From Candidatus Cloacimonadota bacterium (lineage in GTDB: Bacteria; Cloacimonadota; Cloacimonadia; Cloacimonadales; TCS61): a stretch of 60,244 nucleotides of DNA. Position numbers and translations under genes: made by a program. The stretch lies in NCBI GenBank assembly GCA_021735645.1, contig JAIPGP010000010.1, forward strand, positions 1 through 60,244. Reading direction: 5' to 3'. The notes under the pieces are model-generated. The model saw only the letters and a list, made by a program, of their open reading frames with translations. It did no database searches and had not been told where the DNA came from. Of this stretch, positions 1 to 60,244 are shown piece by piece. Position 1 is the first letter of the stretch. Every line of letters begins with the position of its first letter.

Positions 1-180
1 TTCAAAAATAAAATGCTCATTCTCGAGCAAAAATGTCAATTTTGAATATTGACCCTATTTTAACAAAGATGTGCACTTAATGTGCCTAATATAGATTTTG
101 CTCTTTATAATTCAATTACTTAGATTGAACAGTCTCAATATAAAGAACAACCACGAAGTGTGGGCTGAGATTAATATTAC

Positions 181-209
181 TTGACTGAAAAGAGGAGGTT
201 ATGTATAGA
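181..209 (+). promoter_or_regulatory. Candidate sigma70-type promoter for the DUF362 gene
   Basis: TTGACT at 181-186 and TATAGA at 204-209 are separated by 17 bp. A transcript would start near 216, just before the Shine-Dalgarno AGAGG (223-227) of the ATG at 235. The TTG at 181 is therefore better read as a -35 box than as a start codon. Sequence match only. Confidence 0.5.
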
Positions 210-234
210 GAAAAAAAGCAGAAGAGGTTCAATA

Positions 235-1227
235 ATGGCAATTGTGTATTATTCTAAGGCTATAAATGCTGAGTCAGTGTGGAAAATTTATGAAAAAATC
301 GCAATCGAAAAGCAGGGCAGGCTTGCCATAAAGCTGCACTTTGGAGAGCGGGGCAACCGGAATTATCTTGATCCGGCTTTATTGTATATTCTGGCAAGCA
401 GGCTGGACGCTGTACTGGTAGAGACTAATGTGCTTTATCTGGGACCCCGGCGAGAGACAGCAACGCATCTGTCAGTGGCAAAAGAGCATGGATTTGATTT
501 TGCACCGCTGCACATTTTAGATGCGGAAGGTGATTATAGTCTGCCGTATCAGGGGCTTAGCCATTTCAGTGAAGTACGGCTGCCGCTGGCAATAGATGAA
601 TATGATGGCTATATTATTTATTCGCATTTCAAGGGTCATATCATGACCGGGTTTGGTGGAGCTATCAAGAATGTAGGGATGGGCATGGCGAGTATTCCTG
701 GTAAAATGGTTCAGCATTCTTCCACTATTCCGGTTATAAATGCTGGTGCTTGTGTAAGTTGCGGTTTGTGTAAAAAAGAATGTCCCGGCGGAGCTATAAC
801 TTTAGAGCCGGTAGTCATTGATCCGCTTAAATGTGTTGGCTGCGGAAAATGTATTGGTGTGTGTCCACAGCAGGTGTTTTCCATTCCCTGGGGCAGCACT
901 GGGTTGCAGGTATTTCAGGAGAGACTGGTGGAATATGCCAGGATGATTTCTGATGGGAGAAAGATGGTTTATATAAATGTGATTGATAAGGTGTCACGGT
1001 TGTGTGATTGTGATAAGGGGGCACCACCGCCCTTTGCAGCTAAGATCGGGATTGTGGGTGGCACAGATATGGTGGCGGTAGATAAAGCTTCCCTTGATCT
1101 GGTGAATAGACATACTGGATTTAGAGATGCCTTTTTGAAGCATACTGGTGTGAGCGGAGATTATCAGTTGGAATATGCCGAGCGCATAGGCTTAAGCAGT
1201 CGGGAATATGAATTGATAGAAGTATAA
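235..1227 (+). CDS. DUF362 domain protein with two 4Fe-4S ferredoxin motifs
   Basis: A DUF362-type iron-sulfur protein of 330 residues. Two CxxCxxCxxxCP motifs lie about residues 173-183 and 200-210 (CVSCGLCKKECP and CVGCGKCIGVCP), each able to bind a [4Fe-4S] cluster, so an electron-transfer or redox role is likely. The substrate is unknown. The DUF362 part surrounds them, with a GGAIKNVGMG segment before and CDCDKG / GIVGGTDMVAVDKASLDL segments after, typical of the family. I chose ATG 235 because AGAGG sits 7 nt upstream; an in-frame TTG at 181 has no ribosome site and overlaps the putative -35 box. No signal peptide is seen, so it is probably cytoplasmic. It is followed after 76 bp by a TetR regulator with its own promoter. 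The family assignment is firm, the function is not. Confidence 0.9.
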   Translation: MAIVYYSKAINAESVWKIYEKIAIEKQGRLAIKLHFGERGNRNYLDPALLYILASRLDAVLVETNVLYLGPRRETATHLSVAKEHGFDFAPLHILDAEGDYSLPYQGLSHFSEVRLPLAIDEYDGYIIYSHFKGHIMTGFGGAIKNVGMGMASIPGKMVQHSSTIPVINAGACVSCGLCKKECPGGAITLEPVVIDPLKCVGCGKCIGVCPQQVFSIPWGSTGLQVFQERLVEYARMISDGRKMVYINVIDKVSRLCDCDKGAPPPFAAKIGIVGGTDMVAVDKASLDLVNRHTGFRDAFLKHTGVSGDYQLEYAERIGLSSREYELIEV

Positions 1228-1231
1228 GAAA

Positions 1232-1246
1232 ATGAATGTGATTCAT
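1232..1246. promoter_or_regulatory. Palindrome, candidate TetR-family operator
   Basis: ATGAAT-GTG-ATTCAT is a perfect 6-bp inverted repeat with a 3-bp centre, 4 bp upstream of the -35 box of the TetR gene. TetR regulators commonly bind such palindromes in their own promoters. The TGAAT/ATTCA half-sites resemble those described for Bacillus FadR, which the encoded protein also resembles. The assignment is inference. Confidence 0.45.
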
Positions 1247-1250
1247 AAAC

Positions 1251-1279
1251 TTGACTGATTTTTTCTGAAAATTTATATT
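1251..1279 (+). promoter_or_regulatory. Sigma70-type promoter of the TetR gene
   Basis: TTGACT at 1251-1256 and TATATT at 1274-1279 are 17 bp apart, 25 bp before the ATG at 1304, with GGAGG between. Good consensus match; not tested. Confidence 0.6.
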
Positions 1280-1303
1280 GGCTCAGGATTGGAGGTGTGA
1301 CCT

Positions 1304-1930
1304 ATGATAAAGAGAAAGAAGACAAAAAGAGTGATATTAAAGCAGGAGCAAAAGCGTAAAGCCATTCTTGAAGCAGCAATAAAGGTGTTTTCTGAGAAGG
1401 GTTTTCATGGTGCCAAAATAACCGAGATTGCTCATGAAGCTGGAGTGGCAGATGGTACAACCTATCTATATTTCAAGAATAAAGATGATCTACTGATCAA
1501 GGCAGTGGAGAATTTGTTTGAGAACCGTTTAAATGAGATGGAAAAACGGATATCCGAGAAAGAGACAGGTTATGAGAAGTTGTTCTGTTTTGCGGAAGAG
1601 CATATTACGCTATTTACAGAAGACCCGAAAGTGGTTAGATTTCTGGCAGTAGAGCTGCGTCAGAGCAAGGAGTTTTATAATAAATATCCGGATTTCAAGC
1701 CCTTACGTCATTATTTGAGCTATCTGCAGAAGATATGTACCGAAGCAATAGAAGAGGGCTCGATCAGGGATATAGACCCGGTAGCATTGAGTTATATGGT
1801 CTTTGGAACAGTCAATTTTGTGATTACCGAATGGGCAGTGCAGGAGCAGTCATTTTCTCTGGAGGAGATGAAAGCACATATTATCAATATCCTGAGATAT
1901 GGACTTAGCCGGGGTGGGAACAGCAATTAG
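1304..1930 (+). CDS. TetR/AcrR family regulator, FadR (YsiA)-like
   Basis: A 208-residue transcriptional repressor of the TetR family. The N-terminal helix-turn-helix spans about residues 18-65 (AAIKVFSEKGFHGAKITEIA, then AGVADGTTYLYFKNKDDLL). The C-terminal ligand domain has an 'ELRQS' segment and an 'MVFGTVNFVITEW' segment that resemble the acyl-CoA-responsive Bacillus FadR/YsiA group. A role in fatty-acid metabolism is therefore possible, but no fad genes lie in the window. The start is ATG 1304 behind GGAGGTG. The basic first 18 residues (KRKKTKR) precede the HTH. It probably represses itself through the palindrome at 1232-1246. Its 3' end overlaps the convergent radical SAM gene by 4 bp. 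Confidence 0.9.
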   Translation: MIKRKKTKRVILKQEQKRKAILEAAIKVFSEKGFHGAKITEIAHEAGVADGTTYLYFKNKDDLLIKAVENLFENRLNEMEKRISEKETGYEKLFCFAEEHITLFTEDPKVVRFLAVELRQSKEFYNKYPDFKPLRHYLSYLQKICTEAIEEGSIRDIDPVALSYMVFGTVNFVITEWAVQEQSFSLEEMKAHIINILRYGLSRGGNSN

Positions 1931-2952
1931 TTAACTCTGGTTTGCATAACCCGCATCTTCACACTTTCCCCGCAATTCTTACACATAGTGAATACCTGCC
2001 GGTTAGTGAGAATCTGCTTCCTGAATTTCTGCAAGCGAACTCCTTTCCAGATAGCGATAAGTTTTTCATCATTAATATTGCCAATTGTATGATTGATGTC
2101 CTTATCAAAGCAGCAGACAGCCATTTCGCCATTCCAGTTGACGACTGCATTCATCCAGATACGACGGCAGCGATTGGGAATACCGGCTTTCAATTCAAAA
2201 TTATTTCCTGAAATCTTATATCTTCTATAGCGTGGGTTTAGAGGGAGAAATCTCTCAACGTCTTCTTTTTCATAAATTTGCACGGTTTTCAATTCCAGGT
2301 TATCTACCTGAATATCTTTTGCCAGTTGCCTGATAGCTTTTAATTCATGCTCATTGTGCTTCATCACCAGGAATTGCCAGCGAAGTAAGGGATTATTTTC
2401 TTTCAGCTTACGGCGGGAAGCAACGATCATTTTTGCCAGGTCCAGCACATCAGCTACTTTACCATTGATCCGGTATTTATTGTAAGTTTCCTGAGTAGCA
2501 CCATCAAGTGAGATTATCAGGGAGTCCAAGCCGCTATTCACCAGAGCATCAGTGTCTGGATGTATGTTTCCATTAGTCGAAAGCAGAGTGAACATTTTAT
2601 GATCGGAAGCATAGCGGATCATGGTCAGGATGTCCTTATTCAGGAATGGTTCGCCCTGATTCCAGAGTAAAACCAGGAAGCTTTTTTTATGAACCTGATC
2701 AATTATACTACGGAAAGTATCCAGAGTCATATAGCCTTTTTCACGTTTAAGGGTGCCATTACCGGAGGGGCATAGGGGGCAGCGCAGGTTGCAGATATTG
2801 GCAGGTTCAATCATTATTACTGGTGGAAAACCCCAGATAAGTGGTTTACGGATGACTAAAGAGAGGAAATAACCGATATATACTTTGATGGCATTCCAGG
2901 TTCGGGGCAGTGTGAGTGCCTTCCGGAGAAAGCGGAGATTTTCATTGATCAT
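1927..2952 (-). CDS. Radical SAM protein with SPASM-like C-terminus
   Basis: A 341-residue radical S-adenosylmethionine enzyme. The [4Fe-4S]-binding CxxxCxxC is C54-NLR-C58-PL-C61. A GGEP-like segment reads NQGEPFLN (about 98-105). The C-terminal Cys set (C262, C280/C281, C324, C327) fits a SPASM/twitch domain for auxiliary clusters, as in peptide- and protein-modifying or dehydrogenase radical SAM enzymes. It is the last gene of a minus-strand operon, 18 bp after a DUF2007 gene, which follows a MEMO-AMMECR1 fusion. The motif differs from the CxYCQN-type radical SAM usually found with MEMO/AMMECR1, so the association is not the standard trio. Substrate unknown. Confidence 0.92.
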   Translation of the reverse strand: MINENLRFLRKALTLPRTWNAIKVYIGYFLSLVIRKPLIWGFPPVIMIEPANICNLRCPLCPSGNGTLKREKGYMTLDTFRSIIDQVHKKSFLVLLWNQGEPFLNKDILTMIRYASDHKMFTLLSTNGNIHPDTDALVNSGLDSLIISLDGATQETYNKYRINGKVADVLDLAKMIVASRRKLKENNPLLRWQFLVMKHNEHELKAIRQLAKDIQVDNLELKTVQIYEKEDVERFLPLNPRYRRYKISGNNFELKAGIPNRCRRIWMNAVVNWNGEMAVCCFDKDINHTIGNINDEKLIAIWKGVRLQKFRKQILTNRQVFTMCKNCGESVKMRVMQTRVN

Positions 2953-2970
2953 TGAGGTAATCTTTCCTGT

Positions 2971-3225
2971 TTAATGTAATTCGTCATCTTCTGGTTCTTC
3001 ATAGATTTCCTGCATCTCCGCCAGCAGTTCCAGAGCAGTATCTGCATCTGCCTGCCGTACCTGGATTTCAATGAAACCGGATACCGAATAAAAACCATTA
3101 TAAATAGAGCCAAAATTCTCATTCTGTACGGAGAATTCGATACCGGCATCTATTAAGAGAGATTTGGCAATAGCCAGGGTTCCGAGGTTATATGTTTTTA
3201 ATACAGTCACAAAATCATCATTCAT
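2971..3225 (-). CDS. DUF2007 domain small protein
   Basis: A small acidic protein of 84 residues of the DUF2007 ('putative signal transducing protein') type: a ferredoxin-like fold unit with 'LGTLAIAKSLLIDAGIEFSVQNE', continuing to 'FIEIQVRQADADTALELL'. The molecular function of the family is not established. I chose ATG 3225 (MNDDF...) because AGGAAG sits 5 nt upstream; a GTG at 3231 overlaps that ribosome site. It lies 9 bp after the stop of the MEMO-AMMECR1 gene and 18 bp before the radical SAM gene, so it is almost certainly cotranscribed with both. Confidence 0.87.
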   Translation of the reverse strand: MNDDFVTVLKTYNLGTLAIAKSLLIDAGIEFSVQNENFGSIYNGFYSVSGFIEIQVRQADADTALELLAEMQEIYEEPEDDELH

Positions 3226-3234
3226 GGTCACTTC

Positions 3235-4710
3235 CTATTCACTGAATTCTTCAACTTGAAAAATATAAATTTCTGTTTGAGGATCAAGGTAGGCATCGGG
3301 GGGGAGCAGGGCTTTGGAGGAGCAGAGTTGTCTCAGGAAAGTTTCTTTATCCCAGCCGGTCTCGCGTGCCACCTGTGGTAGAAACACTCCACTATGATAG
3401 CCTTGCTGCACCAGCACACCATCCCTGCCCATTACTATTTCATCAATAGTTTTCACTTTCTGCATGGGAGATAAAACAGAGATTTCAATAACAATGTCCG
3501 CCATTTCTGCCAGTTCGATAGAATCAAAGCGGGGGTCAGCAAAGGCGGCGGATTGTGCCATTTGCCAGACCGCTTTATAGAGCTGATCACGGGCGATCAT
3601 GTGTCCTATGCAGCCCCTGAGATTTCCTTTTTTATGCAGGGTGACGAAGACAGCTCTTTCCTGTCTTAAGAGCCGGTTATCCGGTTTGGGAATTGCTGTA
3701 TTAGCATGATTAAGGCTATCAATAATAGATTTTCTGGCAAGATTAAGCAGCCATTTTTTTTCTTCAGCAGTTAATTTATCGTCATCTGAAGAGATAGATT
3801 TTTCCGGGTTCATTTTTTGAGGGAATACTATTGCTCCATAGCCTACTACACTATCCAGACCATATTCCGGATGTGCATCACCGGAATTTGCATATTGTAA
3901 TAGCACCGGTTTGTCACTTCCAGAGAGCTGCATGATCTTCTGGAAAATTTCAAAAGCGTGAAAACCGCACAATTCGCAATCCCGCCAGTTTATTTTCTTT
4001 GCCAGAGTCTGCCATTGTTCCGTAATAATCAGATCAATTGTCTCCTGATCCATTTTCTTTGCCAGGTCATAATTATGGAAATGTGACATATCGGTGCTAA
4101 GCACCAGTAAAACCTTTTTATCGCTGGCAGCAATTGCCTGATAGATGATATCTGCAGTATCCAGCAGCAGCTTTTTATCATTAGTTGAAGTTAAAATACT
4201 CACAACCTGAAAGTCCTTCAGGAGATATTGCAGAAAGGGCAATTGGGCTTCATTACTGTGCTCTATAGCGTGAATGGCATCGTTACAATCAATATGAGGG
4301 TGTCCGGCAATGATTTGCTGAGCCAGTTTACGATCAACCGGGATTTCACCTAAAGGTGTCTGCAGTTTATCTCCGTCATAAACGCTTACAATGCCGGCAG
4401 CATAATGATGACTGGAACCCAGTAGGATAACTGTGTCATATTTCTTGTTTTCCAGAAGTTTATAACACCAGGCAGCAACCGGAGCACTGAACATATAACC
4501 GGCATGAGGAACCATAATTCCCAGAGGTTCTAACTGATTTTGAGTTTCGGATAGTTCTGCTTTATCCAGATAATCTTTAAGGTCATTTGCCAGTTCCTGG
4601 GGATTACTGGGATACCATTTCCCGCTGACAGCCGGTTTGCGGGTACGGCATTCCAAAGGCAGCAGAAAACAAAAGACTAAAAGGACAATCAGTGAAACAA
4701 TGTGCTCCAT
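3235..4710 (-). CDS. MEMO-AMMECR1 fusion protein with N-terminal membrane/signal segment
   Basis: A 491-residue fusion of two families often found together. Residues about 25-297 are MEMO-like (LigB dioxygenase fold): 'KPAVSGKWYP', H69 in VPHAGY, H101/H102 in GSSHHY, H210/H212 in DMSHFH and C248 in CELCGFHAFE match by pattern the metal-site residues of MEMO1. Residues about 315-491 are AMMECR1-like with the signature LRGCIG (364-369). Residues 4-19 form a hydrophobic stretch after a short N-terminus, so the protein may be exported or membrane-anchored. The Cys at 21 does not make a good lipobox. A GGGAGG ribosome site supports ATG 4710. It is the first gene of an operon with DUF2007 and a radical SAM enzyme. 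Biochemical role unassigned. Confidence 0.93.
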   Translation of the reverse strand: MEHIVSLIVLLVFCFLLPLECRTRKPAVSGKWYPSNPQELANDLKDYLDKAELSETQNQLEPLGIMVPHAGYMFSAPVAAWCYKLLENKKYDTVILLGSSHHYAAGIVSVYDGDKLQTPLGEIPVDRKLAQQIIAGHPHIDCNDAIHAIEHSNEAQLPFLQYLLKDFQVVSILTSTNDKKLLLDTADIIYQAIAASDKKVLLVLSTDMSHFHNYDLAKKMDQETIDLIITEQWQTLAKKINWRDCELCGFHAFEIFQKIMQLSGSDKPVLLQYANSGDAHPEYGLDSVVGYGAIVFPQKMNPEKSISSDDDKLTAEEKKWLLNLARKSIIDSLNHANTAIPKPDNRLLRQERAVFVTLHKKGNLRGCIGHMIARDQLYKAVWQMAQSAAFADPRFDSIELAEMADIVIEISVLSPMQKVKTIDEIVMGRDGVLVQQGYHSGVFLPQVARETGWDKETFLRQLCSSKALLPPDAYLDPQTEIYIFQVEEFSE

Positions 4711-4873
4711 AACACACCTCCCGGAAATCAGAATAAATGCAGTTTAAAAGGAGAATGGTGAGTGTCAAGGAATTTTGCGTTTTTGCAGGATTATTAGCCT
4801 GAATCCATTACTTAAAAAATATGAAAGTAGATCAACTGCAAAGTAAATATAACTGAATGAATTACATGGTATC

Positions 4874-4900
4874 AAAAAAAAGGGAACCAAAGTTCCCTTT
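4874..4900 (-). terminator. Rho-independent terminator after the interrupted sorting-domain gene
   Basis: On the minus strand AAAGGGAAC pairs with GTTCCCTTT (4-nt loop) and is followed by a U run (A-run 4874-4881 on the plus strand). It lies 21 bp past the stop at 4922. Confidence 0.8.
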
Positions 4901-4921
4901 ATAATTTGAGCTTAATAAAAA

Positions 4922-6271
4922 TTATTTCAGCAGGATCAGCTTACCGCTTTCTCTGCAAAGCCCGGCAGTAAATCTGTAGAAATATATTCCACTGGCAGTG
5001 TTATCAGCCTGCCAGGAGATATTATAGCTGTCTGCCGGCTGGAAAGTATTAACTAATTGTTCCACTAATTGTCCACGCAGATTATATATTTCCAGTTTAA
5101 CCTGGTCAGGCTGAGTAAGCGTATAATGGAAATTTGTGACCGGGTTAAAGGGATTTGGGTATACTGACTGCAAAGCGGTAATTTGAGGAAGATCAGATTG
5201 GTTATTTTCAGTAATAACTATAGTCAAGCTTACAGGCAGGATCAATTCTGTTTCATCAGGATCATTAGAAATGATATTTATCTCAGTAGTATAAGTCCCT
5301 GAAGCCATATCGCTGGTATCGAAATTGAAAATTATTTCCTCTGAATCTGCTGCAGGGATAATACCCGCAGATGGTGATATATTTAACCAGGTGATTAACT
5401 CCGAAGTAATGAGTTCGTACTCGAGGTCACTTCCACCTTCGTTTGAGATTGTAAGAGGATATTGATGCTGGATATCAGTATTGAGTTCCAGATTGATTAC
5501 TGATTCTGAAACATCAATATCAGGCGGATTCAGGCAAAATGCTGTGAGGCTGATCACGGTTGACTGGTTATCTCGGTCATTACATAAAATAGTGATGTAC
5601 CCTGAATAACTGCCTTCTTCCATAGCTCTAAAAGTAACATTTAGTTCTATGAATTCCCGTCCAGCGATAGTTAAAGGAGCAAGGGTATCAACCAGGAAGT
5701 CATTACTTGAAACTTCAATTTCCCAGATTTCCAGGTCAAGAAAGCCTGTATTTTCCAGGAAAAGAGATTCTGAAACATCATAACCGGGATAGGCACTTTC
5801 AAATTCCAGCCCCGAAGCAGAAGTTTGCAGCTCCGGTCCATCTATATCAGCCAGAAAAGCTACGTATTCCATCATCAGATACTGGCGAGTATCAAAGAAC
5901 TCATCTTCCTCAAAAGCTCCCAGTACTGGTGAGCAGACAATTGTCCGCCAGTCAGCAGCATCATACATCACGGCACGTCCAATACCATCCTGAGAACTGA
6001 TAAATATTTCACCTTCACCAGCACCTAACTGATCGATGCCGTAGTTACAGTCACCAGTAGGGTAAGGGAAAGAAGTATCCACAGCAAAGGTGTCATCTTC
6101 ACCATTGAGACTGCTGATGACGTTCTGAGAGCCTGCACCTTGATAATCTGCCCCAAAGTGGTCAAAGAAATCAGTGTTATTGTGGTCTTGCCCCACATTG
6201 GCACCTTCCATATACACGGCTCCACCATCATTCATGAAATTTACCAGAGCTTCCTGCTGCACAGCGCTCAC
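4922..6271 (-). CDS. C-terminal part of an interrupted sorting-domain protein
   Basis: This 449-residue frame is the downstream part of a gene whose upstream part is at 6293-7021. Both are in the same reading frame, separated only by a TGA at 6293-6295 and seven sense codons. The GTG at 6271 has no ribosome site, so independent translation is doubtful. In order it holds the end of a ThuA/glutamine-amidotransferase-like domain (to about residue 140), a choice-of-anchor D-like Ig domain (about 148-250), a BACON-like Ig domain (about 253-350), and a FlgD-Ig/T9SS-like sorting module (YPNPFNP at about 369, ending LILLK). The sorting signal would be lost if translation stops at the TGA. A good terminator follows. 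It is likely a decayed or read-through gene. Confidence 0.8.
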   Translation of the reverse strand: MSAVQQEALVNFMNDGGAVYMEGANVGQDHNNTDFFDHFGADYQGAGSQNVISSLNGEDDTFAVDTSFPYPTGDCNYGIDQLGAGEGEIFISSQDGIGRAVMYDAADWRTIVCSPVLGAFEEDEFFDTRQYLMMEYVAFLADIDGPELQTSASGLEFESAYPGYDVSESLFLENTGFLDLEIWEIEVSSNDFLVDTLAPLTIAGREFIELNVTFRAMEEGSYSGYITILCNDRDNQSTVISLTAFCLNPPDIDVSESVINLELNTDIQHQYPLTISNEGGSDLEYELITSELITWLNISPSAGIIPAADSEEIIFNFDTSDMASGTYTTEINIISNDPDETELILPVSLTIVITENNQSDLPQITALQSVYPNPFNPVTNFHYTLTQPDQVKLEIYNLRGQLVEQLVNTFQPADSYNISWQADNTASGIYFYRFTAGLCRESGKLILLK

Positions 6272-6292
6272 GGCGCCCGGAGGAGTAGCCCC

Positions 6293-7021
6293 TCAACCTA
6301 CGCAGTATAAGCCCAGCTCAATCATGATCACATCATAGAAATCAAGTTCTCTGGGCAGGATACTTACCAGTTCATAATCCAGTTCATTAGCATCAAGAGC
6401 CATGGTTATGCTGTTCTCACAGGTATAATATTGTCCGTTATTAGGGTCTATATAATCTGAATTATTATCATTATCCCAGACGAGGATATTGAATACGCAG
6501 TCTTCTACAACGATATTATCAATACAAACTCCATAACCCCAATAAGCTTCTCCTTCAAAGGCAATAGAATATGTACTTGTTGGCTCAGGAAGATCAAGGA
6601 TCACTTGAGTCCATTCATTTTCCTCTTCAGCAAAATATTCCAGAAGCTGCCAGTCATCGCTGACGGAAGTGCGATAATATACCCGCAGATAATCCTGATA
6701 ACTTGTCCAGCTATCCTGCACATACCAGAAACTCAATTTGCTGTGAGTTGTAAGTGCAAATTCAGGAGAAACCAGTTTTGTCATATTGCCGTCAATGTGA
6801 TTATCAAAGAACCAGGCATTAAAATTGCCCTCATATGCTGCCGGAGGATGGTCATTCTGTCCACCATCATGGATACCCCAGTTAACCTCGCCAGCAACGT
6901 ATTCCTGTGACCATTCTGATGGTATCATGCCATCCTCAAAATCTTCAGAAAATACTTCAATTGCTGCCGAAAGCTGCAGCATAACTATCAGTAAAAAAGT
7001 AAACAATAAAATCCGCTTCAT
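6293..7021 (-). CDS. N-terminal part of an interrupted exported protein (choice-of-anchor J domain)
   Basis: 242 residues that start with a signal peptide (MKRILLFTFLLIVMLQLSAA) behind GGGAGG. Next comes a MAM/choice-of-anchor J-like beta-sandwich ('FSEDFEDGMIPSEW', ending 'GYGVCIDNIVVED', about residues 24-175). Then the first strand set of a ThuA-like domain begins ('FNILVWDNDNNSDY', ending 'YDVIMIELGLYCVG'). It ends at TGA 6293-6295 in the middle of that domain, and the rest continues in the same frame to 4922. A nonsense mutation is the simplest reading; a sequencing error or read-through is possible. TGA works as a normal stop elsewhere here, e.g. after the LLK end at 27311. Confidence 0.8.
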   Translation of the reverse strand: MKRILLFTFLLIVMLQLSAAIEVFSEDFEDGMIPSEWSQEYVAGEVNWGIHDGGQNDHPPAAYEGNFNAWFFDNHIDGNMTKLVSPEFALTTHSKLSFWYVQDSWTSYQDYLRVYYRTSVSDDWQLLEYFAEEENEWTQVILDLPEPTSTYSIAFEGEAYWGYGVCIDNIVVEDCVFNILVWDNDNNSDYIDPNNGQYYTCENSITMALDANELDYELVSILPRELDFYDVIMIELGLYCVG

Positions 7022-7100
7022 TAGCTTTACCTCCCAGGATTATTAATTAAACCGAAAATGAGTTTCTGGAAATTTATTGTCAAGTACTGCTTAATATTAG

Positions 7101-7367
7101 CTGGCATCCCCCCGAAATTAAAAAACATTCCTGCCGCTAAGTTAGCCGTGCACCGCAGGGTATTTCCAGGTGGGGCGCAGATAACGACCGCTATCACTCA
7201 TTCCCCGAAAATAAACTTGCTGCGGTGAAAAACATAGATAGCTACTGATAACTGCTTGTAGTTCTCGCCCCACTTCTGGAGTACCGTTAGCGTTGCAAGT
7301 CCTACTTATCTGGTCAATTATCATCAAAATTTCCGATATGAAAACAAGAAATACAGGGGGATGCCAG
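7101..7367. mobile_element. MITE-like foldback element with TIRs and a 13-bp target duplication
   Basis: CTGGCATCCCCC at 7101-7112 is repeated inverted at 7356-7367. Outside it, TGCTTAATATTAG is present as a direct repeat at 7088-7100 and 7369-7381, as expected of a target-site duplication (one extra T at 7368). Inside, TCCAG/GTGGGGCG (7165-7177) pairs with CGCCCCAC..CTGGA (7266-7279) and the pairing extends outward imperfectly (GCACCGC...GGGTAT with GTACC...GCG..TGC). The whole element can thus fold on itself. It has no credible transposase and fits a non-autonomous element. It sits at the stop codon of the PEGA gene at 7378, whose last bases are part of the duplication. Confidence 0.7.
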
Positions 7368-7377
7368 TTGCTTAATA

Positions 7378-9204
7378 TTAGAATCTTATGCCAATTCCAA
7401 AGTAGGGCTTGAATCCTTCTAAATAGGGTACTGGTGGCAAATCATCTCCAATAATTGGCTCGGGTTTATTTGCCCCTTCAGTTTCCCAGGCATTAGCAGC
7501 AGATTTATCATACCAGTAATAATCGTTTCCATCAATACAAAAATAAAGAAATCCTGCTCTCAGCATAATAAAGGCTCTGCCACCAATATGATGCTCATAC
7601 GTACAGGATAAATCAACCGGTGCCCATTGCCAGGGATGTTCCAATGTCCTGTTTCCTTCTGAATCAAAATCAAGTGAGCAATAAGTAATTTTCTGAGATT
7701 GATATGTATAAGTATTCTCAAAACTCGTCCAGGCGAGTTTTAATCCTGCATCACACTCAATATGGAGTCTTGCCCTATAATTCTCCGAATGAAATATCAT
7801 ACCTCCATTAAATGAAACCAGATCTATCCAACCGTCAAGTTTACTACCAGTTGCAATAGAAATATTCCCAAGTACACTCACACCACCTGTTAATGCTATT
7901 TTTGATTCACCCATGAAACTAATTTTTGCTAAAAGAGGGATTTGTATAAAATAGAAGTCTTCTCCTGAACCTATTCTCAATGTAGTATTCGATTTAAGGG
8001 AATCTGGAAAAGTAAATCCCAGAGCAGCTTCACCAATCAATAAAGCTCCGTCATTATCTTTATATATAAAATCGCGGAAAGCCATCTGCTCATTACGTTT
8101 TCTTTCCAGAAAAACCCGGTAATCTGATTCCAGATAGAGGAATTTAACTTCGTCATTGCTGCCATAAGTTACATCTATTGTTTTTGATTTAGCTAAACAA
8201 TCCGGATTGTCTGCCTTTATTTTATATGATCCTGTTAATAATTGCAGCTTTTCAATATTTTTCCCGTTATAGACAGATTCTTTTGTGTCCAGGTCAACGA
8301 TTTCATATTTTGTTTTACTATTATTACTGGAAAGAGAAATACTGCCATACTGGGCGGGTAAAACTGCCTCGATATTCACACTTTCACCACATATTATCTC
8401 AATTGGCTCCTGATAGATGCCATAGGAATTTATATGATTACCAGATTTTTGCACTTTAATATTATAATTCCCGGCATCAAGTCCGGAATTGGCACCCGTC
8501 AGATATAAAGGAGTCACTCCTTTTTCCCTGCCATTGATCAATACTATACAGCCAGAGGGCTCAGAGGTCACACTTAAATCGCCGAATAGAGGTGATAGCT
8601 CTATCTTCAGGCTGTTTTTCTCATCTTTTTCTATTACTATCACTGTATCGACCGTTTCATAACGGTATTTCGCCAGAGATATCAAATAATTACCAGCCTT
8701 GAAATCTTTCAGGGAGAAGGGAGTTTTTTCTTGAAAAGTGGATATGCCGTCAATTGAGATATCTGCTCCCTCGGGATCACTTATGATTGAGAAATCTCCC
8801 TTGCCTTCAAATTTATAAACAGGGTCATTCTTAAATTCCTCACTGCCGAATAATTGCAGAACATATACTTTTCCACTTGCCAGCATCAGATTAAATTTAT
8901 ATTTGATAGGCAGGTATTTTTCTGTAGTAAGAGTGACGGATTGTTCATGCCGGCTGATATAAAAATAATAGATGTTTTCAGCTTTTTTCTCGCGTTTGAA
9001 AACCTCTACATCTGCCAGGTGAACTTCACTGCTTAAATTGTGCTCTATACGTATCAGAGCACAATTATCTCCATTAGCATCAAGCACCGGATATACTGTC
9101 CCGTGAAAATCCTGATTATCAATTTCAAAAGATATTACTTCCAGGCTTTGAGCATAAAGAAATCCAAGACAGAGAAATAAAATACAATGTAACACTTTAA
9201 TCAT
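7378..9204 (-). CDS. PEGA-domain protein with C-terminal barrel-like region (copy 2)
   Basis: A 608-residue exported protein. It has a signal peptide (residues 1-18), an N-terminal beta domain (about 20-130), PEGA-type repeats at about 134-205 ('GDFSIISDPEGADISIDG') and 206-285 ('LSVTSEPSGCIVLINGREKG'), another Ig-like segment to about 350, a charged linker (ERKRNEQMAFRDFIYKD), then about 210 residues of alternating beta strands. The chain ends in Phe (GIGIRF), as outer-membrane barrels do. PEGA domains are known from surface proteins. It is probably cell-envelope located with its barrel in the outer membrane. It follows its paralog by 15 bp with GGAG in the gap and is likely cotranscribed with it. 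Function unknown. Confidence 0.85.
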   Translation of the reverse strand: MIKVLHCILFLCLGFLYAQSLEVISFEIDNQDFHGTVYPVLDANGDNCALIRIEHNLSSEVHLADVEVFKREKKAENIYYFYISRHEQSVTLTTEKYLPIKYKFNLMLASGKVYVLQLFGSEEFKNDPVYKFEGKGDFSIISDPEGADISIDGISTFQEKTPFSLKDFKAGNYLISLAKYRYETVDTVIVIEKDEKNSLKIELSPLFGDLSVTSEPSGCIVLINGREKGVTPLYLTGANSGLDAGNYNIKVQKSGNHINSYGIYQEPIEIICGESVNIEAVLPAQYGSISLSSNNSKTKYEIVDLDTKESVYNGKNIEKLQLLTGSYKIKADNPDCLAKSKTIDVTYGSNDEVKFLYLESDYRVFLERKRNEQMAFRDFIYKDNDGALLIGEAALGFTFPDSLKSNTTLRIGSGEDFYFIQIPLLAKISFMGESKIALTGGVSVLGNISIATGSKLDGWIDLVSFNGGMIFHSENYRARLHIECDAGLKLAWTSFENTYTYQSQKITYCSLDFDSEGNRTLEHPWQWAPVDLSCTYEHHIGGRAFIMLRAGFLYFCIDGNDYYWYDKSAANAWETEGANKPEPIIGDDLPPVPYLEGFKPYFGIGIRF

Positions 9205-9219
9205 AAATATTGCTCCTTA

Positions 9220-11046
9220 TTAGAACCTTATACCTATACCAAAGTATGGTTTGAATCCTTCTAAATAGGGCTCTGGTGGCAAATTATCTCCAATTATTGG
9301 CTCGGGTTTATCTGCTCCTTCAGATTCCCAGGCTTTAACAGCGGATTTATTGTACCAGTGATAATCGGTTCCAACAATACAAAAATAAAGAAGCCCTGCT
9401 CTCAGCATAAAAAAGGAACTGCCACCAATATAATGCTCATAAGTGCAGGATAAATCAACCGGTGCCCATTGCAAGGGATATTCCAATGTCCTGTTTCCTT
9501 CTGAATCAAAATTAAGTGAGCCATAAGTAATTTTCTGAGATTGATATGTATAAGTATCCTCAAAACTCGTCCAGGCTGCTTTTAATCCTGCATCACATTC
9601 AAGATGGAGTCTTGCCCTATAATTCTCCGAATGAAATATCATACCTCCATTAAATGAAACCAGATCTATCCAACCGTCAAGTTTACTACCAGTTGCTAGA
9701 GCAATATTACCAATGAGACTTATTCCATAAGTGATTGCCGTCTTCTCACCATTAAAAAATGTTAGCCTGGCTAATAAAGGAATCTGCATGAAGGTAAGAT
9801 CATCACCTGTTGCAAAGCGGAGAGTAGTTGTTGCTTTCACAGAATCAGATGCAATAAATCCCAGTATTGATTCATAAATCTGCATAGCTCCAAGATTATC
9901 TTTATAAATAAAATCGCGGAAAGCCATCTGCTCATTACGTTTCCTTTCCCGAAAAACCCTATAATCTGATTCCAGATAGCGGAATATAGCTTCTTCACTG
10001 CTGCCATAAGTTACATCTATTGTTTTTGATTTAGGTAAACATTCGGGATTGTCTGCCTTTATCTTATATGACCCTGTTAATAATTGCAACTTCTCAATAT
10101 TTTTCCCTTTATAGACAGATTCTTTTGTGTCCTGGTCAATGACTTCATATTCTGTTTTAATATTATTACTGGAAAGAGAAATACTGCCATACTGGGCAGG
10201 TAAAACTGCCTCGATATTCACACTTTCACCACATATTATCTCAATTGTCTCCTGATATATGCCGTAAGAATTTATATGATTACCGGATTTTTGCACTTTA
10301 ATATTATAATTCCCGGCATCAAGTCCGGAATTGGCACCCGTCAGATATAAAGGAGTCACTCCTTTTTCCCTGCCATTGATCAATACTGTACAGCCGGAAG
10401 GTTCAGAACTAACACTCAAATTACCAAAAAGAGGTTTCAGTACGATAGTCAGGTTTTTCTTCTCATCTTTTTCTATTACTATCATAGTATCAACAGTTTC
10501 ATAACGGTATTTTGCCAGAGATATCTTATATATCCCGGCATTGAAATCTTTAAAGGAATATGGTGTCTTTTCCTCAAAACTGGGTATCCCATCTATACTG
10601 ATATCAGCTGAATCAGGTTCACTACTTAAACTAAAATCTCCTTTACCCTCAAATTGATAGTTCACTTCATTCTTAAATTCCTCACTGCCATATAATTGCA
10701 AAACATATACTTTTTCTTGCGCCAGCATCTGCTTGAATTTAAATTTGATAGGCAGATACTTTTCCGCAGTGATTGTGATTGATTGTTCATGTTTACTGAT
10801 ATAAAAATAGAGGATATTATCCGTTTTCTTTTCCCGCTTATACACTTCCACATCGGTGAGATACACTTCTCCACTAATATTATGTTCTATTCTCACTAAG
10901 GCACAATTATCTCCATTAGCATCCAGTACCGGATACACTGTACCATGAAGATCATGTTTATCAATCTCAAAAGATTTCACTTCCATACCTTGACCGAAAA
11001 CTGATGCTAAACTAATTATCAAAAAAAAACATAATAAATACTTCAT
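9220..11046 (-). CDS. PEGA-domain protein with C-terminal barrel-like region (copy 1)
   Basis: A 608-residue paralog with the same layout as the gene just downstream: signal peptide (MKYLLCFFLIISLASVFG), N-terminal beta domain, PEGA-type repeats near 134-285 (INGREKGVTPLYLTG is shared exactly), and a beta-rich C-terminal region ending in GIGIRF. It is the first gene of the pair, with GGGAGG upstream of ATG 11046 and a TTGACA on the minus strand at 11094-11099 as a possible -35 without a clear -10. Identity to the copy is patchy: about 95% at DNA level in some blocks and much lower in others (about residues 390-450). Exact role unknown; an envelope protein is most likely. Confidence 0.85.
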   Translation of the reverse strand: MKYLLCFFLIISLASVFGQGMEVKSFEIDKHDLHGTVYPVLDANGDNCALVRIEHNISGEVYLTDVEVYKREKKTDNILYFYISKHEQSITITAEKYLPIKFKFKQMLAQEKVYVLQLYGSEEFKNEVNYQFEGKGDFSLSSEPDSADISIDGIPSFEEKTPYSFKDFNAGIYKISLAKYRYETVDTMIVIEKDEKKNLTIVLKPLFGNLSVSSEPSGCTVLINGREKGVTPLYLTGANSGLDAGNYNIKVQKSGNHINSYGIYQETIEIICGESVNIEAVLPAQYGSISLSSNNIKTEYEVIDQDTKESVYKGKNIEKLQLLTGSYKIKADNPECLPKSKTIDVTYGSSEEAIFRYLESDYRVFRERKRNEQMAFRDFIYKDNLGAMQIYESILGFIASDSVKATTTLRFATGDDLTFMQIPLLARLTFFNGEKTAITYGISLIGNIALATGSKLDGWIDLVSFNGGMIFHSENYRARLHLECDAGLKAAWTSFEDTYTYQSQKITYGSLNFDSEGNRTLEYPLQWAPVDLSCTYEHYIGGSSFFMLRAGLLYFCIVGTDYHWYNKSAVKAWESEGADKPEPIIGDNLPPEPYLEGFKPYFGIGIRF

Positions 11047-11262
11047 AAAATATCGACCCTCCCTTATACAAATATTTTATTTTTATTATGTTCTGTCAAT
11101 CATTGAATATGTGTTTCCAAGATTTAGTTTATTTTCGCACAAGTCATTTTCAACTTCTATAATTGTGAAACACTCACTGATATTATTCATTAGTCAGGGA
11201 TAAGTTCAGCGTGATAAAGGTGCAAGTGTCTGGGGATTGACAAAATATCACAGGCAGAATTT

Positions 11263-11300
11263 AAAAAAAAAGCAGGGGGCAGGTAGTATCTGCCCCCTGC
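11263..11300 (-). terminator. Rho-independent terminator of the 2547-residue protein gene
   Basis: On the minus strand GCAGGGGGCAG pairs with CTGCCCCCTGC (11-bp perfect stem, 7-nt loop), followed by a run of nine U. It lies about 30 bp after the stop at 11329. Confidence 0.9.
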
Positions 11301-11328
11301 AGTCCATTCAAAGGAGAGACGGACTAAG

Positions 11329-14300
11329 TTATTTCAAAAGGACTACCTTCTGTGTACTATTTGCTGAATCAGTATGGAAATTCAGGAAGTAAATACCTGA
11401 AGGAGTGTCTTGTGCGTTCCAGCTAATAGTATGGTTTCCGGCTGCTAATTCATCATTGTGAATAACAGCTACTTTCTGTCCTTTGAGGTTATAAACAGTT
11501 ATCTTCACATTCTCTGTCTGGCAGAGACTGAATTTAATATTTGTAACCGGATTGAATGGATTAGGATAAATAGCATTCAGAGAAGTTACTTCCGGTAACT
11601 CGTCTATATGAACGGTAAAGTCTATTTCATTAACTGTACCACTGATCTCAGTACCTATCAAATTCACAGCGTCAGTAAGACTGATGCGGCAAATTTCACC
11701 ATTGATTGGCAGAGCAGAAGCCAGAGCCATCTTGCTGCCATTAACACAGGTGAGAGCATCTTCATTATTGAAGACTATTTCTCTGTTTGAAAGGCCCATA
11801 TTGAGATCAAGCAGGAAGGAATGCAGTTCGCCCTGAGCAGTGATGATCAACTCATTGCCTGCCTGAGAGATAGCAAGTTCTGCTATAGGACGTTCATGAA
11901 CTTCACGTGCTTCTACCGGGAAGATATCAATCATACCAACACTGTATTGCAGCACCAGAGCAGCATCATAGGCATCCACATACTGGTCACCAGAAACGTT
12001 TCCGGCAATCATCTGCCATGTCCAGGGAAGTGGAGCTCCTACCGGGTTCATTCCTACAGTGTATTGCAGCAGATTAGCAGCATCAAAAGCATCTACAACA
12101 TTATCGCCAGTAACATCACCATAAAGATAGCTATCCCAGGTACAGGTGAAAACAATTGTACTGATAGGTGATTCATATCCTGAGGTGTAATAAGTGCTTA
12201 CGCCGACAGTGTAATCTTCACCATTGATTAAGCCTGGAATGGTTGTAAGATCGTAGAAGTAATCAGTGGTTTGTCCAACATAGCCATCATCAATATAAAT
12301 ATTGAAGTATTCCAGTGGTCTCATGCCACCCAGAAGATAATCAATGGAAGCTGAAGTATAATCTGCTACAGTATCTACATCATCCATAAGTCCAGGCCAG
12401 TTTGCGCAGGTAAAGATGGCATTAGTAGTCTGAATTCCGATATTATTACCGCTATAAGTAGTATATGATGATCCCATGGCATTTGGAGTAAGATAATCTA
12501 CATAAATACCTTCACGTACAGTTGTGTATATATCCTGCAGAGAAAGAGTCATTCCGGCTGTGCAGCCAGCACCATCAACAACTATAGGAGTTCCTGAAAC
12601 TGTAACCATATCCTGGTTAGCAGAGGCTAAACCTAAGTAATCATAGGGGAACTGACCTGCAGTGAATGCTCCAGCGGCTGAATAGCGATCCCAGAGATAA
12701 TCAAAGGCATTAAGGATCAGGTGTCCACCACCATCAAGATAAGTAGCCAAAGCTGCTTCGTCATTGATAGTTAAGGTATTGCCTCCTGTCCACTGTTCTC
12801 CGCATTCCCAGATAACCAGATCATAATCAGACATAAAGGCTGCATCCGGTCCATCTTCTGGAGCTAATTCAATTTCATAATAGTCCCAGGTTGAGCCGTA
12901 AGCATTGAGGATGATTTCATAGTAGGGATAAGTGTCTGTGTGACCAATATCAATACTGCCATCATCGTCTACAAACAGGATACTTCCTGTAGGTCCACCA
13001 CCAATACCTAAATCCCAGGTGAGCATACCATCTTCATCAACTGCCAGATCGATTGGCTGATAAAGTATTTCTATCAGCATACCTGCGTAGGTTTCAAATG
13101 TTTCCACAATATCAATGTTATCTTCCAGGTCAGTGTAATTTTCCAGACTGGCTGTTAGATTATAATTACCCTTCCAGACATTGGTAAATGTACATTCACC
13201 AAATGCATTGGTAGTAGCCATATATTCTGGATAATTACCTTCAGGGTCTGGTACTGTTGCTTCCAGAGTTACTTCTGCACCAGCAGGAATTACTCCACCG
13301 TTTGTGGTAAGAGTTACATCCAGGGTGGCATACATGTTTTTGCCTATCCAGTTACTAAAGGCGGGACCAGACATGTTGTCATTGGTATATACAGAGCGCA
13401 CAGCATAAACATAAATGTAGCCGTCCATATAGTCAACCCAGTCCATATCTGTATAGAAAGTATCTGGGATAACGGCTGTATTTACCTGATTCCACATTTC
13501 GTAGTTTGCTTCATCTCCCCATTCTCCAACAAAGACGTTATAGCCTACCAGTTCACGGTCGCGACTGTTATTCACATTGCTGAGTTGGCTGAAAGGATTG
13601 GAATTATGGACAGGAATATAACTGGCATTACCGACAGTCATTTTACCCTGAGGCATGATATAAGCATGTTCTGTAATTGATCCGTCAGGTACGGGAGCAT
13701 TGCTCAAATTCACAATTGGATTATCATGACTAATTGTGAATTCACGTCCGGTTGGTCCCTCAACAGTGGCTCTAATCATGAAGTCCTGATATCCAGAGAT
13801 AACCCAAGGTGTTCCGGCTGATACAGTGTGTTCATAGCTTCTGTTCACAACAGGTAATGTTTCATCTATTGCTACTGGGGCACAGTCTGGATATGCTCCA
13901 CCCTGAGCATATCCCAGGAAGAATTCAGTACCAGAAACAGGTATTGGAGTATCAAATACGAATGGTACCCAGTTATAATCAGTGGGAGTAACTACAACGC
14001 TGCCTAAAACTTCACCAGGAAGTCCTGTACCGGCATCATAAGCCCAAACATAGATTGTGAAAGGAGTGAGAATATTACCAGCAGGCCAGGTGCCATTATA
14101 AATGTTCATACTTCCGCCTGTAACCATACAAGGTCCACCCTGAGCAGTAAACCATACAGCTCTTTCTTCACCTTCAAGGTACCAGGCAGTTGCATTCTCA
14201 AATACATCATCATCATAAATGATTTCATATTCAGGATAAGCACCGGGCGTATTCCAGATAAGGTCACATTCTGTGTCTTCCTGATTAACTGTTGCCAGTA

Positions 14301-17300
14301 CTCCGCTGGGAGGATTGATCATTTCCAAAAGGATGATCAAGGGATAATTAATATCTTCGCCGCCAACGGCTACTTCTTCACTCCAGCTCTGATAGCCTTC
14401 ATAAGAAACAGTTATTGTATAGGTCATATTTCCGTTAACATCTTCCAGCAGGAAGTTTCCAGCAGCATCACTTAGAGCTTCCCAGAGGAACATATCATTT
14501 TCCAAAGTTACCATTGCTCCAGCCAGTGGTTCTGTATCTGGAGTATCTGATTTTGTAACAAATCCAGTAATATCTACTGGATAAACATCTACCATTACTT
14601 CTACTATCTCTGATTCTCCGGTTGTGTATAATGCGCCTACACCATAAGTATAGGTTGCATTAGCCAGATCAAAATCATAATATTCCTCTACATCAACATT
14701 ATCAATCAATGCGCCATCTCTATAAATGTTATAGGATTCAAGTATTCTTTCATCTCTATCTAAAGGTGCTCCCACACGCACATCATCTATTGCCCAGCCG
14801 GGATAACCATTCACGGAACTGTCAGAACCAAAGTGGAACATGAACATGGCGTCTTCACCTTCATACATGGTGAGGTCAAAAGTAGCAAATAGCCATGCAC
14901 CAGAAGTAGCACTATAGCATGGTTCTCCGGGTATTCCGGAATTAGATGTGGTTGCAGCATCCTCAGGATAACCACCATCAGGTGTGATAATTTGCCATGT
15001 AGCTCCGCCATCAATAGAAATCTTCACATTTCCACCGTCGTAGTAACTTTCTGTGCTGTAATTATGCCAGAAACTAAGCTGACCTTCTCCAGGAATTGGT
15101 AATTCAGGACTAACTAACTGCCAGTTTGCACTATTAGCATAGTTACCTGCAGTATTAGTTACCCATGTATAAGCTCCTGAATAAACGCCCAAGGTAGCAT
15201 CTACACCCCACATCCAGCCTGTTCCAGCATTCGAGATGAATTCACCATCATCAGCTTCAAAATCAAAGAATGCTTCACCAGAAGGAGCGTTCCACCAGAG
15301 ATGAACGTCAGCTCCGGTTACATCATAATCCAGACCAGAAATCGGATTTGTCTCTTCTGTCATCGTTACATCAAGTGTATAAGGAGCAAAGATGGGGATC
15401 ATTTCCAGTTCATAAGTCTGCATGTTATCCATGGTAACTCTGATATTGTAGTTTCCTTTCCAGATCATGGGGAAGAAAGCATCCCCGTTGGCATCAGTGA
15501 TTATTTCATATTGATTCAATACACCGTCTGGATCAGGATCTTGACAGGTTAGTTTCACTTCAGCACCTTCTACCGGATTTGTAAAGAAGTCGGTTACACT
15601 CACGTCAGCTGTTGTATAATAGTCTTTGGCGACCCAGTTACTAAAAGCGGGATCAGAAAGAACACTATTTGTATAAACTCCTTTTACTGCATATTCATAT
15701 ACGCCATAAGGATTGTTTACCCAACCCATATCGGTATAGAAGGTTTCCATAACACCTTCTCCAACCATGGTCCACAAGTCTTCATTTCCTTCATCTTCCA
15801 GCAGTAGACTATATACATTATAGCTTTCCAGAAGTCTTTGTGTAGTACGTGGTGCCAGTGATACTACTGGACGGAAATTGACATTGCCTTCACCAACCAC
15901 TTCTCTGCCAGGCATGCCAACAAATACATCGTCTATATACCAGCCACGGTAGTTTATCGAGCTGTCAGAGCCAAAGTGGAATTTGAACATTACGTCTTCA
16001 CCCTGATATGCTCCAATTTCAAAGGTTGCCAGTGACCAGGTCTGGGTATAGCCATTATAGCATACTTCTCCACCGAGTCCTACTGCGGTTCCCGGGTAGC
16101 CACCTACAGGATTAATAATTGTCCAGCTTGTTCCACCATCAGTAGAAATTTTCACATTTCCACCATCCCAGGATGATTCAATATCTACCCAGTGCCAGAA
16201 AGTAAGCACCGCGTCATCTGTGGGAATATTCATCTCTGGAGTAACCAGTGAAAAATTAGCACTACTGGGATAATCTGCACCTAAAACTGTTCCCCAGACA
16301 TTTGTACCGCTGTATGCTCCAGCCTCGGCATCAGTTCCCCAGGCCCAACCGGTATCTGGAATAAAATCACCATTATCATTTTCAAAATCCCAGAAATTGG
16401 CTGCACTTGGATCTGGGGCTTCCCAAACTACTTCTACTTCTGTATCTTCTACATTCTGAGTAGCGACTACATTGAAGGGCGGGAAAGCGACTTCATTAAC
16501 GATCACATCTCCCAGATCTGTATTACCTGCGCCTATTACTGCTTCACCTACCAGCACTTCATAGCCTTCGGCTACAACTGTCATTACATAGGTATTAGAG
16601 TTATACACTGAATCAAACAGGAAATATCCATCAGCATCTGTGATTGCTTCATGCACACCCATGCCGTCAAGTGTCACTTCTGCTCCTGCCAGACCAATGT
16701 CTGGATAATCAGAACCAACTACGCGACCAGTAACTTCTACTTCCAATACTGGAGTCAGGTAGAAATCCTGCTCTGTGGTTTCATCTGCTACGATTACTAC
16801 TGTTTCCACATCTTCACTATGAGCAAACAATGTAGCATGAGCTTCATAGGTTCCTTCAAAGAGTCCTGGGAAGTTGTAATATCCGTTAGCATCTGTGAAA
16901 GTATTGATTCTCTGCTCTACCAAATCGATCAACACACCTTCAAGCGGCTCATTTGTTACTTGATTATAAGCATAACCTTCCAGAGAACCTAAGCCTTCGA
17001 TATTGATGAACATCATTGTATTAGGATGGCTGCTCACTGCGGTCATTGTGGCTGGTGGATTATAGGGATCATAATCTACAGTATCACTATAAATATAGAG
17101 AGTGCGACTAGCATATTGTGTATCTGTATAATAGAAAACGTCATTGTAGTTCCAATATACTGTATCCATTACTCTTTCCACAAATATGATTACATTTGCT
17201 CCTTCATAGATAAATGGTTCATCAAAACCGACCATTATTTCATTTATTCCAGTCGGGAAATCAAGGGTGCCACTGAATACCTGCTGCATGTTGGTTGCTG

Positions 17301-18972
17301 GTACCCAGCCTCCACTCAAATCCTCCAAATTAGTATTTTGCATCCAGATATTTACCGGCATTCCTGTCAGGTCTTCAGCAAAATTATTGTAATACATGAT
17401 GCCGGTAACAGCACCACCACCAAATCCCTGAGCAGCAAATTCCTCTGCATAATAGATCGTCTGTGACAGTGAATTCTTCCAATAGAAATCTAAGGGTGCA
17501 TAATTATAAGTAGTTGTGGTATTGGGATCACCAAACATGGCTGCCATGCTTGAGCCAATCCATACCACTTCACTGCTGGCTGAACCACCATCACCTATCG
17601 AATTATAAGGTGTGATCGTGTATCCATATAATCCGTCTCCGGGAATAGTATCATCTGTCCAGGTAGTCTGCAGACCAGTTACCTCAAAGGTAGCCATGTC
17701 TGTTCTTTCTATGTGATAGCCCTGGATAGGTTCATTAAAGGGACCTCCATGAAGTCCTTCGGTAGGATTAGTCCAGCTTAATACTCCGTTTCCCTCTACT
17801 CCGGCTACTACGATATCAGTTACAGCTGCCGGCACATCTTCACCAATATAAGCACTACCACTGACTGGAATACCTTCACCGGCATCATTATAACCCACTA
17901 CTGAATAAGTATAAATGCCAGCTGCTGGTGGATTATCTGTGGTGTTCACTATTCCGCCGATTACAGGATCATTAATAGTTTCAATCAATACATCATTACG
18001 ATAAACTCTCATCTCATCAAGGTCTGTCAGGTTGGTTCCCCCTACAGTCTGAGTAGGATTCATCCAGCCCAGATCAGCTATCAAAGCACCACTAGCATCC
18101 GGAGTGACCATAAACATATCAGCTGCTGCAGGGGCATCAATGGGTGCATTCTCGCCTAATTCATAAACGCAGATGTAATCGGGGGTTCCTTGAAGCAGAG
18201 CTCCCAGAGTACGCAAAGCAGGATCCCAGTCGCTCATATAGCACAAACCACCGGCTATGGCTCCTGTACCACCTTGAGCAGTTACATCCACTGTCTCCAG
18301 AATCTCAAAAGTTCCCGGATCAATCTTAACGATTGTACATCCCGGTGTTTGATGGAAACCATACAAAAATGGACCATCAGGATCTTCATAATCATAAGCC
18401 ATTCCGTAAAAATCCATACCCGGGTTGGCAAATGTTTCAATTACATTACCATCACGATCCCAATGTGATATTGGGTCTCCGAAATTGCCACTCCAGAATG
18501 TATCTGTGAGCGGATCATAGGCAACTGCACGTACCGAAACTCCCGCAACAGTAATGTTGTTTTCCGGTACCGCAACTCCAGTTTGTGACTCCCAGCAGTA
18601 AACTGAGGATGAGGCGGCAGAACCATACATATACTGCCCATCAAATGCCAGATCACGAGCTCCTGTTAAAGGAACCGTAAGTGGCTCGATGTAGTTACCT
18701 TCAGAGTCAAATTTGAAGATCTGGTTTGAACCACTCCATTTGGTGGCATAAAAATACATCCCATCCCATTCCATACCGGAAAGTCCGGTTTGACCTGAGG
18801 GAGTATCTACATCAAATTGCAACAGATTGTCCCAGGGATCACGAATTGGGTTAGCTGGTGCAAGATTGGTGGACGAGCTTAAATCCCGTCTTTCAACCAT
18901 ACCATTTGGATCCTTTGCCATTAACGTAAACGTAATACAAATGGCAAACAGTAAAAATAAACATTTCTTCAT
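11329..18972 (-). CDS. Giant multidomain surface protein with dockerin-like pair and sorting domain
   Basis: 2547 residues. Visible modules in order (positions approximate): signal peptide 1-19; a propeller-like region 45-275 ('GMEWDGMYFYATKW', 'ARDLAFDGQYMYG'); fibronectin III-like domains 285-470; carboxypeptidase-regulatory-like domains 662-830; MAM/choice-of-anchor J-like domains near 850-1010 and 1230-1390 (both with 'FHFGSDSS' and a 'DDV.VG' end); more regulatory-like and FN3-like units; a ThuA-like domain near 1990-2170 ('DLVIWECGEQWTGG'); a dockerin-like pair 2284-2353 (GDVTGDNVVDAFDA and GNVSGDQYVDAYDA); a beta domain 2354-2455; and the sorting module from YPNPFNP at about 2469 to VVLLK. 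GGAGG precedes ATG 18972. It is probably a cell-surface scaffold, adhesin or binding protein; no enzymatic motif was recognised. Confidence 0.88.
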   Translation of the reverse strand: MKKCLFLLFAICITFTLMAKDPNGMVERRDLSSSTNLAPANPIRDPWDNLLQFDVDTPSGQTGLSGMEWDGMYFYATKWSGSNQIFKFDSEGNYIEPLTVPLTGARDLAFDGQYMYGSAASSSVYCWESQTGVAVPENNITVAGVSVRAVAYDPLTDTFWSGNFGDPISHWDRDGNVIETFANPGMDFYGMAYDYEDPDGPFLYGFHQTPGCTIVKIDPGTFEILETVDVTAQGGTGAIAGGLCYMSDWDPALRTLGALLQGTPDYICVYELGENAPIDAPAAADMFMVTPDASGALIADLGWMNPTQTVGGTNLTDLDEMRVYRNDVLIETINDPVIGGIVNTTDNPPAAGIYTYSVVGYNDAGEGIPVSGSAYIGEDVPAAVTDIVVAGVEGNGVLSWTNPTEGLHGGPFNEPIQGYHIERTDMATFEVTGLQTTWTDDTIPGDGLYGYTITPYNSIGDGGSASSEVVWIGSSMAAMFGDPNTTTTYNYAPLDFYWKNSLSQTIYYAEEFAAQGFGGGAVTGIMYYNNFAEDLTGMPVNIWMQNTNLEDLSGGWVPATNMQQVFSGTLDFPTGINEIMVGFDEPFIYEGANVIIFVERVMDTVYWNYNDVFYYTDTQYASRTLYIYSDTVDYDPYNPPATMTAVSSHPNTMMFINIEGLGSLEGYAYNQVTNEPLEGVLIDLVEQRINTFTDANGYYNFPGLFEGTYEAHATLFAHSEDVETVVIVADETTEQDFYLTPVLEVEVTGRVVGSDYPDIGLAGAEVTLDGMGVHEAITDADGYFLFDSVYNSNTYVMTVVAEGYEVLVGEAVIGAGNTDLGDVIVNEVAFPPFNVVATQNVEDTEVEVVWEAPDPSAANFWDFENDNGDFIPDTGWAWGTDAEAGAYSGTNVWGTVLGADYPSSANFSLVTPEMNIPTDDAVLTFWHWVDIESSWDGGNVKISTDGGTSWTIINPVGGYPGTAVGLGGEVCYNGYTQTWSLATFEIGAYQGEDVMFKFHFGSDSSINYRGWYIDDVFVGMPGREVVGEGNVNFRPVVSLAPRTTQRLLESYNVYSLLLEDEGNEDLWTMVGEGVMETFYTDMGWVNNPYGVYEYAVKGVYTNSVLSDPAFSNWVAKDYYTTADVSVTDFFTNPVEGAEVKLTCQDPDPDGVLNQYEIITDANGDAFFPMIWKGNYNIRVTMDNMQTYELEMIPIFAPYTLDVTMTEETNPISGLDYDVTGADVHLWWNAPSGEAFFDFEADDGEFISNAGTGWMWGVDATLGVYSGAYTWVTNTAGNYANSANWQLVSPELPIPGEGQLSFWHNYSTESYYDGGNVKISIDGGATWQIITPDGGYPEDAATTSNSGIPGEPCYSATSGAWLFATFDLTMYEGEDAMFMFHFGSDSSVNGYPGWAIDDVRVGAPLDRDERILESYNIYRDGALIDNVDVEEYYDFDLANATYTYGVGALYTTGESEIVEVMVDVYPVDITGFVTKSDTPDTEPLAGAMVTLENDMFLWEALSDAAGNFLLEDVNGNMTYTITVSYEGYQSWSEEVAVGGEDINYPLIILLEMINPPSGVLATVNQEDTECDLIWNTPGAYPEYEIIYDDDVFENATAWYLEGEERAVWFTAQGGPCMVTGGSMNIYNGTWPAGNILTPFTIYVWAYDAGTGLPGEVLGSVVVTPTDYNWVPFVFDTPIPVSGTEFFLGYAQGGAYPDCAPVAIDETLPVVNRSYEHTVSAGTPWVISGYQDFMIRATVEGPTGREFTISHDNPIVNLSNAPVPDGSITEHAYIMPQGKMTVGNASYIPVHNSNPFSQLSNVNNSRDRELVGYNVFVGEWGDEANYEMWNQVNTAVIPDTFYTDMDWVDYMDGYIYVYAVRSVYTNDNMSGPAFSNWIGKNMYATLDVTLTTNGGVIPAGAEVTLEATVPDPEGNYPEYMATTNAFGECTFTNVWKGNYNLTASLENYTDLEDNIDIVETFETYAGMLIEILYQPIDLAVDEDGMLTWDLGIGGGPTGSILFVDDDGSIDIGHTDTYPYYEIILNAYGSTWDYYEIELAPEDGPDAAFMSDYDLVIWECGEQWTGGNTLTINDEAALATYLDGGGHLILNAFDYLWDRYSAAGAFTAGQFPYDYLGLASANQDMVTVSGTPIVVDGAGCTAGMTLSLQDIYTTVREGIYVDYLTPNAMGSSYTTYSGNNIGIQTTNAIFTCANWPGLMDDVDTVADYTSASIDYLLGGMRPLEYFNIYIDDGYVGQTTDYFYDLTTIPGLINGEDYTVGVSTYYTSGYESPISTIVFTCTWDSYLYGDVTGDNVVDAFDAANLLQYTVGMNPVGAPLPWTWQMIAGNVSGDQYVDAYDAALVLQYSVGMIDIFPVEAREVHERPIAELAISQAGNELIITAQGELHSFLLDLNMGLSNREIVFNNEDALTCVNGSKMALASALPINGEICRISLTDAVNLIGTEISGTVNEIDFTVHIDELPEVTSLNAIYPNPFNPVTNIKFSLCQTENVKITVYNLKGQKVAVIHNDELAAGNHTISWNAQDTPSGIYFLNFHTDSANSTQKVVLLK

Positions 18973-19698
18973 AAAACCCTCCTGTTTTGAAGTTTTGTTT
19001 AACTTTATTTTTTTTTGAAAACAGCTTAACTATCATTCATGATTATAAATATGATTATTTACTAAATTTTCTCTTACTACCCTTAAACGACAAACAAATC
19101 CCTCATACCCAAACCAAAGGTCTTTTTTCTTAATTCTTATGTCAAGCTCTATTTATTATAATAGCAGGCAATAAGCAAGCTCATTTATTGAATAATTATA
19201 TTTTTATATTCTTTAGATTGATTTAAGATAAACATGAAATTTCATTATCTTATCATCTTAAAATAATATTCTATCTGACAGTATTTATCGCAATATGTTG
19301 ATCTTCATATTCATAACTGCCATTTCAATTGCATTTAAGCTTTAATTATTCTCACGTTAGTTTGTTAATTCACCATTTGTCAATAGTTTATAGCTGTGAA
19401 GTAATATAATGGCTTTGCTCTCACCAGATGTATGATTAGAACATATCACTTTCGGGTGGCTTTAATTTTTTATTGAAAAAACATCCCCAGCTTAGAGTAG
19501 TGAGAGATATTATTTATCCTTAACAATGTCGTTGCCCTGCCAGGCTCAGCCGGGAGGATTTAGATAAGCTCAGAGAGTATGAGTCAAAGATTGTGAAATA
19601 TCTTGCAACCCCTTATTTTTCTGAGAGCTGTTATAGATATCTCAATAACTTATAGATGTTTAGGCGTATTTTATATGCAAATTTTTCATTCTCATTAA
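18973..19698. other. AT-rich intergenic region without a recognisable gene
   Basis: Spacer between two divergently transcribed exported-protein genes. It holds the ribosome site of the 18972 gene at its left edge. I see no convincing reading frame, tRNA or strong promoter in the rest. A short GC-richer patch (about 19530-19570) has no clear fold. Confidence 0.5.
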
Positions 19699-19837
19699 CA
19701 CCAGGTTTTTTGACCTGGTGAGAAGCAAAAAAGAATATGGGTTGAGTGGCTTCAGCCACTTCTCATAATAATAATTCATTCCAGTCTGGATTTTGGTATA
19801 ACAAATTCTAATACAAAGAGAAGTCACTGAAGTGACT
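19699..19837. repeat. REP/BIME-like hairpin cluster
   Basis: Three hairpins in a row: CACCAGGT/ACCTGGTG (19699-19720), AGTGGCT-TC-AGCCACT (19745-19760) and AGTCACT-GA-AGTGACT (19822-19837). The last two are inverted copies of one pattern, GAGAAGT(GG/CA)CTGAAG(CC/TG)ACT, with compensatory changes that keep the stem. That is the signature of REP units in head-to-head (REPIN/BIME) arrangement. No RAYT transposase is in the window. Confidence 0.6.
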
Positions 19838-19856
19838 ACACACCGTTCGTTCAACA

Positions 19857-19886
19857 AATAACCCCTAAATAAATTTAGGGGTTATT
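19857..19886. repeat. 14-bp perfect hairpin
   Basis: AATAACCCCTAAAT pairs perfectly with ATTTAGGGGTTATT across a 2-nt centre. There is no U run, so it is not a normal terminator. It closes the REP-like cluster and may belong to the same element. Confidence 0.6.
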
Positions 19887-19964
19887 GAGAATGATCCATT
19901 TGATGCTATTGGTAACCTAAAATGAAATTAATTCCGGGGGGATGCGTGGATTGAAAAATATTAC

Positions 19965-19994
19965 TTGACATTGAATAAGACAAATGATTATTAT
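19965..19994 (+). promoter_or_regulatory. Promoter of the GLUG/PKD protein gene
   Basis: A perfect TTGACA (19965-19970), an 18-bp spacer, then TATTAT (19989-19994), about 55 bp before the ATG at 20049. The in-frame TTG at 19965 is thus part of the -35 box. Confidence 0.6.
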
Positions 19995-20048
19995 ACAGTA
20001 ATAGTAGATTTAATATGTCATTTATTTCTGGAGGAAAAGGAGGAAAAG

Positions 20049-23000
20049 ATGAATTCTCGGATAATTATATCAATATTTATTTTAGCGATTATTATCAGTA
20101 TCAATGCAGATGGTGTACAGCCGGAAGGTATGGGAACTGAATTAGAGCCTTATTTAGTGGACACTCTGGACAATTTATTATGGTTAAGTACAAATCCTGA
20201 TGGTTGGGACAGCTATTATCTTCAGACTTCAGATATTGATGCCAGTGAAACAGCTACCTGGAATGAGGGAGCTGGATTCAATCCGATAGGCTGGTGTATA
20301 AGCAGTGAAGAGTACGACCCTTTTGAGGGAAGCTATAATGGCAGTTATTTTTCGATATCCGGTTTATACATAGATAGACCAGAGCTGGATGGATGTGGAT
20401 TATTTGGATTTAAGAATCAGGGAACTCTGGAAGGAATCAGGTTGATAGATGCCCGGGTGACGGGTGCTGATTATACTGGTAGTCTGGTGGGGTATTTTAA
20501 TAATGCAACAGCAGCAGATTGCGGGGTAGAAGGGGAAGTTAGCGGGGGCAGTTCAACAGGAGTACTGGTTGGGTTTTGCCATGCTTCGGTTTTGCAGGAT
20601 TGCTATGGAAAAGGCATTGTGACAGGAGTGGAATATACAGGCGGTTTAGTGGGCGAAGTGTCTATCTCGGTAATATCCCGGTGTTATGCGGATGTGGGTG
20701 TGAAGGCAGAGATTCGCGTTGGTGGTTTTGCCGGGTATAATTATGATTCAGTGATAGCGGATTGCTATGCCGTGGGAGTTGTGGCAGGTATTGAACTGGT
20801 TGGTGGCTTAGTTGGTGATAATTGCCAGTCCCAGATTTTCAATACGTATGCCAGCGGAAATGTGAGCGGAGAAAGTGCAGTGGGCGGTTTAGCTGGTGGC
20901 AATAATTCAGAGATACACAGCAGCATCTGGGATCTGGAAAGCAGCGGACAAACCGAGGGTATTGGCAATAATGAAGGCGGGGAAGTAATTGACCTGTTGG
21001 GAAAAACAACCTTGGAGATGCAGGACATTCTCACTTATACGGAACTGGGTTGGGATTTTGCCGGAGAGGCAATAAACGGGGTGGAGGACATCTGGAATAT
21101 TGCAGATGATTTAAATGGTGGATTTGGATACTTAACGGATTTGGAGTGGACATTAATTGAGTCAGGTATATTTGCCTGGTTTACAGCATTCCCTTTGGAA
21201 GTATTTATCGGAGAGGAGATTAGATTTGTAGATTTATCTTTTGGAGATATAGCAGTCTGGGAATGGGATTTTAATAATGATGGCAATATCGATAGCGGAG
21301 AAGAAAATCCGGTCTGGAGTTACAATGAATCAGGAAATTACGATGTGAGTTTAACAGTCTATGACGGAAACCGGGAAAGTGACAATATAACGCGAGAGTC
21401 TTATATCTATGTGATTTATGAAGGAATCATGCCGGCTGGCAGTGGCACGGAAACTGACCCGTTTCAGATAGCAATACTGGACAACCTTTTATGGCTGAGT
21501 ACCCATCCGGATTACTGGGATTGTCATTTTATTCAAACTGCAGATATAGATGCCAGTGAAACAGAGAACTGGAATGATGGGGCAGGATTTGATCCGATAG
21601 GTAATTTTGATTACGGGGGGTTTTGCGGAAGGTATAATGGTAACAATCATGTAATTGACGGATTATATATCAATCGACCTGAATCTACTACAGTAGGAAT
21701 GTTTGGATATTGCAGTGGCGGAATAGTAGAAAATCTGGGCTTAACTAACATTGATTTCACAGGTGACTGGTGTGTTGGCAGTTTTATTGCTCAAGTTCAT
21801 TCTGAATCCGAACTGAATAACTGCTATGCAACCGGCAGTATCACAGGTGAAGTGGAGGTAGGTGGACTTGCAGGTCATGGATTAGTGCAGGCAGAAAGTA
21901 ATAGTTTTTACAATTATGAAGAAGTATTGATCAACGGTGAGCATCACTACAGTTTTGGAGTGCTGCCGTCAGATTTATTTGCTGATTGGTTAGCAAATGA
22001 TTACTATCTTGATGTATCAGCTTATCTGGAAATTGAAGACGGGAAATATTTGATCAGTAATGAAGCTGATTTTGAGAAGCTGCTGGCATTTGGAGCTGAT
22101 TCTGAGATAGCCTTTAAACTTACCAGTGATTTAGACCTGGGGAGTACACCAGGATTTTACATACCCTGTCTGAGAGCAGATTTTGATGGAGACCATCATT
22201 GCATAGCTAATCTTAATGTTACAGAACTGCAAAATAATGATCTAGGTATGTTTGGAGTTATAAATGGAGCAGAGGTCAGTAACCTGGGGATAACTAATGT
22301 AGAATTAAACGGTTATCTGGGAATTGGAGGATTAGGAGGTCGTCTTGATTCTACAGAAATTATAAATTGTTATAGTTGGGGTGAAGTAGAAGGCATACTT
22401 TATACAGGAGGTTTATTTGGGGTAATAGGCGAGTCAAGTACAGTTGTTGAGTCTTTTAGCTCCAGCAGCGTGACCAGTGAGATTGCAGCAGGTGGATTTG
22501 CAGGAGTCCTGTACGTGGGAGTAATCAATAATTGTTATGCCCTGGGTGATGTAGCGGGACAATCAGGTTCAGGTGGACTGGTGGGATTCATGGAAAGTGC
22601 TACAATAACAGATTCCTATGCTGCAGGCAGCGTAAGTGATGGAGATGGAAATGGAGGATTTGCCGGAGAAATAAGGGGAGGCAGTATAGTTAATAGTATC
22701 TGGAATGTAGAGTCCTCCGGGCAGGAAGAAGGAGTGGGTGATAATATGGGGACGATCGATAATTTGCAGGGAATGACCAGTGCTGAAATGCGACTAAGGG
22801 AAAATTATCTTGATATGGGCTGGGATTTTGCCGGAGAAGAAGCAAATGGCACAGAAGATCTCTGGGATATGGATAGCAGCTTAAATAGTGGCTATCCCTT
22901 TATAACTGCCATAGGTGGAGATGTATCTGAAGATGAGAATGTGCTGGAAGCAGCAGATGATTTATTTATTTATCCTAATCCTTTCAATCCGGTCACTAAT

Positions 23001-23210
23001 ATTTATTATGAAGTGCCAGAAGCTGGGGAAGTTGATATTGCCGTGTATAATGTGAAAGGACAAAAGGTGGAGCAATTACTAAATGAATATAAGCCGGCTG
23101 GCAAATATAATATTATCTGGGATGCTAAAAAAGTAGCAGGAGGAGTATATTTTATCCGGTATCAGCAGGCTGATAATGAGCAAGTAAGGAAAATGACCTT
23201 ATTGAAATAA
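20049..23210 (+). CDS. GLUG-repeat and PKD-domain exported protein with sorting domain
   Basis: A 1053-residue secreted protein. ATG 20049 follows a double GGAGG/AGGAGG stretch and opens a clear signal peptide (MNSRIIISIFILAIIISINA). Two GLUG-type blocks of GGLVG-like repeats (about 110-290 and 570-930: 'TGGLVGEV', 'VGGFAGYN', 'SGGLVGF') form a beta-solenoid-like region. A PKD domain lies between them (about 390-460, 'VWEWDFNNDGNIDSGEENP', 'SLTVYDG'). The C-terminus is the sorting module (YPNPFNPVTNIYY, ending MTLLK). GLUG repeats are known from bacterial surface and adhesion proteins, so a surface binding role is likely. Transcribed alone from the promoter at 19965; no terminator was recognised. 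Confidence 0.88.
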   Translation: MNSRIIISIFILAIIISINADGVQPEGMGTELEPYLVDTLDNLLWLSTNPDGWDSYYLQTSDIDASETATWNEGAGFNPIGWCISSEEYDPFEGSYNGSYFSISGLYIDRPELDGCGLFGFKNQGTLEGIRLIDARVTGADYTGSLVGYFNNATAADCGVEGEVSGGSSTGVLVGFCHASVLQDCYGKGIVTGVEYTGGLVGEVSISVISRCYADVGVKAEIRVGGFAGYNYDSVIADCYAVGVVAGIELVGGLVGDNCQSQIFNTYASGNVSGESAVGGLAGGNNSEIHSSIWDLESSGQTEGIGNNEGGEVIDLLGKTTLEMQDILTYTELGWDFAGEAINGVEDIWNIADDLNGGFGYLTDLEWTLIESGIFAWFTAFPLEVFIGEEIRFVDLSFGDIAVWEWDFNNDGNIDSGEENPVWSYNESGNYDVSLTVYDGNRESDNITRESYIYVIYEGIMPAGSGTETDPFQIAILDNLLWLSTHPDYWDCHFIQTADIDASETENWNDGAGFDPIGNFDYGGFCGRYNGNNHVIDGLYINRPESTTVGMFGYCSGGIVENLGLTNIDFTGDWCVGSFIAQVHSESELNNCYATGSITGEVEVGGLAGHGLVQAESNSFYNYEEVLINGEHHYSFGVLPSDLFADWLANDYYLDVSAYLEIEDGKYLISNEADFEKLLAFGADSEIAFKLTSDLDLGSTPGFYIPCLRADFDGDHHCIANLNVTELQNNDLGMFGVINGAEVSNLGITNVELNGYLGIGGLGGRLDSTEIINCYSWGEVEGILYTGGLFGVIGESSTVVESFSSSSVTSEIAAGGFAGVLYVGVINNCYALGDVAGQSGSGGLVGFMESATITDSYAAGSVSDGDGNGGFAGEIRGGSIVNSIWNVESSGQEEGVGDNMGTIDNLQGMTSAEMRLRENYLDMGWDFAGEEANGTEDLWDMDSSLNSGYPFITAIGGDVSEDENVLEAADDLFIYPNPFNPVTNIYYEVPEAGEVDIAVYNVKGQKVEQLLNEYKPAGKYNIIWDAKKVAGGVYFIRYQQADNEQVRKMTLLK

Positions 23211-23369
23211 GATAAACTAAAAAGACAACTGCCATTAAGGGATATCGAGTTAAGAATCCGTACCCGGATAATTGACTTGAGAACCCGACACGCCATCACC
23301 ACACAAAAAAAACCTTAAACAGTTACTAATGCTTCCGACCTTCACGACAAAACCACACGCTCACTCTAC

Positions 23370-24437
23370 TTAAAAAATCCTCACTCCCAAGTCCTCTACA
23401 CTCAGACCATACCTTCCCATCCCGCACACTTCCAGCAGATCACCCAGAGTTTCCACGCCCCACAGCCAGTTATCCGGCGTTAGCTCCTCCAGATCAAATC
23501 CCAAAATACCCCCAGCCTGAAAAACCAGCTTGCTCCACAAATTATGCTGCCGCACTATCTTCCAGTTCTTCCGGTAATTAGCATCAAACCACCTGATATG
23601 ATACTTCTCCCATACCTGCTTAAAGTCAGCAGTAGATGCATTCCAGCACTCCGTAACCTGCTTTTGCGAGCGATAAAAATAATCACCCTGTGAGGAGTGA
23701 ACATGCGCATAAGACTGCCTCGAATACAAAAACCGCTCCCGATAACTGCTCCGATACAAGATTCCCTGCTCTGTTTTACCTACCAGATATTGCACCCACG
23801 CGGGAGGAATTATCCCTCGCCGGTAAACTTTCTTTTTCCCGAAACAGGGCAACTGCCATGATAATATTTCTGCCAGATGCTCATTAAACCAGTTAGTATA
23901 AATTTCTTCCAGATGCTCATTAAACCAGTTAGTATAAATTTCTTCCAGATCGCTCTCCGCATCAATCACGATCACTTGCCTTCGACTGTATAACCTGCCA
24001 TCTTTATAGCACTTGATCTCATATTCTCCCGCTTCATCAAAAGCAAAATTTAACTTGGTCCGCGGTGCCAGATGCAGACTTATCCGGCTGCCATCCAGTT
24101 CAATCCCATAATCTCCGGCAAACCGCAGCTTAAAGAATGTATTGCAGCTAAAACTGTAATTCCCGGCATAAACAAAATACGGCGTGAAATAATAGATCTT
24201 CTGCAAAATATCTCTATACCCTTTATACCGCGGATTAGATATCCTCGCAGCAGCTCTGGCAATATAGGAAGTCCGCCTGCTGAGCACTGTTGGTGCATAT
24301 TTGGGTTTATAAACATATTCATAAACCCACGGCTGACCATTACGCTTCCGCCTGTAAACTTTATCTCCGAAACGACCATGGATCTCACAAAAAGATTCAA
24401 TAAAACTCACATAATTCCCATTTTCTCTAAGCGGCAT
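23370..24437 (-). CDS. Protein of unknown function with internal 12-residue duplication
   Basis: 355 residues, no family recognised. I chose ATG 24437 (MPLRENGNYV) because GGAGG lies 4 nt upstream; an ATG at 24494 lacks a ribosome site. The protein is Tyr/Arg/Trp-rich and basic ('GDKVYRRKRNGQPWVYEYVY', 'FFKLRFAG', 'GEYEIKCYKDG'). It has a central beta-rich part and no signal peptide. About residues 165-190 carry LEEIYTNWFNEH twice in tandem, encoded by an exact 36-bp DNA duplication. The only non-exported-looking gene in this stretch, it is oriented against its neighbours. Base use (more C-rich on the sense-complement strand) differs slightly from the surrounding genes, which could mean a different origin. 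The gene call is good; the function is unknown. Confidence 0.75.
   Translation of the reverse strand: MPLRENGNYVSFIESFCEIHGRFGDKVYRRKRNGQPWVYEYVYKPKYAPTVLSRRTSYIARAAARISNPRYKGYRDILQKIYYFTPYFVYAGNYSFSCNTFFKLRFAGDYGIELDGSRISLHLAPRTKLNFAFDEAGEYEIKCYKDGRLYSRRQVIVIDAESDLEEIYTNWFNEHLEEIYTNWFNEHLAEILSWQLPCFGKKKVYRRGIIPPAWVQYLVGKTEQGILYRSSYRERFLYSRQSYAHVHSSQGDYFYRSQKQVTECWNASTADFKQVWEKYHIRWFDANYRKNWKIVRQHNLWSKLVFQAGGILGFDLEELTPDNWLWGVETLGDLLEVCGMGRYGLSVEDLGVRIF
23873..23944. repeat. 36-bp perfect tandem duplication inside a gene
   Basis: Two exact copies of a 36-bp unit (23873-23908, 23909-23944), with the first 6 bases of a third. It keeps the reading frame and duplicates 12 residues. Confidence 0.9.
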
Positions 24438-25119
24438 AATTCCTCCGAATGCACGACTGAACGATTTCAAGTTTTCCGGTCGTCCAGTTTTCATGTTATC
24501 GACTAACCACTAACCACAAATCCTGTCAAGTGCTTTATAATCATACATTTAAACATTGCATACATCTGCATATATCCGCATATAACTGCCTATATCTGCA
24601 TATATACTTTTTTTTAATCGGAACTCGGAACTCGATTGTACCCAGTGCATCCTGCTCTGGGATTACATTACATTGCATTTACAAATTTCCATTTTCAATT
24701 ATTCTCCCTCGCACCCTCTTCACCTCTTCATTTCTTTGGTTCCTCCTGCCATCCGGGCAACATACAGGCAAGAAGCGACCAGGGTAATGATGATCGGCAT
24801 AACACTATGATGTTATCCCGTGCAGGTTCACCTTGCTTACTTCTTGCCTGTATGCTGCCTGTAACTTACATTTCTTTATCGTGATCCGGAAGTCGGGACT
24901 CGGGAAATAGAACACGGATGCCACGGATTGCACTGATCAGCACGGATAATGTAATGTAAGAATTATTTATTTACTGATATCACTTCACTTTTTCTAACCT
25001 TCTAACTCTCTAACTTTCGCATCTTCTATCCCTCAATCCCTCTATCATTCTCTCAGTCTCTCAATCAAACTAACCCAGAGCAGTTTTTTTTCGGCGGGGG
25101 CAGTAAATAAAAAATATAT
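24438..25119. other. Gene-free spacer of degenerate tandem words
   Basis: No credible gene. From left to right it holds 'CTAACCACTAACC' (near 24508), degenerate 'CATATATCTG' words (24545-24607), 'GGAACTCGGAACTCG' (24620-24634), a foldback (24756-24859), 'CGGGACTCGGG' (near 24900), 'CACGGAT' words (24905-24947) and pyrimidine 'TCTAAC/TCTCTA' words (24990-25070). Similar words recur in other spacers of the window. Confidence 0.6.
24756..24859. repeat. Foldback with 20-bp inverted repeats
   Basis: GGCAACATACAGGCAAGAAG (24756-24775) is repeated inverted at 24840-24859 with one mismatch. The 64 bp between contain smaller inverted repeats (ATAACA/TGTTAT; GCAGGT-TCA-CCTTGC). It could be a small non-autonomous element or a structured RNA; no target duplication was seen. 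Confidence 0.6.
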
Positions 25120-25148
25120 TTGACATAGGTTTTAATAAATAGGAAAAT
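25120..25148 (+). promoter_or_regulatory. Candidate promoter of the beta-helix gene at 25245
   Basis: TTGACA (25120-25125), a 17-bp spacer, then GAAAAT (25143-25148), which is 4 of 6 to the -10 consensus. About 95 bp of leader would follow. Confidence 0.4.
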
Positions 25149-25244
25149 AGGACATAGAAGTTGCCTGTTGTGAGAAGCTTGCGAGAGAATAACGTGGATG
25201 AATATCTGAGAGTATTATTAAAAGCAAAATTAAGAGGATGAATT

Positions 25245-27311
25245 ATGAAAAGAGGAATACTGCTGATTTTTATTATTTTGGTTAACAGTCTGATGGGAGT
25301 GATCATTAATGTTCCGGGAGAACAGACTACAATTCAGAGCGGGATAATTGCTGCTGTGGATGGTGACACAGTGCTTGTGCAGCCGGGATTGTATCAGGAA
25401 GCAATTAATTTTTATGGGAAAGATATTGTGGTTGGTTCATTATTTCTCACAACTGCTGATACTACCTATATAGGTTCAACAACTATAGATGATGTGGTGA
25501 ATGATGGCTATATAGTAACATTTAACTGTAGTGAGAGCGATGAAGCAGTATTGACAGGTTTCACCATAGGTAGAAGCACCTTTGATACTTCCGGGATTTT
25601 ATGTGAAGCTTCCGAGCCGCAAATATTATCTAATCATATTTCTGTAGAAGGTATTTGGGGTATAAAATGTGATGGTTATTTTCTTACACCGTTTATTGAG
25701 GGGAATTATATAGAAAATGCCAGAAGGTGTATTCAGGTAGGAGGTGAATCACAGGCGGTAATAACCGGTAATCATCTAATTGTAGTGAATGAATTGTTAC
25801 CAGTGGGAGTGATTGTATTTGAGGCAGTACCGGTGATTAAAAATAATGTAATTGAAGGGAATATGACATATGCTTCAGAAGGCATCCATATCTTTGATGA
25901 TTGCCCAGGTGCCTATATCTTCAATAATACAATATCAAATTTATATGCAGGTATGGAAGTGGACGGCTTTTACGGGTGTGAAATCGTCAATAACCTGGTT
26001 AATAATTGTCATCATGGAATTATTATGACAATGGTGGATTGTCTTTGTCTTAATAATACAGTAGTTGATAATACTGGTTATGGATTTTACTGTGATGATT
26101 TTGATAGTCAGAGGATTATTAATTGCATATCCTGGGGTAATCATCCTAATATCAATAACTTTGCCATAGTGGGAGTTTACAATTCCTGCCTTGGAGGTGG
26201 GATAGTAATGCCTGAGATAGATTTTGGTGGTAACACAAACCGGAATCCCTGTTTTATTGATGCAGCCAATTATGATTATCGGTTAGCAGCACACAGTCCC
26301 TGTCGTGATGCCGGCTTAGTGGAAGTACCCGGCATAGAAATGCCAATCTTTGATTTAGAAGGAAATACGCGTATACAGGATGGGATTGGGGATGGTGAAC
26401 TGATCACTGATATGGGCTGTTATGAGGCAGCAACGGAAACTAATCCTGCTTGTATCACCGGATGCGTGAACCTGACTGGGGGTAATGGCAATATGACGGA
26501 TGTGTGTGTGGGCGTGGGTGCACCGGTACATCCTGATGAAGATGGGAACTATCTGATAGTCACACCAGTGGGCGAGGGGATTTGTAGTGTAACAGCGTGG
26601 CTGGAGAATTATTTACCGCAAACTGTAGAAGATGTTGAGTTAGCAGGGGGGCAAACGGTAAATGGAATAGACTTTGAGCTGGAATATTATGAGCCGGAGG
26701 AGTATTTGTCATTTAGTCCAGACACACTGTTTTTTCTCACTTATGATGATATTATTCAGGATGTCACAATGACGAATATATCTTTGGTGGATGTATATGT
26801 ATCCCGAGTTGCTTTTGATAGTCATGATTTTACTTATTCTGATGAATTTTCTCAGGTCTTGGCTCCCGGGGATAGTCTTGAATTTGAAGTCATGATGCAG
26901 ATACCTTGTGAGTCTGATGTGCGCGTACTGCAATATAACACAATGTTTGTGTTTAGCAGTCAGGGAATATTTGAAGTACCAATAGTCTGGGATAGCAGCT
27001 TAATGGGAGATGCTATTGATGAATCTTTGCCGGAATGCTCGATAAGTTTAAATAATTATCCTAATCCCTTTAATCCAGAGACAATGTTCAGCTTTGCATT
27101 ATCAGAGCCGGGGGTAGTGAAGCTGGAAATATATAATCTGAAAGGGCAGAAGGTGAAAACCCTGTGTGATGAATGGAGAACAGATATGAACCAGAAGATT
27201 TTATGGCAGGGAGATGATGAAAAGGGGCAGGCAGTGAGTACTGGGATATATTTTGCGCGACTGGAATATGGAGGCGTGAGTTATTGCCGGAAGTGTATAT
27301 TGTTGAAGTGA
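25245..27311 (+). CDS. Right-handed beta-helix exported protein with sorting domain
   Basis: 688 residues: signal peptide (MKRGILLIFIILVNSLMG), then a parallel beta-helix of the NosD/pectate-lyase-like type (about 20-390; 'TIQSGIIAAVDGDTVLVQPG', 'FNNTISNLYAG', 'LNNTVVDNTG' repeats), a carboxypeptidase-regulatory-like unit (about 400-480), an Ig-like domain (about 485-590), and the sorting module (YPNPFNPETMFSF, ending CILLK). Beta-helices of this kind bind or cut polysaccharides, but no lyase active site was recognised. The gene ends in TGA. RBS AGAGG precedes ATG 25245. The next gene begins 122 bp on. Confidence 0.87.
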   Translation: MKRGILLIFIILVNSLMGVIINVPGEQTTIQSGIIAAVDGDTVLVQPGLYQEAINFYGKDIVVGSLFLTTADTTYIGSTTIDDVVNDGYIVTFNCSESDEAVLTGFTIGRSTFDTSGILCEASEPQILSNHISVEGIWGIKCDGYFLTPFIEGNYIENARRCIQVGGESQAVITGNHLIVVNELLPVGVIVFEAVPVIKNNVIEGNMTYASEGIHIFDDCPGAYIFNNTISNLYAGMEVDGFYGCEIVNNLVNNCHHGIIMTMVDCLCLNNTVVDNTGYGFYCDDFDSQRIINCISWGNHPNINNFAIVGVYNSCLGGGIVMPEIDFGGNTNRNPCFIDAANYDYRLAAHSPCRDAGLVEVPGIEMPIFDLEGNTRIQDGIGDGELITDMGCYEAATETNPACITGCVNLTGGNGNMTDVCVGVGAPVHPDEDGNYLIVTPVGEGICSVTAWLENYLPQTVEDVELAGGQTVNGIDFELEYYEPEEYLSFSPDTLFFLTYDDIIQDVTMTNISLVDVYVSRVAFDSHDFTYSDEFSQVLAPGDSLEFEVMMQIPCESDVRVLQYNTMFVFSSQGIFEVPIVWDSSLMGDAIDESLPECSISLNNYPNPFNPETMFSFALSEPGVVKLEIYNLKGQKVKTLCDEWRTDMNQKILWQGDDEKGQAVSTGIYFARLEYGGVSYCRKCILLK

Positions 27312-27367
27312 TGAGACAGGAAGAATAGAACATGGATGCCACGGATTAGACGGATTTTGCACGGATA

Positions 27368-27801
27368 ATGTAATGTGAGGCTTATTTAATTTGGTATGCG
27401 TGAGTTAGAGTTTGATTTCAGGAGGATATTGTGATGAAGCGGAGTATAGTCATTTTAGTTGTATTTTTTAGTGTATTATTATCTAATGCTGCGGGGATAG
27501 AGTATTGCAGGTCATTTGACTATCCGCAGGTTAGTAATAAGGCTCAGGGGATGGTAATAGAATACGAAGATTGTCTTTTGAGTGGGGCAGAAGGAGAGCC
27601 TTATCTTCCCTGGCAAGGGATCAGTCTGCTATTACCGCAAAATGAATGTATAGAGACTATCTCGCTGAAATCTGTAGAATATTATGACAAAGAAGAACAG
27701 GGCTGTATAGCACCTGCCGGAAGGCAGTTTTTTATATCACAACCAGGCCCGGCAGATTATCAGCCGGTTCCTGATCCTGAGATATATGAGAAGGATGCAG
27801 T
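27368..27801. repeat. Leader/N-terminus block, copy 1
   Basis: This stretch covers the leader and roughly the first 125 codons of the C25 gene and is about 95% identical to 31938-32371 (offset 4570). Identity drops sharply at about 27802, where the two genes diverge. Confidence 0.8.
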
Positions 27802-30800
27802 ATTTCCGGCAAGTTGTCTGAGTGATTTTTCGACTGGTTTTCTATGCGGTCACAGTATCGGCAGTTTCAGGTTCTGCCCGGTGGAATACAATCCAGTGCA
27901 GGGGAGTTTGCGGTTTATTAAAAGCATTGAGCTTGAGATCAAGACGCAGGCAGTGGATAATGCAGAAGAACTTTCTGCGAATCTAAGAAGTACAAAGAAG
28001 GTGCAGGAACGGATTGAGATGATAGTAGAGAATCCAGAGGTATTTAACCGGTATAGTGAAACCAGCTTCCGACCCGATGATTATGATATACTTCTTATCA
28101 CAATAGGTTATTTGACCGATGAATTTGCTGAATATGTGGAATTCAAGGAATCAACGGGCTACAAAGTAGCAGTGGTAACTACAGGATATATCCAGTGGAA
28201 TTATCCAGGAGATGATGATGCTGATATGGTGCGGAACTGCATAATAGATTATTACCAGAATCATGGCATAGAATATGTGATACTGGGAGGAGATGCTGGT
28301 AATCCCAATGAGGAAGCAATCGTTCCTGCCCGTTATTTATTTGCTGAAAATCTCTTTATACCTTCTGATATGTATTACAGTAATCTGGATGGAGCCTGGA
28401 ATATAGATAATGATTATTATTATGGTGAGGCTGGTGAGGTGGACCCATATTCTGAAGTATCTATTGGTAGAATGTGTGTGGATTTGAGTATGGAAGCAGT
28501 AAATAGTATTAATAAGCATATCCTGTATCAGAATTCACCAGTAATAGAAGATATTGACAAAGTAGTGATGGCGGGAGAGTATTATGGTGGCTCAGTCTGG
28601 GGAGGAGACTACCTTGATCAGATTGTAAGTGGAGGTTACTTCAATGGTTATGCAACAACCGGAATATCAGGCAATATGAATATTAATTACCATTATGACC
28701 GTGATATGTTCTGGAGCAAATACGATTTGTTTGAAGAATTCTCAGAGAATGGACTCAATCTTATAATTCATGCAGGACACAGCAATACAGACTATAACAT
28801 GAAGATGTATAACTATGATCTTACCGAAGAAAATTTTACAAATGACGGAACAACAAGGGGGCTTGGAATTGGTTATTCACAAGGGTGTTATAATGGTGCT
28901 TTTGATAATTGTACTCCGGAAGAAATCATTGATGACTGTTTTGCGGAAAAGATAACGGGCGATATAACAGGCGGATTTGTAGCCTGTATAGCTAATTCGC
29001 GATATGGAACTTATGATGGTCATGGAACAAACAGTTCTACCCAGTTTCTTAGCCGTAAGTTCGTTGAAGGGATTTTTGGAGAAGAGATTTATAATATAGG
29101 GGATGCAAACACATATTCCCATGAAGCCGCAGCCGGTTTGATCGATGGTGATGAGTTAATGAAAATGGTATGTTATGGGACAAATTTATTTGGTGATCCT
29201 TCTCTGGATATATGGACGGCAGAGCCGGAAGATATAATTGCCACCTTGCCATTATTTGTGCCTTTGGGGGCAAGCCAGATCAGCATTCAGACAAGTATAG
29301 CCGGAGCCCGGGTGGCAATATTGCAGGATGGTTTGTTACTGGGTAGAGGGCTAACCAGAGCCAGTGGTATATTGAATCTTGAATTAGATCTGCCAGTAGA
29401 TAGTACTGCATATTTGGCTGTTTCGATTATCAGGCATAACTATAATCGTTATGAAGCAGAAATTGAGGTAGTTGCCAATCAACCTTATGTGATCTATCAG
29501 AGTCATTCTCTGGACGAATTATCAGGAAATGGCGATGGATTAGCAGATTACGGAGAGACAATTATACTCGATATGGAATTGAGTAATATTGGCATGGAAG
29601 ATGCAGATAATACAACTATCAATTTAACAACAGAAGATGAATTCATCAGTATAATTGATGGAGAAGAAAGCATTGGGCATTTTCCGGCAGAAACAATTAT
29701 CGAGATATTAGATGCTGTGAGTTTCTCTATTCAGGACAATGTGCCAGATCAGCATACAGCCGTATTTATGGTAACGGTTACAGGAGATACACAGGAGTGG
29801 TTATCTTTTTTTGAGATAGTGGTAAATGCTCCAGCCCTGCAGTATGGGGGAATTTCCATAGATGACAGTATTGAAGGGAATGAAAATGGAATTCTTGAGC
29901 CGGGAGAAACAGCCGCAATAAGCTTGGAAATACTCAATACCGGGCACAGTAATTCGCCATTTGCCAGTTTGGAATTATCTTCTGACAATCCAGAAATAAT
30001 AGTAATAGAAGACAGTGTGGAATTGGGAATAATAGCAGCAGACAGCTGTGGGACAGGAATCTTTACTGTTTCAGCAGGAGAAGATATAGAAATAGGTACA
30101 TCAGCGGGACTAACTCTATTTTGCCAGGCAGATAATTATACCTTTGAAGAAGAAATCCGCGAGTCAGTAGGTTTGATCATAGAGGATTTTGAAAGTGGTA
30201 ATTTTTCTACTTATGAATGGGAATCAGGTGGAGATGCAGCTTGGACGATAGAGACCTCGACAGTGTTTGAGGGCACTTACAGTATAAGATCAGGAGCTAT
30301 AGGTAACTTAGAAAACAGTATTCTGACTCTTTATGCAGCGGTACGATATAATAGTGAAATCAGTTTCATGTATCAAGTGTCATCTGATGCTAATAATGAT
30401 TGGCTCTTTTTTTGTATCGATGGTGTGGAGCAGTTTTCTATTTCTGGTGAGGTCGAGTGGTCAGAGGCACGGGTTCCAATCACCCGGGGAGTGCATATAC
30501 TGGAATGGCGCTATAGCAAGAATGGTAATGTAGCCAGTGGAGAAGATTGTGCCTGGCTGGATTATATAATATTCCCGCAGTTCAGAACACCTGAAGCACC
30601 GGCTTTGTCACTTGAAGCAGATGAAATACAGATGACCGTGGAAGAGCATGATACAGTAACCTCGCTGTTTAATATATCTAATGCTGGTGATGAGACTCTG
30701 CTGTGGCAGGTAAATAAATACTATCCTGATAGCCGTGGATCTGGTGGACCAGACGAATATGGATATGCCTGGATGGATAATAATGAATATAGTGAGATAG

Positions 30801-31828
30801 AATTTAACTGGATAGATATTTCCAGTACAGGAGTCGCTGTGGATTTTATTGATGAGAACACATCCACTGAGCTGATACCGATAGGATTTCCTTTTTATTT
30901 CTATGGTGAAGAATATGAAGAATTCAGGATCAATCCTAATGGCTGGATCGGTTTTGGTGAAGATAATACCGAGTCGGTGAATACTTCTTTGCCAAACAGT
31001 GATGCACCATGTCCGGCAATATTGCCGTTTTGGGATGACCTGCATCCGTTCATAGAAAATGAAGGTGGGGGAGTGGTGTATTATCAGGTTTATGATGGTC
31101 ATTTGGTGGTGATGTTTGATGATGTGTTCCATTTTTCGGGAAATAATGAAGGGACATACTCATTTGAAGTGATCATCTGGGTTGATGGGACGATAAAAAT
31201 GCAGTACAATACTTTGGTCGGTGATCTAGATTCATGTACAGTCGGTATCCAGAACTCTAATTTCAGTATAGGTTTGCCGGTAGTATTCAATGATACATAT
31301 CTGGAAGAGGGACTGGCAATTGAAATTAAAAAGATAGATGACTGGCTGGAGATATCTCCGCTCAGCGGAGAAATCAGTTATGGCGGGTCTCGGAATCTGG
31401 AGTTAATATTTGATACCGGGAACTTAGCGATTGGTGAATACCACTGTAACATGATCATTTGCACTAATGCTCCGGGACAGGAAGAAGTTATTGTCCCGAT
31501 AACTCTAACAATCGTGGAATCGGATACATTTGATAATAATTTGATCTACCCCACAAGTTGCCTGCATTGCAATTATCCCAATCCCTTTAATCCCTGCACA
31601 ACTATAAGCTATCAATTGGCAGAGGACACCGATGTAGAGCTGATGATATATAACATTAAAGGGCAGCATATTATCACGCTGGTGAATGGCTTGCAAGAGT
31701 CTGGAGAGCATTCTGTAGAGTGGCAGGGACTGGATAAGAAAGGTAATCAAATTTCCAGCGGTATTTATCTTTACAGATTGAGTGCAGGAAGCACCTCATT
31801 AGCCAGAAAGATGATATTATTGAAATAG
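27434..31828 (+). CDS. C25 (gingipain-like) cysteine peptidase with sorting domain, copy 1
   Basis: About 1464 residues. AGGAGG is 8 nt before ATG 27434 (a GTG directly upstream is an alternative). Layout: signal peptide 1-21; propeptide-like domain to about 200; peptidase C25 about 215-600, with the likely catalytic pair His450 (IIHAGHSN) and Cys486 (SQGCYNGAFD); CARDB-like Ig domains about 670-900; a MAM-like domain about 915-1050 ('IIEDFESGNFSTYEW', 'CAWLDYIIFP'); a nidogen-like beta domain about 1090-1300 ('INPNGWIGFGEDN', 'ILPFWDDLHP'); a BACON-like Ig domain; and a sorting module (YPNPFNPCTTISY, ending MILLK). It is probably an exported, surface-attached protease. Genes of the same family follow downstream. 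Confidence 0.9.
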   Translation: MKRSIVILVVFFSVLLSNAAGIEYCRSFDYPQVSNKAQGMVIEYEDCLLSGAEGEPYLPWQGISLLLPQNECIETISLKSVEYYDKEEQGCIAPAGRQFFISQPGPADYQPVPDPEIYEKDAVFPASCLSDFSTGFLCGHSIGSFRFCPVEYNPVQGSLRFIKSIELEIKTQAVDNAEELSANLRSTKKVQERIEMIVENPEVFNRYSETSFRPDDYDILLITIGYLTDEFAEYVEFKESTGYKVAVVTTGYIQWNYPGDDDADMVRNCIIDYYQNHGIEYVILGGDAGNPNEEAIVPARYLFAENLFIPSDMYYSNLDGAWNIDNDYYYGEAGEVDPYSEVSIGRMCVDLSMEAVNSINKHILYQNSPVIEDIDKVVMAGEYYGGSVWGGDYLDQIVSGGYFNGYATTGISGNMNINYHYDRDMFWSKYDLFEEFSENGLNLIIHAGHSNTDYNMKMYNYDLTEENFTNDGTTRGLGIGYSQGCYNGAFDNCTPEEIIDDCFAEKITGDITGGFVACIANSRYGTYDGHGTNSSTQFLSRKFVEGIFGEEIYNIGDANTYSHEAAAGLIDGDELMKMVCYGTNLFGDPSLDIWTAEPEDIIATLPLFVPLGASQISIQTSIAGARVAILQDGLLLGRGLTRASGILNLELDLPVDSTAYLAVSIIRHNYNRYEAEIEVVANQPYVIYQSHSLDELSGNGDGLADYGETIILDMELSNIGMEDADNTTINLTTEDEFISIIDGEESIGHFPAETIIEILDAVSFSIQDNVPDQHTAVFMVTVTGDTQEWLSFFEIVVNAPALQYGGISIDDSIEGNENGILEPGETAAISLEILNTGHSNSPFASLELSSDNPEIIVIEDSVELGIIAADSCGTGIFTVSAGEDIEIGTSAGLTLFCQADNYTFEEEIRESVGLIIEDFESGNFSTYEWESGGDAAWTIETSTVFEGTYSIRSGAIGNLENSILTLYAAVRYNSEISFMYQVSSDANNDWLFFCIDGVEQFSISGEVEWSEARVPITRGVHILEWRYSKNGNVASGEDCAWLDYIIFPQFRTPEAPALSLEADEIQMTVEEHDTVTSLFNISNAGDETLLWQVNKYYPDSRGSGGPDEYGYAWMDNNEYSEIEFNWIDISSTGVAVDFIDENTSTELIPIGFPFYFYGEEYEEFRINPNGWIGFGEDNTESVNTSLPNSDAPCPAILPFWDDLHPFIENEGGGVVYYQVYDGHLVVMFDDVFHFSGNNEGTYSFEVIIWVDGTIKMQYNTLVGDLDSCTVGIQNSNFSIGLPVVFNDTYLEEGLAIEIKKIDDWLEISPLSGEISYGGSRNLELIFDTGNLAIGEYHCNMIICTNAPGQEEVIVPITLTIVESDTFDNNLIYPTSCLHCNYPNPFNPCTTISYQLAEDTDVELMIYNIKGQHIITLVNGLQESGEHSVEWQGLDKKGNQISSGIYLYRLSAGSTSLARKMILLK

Positions 31829-31935
31829 AGAGGGGGGGGGGGAGTAATTGAAAATTGAAAATGTAAAATGTAAAATTGAATGTAATGTAATTTAAGATGA
31901 TTAGCCACGGAACACACTGAACACACGGAATAATG
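31829..31935. repeat. G11 homopolymer followed by low-complexity words
   Basis: Three bases after the stop codon a run of 11 G (31832-31842) is followed by 'AATTGAAAATTG', 'AATGTAAAATGTAAAAT', 'GAATGTAATGTAAT' and 'CACGGAA' words. No gene. The copy-2 leader block begins right after it. Confidence 0.7.
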
Positions 31936-31937
31936 TA

Positions 31938-32371
31938 ATGTAATGTGGGGCTTATTTAATTTGGTATGCGTGAGTTAGAGTTTGATTTCAGGAGGATATT
32001 GTGATGAAGCAAAGTATAGTCATTTTAGTTGTATTTTTTAGTGTATTATTATCTAATGCTGCGGGGATAGAGTTTTGCAGGTCATTTGACTATCCGGAGG
32101 TTAGTAATAAGGCTCAGGGGATGGTGATAGAATACGAAGATTGTCTTTTGAGTGGGGCAGAAGGAGAGCCTTATCTTCCCTGGCAGGGGATCAGTCTGCT
32201 ATTACCGCAAAATGAATGTATAGAGACTATAACGCTGAAATCTGTAGAATATTATGACAAAGAAGAGCGGGGCGATATTGCACCAGCCGGCAGGCAGTTT
32301 TTTATATCACAACCAGGCCCGGCAGATTATCAGCCGGTTCCTGATCCTGAGATATATGAGAAGGATGCAAA
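31938..32371. repeat. Leader/N-terminus block, copy 2
   Basis: Partner of 27368-27801. It contains the same ribosome site and start (GTGATGAAGC) and the same first 125 codons with about 5% changes. Confidence 0.8.
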
Positions 32372-35300
32372 ATTCCCTATAAGTTGTCTGAGTGGCTATA
32401 CTACAGGTTATTTATGTGGTCACAGCATAGGCAGTATGAGGATTTGTCCGGTGGAATATAATCCTATAAAGCAGACTGTGCGCTTTATAAAAAGCATTGA
32501 GCTTGAGATCAAAACGGAGTCTGTTGCCAATGTAATGAAACTCATGGCTAATTTAAGGAGTAGAAAAAAGGTGGAGGAACGGATCGAGAGGATAGTAGAG
32601 AATTCGGAAGCTTTAGCGGGGTATAGTTATCGTGAGGATTATAGAACGGGGGATTGTGATCTGCTGATAATCACCAGCACTGTTTTTGGAGAGAATTTTG
32701 CTGAATACATTAACTACAAAGAATCCACAGGTTATATGACAAGTCTGAAATATGTAGAAGATATTTATAATGAATATAGTGGGATAGATGAAGCTGAGCA
32801 GGTACGTAATTGTATAATTGACTACTATCAGAATAATAATCTTGAATATGTGCTCTTAGGTGGGGATGCGGGTAATATTTATGAAGAAGCCATTGTGCCG
32901 CATCGGGAAATGATGTTGTATTCACTGCCATCAGATGTTTATTATTCCAATCTGGATGGAACTTTTTATGATGAGGAAAGTGGGGATTGGGGCAATTATG
33001 GGGATATGGATATGTATTCTGAGATTGCTGTGGGCAGGTGGTGTGTGGATTGTGCGAATGAGATCACTATTATGAGCACAAAACATATAAATTATCAGAA
33101 TGAGCCGGTAATAAATGATATCTGCAAGGGGTTAATGGTAGGGGAGCAGCTTGATGAGTGGACATGGGGTGGAGACTATAAACATGAAATTGCAACTGGC
33201 GGATATTTCAATGGTTATGAGACAGCAGGATTCCCTGCTTATTACAGTATTACTGAATTATATGAAAGTCTGGGCGGATTTGAAAATGTGGATATTTTTA
33301 ATGAGTTTTCCAATCTTGGAACTCATTTGGTGAATCATTTGGGTCATTCAAACCCGACCTATAACATGAAGGTGAATAATAGCGACCTGGTAGAGGAGAA
33401 TTTCACTAATAACGGTATTACCAGAGGATTAGCAATTGGCTATTCACAAGGCTGTTATAATGGTTCTTTTGATAATTATCATTTCAATGGATACTACACA
33501 GAAGATTGTTTTGCTGAGAAAATGACAGGCGGGATCAGTGGTGGAGAAGTTGCCTGCATTGCCAATTCCCGTTCTGGTTATTACTCGTATGGCAACACAG
33601 ACGGAGCATCTCAGTATTATGACCGTATGTTTTTTGATGGATTGTTTGGTGAGGATATTACGAAAATCGGTGAGATTAACAGTTTTTCACATGAAGCTGA
33701 TGTGAGTCAATTGGAAATATTTGTGCTGAGAGAGATATTTTATGAAACGAATTTATTCGGAGACCCCAGCCTGGACATCTGGACGGAAGAGCCTTTGGTG
33801 ATGAATGTGATACTGCCCGAAAGTGCAAATCAGGGAGACACGGAGATCAATATTGAAACTGGAGTGGAAGGTGCCAGAGCAGCATTGCTTTCTGAGGGAG
33901 AGTTATTAGCACGAGGTATCACAAATATAGAGGGTGATCTTACTCTGAACGTGCCAGAGGGTATAGCTTCTCCATATCCGCTTCAGGTATCTGTAATAGC
34001 CCATAATTATCAGAGATATACCGGTGAAATAGAAGTTTTAACGCCGTCAGCATACGTGGTTTATCAAGCTTGTGCTATTCATGACGAGACTGGTAACAAT
34101 AATAATGCCATAGATTTTGGCGAGACGATAAGCCTTGATCTGGCAGTAATTAATGGAGGTGATGAAGAAGCAGGAGCCTGCAGTTTTGTACTTAATAGCC
34201 TATCCGATGCGGTAACACTCATTGATTATCAGGAAACTTCGGGTGCAATAGGAGCTGGCGAGATAGAGGAATTGGAGCTGGCATTCAGTTTTATGGTAAG
34301 TGATGCAGCAGCGGATAGCCAGCAATTAGAATTCACACTTACAGTGAGTAGTGAGGGAGAGGAATGGGAATCAGGATTTACGCAGGAGGTACTCGCACCT
34401 GAACTGGTATATGAAAGCTTTAGCATTGATGACAGCATTCAGGGGAATAATAATGGCATGTTAGACCCGGGTGAGGGGGTGGAACTTCATTTGCAAATAG
34501 GCAATAATGGACACAGCACAGCACCTGCAGGAGTGGCAAATCTATCAAGCTATAATCCCAATATAACAATTGATGACCTTGATGTAGCATTTACAGAGAT
34601 CATCCCAAATGGAAACACAGAACTGTTATTTAGTGTGATAGCCTCTGATGGTCTGGAAATAGGCTCAGAAGTGGACTTTTACCTGAACTGTCAGGCAGGT
34701 AACTACAATCTGGAACACGTTTTCAGCTCTACCTCCGGTTTGATAATGGAAGATTTTGAATCAGCAGATTTCAGTATGTTTAATTGGGAATTTCCTGATG
34801 ATGTAGATTGGGAAATAGATACTTTGGCTTATGAAGGAGAATATTCTGCCTGCTGCGGTGAAACAGAACAGCAGGATGCCAGTACATTATCACTGGATTG
34901 TGATGTGATGTTCGATAGTGAAATTGTATTCTGCTGCAAAGTGTCATGTTATAGATTTGCGGACTATTTGATCTTCAAGATAGACGATGAAGAAATCTGG
35001 CAATGGACTGGCGAAGTGCCCTGGGTGGAGGTGAGTTTCCCGGTAACGCAGGGTCATCACACCTTTGAATGGAGCTATGAAAAACAAGCCAATGATATTG
35101 GTGGAGCTAACCGTGTGTGGCTGGATAATATCAGGTTTCCTGCCCTGGGAATCCCTGGAACTGCAGAACTTGTATTTGATCAGGAGCAGATTTCAATTAC
35201 TGCTGAGCAGGGTGGAACAGGGTCAGCAAATCTGACACTAATTAATCAGGGAGAAGAAAATCTGCATTGGGAAGGTAGTAAATACTACCTGGATAGCCGT

Positions 35301-36392
35301 GCCTGGGGTGGACCTGATGGCTACGGCTATGTCTGGATGGATAGTAATGAATATAATGAGATAGAATTTGACTGGATTGATATCTCCGGTACAGGGACGG
35401 CAGTAAGTTTTACTGATAATGATACATCTACTGAGCTGCTGTCTTTGGGTTTTACTTTTAATTTTTATGGTGAAGATTATGCAGAATTCAGGATCAATCC
35501 TAATGGCTGGATAGGTTTTGGTGAAGATAATACGGAGTGGTCAAATACGTCTTTGCCAAACAGGGATGCACCATGTCCGGCAATATTACCGTTTTGGGAC
35601 GATCTGTATCCTCTGATAGAGAATGAGGGCGGAGGAGTAGTTTATTATCAGAATTTTGAGGATCATCTGGTAGTGATGTTTGATGATGTGATGCACTTTT
35701 CCGGTAATTATAACGGCACTTATGCTTTTGAAGTTATCATCTGGGCGGATGGCAGAATAAAAATGCAATACCACGACCTGGAGGGAGATATAGACACCTG
35801 CACAATTGGGCTTCAAAGTTCAGATTTTCAGGAAGGTTTGCTGGTAGTTTATAATGATACCTATCTGGAAGAAAGTCTGGCAATTGAAGTTAATAAAGTG
35901 GTTGACTGGATGAATTTCACTCCCGAATGTGGAGAAATTCTAAATTATGAATCACAGAATATACAGATCAGTGCCAATGCAGACAGTCTTTCCATTGGTG
36001 AATATTGCTGCAATCTAATAATTCATTCTAATGATCCTGAACAGGCAGAAGTTATAATACCAGTGATACTTACGGTGATAGAATCAGATATTGGTGCCGG
36101 TGATGAAATAATCTCGACCAGTTGCTTGAATTGCAATTATCCCAATCCCTTTAATCCCACTACAACAATAGAATACCAGATAGCTGAAAAGGGTCTTGTA
36201 CATCTGGATATCTATAATATTAAGGGGCAGCATGTTACAACGCTTGTGTCTGAAATTCAGGAATCCGGTAAACATTCAGTTATCTGGCAGGGTAGAGATG
36301 ATAAAGGTAATCAGCTTGCCAGTGGTATTTATCTAACTAGATTGAGGGCAGGGAGGCATTCATCTACCCGTAAGATGATTTTGCTGAAATAG
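32004..36392 (+). CDS. C25 (gingipain-like) cysteine peptidase with sorting domain, copy 2
   Basis: About 1462 residues with the same order of parts as the gene before it: signal peptide, propeptide-like region, peptidase C25 with His in VNHLGHSNPTYN (near 450) and Cys in SQGCYNGSFD (near 485), CARDB-like domains, a MAM-like domain ('IMEDFESADFSMFNWEF'), a nidogen-like domain ('INPNGWIGFGEDNTEWSN'), a BACON-like domain and a sorting module (YPNPFNPTTTIEYQ, ending MILLK). Its first part is nearly identical to copy 1 and its last 84 codons are nearly identical to the beta-helix gene that follows, so it is a mosaic of both neighbours. The next gene starts 69 bp on, so cotranscription is likely. 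Confidence 0.9.
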   Translation: MKQSIVILVVFFSVLLSNAAGIEFCRSFDYPEVSNKAQGMVIEYEDCLLSGAEGEPYLPWQGISLLLPQNECIETITLKSVEYYDKEERGDIAPAGRQFFISQPGPADYQPVPDPEIYEKDAKFPISCLSGYTTGYLCGHSIGSMRICPVEYNPIKQTVRFIKSIELEIKTESVANVMKLMANLRSRKKVEERIERIVENSEALAGYSYREDYRTGDCDLLIITSTVFGENFAEYINYKESTGYMTSLKYVEDIYNEYSGIDEAEQVRNCIIDYYQNNNLEYVLLGGDAGNIYEEAIVPHREMMLYSLPSDVYYSNLDGTFYDEESGDWGNYGDMDMYSEIAVGRWCVDCANEITIMSTKHINYQNEPVINDICKGLMVGEQLDEWTWGGDYKHEIATGGYFNGYETAGFPAYYSITELYESLGGFENVDIFNEFSNLGTHLVNHLGHSNPTYNMKVNNSDLVEENFTNNGITRGLAIGYSQGCYNGSFDNYHFNGYYTEDCFAEKMTGGISGGEVACIANSRSGYYSYGNTDGASQYYDRMFFDGLFGEDITKIGEINSFSHEADVSQLEIFVLREIFYETNLFGDPSLDIWTEEPLVMNVILPESANQGDTEINIETGVEGARAALLSEGELLARGITNIEGDLTLNVPEGIASPYPLQVSVIAHNYQRYTGEIEVLTPSAYVVYQACAIHDETGNNNNAIDFGETISLDLAVINGGDEEAGACSFVLNSLSDAVTLIDYQETSGAIGAGEIEELELAFSFMVSDAAADSQQLEFTLTVSSEGEEWESGFTQEVLAPELVYESFSIDDSIQGNNNGMLDPGEGVELHLQIGNNGHSTAPAGVANLSSYNPNITIDDLDVAFTEIIPNGNTELLFSVIASDGLEIGSEVDFYLNCQAGNYNLEHVFSSTSGLIMEDFESADFSMFNWEFPDDVDWEIDTLAYEGEYSACCGETEQQDASTLSLDCDVMFDSEIVFCCKVSCYRFADYLIFKIDDEEIWQWTGEVPWVEVSFPVTQGHHTFEWSYEKQANDIGGANRVWLDNIRFPALGIPGTAELVFDQEQISITAEQGGTGSANLTLINQGEENLHWEGSKYYLDSRAWGGPDGYGYVWMDSNEYNEIEFDWIDISGTGTAVSFTDNDTSTELLSLGFTFNFYGEDYAEFRINPNGWIGFGEDNTEWSNTSLPNRDAPCPAILPFWDDLYPLIENEGGGVVYYQNFEDHLVVMFDDVMHFSGNYNGTYAFEVIIWADGRIKMQYHDLEGDIDTCTIGLQSSDFQEGLLVVYNDTYLEESLAIEVNKVVDWMNFTPECGEILNYESQNIQISANADSLSIGEYCCNLIIHSNDPEQAEVIIPVILTVIESDIGAGDEIISTSCLNCNYPNPFNPTTTIEYQIAEKGLVHLDIYNIKGQHVTTLVSEIQESGKHSVIWQGRDDKGNQLASGIYLTRLRAGRHSSTRKMILLK

Positions 36393-36404
36393 TGAGAAGG
36401 TGGG
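36139..36404. repeat. Sorting-domain block, copy 1
   Basis: 266 bp coding the sorting module plus 12 bp past the stop codon. It matches 38731-38996 with three mismatches (offset 2592). Confidence 0.92.
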
Positions 36405-36461
36405 ATGTGATTTTAGATATTTGGCGAAGGAAATATTATTAAGCAAATTACAGGAGGAAGC

Positions 36462-38984
36462 ATGAAAAATAAGCTTTGGGGGTTACTGATCATACTATTA
36501 TTATTAGTGTCTATTTATGGCGAGACCTTTTATGTACCAGAGGATTACACCACAATTCAAGGGGCTATTGACGCTGTAGAAAATGGGGATGTTATCATAC
36601 TAAGCCCAGGGACTTATTTTGAGAATATTGATTACAATGGGAAACAAATAACAGTAAGTTCTTTATTTTATGAAACCTCAGACCCGCAATATATATCTGA
36701 GACCGTGATAGACGGGGGAGGAAATGATTGCGTGGTTAGAATGCTCGGTGTTAGCGGGTATAGCAGTGGATTATCAGGACTCACGTTAACTAATGGTAAT
36801 TATTCTCATGGTGGGGGTATTTATCTTTGGGGATCACCAGTACATCTTTCTGATTTAGTAATAACCGGCAATGTGGCTGTGGATGGAGCAGGAATACACT
36901 GTGACTGGTCAATGGGGGTATTTATTGATAATGTGACTATCACAAATAATGAAAGCAGCGATGATGGGGGAGGAATTTATATAGATTACTCAGCCGTAAC
37001 AGTAAACAACAGCATGATTTCTAATAACATAGGAAACAATGGAGGGGGTATCTATATAGATGACGGAGTTCTAAACATGAATAATGATACAGTATGTTAC
37101 AACCTGGCAGAGCGGGGAGGAGGAATATATATAGAAGGTTCGGATTCAAATATAAATGAGGTAAAGATACAGGGGAATCATGCTACAATAAGCGGTGGGG
37201 GGATTCACATCCAGTATTCTGATCCTTATTTAAGCAATGTGATAATTACGCAAAACACTTCTGATGGCAGAGGAGGTGGTTTGTGGTGTGATGGTACATT
37301 AATCCCCGTATTCAGTTCAACAAACTTGTGTGATATTTACCTGAATAATACTACCTGCAGTTGTTGTGGTAATGATATATACTCAAATCTTGCTATTACT
37401 GTAATAGTAGATACCTTCACGGTAATGTATCCCACGGAATATCACATACAACCCAGAGACAGTACACAGATAATAATGCAAAGCGGAAAAATAGAGCAGC
37501 ACGATCAAGATCTATATGTATCATCCTCAGGGAGTAATAGTAATAGTGGTCTAAGTTCGGCAGACCCCCTTAAAACTATACAGTATGCACTTTGCTCAAT
37601 TTTACCTGAAGAAGGAGATACTTTAAATATTTTTCTGGACGATGGATTGTATAGTCCAACCAGTAATGATGAGCATTTTCCTATAATGCTTCCCAGTAAT
37701 GTGCATTTGTGCGGCACAGGAATAGAGGAAGTTATATTAGATGCAGAGGGAAGCAGTCATACAGTCTGGGAATGGTATGCAACCAACATCAAGTTATCCA
37801 ATTTAACGATTACAGGTGGTTCCCACTATTATGGAGCCGGATTATTTTGCGAATACACAAATATGAGTCTGGAAAATGTTTTAATCAGTGACAATGTGGC
37901 ATCTCTTTTTGGTGGTGGAATAAGAGGAGAATTTTCTGAATTATCCATAAAAGACGTGAGAATTGAGAATAACTATGCAGGAGATGCAGGTGGAGGAATA
38001 TGTTTGAACCACTGCGATGAAGTAGAAATGAACAAAGTTTCGATAACAAATAATGAATCTGAATATGGTGGAGGAATATCAATGTCTTCCTCAGAGCCTG
38101 AAATGAGAGGAGTGAAAATAGCAAACAATCATGCTACAGCCTATGGTGGAGGAATATGCAGTTTTCGTTCAGAAGCACTAATGCAAACGATAGAGATTAG
38201 TGGTAATATCTCTGATTATACAGGTGGAGGTATGTATTTACTGGATGATAACCCGATTATGGTAAATGTGACGATCGCTAATAATGAAGCATTTGCCAAT
38301 GGCGGGGCAATGACTTTAAATGAAGGTTCTCAGGTGAGTATTGTGAATGGGATTTTGTGGGATAATACCCCTGACGAAGTTTGTTATTGGACACAGAGTG
38401 ACTTCAATGAAATGAATTTTGCCTTTTGTGATGTTCAGGGTGGAATGGAGAATATTTTCACATACAACCATGGTCAGATAAACTGGTTGGGAGAAAATAT
38501 TGATGCCGACCCATTGTTTATAGAACCACAAACAGGAGATTATCAACTGGAACCAGGGTCTCCATGTATCGATACCGGGATAGCGTATTTTGAATATAAT
38601 GGTGAAGTTCTGGCAGATTTATCAGAAGAAGATTATGAGGGGACATTACCTGATCTGGGAACTTACGAATACGGGATGTCTGCAATAGAACCTGAGGATA
38701 TCGTGAAACCTGAGTTCTTTATCTACGCTCATCCCAATCCCTTTAATCCCACTACAACAATAGAATACCAGATTGCTGAAAAGGGTCTTGTACATCTGGA
38801 TATCTATAATATTAAAGGGCAGCATGTTACAACGCTTGTGTCTGAAATTCAGGAATCCGGTAAACATTCAGTTATCTGGCAGGGTAGAGATGATAAAGGT
38901 AATCGGCTTGCCAGTGGTATTTATCTAACTAGATTGAGGGCAGGGAGGCATTCATCTACCCGTAAGATGATTTTGCTGAAATAG
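36462..38984 (+). CDS. Double beta-helix exported protein with sorting domain
   Basis: 840 residues: signal peptide (MKNKLWGLLIILLLLVSIYG); a first parallel beta-helix about 25-300 with many 'GGGI' turns ('NNGGGIYIDDG', 'SGGGIHIQYSD'); a second start of the same type at about 348 ('DLYVSSSGSNSNSGLS', 'PLKTIQYAL', a DUF1565-like opening); a second helix to about 650; a choice-of-anchor Q-like end ('ADPLFIEPQTGDYQLEPGSPCIDTG'); and a sorting module (HPNPFNPTTTIEYQ, ending MILLK). GGAGG precedes ATG 36462. No polysaccharide-lyase active site was recognised. It is likely a surface binding or degrading protein cotranscribed with the C25 gene 69 bp upstream. Confidence 0.88.
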   Translation: MKNKLWGLLIILLLLVSIYGETFYVPEDYTTIQGAIDAVENGDVIILSPGTYFENIDYNGKQITVSSLFYETSDPQYISETVIDGGGNDCVVRMLGVSGYSSGLSGLTLTNGNYSHGGGIYLWGSPVHLSDLVITGNVAVDGAGIHCDWSMGVFIDNVTITNNESSDDGGGIYIDYSAVTVNNSMISNNIGNNGGGIYIDDGVLNMNNDTVCYNLAERGGGIYIEGSDSNINEVKIQGNHATISGGGIHIQYSDPYLSNVIITQNTSDGRGGGLWCDGTLIPVFSSTNLCDIYLNNTTCSCCGNDIYSNLAITVIVDTFTVMYPTEYHIQPRDSTQIIMQSGKIEQHDQDLYVSSSGSNSNSGLSSADPLKTIQYALCSILPEEGDTLNIFLDDGLYSPTSNDEHFPIMLPSNVHLCGTGIEEVILDAEGSSHTVWEWYATNIKLSNLTITGGSHYYGAGLFCEYTNMSLENVLISDNVASLFGGGIRGEFSELSIKDVRIENNYAGDAGGGICLNHCDEVEMNKVSITNNESEYGGGISMSSSEPEMRGVKIANNHATAYGGGICSFRSEALMQTIEISGNISDYTGGGMYLLDDNPIMVNVTIANNEAFANGGAMTLNEGSQVSIVNGILWDNTPDEVCYWTQSDFNEMNFAFCDVQGGMENIFTYNHGQINWLGENIDADPLFIEPQTGDYQLEPGSPCIDTGIAYFEYNGEVLADLSEEDYEGTLPDLGTYEYGMSAIEPEDIVKPEFFIYAHPNPFNPTTTIEYQIAEKGLVHLDIYNIKGQHVTTLVSEIQESGKHSVIWQGRDDKGNRLASGIYLTRLRAGRHSSTRKMILLK

Positions 38985-38996
38985 TGAGAAGGTGGG
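38731..38996. repeat. Sorting-domain block, copy 2
   Basis: Partner of 36139-36404, 98.9% identical although the rest of the two genes is unrelated. The identity runs through the stop codon into 'TGAGAAGGTGGG'. Confidence 0.92.
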
Positions 38997-39051
38997 GACT
39001 TGGGACTCGAAACTCGGGACAGGAGTTTTGGGTGACTTTGACTTGATGCAG

Positions 39052-39101
39052 GTCAATCTTTCCAGATTGACATTAATAAATCTTAATCTAGAAAGATTAA
39101 G
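39052..39101. repeat. Pair of adjacent hairpins (REP-like)
   Basis: GTCAATCT-TTCC-AGATTGAC (39052-39071) and CTTAATCT-AGAA-AGATTAAG (39082-39101) are two 8-bp stems with 4-nt loops, 10 bp apart, sharing the core AATCT/AGATT. They resemble the two-hairpin layout at 19745-19837 but have a different sequence. They lie in the leader before ATG 39226. They could be REP-type repeats or a leader attenuator; there is no U run. Confidence 0.55.
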
Positions 39102-39225
39102 CTACAACATGCCGAATATTCCAGGGCTGAGTGGTTTAGTCAGGTTAATATACTACCACATTTACCAGCAAGGAATGAAAATTGCTTTAATAATATTGAT
39201 TGAGAAAATAATAAGGGAGCATAGA

Positions 39226-42200
39226 ATGAAAAAGACTGGAGCAATTTTATTTATTTTATTGTTAATCGGGCTTATGTATGCTGGTGAGATAGCTTTTGAG
39301 AAGAGCTTTGATATGCCACAAGTTGTTGATAATGAGATGTATTTGCAAATAGAGTATGATAACTGTATGTGGTTTGGAGCTGAAGGTGAACCCCTGGTGC
39401 CCTGGATGGGTGTTGATCTGCTGCTGCCCCAAAATGAACAGCTTACAGGTGTAAACATTCTGGACATAGAGTATTACAGTGAAATATCAACCGGAATAAT
39501 TCAGCCAGCAGGCAGACCTTTTCCGATTTCACAGCCAGCACCGGCGAATTATCTACCAGAGCCTGATGCGGCTATATATGGGACAGATGCAGTATTTCCA
39601 CTGAGTAGTTTGAGCGAATATGGGACAGGTTTTCTCTGCGGTCACAGCATAGGAACATTCAGTATTTGTCCTCTGGAATATAATCCGGTGCGCAATACTG
39701 TGAGATATATCAAATCAATCAGTATTAAACTGGAGACCTCTGCAGTGGAACGCTCAGGCGAGTTAAATGCCAGACTGCGAGGCAATGAGGAAGTGCTGAA
39801 TCGTTTAGAGCGGATAGTAGATAATCCTGAAGCAGTGGGGACATATAATTATACAACCCAGCGTTTATCAGATTATGATCTTTTATTAATTACCAGTTCA
39901 GGATTAGCAGATGATTTTGCTGAATACGTGGAATTTAAGGAATCAACGGGATATTCAGTAGCAGTGGAGACAACTGATGATATTTATAATGAATATACTG
40001 GTGTGGATGATGCGGAAAAGGTAAGAAATTGCATAATTGATTACTATCTGACCTATGGTATAGATTACGTGATATTAGGTGGAGATGCCGGTAATACAAA
40101 TGAGACAGCCATAGTACCACATCGGGGATTTGCAGTATCTGACGATCCCTCCCTGCCATCAGATATGTATTTCAGTAATCTGGACGGGAACTGGAATGAT
40201 GATGGAGATGGTAATTGGGGAGAATACGGTGAGATTGATGAATATGCAGAACTGGCAATTGGCAGAATGTGTGTGGATAGTGCTTCAGAAGTAGCTATTG
40301 AAATTGAAAAGCATATTCTCTATCAGAACACTCCTGTAGAAGAAGATATTGAGAAAAGCGTAATGGTTGGTGAGGAGCTGAATAACAGTCCTCAGACCAA
40401 TGGTGGAGATTATAAGGATCAGATAGTAGATGGAGGATATCATGACGGTTACAGCACAACCGGAATATCAGCAAACTTCAATGTAAATTATTTTTATGAA
40501 AGAGACACTAACTGGAGTAAATATGATCTCATGGACGAATTTTCTGATACAGGAATCAATCTATTGAATCATCTGGGACACAGCAGTCCGACCTATAATA
40601 TGAAAATGGAGAACAGTGATCTTACGGAAGCGAATTTCACAAATAATGGGATAACACGTGGCTTTACGATCGGATATTCGCAGGGCTGTTATAATGGCTC
40701 TTTTGATAACTGGCATTATAATGGGTATTACGTAGGAGAGGATTGTTTTGCAGAAAAGATCACCGGTGGAATATCTGGTGGTTATGTAGCCTGTATAGCC
40801 AATTCTCGTTATGGCTGGTATATGCCCGGGGGAACAAACAGTTCTTCTCAATATTATGACCGGATTTTTTTTGATGGAATATTTGGCGAAGGCTTATCTA
40901 AGATAGGAGAAGTAAACCAGTATTCTCATGAAGATGATGTGAGCTATATGCTAAATGACAGTAATATGCGCTGGGCGTGCTATGAAACCAATTTGTTTGG
41001 TGATCCTTCTCTGGATATCTGGACGGCTATTCCTGAAGATATTGTGGCTACAGTACCACCTTCTGTTTCAATTGGCGTTTCTCAGATAAGTATTCAAACT
41101 AATGTAAATAATGCCAGAGTAGCAATTTTGCAGAACGGTGAATTACTGGGAAGAGGCATGACCGGTTTTAATGGTTTGCTTAATCTGAACCTGGAAGAGG
41201 CAATCACCAGTCCGGCTCCACTGGACATCTCAATAATTGCTCATAATTATAATCGCTATGAAGGAATAATTATTGTAGTATCTGATCAGCCTTATGTAGT
41301 ATATCAGGGATATACTTTAGATGATTCAGCGGGTAATAACAATGATCTGCCGGATTATGGTGAAGAGATTTCACTTGATCTGGAGCTTTATAATGTCGGT
41401 AATCAAAACGCTGTTAATACAGAAGTGACTGTCAGCACAGATAATGAATATATTACTATGCTGGACGATAGTGAGATCATTGGCGTGATCAATGCTGAAA
41501 GCATAATAGAACTCACAGATGCCATCAGTTTTGCCATAAGTGATGCTATTCCTGATCAGGAACTGGTTAATTTCACAGTGACAGTGACAGGTGACGGCAG
41601 AGAAGAATGGGTTTCATATTTCCAGATAACTATTAATGCTCCTGCCCTGGTTTATGGTGGAATTAGTATAGATGACAGCATAATAGGGGATAATGACGGG
41701 ATTCTTGATCCTGGCGAAACCGCAGAAATAACTTTGCTGATATTGAATAATGGACAGAGTGATTCACCTTTTGCCAGTTTGCAATTATCATGTGATAATG
41801 CAGAAATAAACCTGCAAATCCAGAATGTGGATTTAGGGATTATTGCTGCTAATGGTGAGTTAGAAGGAGTTTTTCCTGTAACTGTGGGAACAAATATTGA
41901 GATAGGCACGCCAGTGGAATTCACTTTGGTATGTCAGGCAGATAATTATACTATTCTGGAAGAGTTTGTGGAACCAGTAGGTTTGATCGTAGAAGATTTT
42001 GAAAGCGGAAACTTTGAGAGCTACGACTGGACATTTAGTGGAAACAGCGACTGGGGAATAAACACTCTGGCTTATGAGGGTTCATATAGTGCAAAATCAG
42101 GAAATATTAATGATAATCAAAGCAGCAGTATCCTGCTTGATCTCAATGTATTATTCAACGGGCAGATCAGTTTTTCATATAAGGTATCTTCCGAAGGTGG

Positions 42201-44208
42201 TTATGATTTCCTGAAATTCTATATTGATGGCTCAGAAGTCGGTGCCTGGTCTGGTGAACTTCCCTGGGCACAGGCAACATTTGACATCTCTCAGGGAGAG
42301 CATTCAATTCAATGGAGTTTTACTAAGGATGGCTATGTTTCCAGCGGCTCAGATTGTGCCTGGATAGATTATATAATCTTCCCGGCAATTGGTATTCCTG
42401 ATCCGGCAGAGATGGTGCTGGATGCCGAGGAGCTCAGCTTTATACTGGAAGAAGGAGAAACAGGATATGCTAATCTGGAATTAGCTAATGAAGGTGAGGA
42501 GAACCTGATCTGGAATGTTAGTAAACACTATCTGGACAGCCGCGACAGCGGTGGACCAGATAATTATGGATATATGTGGCTGGACAGCAATGAAGCAGGT
42601 GCAGTGGAATTTGACTGGATAGATATAACCGGGACAGGTAATTCTGTGAGTTTCACACATAACGATGAAGGGACAGCACTTTTGCCAATGGGATTCACTT
42701 TCAATTTTTATGGGGCAGATTATAATGAATTTCTCATTAACCCAAATGGCTGGATAGGCTTTGGTGCAGATAGCGATGAATGGTCAAATACTTCATTACC
42801 GGAAAGTGATGCCCCACGACCAGCTATCATGCCTTTCTGGGACGATCTCTACCCCGCAATCGGCGGTAATGGTGGAGGAACGGTATATTATCAGAGTTTC
42901 ACTGACTATCTGGTAGTGATGTTCAATGACGTTATTCATTATCCCGGAGATTATAATGGAACTTATGATTTTGAAGTTATCATCTGGGAAAATGGTGATA
43001 TCAAGATGCAGTATAACAGTCTGGATGGAGATCTGGATACCTGCACAATAGGAATTCAGAATGCTCAGGCTTCAGATGCTCTGCAGGTAATCTACAATGA
43101 CGATTATCTGGAAGAAGAACTGGCAATTTATATCCATAAGGTAGTTAACTGGCTGGATATTTCCTCGACCAGCGGTGAGATAATGATGAATGATCAGCAG
43201 AACCTGCAGTTTACAGCCCACACCGATGAGCTGGAAGCCGGTGAATATGTTTGTGAATTGATCTTTAATACGAATGATCCCTTGCAGGAGACAGTGATTA
43301 TTCCTGTAACTCTGACAATAGGCATGGGAGTGATCTATGGTGATGTGGATAGTTCGCTGCTGGTGGATGCATTTGATGCTTCCTGTGTGCTGCAATACAT
43401 TGTGGGACTTGATCCGCTGCCAGAGCTTGATCCCCTGCCCTGGGAGGCGGAGCGGATGGAAGCTGCTGATGTGGATAACAGCAATAACCTTGAAGCTTAT
43501 GATGGTTCTTTGATCCTGCAATATGTGGTGGGCGTTATCTCAGAATTTCCTGCCCAGAATGGTGATCCCGTGAATGTGCCTGAGGCAGGTATAAGAATGG
43601 ATTGCCTAAATGATGCCGGGCAATATTTTTTGCGGCTGATCTCAGAAGGTGATATTTATTCACTTACAATGACTGCTCAGGCTATGGAGAATGTGAATCT
43701 GGGAGAACCGGAACTGCTGGAACCAGAGAATACCATGCTGGCCTGGAACGATGAAGATGACTGGATACTTTCCTGCTGCAATGCCTACAATTTCTCTAAT
43801 GATATAGTGATTGTGCGTATTCCGGTTGCATTGAATGAAGAATCTGGGGAAGAGGCTTTCCTGCTGCAGATAAATACTGCTGACTGGGTAGAATACACCT
43901 TTGATTTCAGTACTGTAGATCAGAATATTAATGAGATAATTTATGCTAATCAGCTGCTGGGCAATTATCCTAATCCCTTTAATCCAGAAACCACTCTGGC
44001 ATTCACCGTGAAAGATGATAACACTCCGGTGAAGATCAGTATTTATAATGTGAAAGGGCAGCTAGTGCAGGTGTTAACAAATGAAGCATATAGCTCTGGC
44101 GAGTATTTGCTTACCTGGGATGCAGCAGGACTGGCAAGTGGAGTCTATTTCTACCGCTGTCAAATGGCTGATTATGTTTCTACACAAAAGATGTTATTAA
44201 TGAAATAA
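39226..44208 (+). CDS. C25 (gingipain-like) cysteine peptidase with dockerin-like pair and sorting domain
   Basis: 1660 residues. I chose ATG 39226 because it opens the signal peptide (MKKTGAILFILLLIGLMYAG) behind GGGAG; the frame stays open to 38992 but that part is spacer. Layout: propeptide-like region; peptidase C25 with His in NHLGHSSPTYN and Cys in SQGCYNGSFD; CARDB-like domains; MAM-like ('IVEDFESGNFESYDW') and nidogen-like ('INPNGWIGFGADSDEWSN') domains; a BACON-like domain; a dockerin-like pair at about 1370-1445 (GDVDSSLLVDAFDA and ADVDNSNNLEAYDG); a beta domain of about 110 residues; and a sorting module (YPNPFNPETTLAF, ending MLLMK). It is the only intact-active-site C25 here that has both dockerin and sorting modules. 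The next gene follows within 18 bp. Confidence 0.9.
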   Translation: MKKTGAILFILLLIGLMYAGEIAFEKSFDMPQVVDNEMYLQIEYDNCMWFGAEGEPLVPWMGVDLLLPQNEQLTGVNILDIEYYSEISTGIIQPAGRPFPISQPAPANYLPEPDAAIYGTDAVFPLSSLSEYGTGFLCGHSIGTFSICPLEYNPVRNTVRYIKSISIKLETSAVERSGELNARLRGNEEVLNRLERIVDNPEAVGTYNYTTQRLSDYDLLLITSSGLADDFAEYVEFKESTGYSVAVETTDDIYNEYTGVDDAEKVRNCIIDYYLTYGIDYVILGGDAGNTNETAIVPHRGFAVSDDPSLPSDMYFSNLDGNWNDDGDGNWGEYGEIDEYAELAIGRMCVDSASEVAIEIEKHILYQNTPVEEDIEKSVMVGEELNNSPQTNGGDYKDQIVDGGYHDGYSTTGISANFNVNYFYERDTNWSKYDLMDEFSDTGINLLNHLGHSSPTYNMKMENSDLTEANFTNNGITRGFTIGYSQGCYNGSFDNWHYNGYYVGEDCFAEKITGGISGGYVACIANSRYGWYMPGGTNSSSQYYDRIFFDGIFGEGLSKIGEVNQYSHEDDVSYMLNDSNMRWACYETNLFGDPSLDIWTAIPEDIVATVPPSVSIGVSQISIQTNVNNARVAILQNGELLGRGMTGFNGLLNLNLEEAITSPAPLDISIIAHNYNRYEGIIIVVSDQPYVVYQGYTLDDSAGNNNDLPDYGEEISLDLELYNVGNQNAVNTEVTVSTDNEYITMLDDSEIIGVINAESIIELTDAISFAISDAIPDQELVNFTVTVTGDGREEWVSYFQITINAPALVYGGISIDDSIIGDNDGILDPGETAEITLLILNNGQSDSPFASLQLSCDNAEINLQIQNVDLGIIAANGELEGVFPVTVGTNIEIGTPVEFTLVCQADNYTILEEFVEPVGLIVEDFESGNFESYDWTFSGNSDWGINTLAYEGSYSAKSGNINDNQSSSILLDLNVLFNGQISFSYKVSSEGGYDFLKFYIDGSEVGAWSGELPWAQATFDISQGEHSIQWSFTKDGYVSSGSDCAWIDYIIFPAIGIPDPAEMVLDAEELSFILEEGETGYANLELANEGEENLIWNVSKHYLDSRDSGGPDNYGYMWLDSNEAGAVEFDWIDITGTGNSVSFTHNDEGTALLPMGFTFNFYGADYNEFLINPNGWIGFGADSDEWSNTSLPESDAPRPAIMPFWDDLYPAIGGNGGGTVYYQSFTDYLVVMFNDVIHYPGDYNGTYDFEVIIWENGDIKMQYNSLDGDLDTCTIGIQNAQASDALQVIYNDDYLEEELAIYIHKVVNWLDISSTSGEIMMNDQQNLQFTAHTDELEAGEYVCELIFNTNDPLQETVIIPVTLTIGMGVIYGDVDSSLLVDAFDASCVLQYIVGLDPLPELDPLPWEAERMEAADVDNSNNLEAYDGSLILQYVVGVISEFPAQNGDPVNVPEAGIRMDCLNDAGQYFLRLISEGDIYSLTMTAQAMENVNLGEPELLEPENTMLAWNDEDDWILSCCNAYNFSNDIVIVRIPVALNEESGEEAFLLQINTADWVEYTFDFSTVDQNINEIIYANQLLGNYPNPFNPETTLAFTVKDDNTPVKISIYNVKGQLVQVLTNEAYSSGEYLLTWDAAGLASGVYFYRCQMADYVSTQKMLLMK

Positions 44209-44226
44209 AATTTATTTGGAGGATTG

Positions 44227-47200
44227 GTGAAGAAATCGATAGTTTTAGTAATTATGGTATTAGGTTTAGTGAGTCTGCAGGCAGGTTGGGTGAGTATTCA
44301 AACTGCTGAAGGAGAACTATTTAATTGTGAAAGCTCAAATCGCAGTGTTACGGAACTGGTTTTTCAACTGGATGGTTATGAAATGGAAACTATAGCCAAG
44401 GCAGGGACAGAGTATCTGCAGATTTCTCATCCGGAAGAAGGTGACCTTTTGGAGATTGGCAAACCCGATCTGCCTGTATTTACCACCTTAGTAGCAATTA
44501 GTGGACAGGGAACTCCTCAAGTGAGTTATGAAGTATTAAATTCATCTTTTCTTAGAGATGTAAATATCTATCCGCGTCAGGCATTACAGCTTGAAAGTGA
44601 ACCGTATAGAGATGTTTTCACTTATGATGAAGAATACTATGCTGCTGGCAATACATTCCCGGAAACTGAAGTATTCATGGGTGAACCTGCTGTTATGCGC
44701 GACGTACGGCTGGTACCAGTTACTATCTGCCCCTTCAGATGGAACCCTGTCAGCAGGGAATTGACGATTAGTACTGAATTTAGCGTGCAAGTGAGTATGA
44801 CCCCCGAAGCTGGTATCAATGAATTGACTCATGATAGCAATATTTCCCGGGCTTTTGAGCCTTTTTATAAAGGTCAGATAATTAATTATAGTATGACTGA
44901 AACCAGAGATGAGTTTCAGCAGCCTTCTATACTCTTTATACATACTAATAATACGCAGGTAACTACCAGTCTGGCATATCTTACAGACTGGAAACATGAG
45001 AGGGGTTATGAAGTGCACACAGCCAGTACCACCCAGACAGGAACTTCTAGTACTTCCATCAAGAACTATATCCAGAACGCTTATGACTCCTGGACAAACC
45101 CTCCTGAATATGTGGTTTTAGTCGGCGATGTAGGCGGAACTTATAATATCCCTACCTGGACAAATACCTGGGGTTCTTATGGGGGAGAAGGTGATCAGCC
45201 TTATAGCCAGCTGGCTGGAGGTGATGTGCTGGCGGATATTATTGTGGGTAGATTGCCCTTTGGCAATATCACAGAGCTGCAAACTATGATCGCCAAATCC
45301 ATTAATTATGAAAAACAGCCTTATATAGCCAGCCCTGACTGGATGGAGACTATCACTCTGGTGGGAGACCCCAGCGCTTCGGGACCTTCTACTATCTCCA
45401 CTTGCAGGTATGTGCAGGAAGTCACTCAGGCATATAATCCGGATTTTTCTTATAATGAGATATTCAGTGGCAGTTATTCTTCCCAAATGAGCTCTGCTTT
45501 GAATGCCGGAACACTTTATTTCTGCTATAGAGGATTTATTGGCATGAGTGGTTTTGATACTGGAAATATTAATGCTTTGTATAATGGCTGGATGCTGCCT
45601 TTTGCCACAATACTCACCTGCGGAACCGGAGGATTCGCTGGAACCTGCCGTAGTGAAGTATTTGCCAGAGCTGGTTCTCCTACTAATCCTAAAGGTGCTG
45701 TAGCAGCAGTTGGCACAGCAACTTCGGGAACACATACCTGCTTTAATAATTGTGTAACTGCCGGGATGTATGAAGGGATATTTAATCTTGATATTTTTTC
45801 TACAGGCGGAGCACTGGTGAATGGTAAATATAATCTTTATCTAAATTATCCTCAGAATCCCAGTCATTATGTGAACATTTTTTCGCACTGGAATAACCTG
45901 ATGGGTGACCCAAGTGTGAGTTTATATACCGGAATACCTCAGGAAATGAATGTGGAATATCCCGCTACTGTTGGTTCAGGTGCATCGTTTTTGCCGGTAG
46001 TTGTGACAGATGCCTCAGGTAATGGCATAGAAAATGCCTGGGTAACAATTTTAAAAGGAAATGATGATATCTTTGCCAGTGGATATACAGATGCCAGTGG
46101 TAATATCTGGCTGAGCCTGGCAGAAGACGAGACTGGAGATGTTACTATCACAGTTACTGCCCATGATCGCCTTTCTTATCAGGATGAATTTACTATTGCA
46201 GCCCAGAACGTGCAGCTTAATCCTCGTGAAACTGCTATCGATGACGATAATAACGGCAGCTCTTCCGGTAATAATAACGGTATTATCAATAATGGTGAAA
46301 CAATAGAACTGGATATCATGGTGAATAATTCCGGTTCTCAGACTGCTACTGGCATTACAGGAGCAATTGACTGCCATGAACCCTGGGTAGAGATAATTAC
46401 TGCAGAAGCGGATTATCCCAATATCGCTGGTGGTGCAACTCTCTCATCTTTGAGCAGCTATGTGATAAGCATTGATGCCGCAGCAGTTAACTGCCCATCA
46501 TTCCTGATAGAGGTTACTGTCTCCACTGGAACGCAGGAGTTCTATAGTATTATTGAATTAGCAGTTTCTGCTCCTTCGCTATCTTTTAGTGATTATGATA
46601 TAAGTGGCGTAAATGGTGTGATAGACCCCGGAGAAACTGGAATCTTGACAGTGGATCTTGAGAATCTGGGCGATGTCTCTACAGGGCAATTGACTGGCTT
46701 GCTTGCCAGCGAAGATAATTTTATCCAGATTGATGATCCAAATGGCTCATATAATAGTATATTGCCGGGAAATACCGGCACAAACAGCACCAATGATTTT
46801 GAACTGACTATCCATAGTGCAGCGATTCCTGGTACATTATTACCTCTATCTCTTATTCTTTCTAATACAGATGGCTTTCAGCAGACAATATTTTTCAATA
46901 TCGAAGTAGGTACTGTAACTGTTAATGATCCTCTAGGTCCTGATGCTTATGGCTACCTGTGTTATGATGATCAGGATTCTGATTATATTGAATGCCCATC
47001 GTATAACTGGATTGAGATCAATCCTAGTTTGGGTGGAAATGGCTCTTTGGTTAATATCAGTACTGGTGGCGATGATTGTGATATAGAAACTCTCTCTTTT
47101 CCGGGCAATTTCACTTTTAATTTCTATGGTGAGCATTATACAAATTTCACAGTAGGAACTGCTGGCTGGATTGCTCCCGGAGGCACGCAGATCAGATCAT

Positions 47201-49587
47201 TTATGAACTGGCATCTGCCGGAAGCCCATGGTCCCAGTCCCATGATCGCTGCTTTCTGGGATGATTTACACAATGGCAGCTCTGGGCATGTTTATACATA
47301 TTTCAATACAAACCTGCACTATTATGTGATAGAGTGGGATCATTTCCAGAATGAGAATTCAAATGAAGAAGAAACTTTCCAGATTATTCTTTATGACGCA
47401 AATTATTATCCTACCAGTACAATGGACAGCATGATCAAAATTCAGTACAAAGTTTTTAATAATACCAATAGTGGTTCATATAGAGCAGACCATGGTCAGT
47501 TCTGTACCGTTGGGCTGGAAGACCCTTCTGGTCTGGTCGGTCTGGAATATACTTTCAATAATGCTTATCCTACTGCAGCTCGAACTCTTACGAATCAAAG
47601 TGCTATTCTCTTTTCCACTATGCCAATTCCTCCTGATGGTCCATTCCTCACTATTGGCGGGATGGAACTTGATGATGAAAATGGAAATGGTAATGCAGAT
47701 TATGGTGAAAATGTTTATTTCGATCTAATAGTTAATAATGTAGGCTCAGAAATCGCTCATAATGTTTCAGTAAATCTGGAAACTGAAGATAGCTGGATAA
47801 ATATAATCAATAACAGCAGCAGTTACCCTGATATTCAGAGTGGTGTAATGGAAGCAAACAATCAGCCATTTTTCCTGACTGTAGATGGCAATGTTCCAGA
47901 TGGGCATATGGCAGCGATTACTGCTACTATCTCATGCAATGAAGGCGAATGGCAGATTATCACTGAGCTGGAACTTAATGCCCCTGACTTGAACTTTTTT
48001 GAATTCTTTGTAAATGATGGCGTTGATAATATCCTTGATTCCGGTGAAACATCTGATGTTTTGGTCCGTTTCTTCAATAGTGGTGGAGCTCCTGTTTACG
48101 ATGCTCAAATTACCCTCGCTACTGCGGATAATTATCTTAATATCAATAATAATGATTTTAATCCTGGTGATATTCCCGGCGAGGCATTCTCTACCGGGAT
48201 ATTTAGTTTCTCTGCTGCTGCGAATGCTCCCACAGGACACCAGGCTACTATCAATTGGAGTTTAATTGCCGGACAGGATTATGCTGTGTCTGGAACTTTT
48301 ATCTTTGTTATCAGTCAGGTTCCTGTTTTGATTGATGAAGATTTCTCTGGCAATTTCCCGCCTGACGGCTGGTTTATTGACGGACAGAACTGGGAAAGTG
48401 GATCAAGTAGTTATGCTGGTGGCTCTGCTCCTGAAGCAAAATTTAACTGGAGTCCTTCAGTTAACGGTGATCAAAGACTGGTTTGTGGTCCTTTTTCCAC
48501 TTCCGGCTCCAGTGAATTAGACATCTCTTTCCGCCAGAATGTTAATCACTTCAGCGGAACATATGAATTGAAGCTGGAAACTTCTTCTAATGGCTCTACC
48601 TGGCAGCAGGCTGCAAGCTGGCCCCCTCAAAACCAGGGTGCTACCATTAGTTATGTAAATATCAATACTTCAGATGTTGGCTCACCCACTTTCTATTTCG
48701 CCTTCACTTTCTCTGGTTATTCCTATAACATTAATTACTGGTACATTGATGATGTGGAGATTGAAGGTGTGAGCGTGGAACCCTTGGGTTATATTGAAGG
48801 TATGGTGGGTATTGGTGGTGCTGGTAACGTGCAGAATGTGAGTATAGAAGTGGGTGACCAGATCGTCCATCCTAATTCTGCCGGTAATTATACGGTTATC
48901 CTCTCACCGGGAACTTATACTCTTACTGCTACTTTGCCTGGCTACGATGATTTTGTGGCAACTGATATTCTGGTAACTCAAACCCAGACTACCCAGCAGA
49001 ATATCATTCTGGGCTTTATACCTTCTCCGGAAAACCTGAGTGCTATTGCTCAGGAAGATGGCGTAATGCTTTCATGGCAGCTCAGTTCTCAGGAAATCAG
49101 CCGTGATATTGAGTATTATAACATTTATGCAGATTTTAATGGCGATGGCTATCAACTGGCTGGCACAGCTGCTGAAATGTCTTTCCTTCACACTCCCTAT
49201 CTGCCGGGTAATTATCATTATTATGTGACTGCGTATTACACGGAAAGCGGAGAAACACTGCCCTCCAATGACGCTTACAGCTGGTATAATGGTGAAGTAC
49301 ATTTTGGTGATATCAATGAAAGCTCCGTTGTGGATGCTTATGATACTGCTCTTCTACTGCAATATTTCGTCGGCTTTGACCCGCTGCCAGAGCTTGATCC
49401 TGCTCCCTGGGAAAACTGGAGACTCTATCTGGGTGATGTTGATGATAATGGCAATATGGAAGCCTTTGATGCTTCCCTGATCCTGCAATACATTGTGGGG
49501 CTCATTGATCAGTTCCCCTGCGAACCTGCTCCAGTCGTTACCCGAAAAGTTAATCGCAATCTAAATTCTCAATCTGCTAAAGATTAA
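44227..49587 (+). CDS. Large C25-like protein ending in dockerin-like pair (copy 1)
   Basis: 1786 residues. GGAGG 4 nt before GTG 44227 supports this start, and the paralog at 50835 begins with the same GTG-AAG. Parts: signal peptide 1-20; propeptide-like region to about 200; C25-like domain about 233-560 with Cys about 465 (LTCGTGGF), but YRGF at 434-437 where the GH of the catalytic His motif stands in the other C25 genes; Ig/CARDB-like domains; a nidogen-like domain about 910-1140 ('GTAGWIAPGGTQIRSFMNW', 'MIAAFWDDLHNG'); a MAM-like domain about 1380-1525; a regulatory-like unit; FN3; and a final dockerin-like pair from about 1690 (GDINESSVVDAYDT, GDVDDNGNMEAFDA). No sorting module follows. 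It starts 18 bp after the previous gene and ends at a strong terminator. Confidence 0.9.
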   Translation: MKKSIVLVIMVLGLVSLQAGWVSIQTAEGELFNCESSNRSVTELVFQLDGYEMETIAKAGTEYLQISHPEEGDLLEIGKPDLPVFTTLVAISGQGTPQVSYEVLNSSFLRDVNIYPRQALQLESEPYRDVFTYDEEYYAAGNTFPETEVFMGEPAVMRDVRLVPVTICPFRWNPVSRELTISTEFSVQVSMTPEAGINELTHDSNISRAFEPFYKGQIINYSMTETRDEFQQPSILFIHTNNTQVTTSLAYLTDWKHERGYEVHTASTTQTGTSSTSIKNYIQNAYDSWTNPPEYVVLVGDVGGTYNIPTWTNTWGSYGGEGDQPYSQLAGGDVLADIIVGRLPFGNITELQTMIAKSINYEKQPYIASPDWMETITLVGDPSASGPSTISTCRYVQEVTQAYNPDFSYNEIFSGSYSSQMSSALNAGTLYFCYRGFIGMSGFDTGNINALYNGWMLPFATILTCGTGGFAGTCRSEVFARAGSPTNPKGAVAAVGTATSGTHTCFNNCVTAGMYEGIFNLDIFSTGGALVNGKYNLYLNYPQNPSHYVNIFSHWNNLMGDPSVSLYTGIPQEMNVEYPATVGSGASFLPVVVTDASGNGIENAWVTILKGNDDIFASGYTDASGNIWLSLAEDETGDVTITVTAHDRLSYQDEFTIAAQNVQLNPRETAIDDDNNGSSSGNNNGIINNGETIELDIMVNNSGSQTATGITGAIDCHEPWVEIITAEADYPNIAGGATLSSLSSYVISIDAAAVNCPSFLIEVTVSTGTQEFYSIIELAVSAPSLSFSDYDISGVNGVIDPGETGILTVDLENLGDVSTGQLTGLLASEDNFIQIDDPNGSYNSILPGNTGTNSTNDFELTIHSAAIPGTLLPLSLILSNTDGFQQTIFFNIEVGTVTVNDPLGPDAYGYLCYDDQDSDYIECPSYNWIEINPSLGGNGSLVNISTGGDDCDIETLSFPGNFTFNFYGEHYTNFTVGTAGWIAPGGTQIRSFMNWHLPEAHGPSPMIAAFWDDLHNGSSGHVYTYFNTNLHYYVIEWDHFQNENSNEEETFQIILYDANYYPTSTMDSMIKIQYKVFNNTNSGSYRADHGQFCTVGLEDPSGLVGLEYTFNNAYPTAARTLTNQSAILFSTMPIPPDGPFLTIGGMELDDENGNGNADYGENVYFDLIVNNVGSEIAHNVSVNLETEDSWINIINNSSSYPDIQSGVMEANNQPFFLTVDGNVPDGHMAAITATISCNEGEWQIITELELNAPDLNFFEFFVNDGVDNILDSGETSDVLVRFFNSGGAPVYDAQITLATADNYLNINNNDFNPGDIPGEAFSTGIFSFSAAANAPTGHQATINWSLIAGQDYAVSGTFIFVISQVPVLIDEDFSGNFPPDGWFIDGQNWESGSSSYAGGSAPEAKFNWSPSVNGDQRLVCGPFSTSGSSELDISFRQNVNHFSGTYELKLETSSNGSTWQQAASWPPQNQGATISYVNINTSDVGSPTFYFAFTFSGYSYNINYWYIDDVEIEGVSVEPLGYIEGMVGIGGAGNVQNVSIEVGDQIVHPNSAGNYTVILSPGTYTLTATLPGYDDFVATDILVTQTQTTQQNIILGFIPSPENLSAIAQEDGVMLSWQLSSQEISRDIEYYNIYADFNGDGYQLAGTAAEMSFLHTPYLPGNYHYYVTAYYTESGETLPSNDAYSWYNGEVHFGDINESSVVDAYDTALLLQYFVGFDPLPELDPAPWENWRLYLGDVDDNGNMEAFDASLILQYIVGLIDQFPCEPAPVVTRKVNRNLNSQSAKD

Positions 49588-49605
49588 TAGTATAGTAAAA
49601 AAAAA

Positions 49606-49639
49606 CAGCTGCTGGAATATCCAGCAGCTGGTTTTTTTC
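49606..49639. terminator. Rho-independent terminator (bidirectional) after the first large C25-like gene
   Basis: CAGCTGCTGG-AATAT-CCAGCAGCTG is a 10-bp perfect stem followed by GTTTTTTT. An A run (49597-49605) before it lets it work on the minus strand too. Confidence 0.92.
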
Positions 49640-49892
49640 TAATATTTCCGAGTTGTATACAACTCATTTTTGTTTTTTCTTGATTCAATTCGGCTAATGC
49701 GGTTACAAGCCTTTGCTCTACTTCTTCTCTATAATTCAAGAGTATGTTACTGAAATGCCTTTTTTTGATATGATGCCAGATGCACTCTACAGGATTTAGT
49801 TCCGGTGCCTCTGGTGGTAAAAACGGTGGTTTGATGTTTTGTATGCCAAACATTGATTGGGCTGAGTACCAACTAGCGTTATCCATTTCCAT
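49640..49892 (-). pseudogene. IS630-family transposase remnant (C-terminal DDE part)
   Basis: A fragment of about 100 residues with the end of a DDE_3 domain. MDNASW carries the second catalytic Asp, and PELNPVECIWHHIKK carries the Glu. The first part of the transposase, including the first Asp, is missing, and the frame runs on through the terminator at 49606-49639 to a stop at 49584. It is therefore a dead relic. It lies next to an IS110 relic between two paralogous genes. Confidence 0.8.
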
Positions 49893-49924
49893 GATAATTC
49901 TATTTTGACTATAGTGTTCACTTA

Positions 49925-50545
49925 GTTTTTTCTAGGAAAATTGACATTGAATTCCAGATAGAATTCTTTACAAATGAAATTACCCAAAATGTTGTCAGCA
50001 GTGACCTGTAAAGATTTTAAGTTTGTCTTGCCTTCTTTAATCGCTTAATTATCAATACATCTCTTAGGTAATTGAAAGACACAATTATTTGTTAATGGAT
50101 TCTAAAATTAGGATGCGATTGGTTTTGAATAAGATTTTCACGGTGCCTCATCAAGTAAGGAAAATCCGAATAGTATGTTCAGGAATAGATGAATTAGTGG
50201 GCAAACCTTATGAGAGTAGTTCTTGAATCCAGGCAAAGTCAAGATCGTCAGTTCTCTGACGACCTGGAAGATTATTAGCTTGATTTGAATTGCATAGAAA
50301 ACTTCAAAACCATATTTCCATAAGTTATATAGGGTTATCCAGTAAACTCCGGTTGATTCCATACAAACTGATTCTAACTTACGATTTTTAAGATAATTGC
50401 ATATTTCAATTAAATTGGTAGTAAAAGTAGAAAATTTACGAATATTATTGGAAACTAAATGAGGTGCAACAACCACCGAGTGGAGAGGGAAACAAATGTA
50501 TATACCGGCAGAATAGGGATTCATGATGGTGAGACCAATAAAACG
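49925..50545 (-). pseudogene. IS110-family transposase remnant, frameshifted
   Basis: On the minus strand the family signature MESTGVYW is clear (near 50340), preceded by 'VRKFSTF'-like sequence (IRKFSTFTTNL) and 'NPYSAGIYI', where the first DEDD Asp (GID) has become Tyr. After 'YGFEVF' the frame shifts: another frame continues as 'NLPGRQRTDDLDFAWIQELL' (the usual NVPGRK.D..D..WLQ segment), then 'RHRENLIQNQSH', and further down 'AIKEGKTNLKSLQVTADN'. Stops and shifts between these blocks make it non-functional. The ends of the IS were not found. Confidence 0.8.
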
Positions 50546-50598
50546 CGATTTTTCTTGACGGACTTGCAGCTCTTTTCTTCTTTTTTAATGTTGTTTTC

Positions 50599-50643
50599 CT
50601 TTGCGTATTTTGTGATTTGGTAAATAAAAAAAAATACGCAAAG
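50599..50643. repeat. 13-bp perfect inverted repeat
   Basis: CTTTGCGTATTTT (50599-50611) and AAAATACGCAAAG (50631-50643) are separated by 19 nt. It may be an IS end pair, a regulatory site or a hairpin. It lies between the IS110 relic and the leader of the next gene. Confidence 0.6.
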
Positions 50644-50777
50644 CTTTCTGTAATTATTTTAAATTCATGCAAGGATTTGCATAAGATGAAAAAATATTAT
50701 GACTTATAGCACTCAGTTATCAGTCTAAATTGTTTCGTCTTTTTTTAATTGCGAAGTATGAATAATGCTAACTCAAT

Positions 50778-50811
50778 AGCTTAGCTCAACTGAAAGCTTA
50801 GCTTATAAAAT
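50778..50811 (+). promoter_or_regulatory. Candidate promoter region with AGCTTAGCT direct repeat
   Basis: AGCTTAGCT occurs at 50778-50786 and 50795-50803 (17-bp period) and is followed by TATAAAAT (50804-50811), a possible -10, 24 bp before GTG 50835. No good -35 was seen; the repeat could be an activator site. Confidence 0.35.
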
Positions 50812-50834
50812 AAATTTAAAGAAACGGAGGTTTA

Positions 50835-53800
50835 GTGAAAAAAATATTTCTTATCCTGATAGTGCTGATGATCTGGAGTCTGCAGGCAGAATGGATAAGT
50901 CTGCAGAATAGTGACAGCAATACATTTAATTGTGAGAATTCTGATCGTAATAATACAGAATTGAGTTTTCAACTTAATGGTTATGAAATAGAAACTATAA
51001 CAAAAGCCGGGGAGAAATATCTGCAGATTTCACATCCAGGTGAAGGCGATCTGCTGCAGATAGGGAAACCCGATCTGCCAGTTTTTACCACGTTAGTGGC
51101 AATCAGCGGGACTGGTACACCTCAATTGTGTTATCAAGTACTGAATAATTCCATATTATCAGATGTGATGATATTTCCACGCCAGGAATTACGGCTTGAA
51201 AGTGAACCTGCAAGAGATGAATTCAAACGTGATGAACAGTATTATACCAGTGGAAGTATTTTTCCTGAAGCATCAGCTTTTCTGGGAGAGCCGGCAATTA
51301 TGCGGGATATAAGGCTTGTGCCAGTAACTGTGTGTCCATTCACCTGGGATCCTGTCAGCCGTGAATTGACAATTGTCAGTGAATTTACTCTGCAGGTAAG
51401 TATGACTTCTGAGCCGGGAATCAATGAACTGAATGATGATAATTATATCTCTCGAGCTTTTGAACTTTTCTATAAGGGTAATATTATAAATTATGAAGTT
51501 TCTGAAACAAGAGATGAGTTTCAGCAGCCATCAATCCTTTTTATTCACACAAATAATACCCAGGTGACTTCGGCACTGTCATATCTAACAACCTGGAAAC
51601 ATGAGCGTGGTTATGAAGTGCATACAGCGAGTACAACTCAAGCAGGAACGTCTAATATTGCCATAAAAAATTATATCCAATCTGCTTACAATAACTGGGA
51701 AAACCCTCCCGAATATGTTGTTTTAGTAGGTGATGCAGGCGGTTCTTATAATATTCCTACCTGGATCGATACCTGGAGCTCTTATAATGGAGAAGGAGAC
51801 CAGCCCTATAGTCAGTTAGCCGGTGAAGATGTTCTGGCAGATATTATTGTGGGTAGAATGCCCTTTGAAAATATTACTGAACTGCAGACTATGATTGCAA
51901 AATCTATCAATTATGAGAAACAGCCCTATGTGACAAATCCGGGTTGGATGGAGACGATCACTTTAGTTGGAGATTCCAGTTCGTCAGGTCCTTCCACTAT
52001 TTCCACCTGTCGATATGTGCAGGAAGTCACTCTGGCATATAATCCGGACTTTAGCTATAATGAGATTTTCAGCGGTAGTTATTCTTCTCAGATGAGCAGT
52101 GCTTTAAATGGAGGAACTCTATATTTCTGTTATAGAGGATTTATCGGAATGAGTGGTTTTAATATTATCAGTATAACTTCACTTAATAATGGGTGGATGC
52201 TGCCCTTTGTCACGATCTTGACCTGTGGAACTGGTGGCTTTCTTGAGACCTGTCGGAGTGAAGTATTTGCCAGAGCTGGATCAATTACAAATCCTAAAGG
52301 AGCTATCGCTTCTGTTGGGACAGCTACTACTGGAACCCATACCTGCTTTAATAATTGTGTAACTGCCGGGATGTATGAAGGTATTTTTAATCTTGATATA
52401 TTCTCTCCAGGTGGTGCTCTGGTTAATGGTAAATATAATTTATATATGAATTATCCCCAGAATCCCAGTAATTATGTAAATATGTTCTCGCACTGGAATA
52501 ATCTGATGGGAGACCCCAGCGTAAGTTTATATACCGGTATTCCTCAGGCAATAAATGTGGAATATCCCTTAATAGTTGGATTAGGGGCATTAAATATTCC
52601 TGTAACAGTAACAGATGCTCAGGGGACTGGTATAGAAAATGCCTGGGTTACTATACTTAAGGGTGGAGATGAAATATTTGCTACGGGATACACTAATGCC
52701 GCAGGAGATATTTGGCTGCCTATTCCTGAAGCTGAATCAGGAGATGTTATTATAACAGTAACTGCCCATGATTATCTCTCTTTTCAGGATGAATTCACTA
52801 TAGCAGCTCAGAACGTGCAGTTAAATCCTCGCGATTATGATATTGATGATGATAATTTTGGTTCATCAATTGGAAATGGAAATAGCATTATAAATAATGG
52901 TGAGACTATAGAACTTGATATTCTCGTAAATAATTCAGGGTCACAAGCTGCTTCTGGAGTGACTGGTATTATCAATTGCCCTGAACCATGGATTACAATA
53001 ACAACCCCGGAAGTTAGTTATCCTGATATTAATGCCGGAGAGGAACTTGCTCCATTGAGCAGTTTTATATTGAATATCGATCCCGCTGTTATTGGTGGTT
53101 CAGTTTTTCAATTGGAAGTAACTATCAGCAGCGGAACTCAGGAATTCAATGGGATATTGGACTTAACTGTTGCTGCTCCCCTTCTCTCGTTTAATAGTTA
53201 TACTCTAAGTGGAATAAGTGGAATTATTAATCCTGGGGAGACTGCAGGAATTACGGTTGAAATTGAAAATCTTGGTGATATTGCCACAGGTTCATTGACC
53301 GCATTACTTTCCAGTAATGATTCCTTTATTGAAATTGATGATGCCAATGGTTCTTACAACAATATTTTGCCGGGTAATTCTGCAGTCAATTTGGGTAATT
53401 TTTTTGAAATTACTTTAAGCTCTTTTGCAATTCCGGGAACATTGATTCCCTTTTTAATGACTTTATCCAATTCAGAGGGATTTGTGCAAACCATATTATT
53501 TAATCTGGAAGTAGGTATTGTGACAGGAAATGATCCATTGGGCCCCGATGCTTATGGCTATCTTGCCTATGATGATCAGGATGATGGATATCTTGCATGC
53601 CCGACATATAACTGGATAGAAATAAATCCCTTCCTCGGTGGTAATGGCACACAAGTAGGGATTTCAACTGGTGGAGATGATTGTGATATTGAAGATGTTT
53701 CTTTCCCCGATTCGTTCACATTTAATTATTACGGAGAGCAATACACTATGTTCACAGTCGGAACTGCCGGCTGGATAGCTCCTGGTGGTACGCAGATCAG

Positions 53801-56201
53801 GTCTTTCATGAACTGGCATGTCCCTGAAGCCCATGGACCAAGTCCAATGATAGCTGCTTTCTGGGATGATATTCATAATGGATATTTAGGTCATGTTTAT
53901 ACCTACTATGATCCCGGTATGCACTATTATGTTATTGAATGGGATCATTTCCAGAATGAATATAATAATGCCGAGGAAACCTTCCAGATCATCCTTTATG
54001 ACGCAAATTATTATCCCACCAGTACCATGGATAGTAAAATAAAGATCCAGTATAAAGTATTTAATAATGTCAATCAAGGCTCCTATAGAGCAGATCATGG
54101 ACAGTATTGCACTGTGGGTCTTGAAGATCATACCGGGATGATTGGACTGGAATACACTTTTGATAACAGCTATCCAACGGCTGCCAGAACAATTACTGAT
54201 GAGAGTGCTATCTTATTTACTACTATGCCTATTCCTCCTGATGGACCAATTTTAACAATGAGTAATATTGAGCTTGATGATGAAAATGGCAATGGAGCTG
54301 CAGATTATGGTGAAAATATCTATTTTGATCTGCTGATCAGTAATGTTGGTTCTGAAATAGCCCATAACGTCTCTGTGAATTTATCTACGATAGATACCTG
54401 GATTGATCTGATAGATGACAGCAGTGCCTATCCTGATATAGAAGCTGGCACAATAGAGTCAAATAACCAGGCATTTTATCTCACTGTAGATAGTGAAGTT
54501 CCTGATGGGCATCTGGCTTCCATAAATGTGATTATCTCTTCAAATGAAAGCGCCTGGGAGCTCATTACCGAGATAGAACTTAATGCTCCTCTTGTCAGCT
54601 ATTATAATTATTTAGTAAATGATGGCATTGATAATATTCTGGATGCAGGGGAAACCGCTGATGTCCTGATAAGTTTTGCTAATACTGGAGGAGCACCTGT
54701 TTATGATTCCCAATTCACTCTTTCTACTAATGATGCCTATCTGGATATCAATAATGATACCTATGGTCCGGGTAATATCAATAGCGAAAGTATAATCATG
54801 GGGATCTTTGGATTTACCGCTTCCTCAGGCTCAACAATGAGCCATTCATGCACAGTGCACTGGGTTTTGAATGCGGGGCAGGATTATTCCGTAAGTGGAG
54901 ATTTCATCTTTGTTATCAGTCAGGTTCCTGTGCTTATCAATGAGGATTTTTCTGGTACTTTCCCACCAGACGGCTGGTATATTGACGGACAGAACTGGGA
55001 GAGTGGATCAAGTAATAATGCTGGTGGCTCTGCTCCTGAGGCAAAATTTATCTGGAGTCCCTCAGTTAACGGTGATCAAAGACTGATTTGCGGTCCTTTT
55101 TCCACTTCCGGCTCCAGTGAAATAGACCTTTCTTTCTGCCAGAATGTAAATCATTACAGTGGTATTTATACTCTAGCGCTTGAAACATCCTCAAATGGCA
55201 ACAACTGGCAGCAGACTGCGACCTGGCCACCTCAAAATCAGAGTGCTACTATCAGCAATGTAAATATTTATAATTCGGATGTTGGCTCGCCTACTTTTTA
55301 TTTTGCATTCACCTTCTCTGGAAATTCATCTAACATTAACTACTGGTACATCGACAATGTCGAGATTGATGAACCCAGTTTGTTACTACTGGGTTATATT
55401 CAAGGAATCGTGAGCATTGGTGGCACTGGCAATATGCAGGATGTGATGATCGAAGTTGATGATCAGATTGCTCAACCAAACTCATTAGGCGAATATACCT
55501 TGATCCTTGAGCCAGGAACTTATGATCTTACAGCTACTCTGCCCGGCTATGAAGATTTTATAGTTACTGATATTCAGATTATACAAACGCAGACAACTAA
55601 TCAGAATATCATGCTGGGTTTTATCCCTTCGCCGGATGGTCTTATTTCGGTGGCTTCTGAAGATGGAGTTTTACTAAACTGGGAGCTTAGCTCTCAGGAG
55701 ATCAGCCATGATATTCGTGATATCGAGTATTATAACATTTATGCTAATTTTAATGGTGATGGCTATCAACTGGCTGGTACATCTGCTGAAATGTGTTTCC
55801 TCCATACTCCCTATCTGCCTGGTAATTATCATTATTATGTGACAGCGTATTACACGGAAAGCGGAGAAACGCTGCCCTCCAATGAAGCTTCCAGCTGGTA
55901 TGATGGCGAAGTATACTTTGGTGATATTAATGAAAGCACAGTTGTTGATGCTTATGATACTGCTCTTTTACTGCAATATTTCGTTGGCTTAGACCCGTTG
56001 CCGGTGATTGATCCCGTTCCCTGGGAAAACTGGAGACTCTATCTGGGTGATGTTGATGATAATGGCAATATGGAAGCCTTTGATGCTTCCCTGATCCTGC
56101 AATATATCGTAGGTATCATTGACCGTTTCCCCTGCGAACCAGCTCCTGTTGTAAGCCGAAAAATTAATAACAACCTGAATAAAAATTCCAGTCTGGACTA
56201 A
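50835..56201 (+). CDS. Large C25-like protein ending in dockerin-like pair (copy 2)
   Basis: 1788 residues, full-length paralog of the gene at 44227 with the same module order: signal peptide (MKKIFLILIVLMIWSLQA), propeptide-like region, C25-like domain (LTCGTGGFLETC keeps the Cys; YRGFIGMSGF again lacks the GH motif), Ig/CARDB-like domains, nidogen-like domain, MAM-like domain ('LINEDFSGTFPPDGWYIDGQ'), regulatory-like unit, FN3, and a terminal dockerin-like pair (GDINESTVVDAYDT, GDVDDNGNMEAFDA). No sorting module. The start is GTG 50835 with GGAGG 5 nt upstream. Some stretches, e.g. the last dockerin repeat (near 56030-56100), are nearly identical in DNA to copy 1 while others have drifted. 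It is transcribed separately and ends at a strong terminator. Confidence 0.9.
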   Translation: MKKIFLILIVLMIWSLQAEWISLQNSDSNTFNCENSDRNNTELSFQLNGYEIETITKAGEKYLQISHPGEGDLLQIGKPDLPVFTTLVAISGTGTPQLCYQVLNNSILSDVMIFPRQELRLESEPARDEFKRDEQYYTSGSIFPEASAFLGEPAIMRDIRLVPVTVCPFTWDPVSRELTIVSEFTLQVSMTSEPGINELNDDNYISRAFELFYKGNIINYEVSETRDEFQQPSILFIHTNNTQVTSALSYLTTWKHERGYEVHTASTTQAGTSNIAIKNYIQSAYNNWENPPEYVVLVGDAGGSYNIPTWIDTWSSYNGEGDQPYSQLAGEDVLADIIVGRMPFENITELQTMIAKSINYEKQPYVTNPGWMETITLVGDSSSSGPSTISTCRYVQEVTLAYNPDFSYNEIFSGSYSSQMSSALNGGTLYFCYRGFIGMSGFNIISITSLNNGWMLPFVTILTCGTGGFLETCRSEVFARAGSITNPKGAIASVGTATTGTHTCFNNCVTAGMYEGIFNLDIFSPGGALVNGKYNLYMNYPQNPSNYVNMFSHWNNLMGDPSVSLYTGIPQAINVEYPLIVGLGALNIPVTVTDAQGTGIENAWVTILKGGDEIFATGYTNAAGDIWLPIPEAESGDVIITVTAHDYLSFQDEFTIAAQNVQLNPRDYDIDDDNFGSSIGNGNSIINNGETIELDILVNNSGSQAASGVTGIINCPEPWITITTPEVSYPDINAGEELAPLSSFILNIDPAVIGGSVFQLEVTISSGTQEFNGILDLTVAAPLLSFNSYTLSGISGIINPGETAGITVEIENLGDIATGSLTALLSSNDSFIEIDDANGSYNNILPGNSAVNLGNFFEITLSSFAIPGTLIPFLMTLSNSEGFVQTILFNLEVGIVTGNDPLGPDAYGYLAYDDQDDGYLACPTYNWIEINPFLGGNGTQVGISTGGDDCDIEDVSFPDSFTFNYYGEQYTMFTVGTAGWIAPGGTQIRSFMNWHVPEAHGPSPMIAAFWDDIHNGYLGHVYTYYDPGMHYYVIEWDHFQNEYNNAEETFQIILYDANYYPTSTMDSKIKIQYKVFNNVNQGSYRADHGQYCTVGLEDHTGMIGLEYTFDNSYPTAARTITDESAILFTTMPIPPDGPILTMSNIELDDENGNGAADYGENIYFDLLISNVGSEIAHNVSVNLSTIDTWIDLIDDSSAYPDIEAGTIESNNQAFYLTVDSEVPDGHLASINVIISSNESAWELITEIELNAPLVSYYNYLVNDGIDNILDAGETADVLISFANTGGAPVYDSQFTLSTNDAYLDINNDTYGPGNINSESIIMGIFGFTASSGSTMSHSCTVHWVLNAGQDYSVSGDFIFVISQVPVLINEDFSGTFPPDGWYIDGQNWESGSSNNAGGSAPEAKFIWSPSVNGDQRLICGPFSTSGSSEIDLSFCQNVNHYSGIYTLALETSSNGNNWQQTATWPPQNQSATISNVNIYNSDVGSPTFYFAFTFSGNSSNINYWYIDNVEIDEPSLLLLGYIQGIVSIGGTGNMQDVMIEVDDQIAQPNSLGEYTLILEPGTYDLTATLPGYEDFIVTDIQIIQTQTTNQNIMLGFIPSPDGLISVASEDGVLLNWELSSQEISHDIRDIEYYNIYANFNGDGYQLAGTSAEMCFLHTPYLPGNYHYYVTAYYTESGETLPSNEASSWYDGEVYFGDINESTVVDAYDTALLLQYFVGLDPLPVIDPVPWENWRLYLGDVDDNGNMEAFDASLILQYIVGIIDRFPCEPAPVVSRKINNNLNKNSSLD

Positions 56202-56225
56202 GTTTCAGGCTGCATATAAAAAAAA

Positions 56226-56262
56226 CCAGCCGCTGGATATTTCCAGCGGCTGGTCTTTTTTT
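56226..56262. terminator. Bidirectional terminator between the C25-like gene and groEL
   Basis: CCAGCCGCTGG-ATATTT-CCAGCGGCTGG followed by TCTTTTTTTT, with an A run before it. It can end both the plus-strand gene and the convergent groEL. Confidence 0.92.
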
Positions 56263-56270
56263 TATTATCT

Positions 56271-56341
56271 ATTCACGATTCACGACTAACCATTAACGAT
56301 TCACGACTAACGACTAACCATTAACGATTCACGTCTCACGA
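56271..56341. repeat. Degenerate tandem CACGATTCACGACTAACC words
   Basis: 'ATTCACGATTCACGACTAACC', then 'ATTAACGATTCACGACTAA', then 'CGACTAACCATTAACGATTC', then 'ACGTCTCACGAATT': short words repeated with variations up to the groEL stop codon. Related words lie near 24500 and 59948. Confidence 0.7.
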
Positions 56342-56342
56342 A

Positions 56343-57998
<1,656 letters not shown>

Positions 57999-58007
57999 TT
58001 ATTAAAA

Positions 58008-58034
58008 TTAGCAATTAACTATTTCAAGTGCTAA
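58008..58034. promoter_or_regulatory. CIRCE-like HrcA operator upstream of groEL
   Basis: TTAGCAATT-N9-AAGTGCTAA against the consensus TTAGCACTC-N9-GAGTGCTAA: the right half has one change and the left half two, with spacing exact. It lies between a minus-strand TTGACA (58055-58060) and the groEL ribosome site. Confidence 0.85.
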
Positions 58035-58151
58035 TTTCCAGATTGAGTTTTTTTTGTCAAAATGTTTTTTGCCATTTTTCTCTTTTTTTTATCACACCCT
58101 GTTGTTTTTTGCTCTTTTGCCTGATATTTCTTACCGTGACTGAGAATATTT

Positions 58152-59276
58152 CTACTCAAAATGCTTAATAAAACATCTGCGTCTTTTATGCTGTCGACGG
58201 TCAAAGAATTTCCATTGATCCTGAACTTTAATATTATTCTCAAGTTCCGGATTAGTTTCTGCTTTAACGAACTTGTGGTTAATATAGCTGTTAATCAACT
58301 CTCTCAAGATCAAGGCGTTTACTCCCTTACTCTGGAGATCAGGGCGAACAGCGATCAGATAAAGATCAATTAGATTGTTGTTTTTCAGGGCATTAAGGAT
58401 ATGAATAAATCCAAAGGGGAAGAGAGAGCCTTTTGCCTTTTGAAATGCTTTGGAGAGAGAGGGAAAGGTCAATCCAAAGGCTGCGACCTTGTTATTTTCA
58501 TCTACAATAATGTTAATATAGTCAGGATTCGCAAAGCTGATATATTGCTTGATATATTTTGTGATCTGTTTTTCGCTTAAAGGGATGAAACCATATAAAT
58601 CTTTATAAGAATTATTCAGCACTTCAAATACATCATAGAAATACGGTTTTAACTCTTTAATTTTCTTTGCATGGAGTATTTTCAGTTTATTCTTTTTTTG
58701 GACAATCTGAGCAATTCTCACGATCCTCTCCGGCACTTTGTCGGGAATAGTTATCTCATATTCCATCCAGTCAATATCTTTTATGTAACCCAGTCTGGCG
58801 AGATGTTCAGGATAATATGGATAATTATAAATAGTGGCTATCGTACTCTGTTCAGTAAAACCCTCTATCAGCATACCCTCCGGATCAAGATCAGTAAATC
58901 CCAGAGGACCGTGCACCGCAGAAAGTCCTTTGGCTTTTGCCCAGTTTTCCACAGTATCAAGAAGGGCTTTGGAGACGCTTTCATCATCTATAAAATCAAT
59001 CCAGCCAAACCGGCAGAATTTATCCTGCCACTTTTCGATGAAGCGATGATTGATGATACCTGCAATTCTTCCCACTACTTCTCCATTCATATATGCCAGC
59101 CACTGTTTTGCTTCGCAGAATTCAAAAGCAGGATTTCTTGCCGGGATAAAAAGATTCATTTCATCAGTATTTAATTGCGGTATCCAGTATTTATTCCCTT
59201 TATAGAGTTTATATGGAAATGAAATGAAGCTTTTCAGGTCTTTTTTATTTTTTACTTCTTTTATGATTACTTCCAT
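58152..59276 (-). CDS. GNAT-superfamily acetyltransferase-like protein (YghO type)
   Basis: 374 residues of the family annotated as GNAT-like/YghO. The N-terminal half has 'YKGNKYWIPQL', 'FCEAKQWLAYMNGEVVGRIAGIIN' (beta strands 4-5 of a GNAT fold) and 'GPLGFTDLDPEGML'. The C-terminal half has a second GNAT-like unit ('NKVAAFGLTFPSL', 'LYLIAVRPDLQSKGVNALILREL' resembling the acyl-CoA-binding R/Q-x-x-G-x-G/A loop). The substrate is unknown. No signal peptide. ATG 59276 has AGGA 4 nt upstream. It has its own promoter at 59326-59353 and ends about 170 bp before groEL, whose operator lies in between, so it is probably not controlled by HrcA. Confidence 0.85.
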   Translation of the reverse strand: MEVIIKEVKNKKDLKSFISFPYKLYKGNKYWIPQLNTDEMNLFIPARNPAFEFCEAKQWLAYMNGEVVGRIAGIINHRFIEKWQDKFCRFGWIDFIDDESVSKALLDTVENWAKAKGLSAVHGPLGFTDLDPEGMLIEGFTEQSTIATIYNYPYYPEHLARLGYIKDIDWMEYEITIPDKVPERIVRIAQIVQKKNKLKILHAKKIKELKPYFYDVFEVLNNSYKDLYGFIPLSEKQITKYIKQYISFANPDYINIIVDENNKVAAFGLTFPSLSKAFQKAKGSLFPFGFIHILNALKNNNLIDLYLIAVRPDLQSKGVNALILRELINSYINHKFVKAETNPELENNIKVQDQWKFFDRRQHKRRRCFIKHFE

Positions 59277-59325
59277 GTTTCCTATTCAACACCTCCAATA
59301 TCACTAGTGCTCATTTATTAAAGTT

Positions 59326-59353
59326 AGTATATTCTAATCAGGAAACATGTCAA
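59326..59353 (-). promoter_or_regulatory. Sigma70-type promoter of the GNAT-like gene
   Basis: On the minus strand TTGACA (59353-59348), a 16-bp spacer and TATACT (59331-59326), about 50 bp before ATG 59276. Near-consensus. Confidence 0.65.
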
Positions 59354-59507
59354 TCCTAATTTTTTATTACGAGAAGAGGGAGAAAATTATAGAATAAATT
59401 CAAACTCAAGTTCATGGAGGATTGGAATGTTATTTACTCATCGATAAGGTATCTCAGGTTTCAGTTTTCTGCTGCTATCAATGGCATAACGGTGAACATG
59501 CTTTAAT

Positions 59508-59532
59508 CCTGCATTCCCGCTAATTATAACGA
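59508..59532 (+). repeat. Dispersed 25-bp repeat, copy 1
   Basis: CCTGCATTCCCGCTAAT followed by TATAACGA. It recurs at 60108-60132 with one mismatch, exactly 600 bp on. Confidence 0.75.
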
Positions 59533-59769
59533 TGGAGGTTTAACCCCTGGCTAATAATATAATTCTATTTGTTTTTTTGTCATCTCTCACCAGCGTAATT
59601 ATCTACCTTTTTGTTCAAAGTAATTCCTCTCCCTTCTCCTCTTCGAAGCACACTAATCACCAATCATAAGATCGGTTTTAATCCTTTCTTTTATGATTAT
59701 TACTTCGCATATCTGAACTTCCTGGCTATTATAGATCGCAAAATGTTACTAATTTTACTAAATGTTACC

Positions 59770-59850
59770 TCATAATTGTCTGCTATTATGTTATTTACAG
59801 CATAAAGTAACATTTTTGCCGTTTTTTGAAGATTACCACTATATTTAACT
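59770..59850 (+). repeat. Dispersed ~82-bp repeat, copy 1
   Basis: Begins TCATAATTG, contains ACATTTTTGCC (59810-59820) and ends CTATATTTAA (59839-59848). It aligns over its length, imperfectly, with 59999-60082. Confidence 0.6.
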
Positions 59851-59998
59851 ATATAAAAAATTACAGCTTTCTTTAATTTCATCAATCTCTTTGGCAGGTT
59901 ACAGTTACTCATATTCTATGCTTTCAATTATGTTCTACGGGGCACACGATTCACGTCTCACGATTCATAAATGTAAGGAAAGTAAGGAAAATGTAAGG

Positions 59999-60082
59999 TC
60001 ATAACTCCCTGCAATAATATTAATTACAACAAAATCTTACATTTTTGCCCCTTTTTTGATATATATACCCCTATATTTAATT
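59999..60082 (+). repeat. Dispersed ~82-bp repeat, copy 2
   Basis: Begins TCATAACTC, contains ACATTTTTGCC (60039-60049) and ends CTATATTTAA (60071-60080). Followed 26 bp later by the second copy of the 25-bp repeat. Confidence 0.6.
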
Positions 60083-60107
60083 TTACTCAAGTTTCGCAGA
60101 CGTGTAA

Positions 60108-60132
60108 CCTGCATTCCCGCTAATAATAACGA
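60108..60132 (+). repeat. Dispersed 25-bp repeat, copy 2
   Basis: CCTGCATTCCCGCTAAT followed by AATAACGA; partner of 59508-59532. Confidence 0.75.
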
Positions 60133-60180
60133 GGAAAAATTTATAACTACAATAAAAATATGACAAAATGCATATTTTTT

Positions 60181-60217
60181 TTGCTTTTCTTCTCGTTACT
60201 ATTATATTATTAGTAAC
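60181..60217 (+). promoter_or_regulatory. Palindromic operator overlapping a candidate promoter
   Basis: GTTACTA (60195-60201), 9 nt, TAGTAAC (60211-60217) is a perfect 7-bp inverted repeat. It encloses TATTAT (60205-60210), which lies 18 bp after TTGCTT (60181-60186). A repressor bound here would cover the -10. It precedes the start at 60238 by 20 bp. Confidence 0.5.
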
Positions 60218-60237
60218 GATGTTTAAAGGAGTGGAAT

Positions 60238-60244
60238 ATGGCTG
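60238..60244 (+). CDS. Start of a gene cut by the window end
   Basis: ATGGCTG at the last seven bases follows AAAGGAG at the right distance (spacer 6 nt) and the promoter/palindrome above. Only Met-Ala can be read, so nothing can be said of its product. Confidence 0.5.

Follow-up and report, generated by a model that had tools for sequence, protein, structure and literature searches.

The window analysed here, a contig (C111) of 60,244 nucleotides from a Candidatus Cloacimonadota MAG (genome of 3.77 Mb, about 95% complete), contains an array of five C25-domain genes, named A to E, on the forward strand (27431-56201). The first-pass annotation had described five neighbouring proteins of this family, and the open reading frames were found as claimed, each with a match to the Pfam model Peptidase_C25 (A, 5.8e-42; B, 5.4e-49; C, 3.6e-51; D, 5e-49; E, 7.6e-49). 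Gene A (27431-31828) encodes a C25 peptidase of 1465 aa with a propeptide, a C25_C Ig domain and a C-terminal T9SS sorting domain, and gene B (32001-36392) a C25 peptidase of 1463 aa that ends in a T9SS sorting domain as well. A sixth protein within the array, M (36462-38984, forward strand), is a beta-helix protein (Chlam_PMP/DUF1565) which carries a sorting domain and no C25 domain. The ends of B (36139-36392) and M (38731-38984) are 98-99% identical over about 254 bp, a segment that spans the sorting domain. Since this last segment is common to B and the unrelated M, such tails evidently move between genes, and the shared ends point to recent tail copying.

The three remaining genes of the array, all on the forward strand, encode dockerins. 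In C (39226-44208), for which a signal peptide was obtained with the start at 39226, the C25 peptidase is followed by a dockerin (43336-43527), a beta domain with a predicted cohesin fold of nine strands (43564-43908) and a T9SS sorting domain (43966-44205). The same succession ends the 2547-residue protein L on the reverse strand (11329-18972), in which MAM-like and carboxypeptidase-regulatory repeats precede the dockerin (11944-12123), the beta domain (11572-11900) and the T9SS sorting domain (11341-11571). D (44224-49587) and its paralogue E (50835-56201; 75% identical, with the same architecture) are C25-like proteins that end in a dockerin (49306-49494 and 55920-56108, respectively). The Pfam models Por_Secre_tail and FlgD_ig matched the C-termini of A, B and C and were absent from D and E, which thus lack the C-terminal sorting domain expected of T9SS cargo. 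These results bear out the earlier description of three sorted C25 proteins, of two with a terminal dockerin and no such module, and of a beta domain between dockerin and sorting module in C and L. We refer to the architecture of D and E as class 1 and to that of C and L, in which about 100-150 aa separate dockerin and sorting domain, as class 2.

The Pfam model Dockerin_1 matched residues 1449-1512 of C, 1695-1757 of D, 1696-1758 of E and 2284-2343 of L. Taken per protein, the score of D (24.2 bits) lies above the gathering cut-off of 22.9, and those of C (20.1), E (19.2) and L (20.5) fall slightly below it. With a dockerin profile built from the genome itself all four were unambiguous (E-values of 1e-25 to 1e-30), although this profile was iterated on the same genome and C, D, E and L are therefore not all independent of it. 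Profile and conservation agree with type I dockerins, with two calcium-loop/helix repeats and conserved Asp residues. A search with the organism's own cohesin profile found no cohesin gene inside the window.

Ends and catalytic residues of D and E

It is exceedingly improbable that D and E lost a sorting domain through truncation or mis-assembly. Close homologues elsewhere do end in sorting domains, as such a loss would require, but both paralogues share the same end after the dockerin with an orthologue in another genome (L029), which contradicts truncation at the sequence level, and 19 other proteins of the genome end likewise. No residual sorting, cohesin or dockerin module was seen in the DNA 3' of D and E, and truncated sorting domains downstream of the two genes were rejected on this basis. 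The gap between D and E (49588-50834) comprises 1.25 kb of AT-rich DNA (33% GC) without a recognised module.

The catalytic His and Cys are kept in A, B and C. In D and E the His is replaced by Phe and the Cys is kept (YRGF motif; 44953-45924 and 51555-52529 of the window). The relatives of D in public genomes are almost all from Candidatus Cloacimonadota. Most members of the D family have an aromatic residue at this position, so that the change is a trait of the family, which would be inactive or atypical. D and E are thus possibly inactive or atypical proteases, and the term protease array was overstated for these two. Among the five dockerin-ended C25 proteins of the genome, one (on contig C35) has both His and Cys. 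D aligned to gingipain R with an E-value of 2e-17; a phmmer search with the catalytic domain of C against the PDB gave no match at 0.001. PorU, the C25 sortase of the T9SS, was considered for A to E and rejected, as NCBIfam NF033707 scored at most 77 bits against a cut-off of 420.

Dockerins, cohesins and secretion genes in the genome

The profile search for cohesins that the first-pass annotation had proposed was carried out on the whole genome and recovered 21 cohesins with Pfam and 35 with the organism's own profile. They are mostly arranged in arrays within long proteins, mostly with a sorting domain at the end (8 on contig C43, 5 on C110, at least 9 on C98, 2 on C69 and 1+1 on C130). Dockerins numbered 32 by Pfam and more than 35 in all, and dockerin and cohesin genes adjoin on C110, C98, C130 and C128. 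Class 1 comprises 21 proteins, D and E included, with a terminal dockerin but no sorting domain, and the short tail after this dockerin often reads FPVE; the class includes five C25 proteins, three M14 carboxypeptidases, a PAD, GH18, GH57 and CotH proteins and others. At least 15 proteins, including C and L, form class 2, in which beta domain and sorting domain come after the same motif. Given these numbers in both classes, chance can be excluded as the origin of the arrangement. The genome therefore holds what is found in cellulosome-like systems, namely scaffold proteins with tandem cohesins and enzymes with C-terminal dockerins. The locus L010:3-15494 has an open reading frame for over 5,000 aa with nine divergent cohesins at regular spacing.

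The T9SS translocon protein SprA was detected (449 bits against a cut-off of 200), and together with the sorting domains on the scaffolds it predicts, from sequence, an anchoring at the cell. A cluster with secretin, PilB, PilT, PilC, PilM and PilO lies on contig C3. GspD and GspG scored 170 and 47 bits against cut-offs of 351 and 89, and a type II secretion system is unlikely as export route, as the components found were pilus-like only and below the T2SS cut-offs.

Across the phylum, Pfam dockerins were detected in 70 of 125 genomes, few of which have more than five. The dockerin-rich genomes are also cohesin-rich (Pfam dockerins/own-profile cohesins: G000 32/35, G088 39/34, G089 33/22, G083 45/35, G060 31/15). 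The counts do not always match: G092 has 21 Pfam dockerins and only 2 cohesins, and G117 has 24 and only 6.

Exchange of dockerins and sorting domains

Dockerins take the place of sorting domains on homologous enzymes, namely in the C25 family of D, in PAD and in GH18 proteins and, less cleanly, in M14 carboxypeptidases. At about 17 loci of the D family in the phylum a sorting domain stands at the position of the dockerin of D and E; homology to D extends to about residue 1682 of the query and is followed by the sorting domain, and the dockerin of D starts at residue 1695. The tree of this family indicates one to three module changes, with one long-branch row, and its resolution does not suffice for counting or dating the exchanges. 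Of the PAD homologues, 23 carry a terminal sorting domain and 5 a terminal dockerin; all of the dockerin forms come from dockerin-rich genomes (G000, G088, G089, G083 and G092). The GH18 homologues divide into three with a sorting domain and four with a dockerin. For M14 the picture is less clear (12 sorting, 3 dockerin, 14 neither), and both modules are missing from the closest homologues.

The dockerin-ended PAD belongs to an operon conserved in four genomes (L015:7726-10924, L065, L066 and L067), in which genes for PAD-dockerin, a solo cohesin (162-175 aa) and a cohesin-sorting protein (260-363 aa) follow one another in this order, each with a signal peptide as judged by eye. Elsewhere in the phylum the sorting domain is located on the PAD itself. 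The occurrence as one chain in some genomes and as an adjacent docking pair in others argues, in the manner of a gene fusion, for a joint function of the two partners.

The beta domain of C and L

Neither Pfam nor the organism's own cohesin HMM matched the beta domain of C and L directly, and a first, small HHalign comparison with cohesins gave a probability of 19% only. A deeper comparison with 70 cohesins, from which intermediates were left out, reached an E-value of 1.8e-5 (78%) and a score of 30.8, as opposed to at most 16.0 for the controls (30 column-shuffled profiles as well as reversed and unrelated ones); with the intermediates included the E-value was 1.7e-7 (94%). L047 (6e-29), L146 (8e-21) and L093 (2e-13) have a canonical cohesin, and L063 (1e-9) a clear one, at the position of the beta domain, behind the dockerin and ahead of the sorting domain. 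The AF2 model of dockerin and beta domain of C (pLDDT 90.8, pTM 0.83) has nine strands, as in the cohesin sandwich, a fold for which other beta sandwiches score similarly in Foldseek. The best PDB matches of the model in Foldseek included the cohesins 2jh2, 6kg8, 2vo8 and 2xdh, next to dockerins; the cohesins had probabilities of 0.99-1.00 and TMt values of up to 0.58, with weak E-values of 3.6e-3 or higher and unrelated sandwiches nearby. The intermediate L047 gave 74 matches at E-values of 0.001 or below, and nearly all of those listed were cohesins. Profile comparison, intermediates and predicted fold agree that this domain is probably a shortened, degenerate relative of the cohesins.

The model further suggests that this domain packs on the dockerin of its own chain. 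The pTM of 0.83 is too high for unrelated orientations of domains of 65 and 115 residues, and the packing was read from this value. At the recognition positions, dockerins of class 1 and class 2 differ in small ways that are not decisive. The earlier proposal that dockerins bind the cohesin-like beta domains was therefore probably right about the relationship, but the domains are degenerate and appear to pack on their own dockerin. A cohesin-like fold was predicted for the beta domains, and cohesins were recovered from the genome; the absence from both, which the first-pass annotation had named as evidence against a complex, does not apply.

Discussion

We consider it rather probable that dockerin, cohesin and T9SS modules are combined into three modes of surface display. 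In the direct mode the enzyme itself would bear the sorting domain, as A and B do. In a two-part mode a dockerin-ended enzyme such as D or E would bind a cohesin on a separate protein that bears the sorting domain (a small cohesin-sorting adaptor or one of the long scaffolds); the partners of D and E would be the bona fide cohesins encoded elsewhere in the genome. In a fused mode, represented by C and L, dockerin, shrunken cohesin and sorting domain would form a single chain, in which the dockerin would rest on the cohesin next to it and make a fixed, closed joint. Since the beta domains appear degenerate and packed in cis and cohesins occur elsewhere, the two alternatives of the first-pass annotation fit different classes: a cellulosome-like degradation complex agrees with about 35 cohesins and dockerin-ended enzymes and suits D and E, not C and L, for which a dockerin pair that stabilises its own chain is the better account. 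From the modules, their numbers, the exchanges and the operon, all directly observed, we infer that dockerins and cohesins bind each other in this organism and that the complex is located at the surface. Cargo and cohesin probably reach the same surface complex, and dockerin-only proteins could stay in the periplasm.

How class 1 proteins would cross the outer membrane may be explained in several ways. The CTD targets cargo to the T9SS, with a CTD-less reporter as control (PMC10994853). In the two-part mode, a dockerin in the place of the sorting domain would mean that the cargo obtains its T9SS signal in trans, and it is conceivable, though we hold it only tentatively, that CTD-less cargo binds a periplasmic cohesin-CTD carrier, that both cross the translocon together and that the dockerin-cohesin-CTD proteins are fused relics of such pairs. 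Assembly only outside the cell, where surface cohesins would catch enzymes that exit by vesicles, by lysis or through a pilus-like or type II-like system, as in Gram-positive cellulosomes, seems somewhat less likely still. Complete cohesin-sorting scaffolds are available for it, and the secretin/Pil cluster on C3 is the sole other outer-membrane pore found, but this cluster resembles a type IV pilus in its PilM and PilT-like genes, with GspD and GspG below their cut-offs, and the finding that dockerins and sorting domains replace each other on homologues links the dockerin to the T9SS rather than to another route.

Other explanations concern the dockerins themselves. If the dockerins of C and L were free to bind scaffold cohesins, both proteins would be adaptors with two surface contacts, through dockerin and sorting domain. 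The sequence pattern that class 2 shares with class 1 would permit this, yet the linker to the beta domain is short and ordered, the two-domain model is confident as a single unit and class 2 is somewhat more variable at several recognition positions, which makes free dockerins on C and L unlikely. It is more improbable again that all dockerins are structural only, each closing on a neighbour in its own chain without any intermolecular complex. The confident model of C with its ordered linker is in line with such a role, and L047 may pack alike (pTM 0.75); against it stand the 21 proteins whose terminal dockerin is not followed by a cohesin-like domain, the cohesins in other chains, and the calcium-loop Asp residues in both classes, with class 1 at least as conserved at the recognition positions.

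The general idea of a dockerin/cohesin complex with C25 cargo is not new for this phylum. For Ca. Stygibacter, also of the Cloacimonadota, the published account describes C-terminal dockerins on GH18, GH57, S8/S53 and C25 proteins as well as a 3,755-aa scaffoldin with tandem cohesins and a CTD, and proposes a cellulosome-like surface complex for the degradation of polypeptides and polysaccharides (Williams et al. 2021; PMC8542988). Dockerin enzymes, CTD scaffoldin and the notion of a degradation complex are common to both systems, and the window's genome and Ca. Stygibacter may belong to the same genus. An open frame of 3779 aa with many cohesins on contig C10 of G088 is close in length to the scaffoldin, which might point to the same group of organisms. 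The passages found in this paper do not discuss how dockerin enzymes without a CTD cross the outer membrane, nor do they mention an exchange of dockerin and sorting domain, an operon of PAD, cohesin and cohesin-sorting protein or a dockerin-cohesin-sorting fusion (PMC8542988). In the open-access literature we found no report of the exchange, with no paper on a dockerin that replaces a CTD, of the PAD operon or of the shrunken-cohesin beta domain of C and L. Searches for T9SS cargo that is exported jointly with a partner, or piggyback, found no pertinent paper.

With the cellulosomes of Clostridia and Ruminococcus the present system has type I dockerins and arrays of cohesins in common, and its scaffold is predicted to be anchored as theirs is; unlike these, it belongs to a Gram-negative envelope, with predicted anchoring by the T9SS and mainly peptidases. 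C and L recall X-dockerin modules, in which a structural domain lies beside the dockerin, but here the partner domain would be a shrunken cohesin and is C-terminal to the dockerin. A, B and C have Propeptide_C25, C25, C25_C and sorting domain in common with gingipains (RgpB, T9SS type A cargo), from which D and E differ by the lack of the sorting domain and of the catalytic His. Cohesin and dockerin modules reportedly also occur outside classical cellulosomes, as reviewed by Peer et al. in 2009; in contrast to those, numbers and arrays are here at cellulosome scale.

If this interpretation is right, cellulosome docking and type IX secretion would be joined into one modular system of display that uses a docking tag instead of the secretion tail. 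Lists of T9SS cargo that are based on such tails would then overlook a class of proteins, and the testable question would arise whether the T9SS exports a folded partner bound to its cargo.
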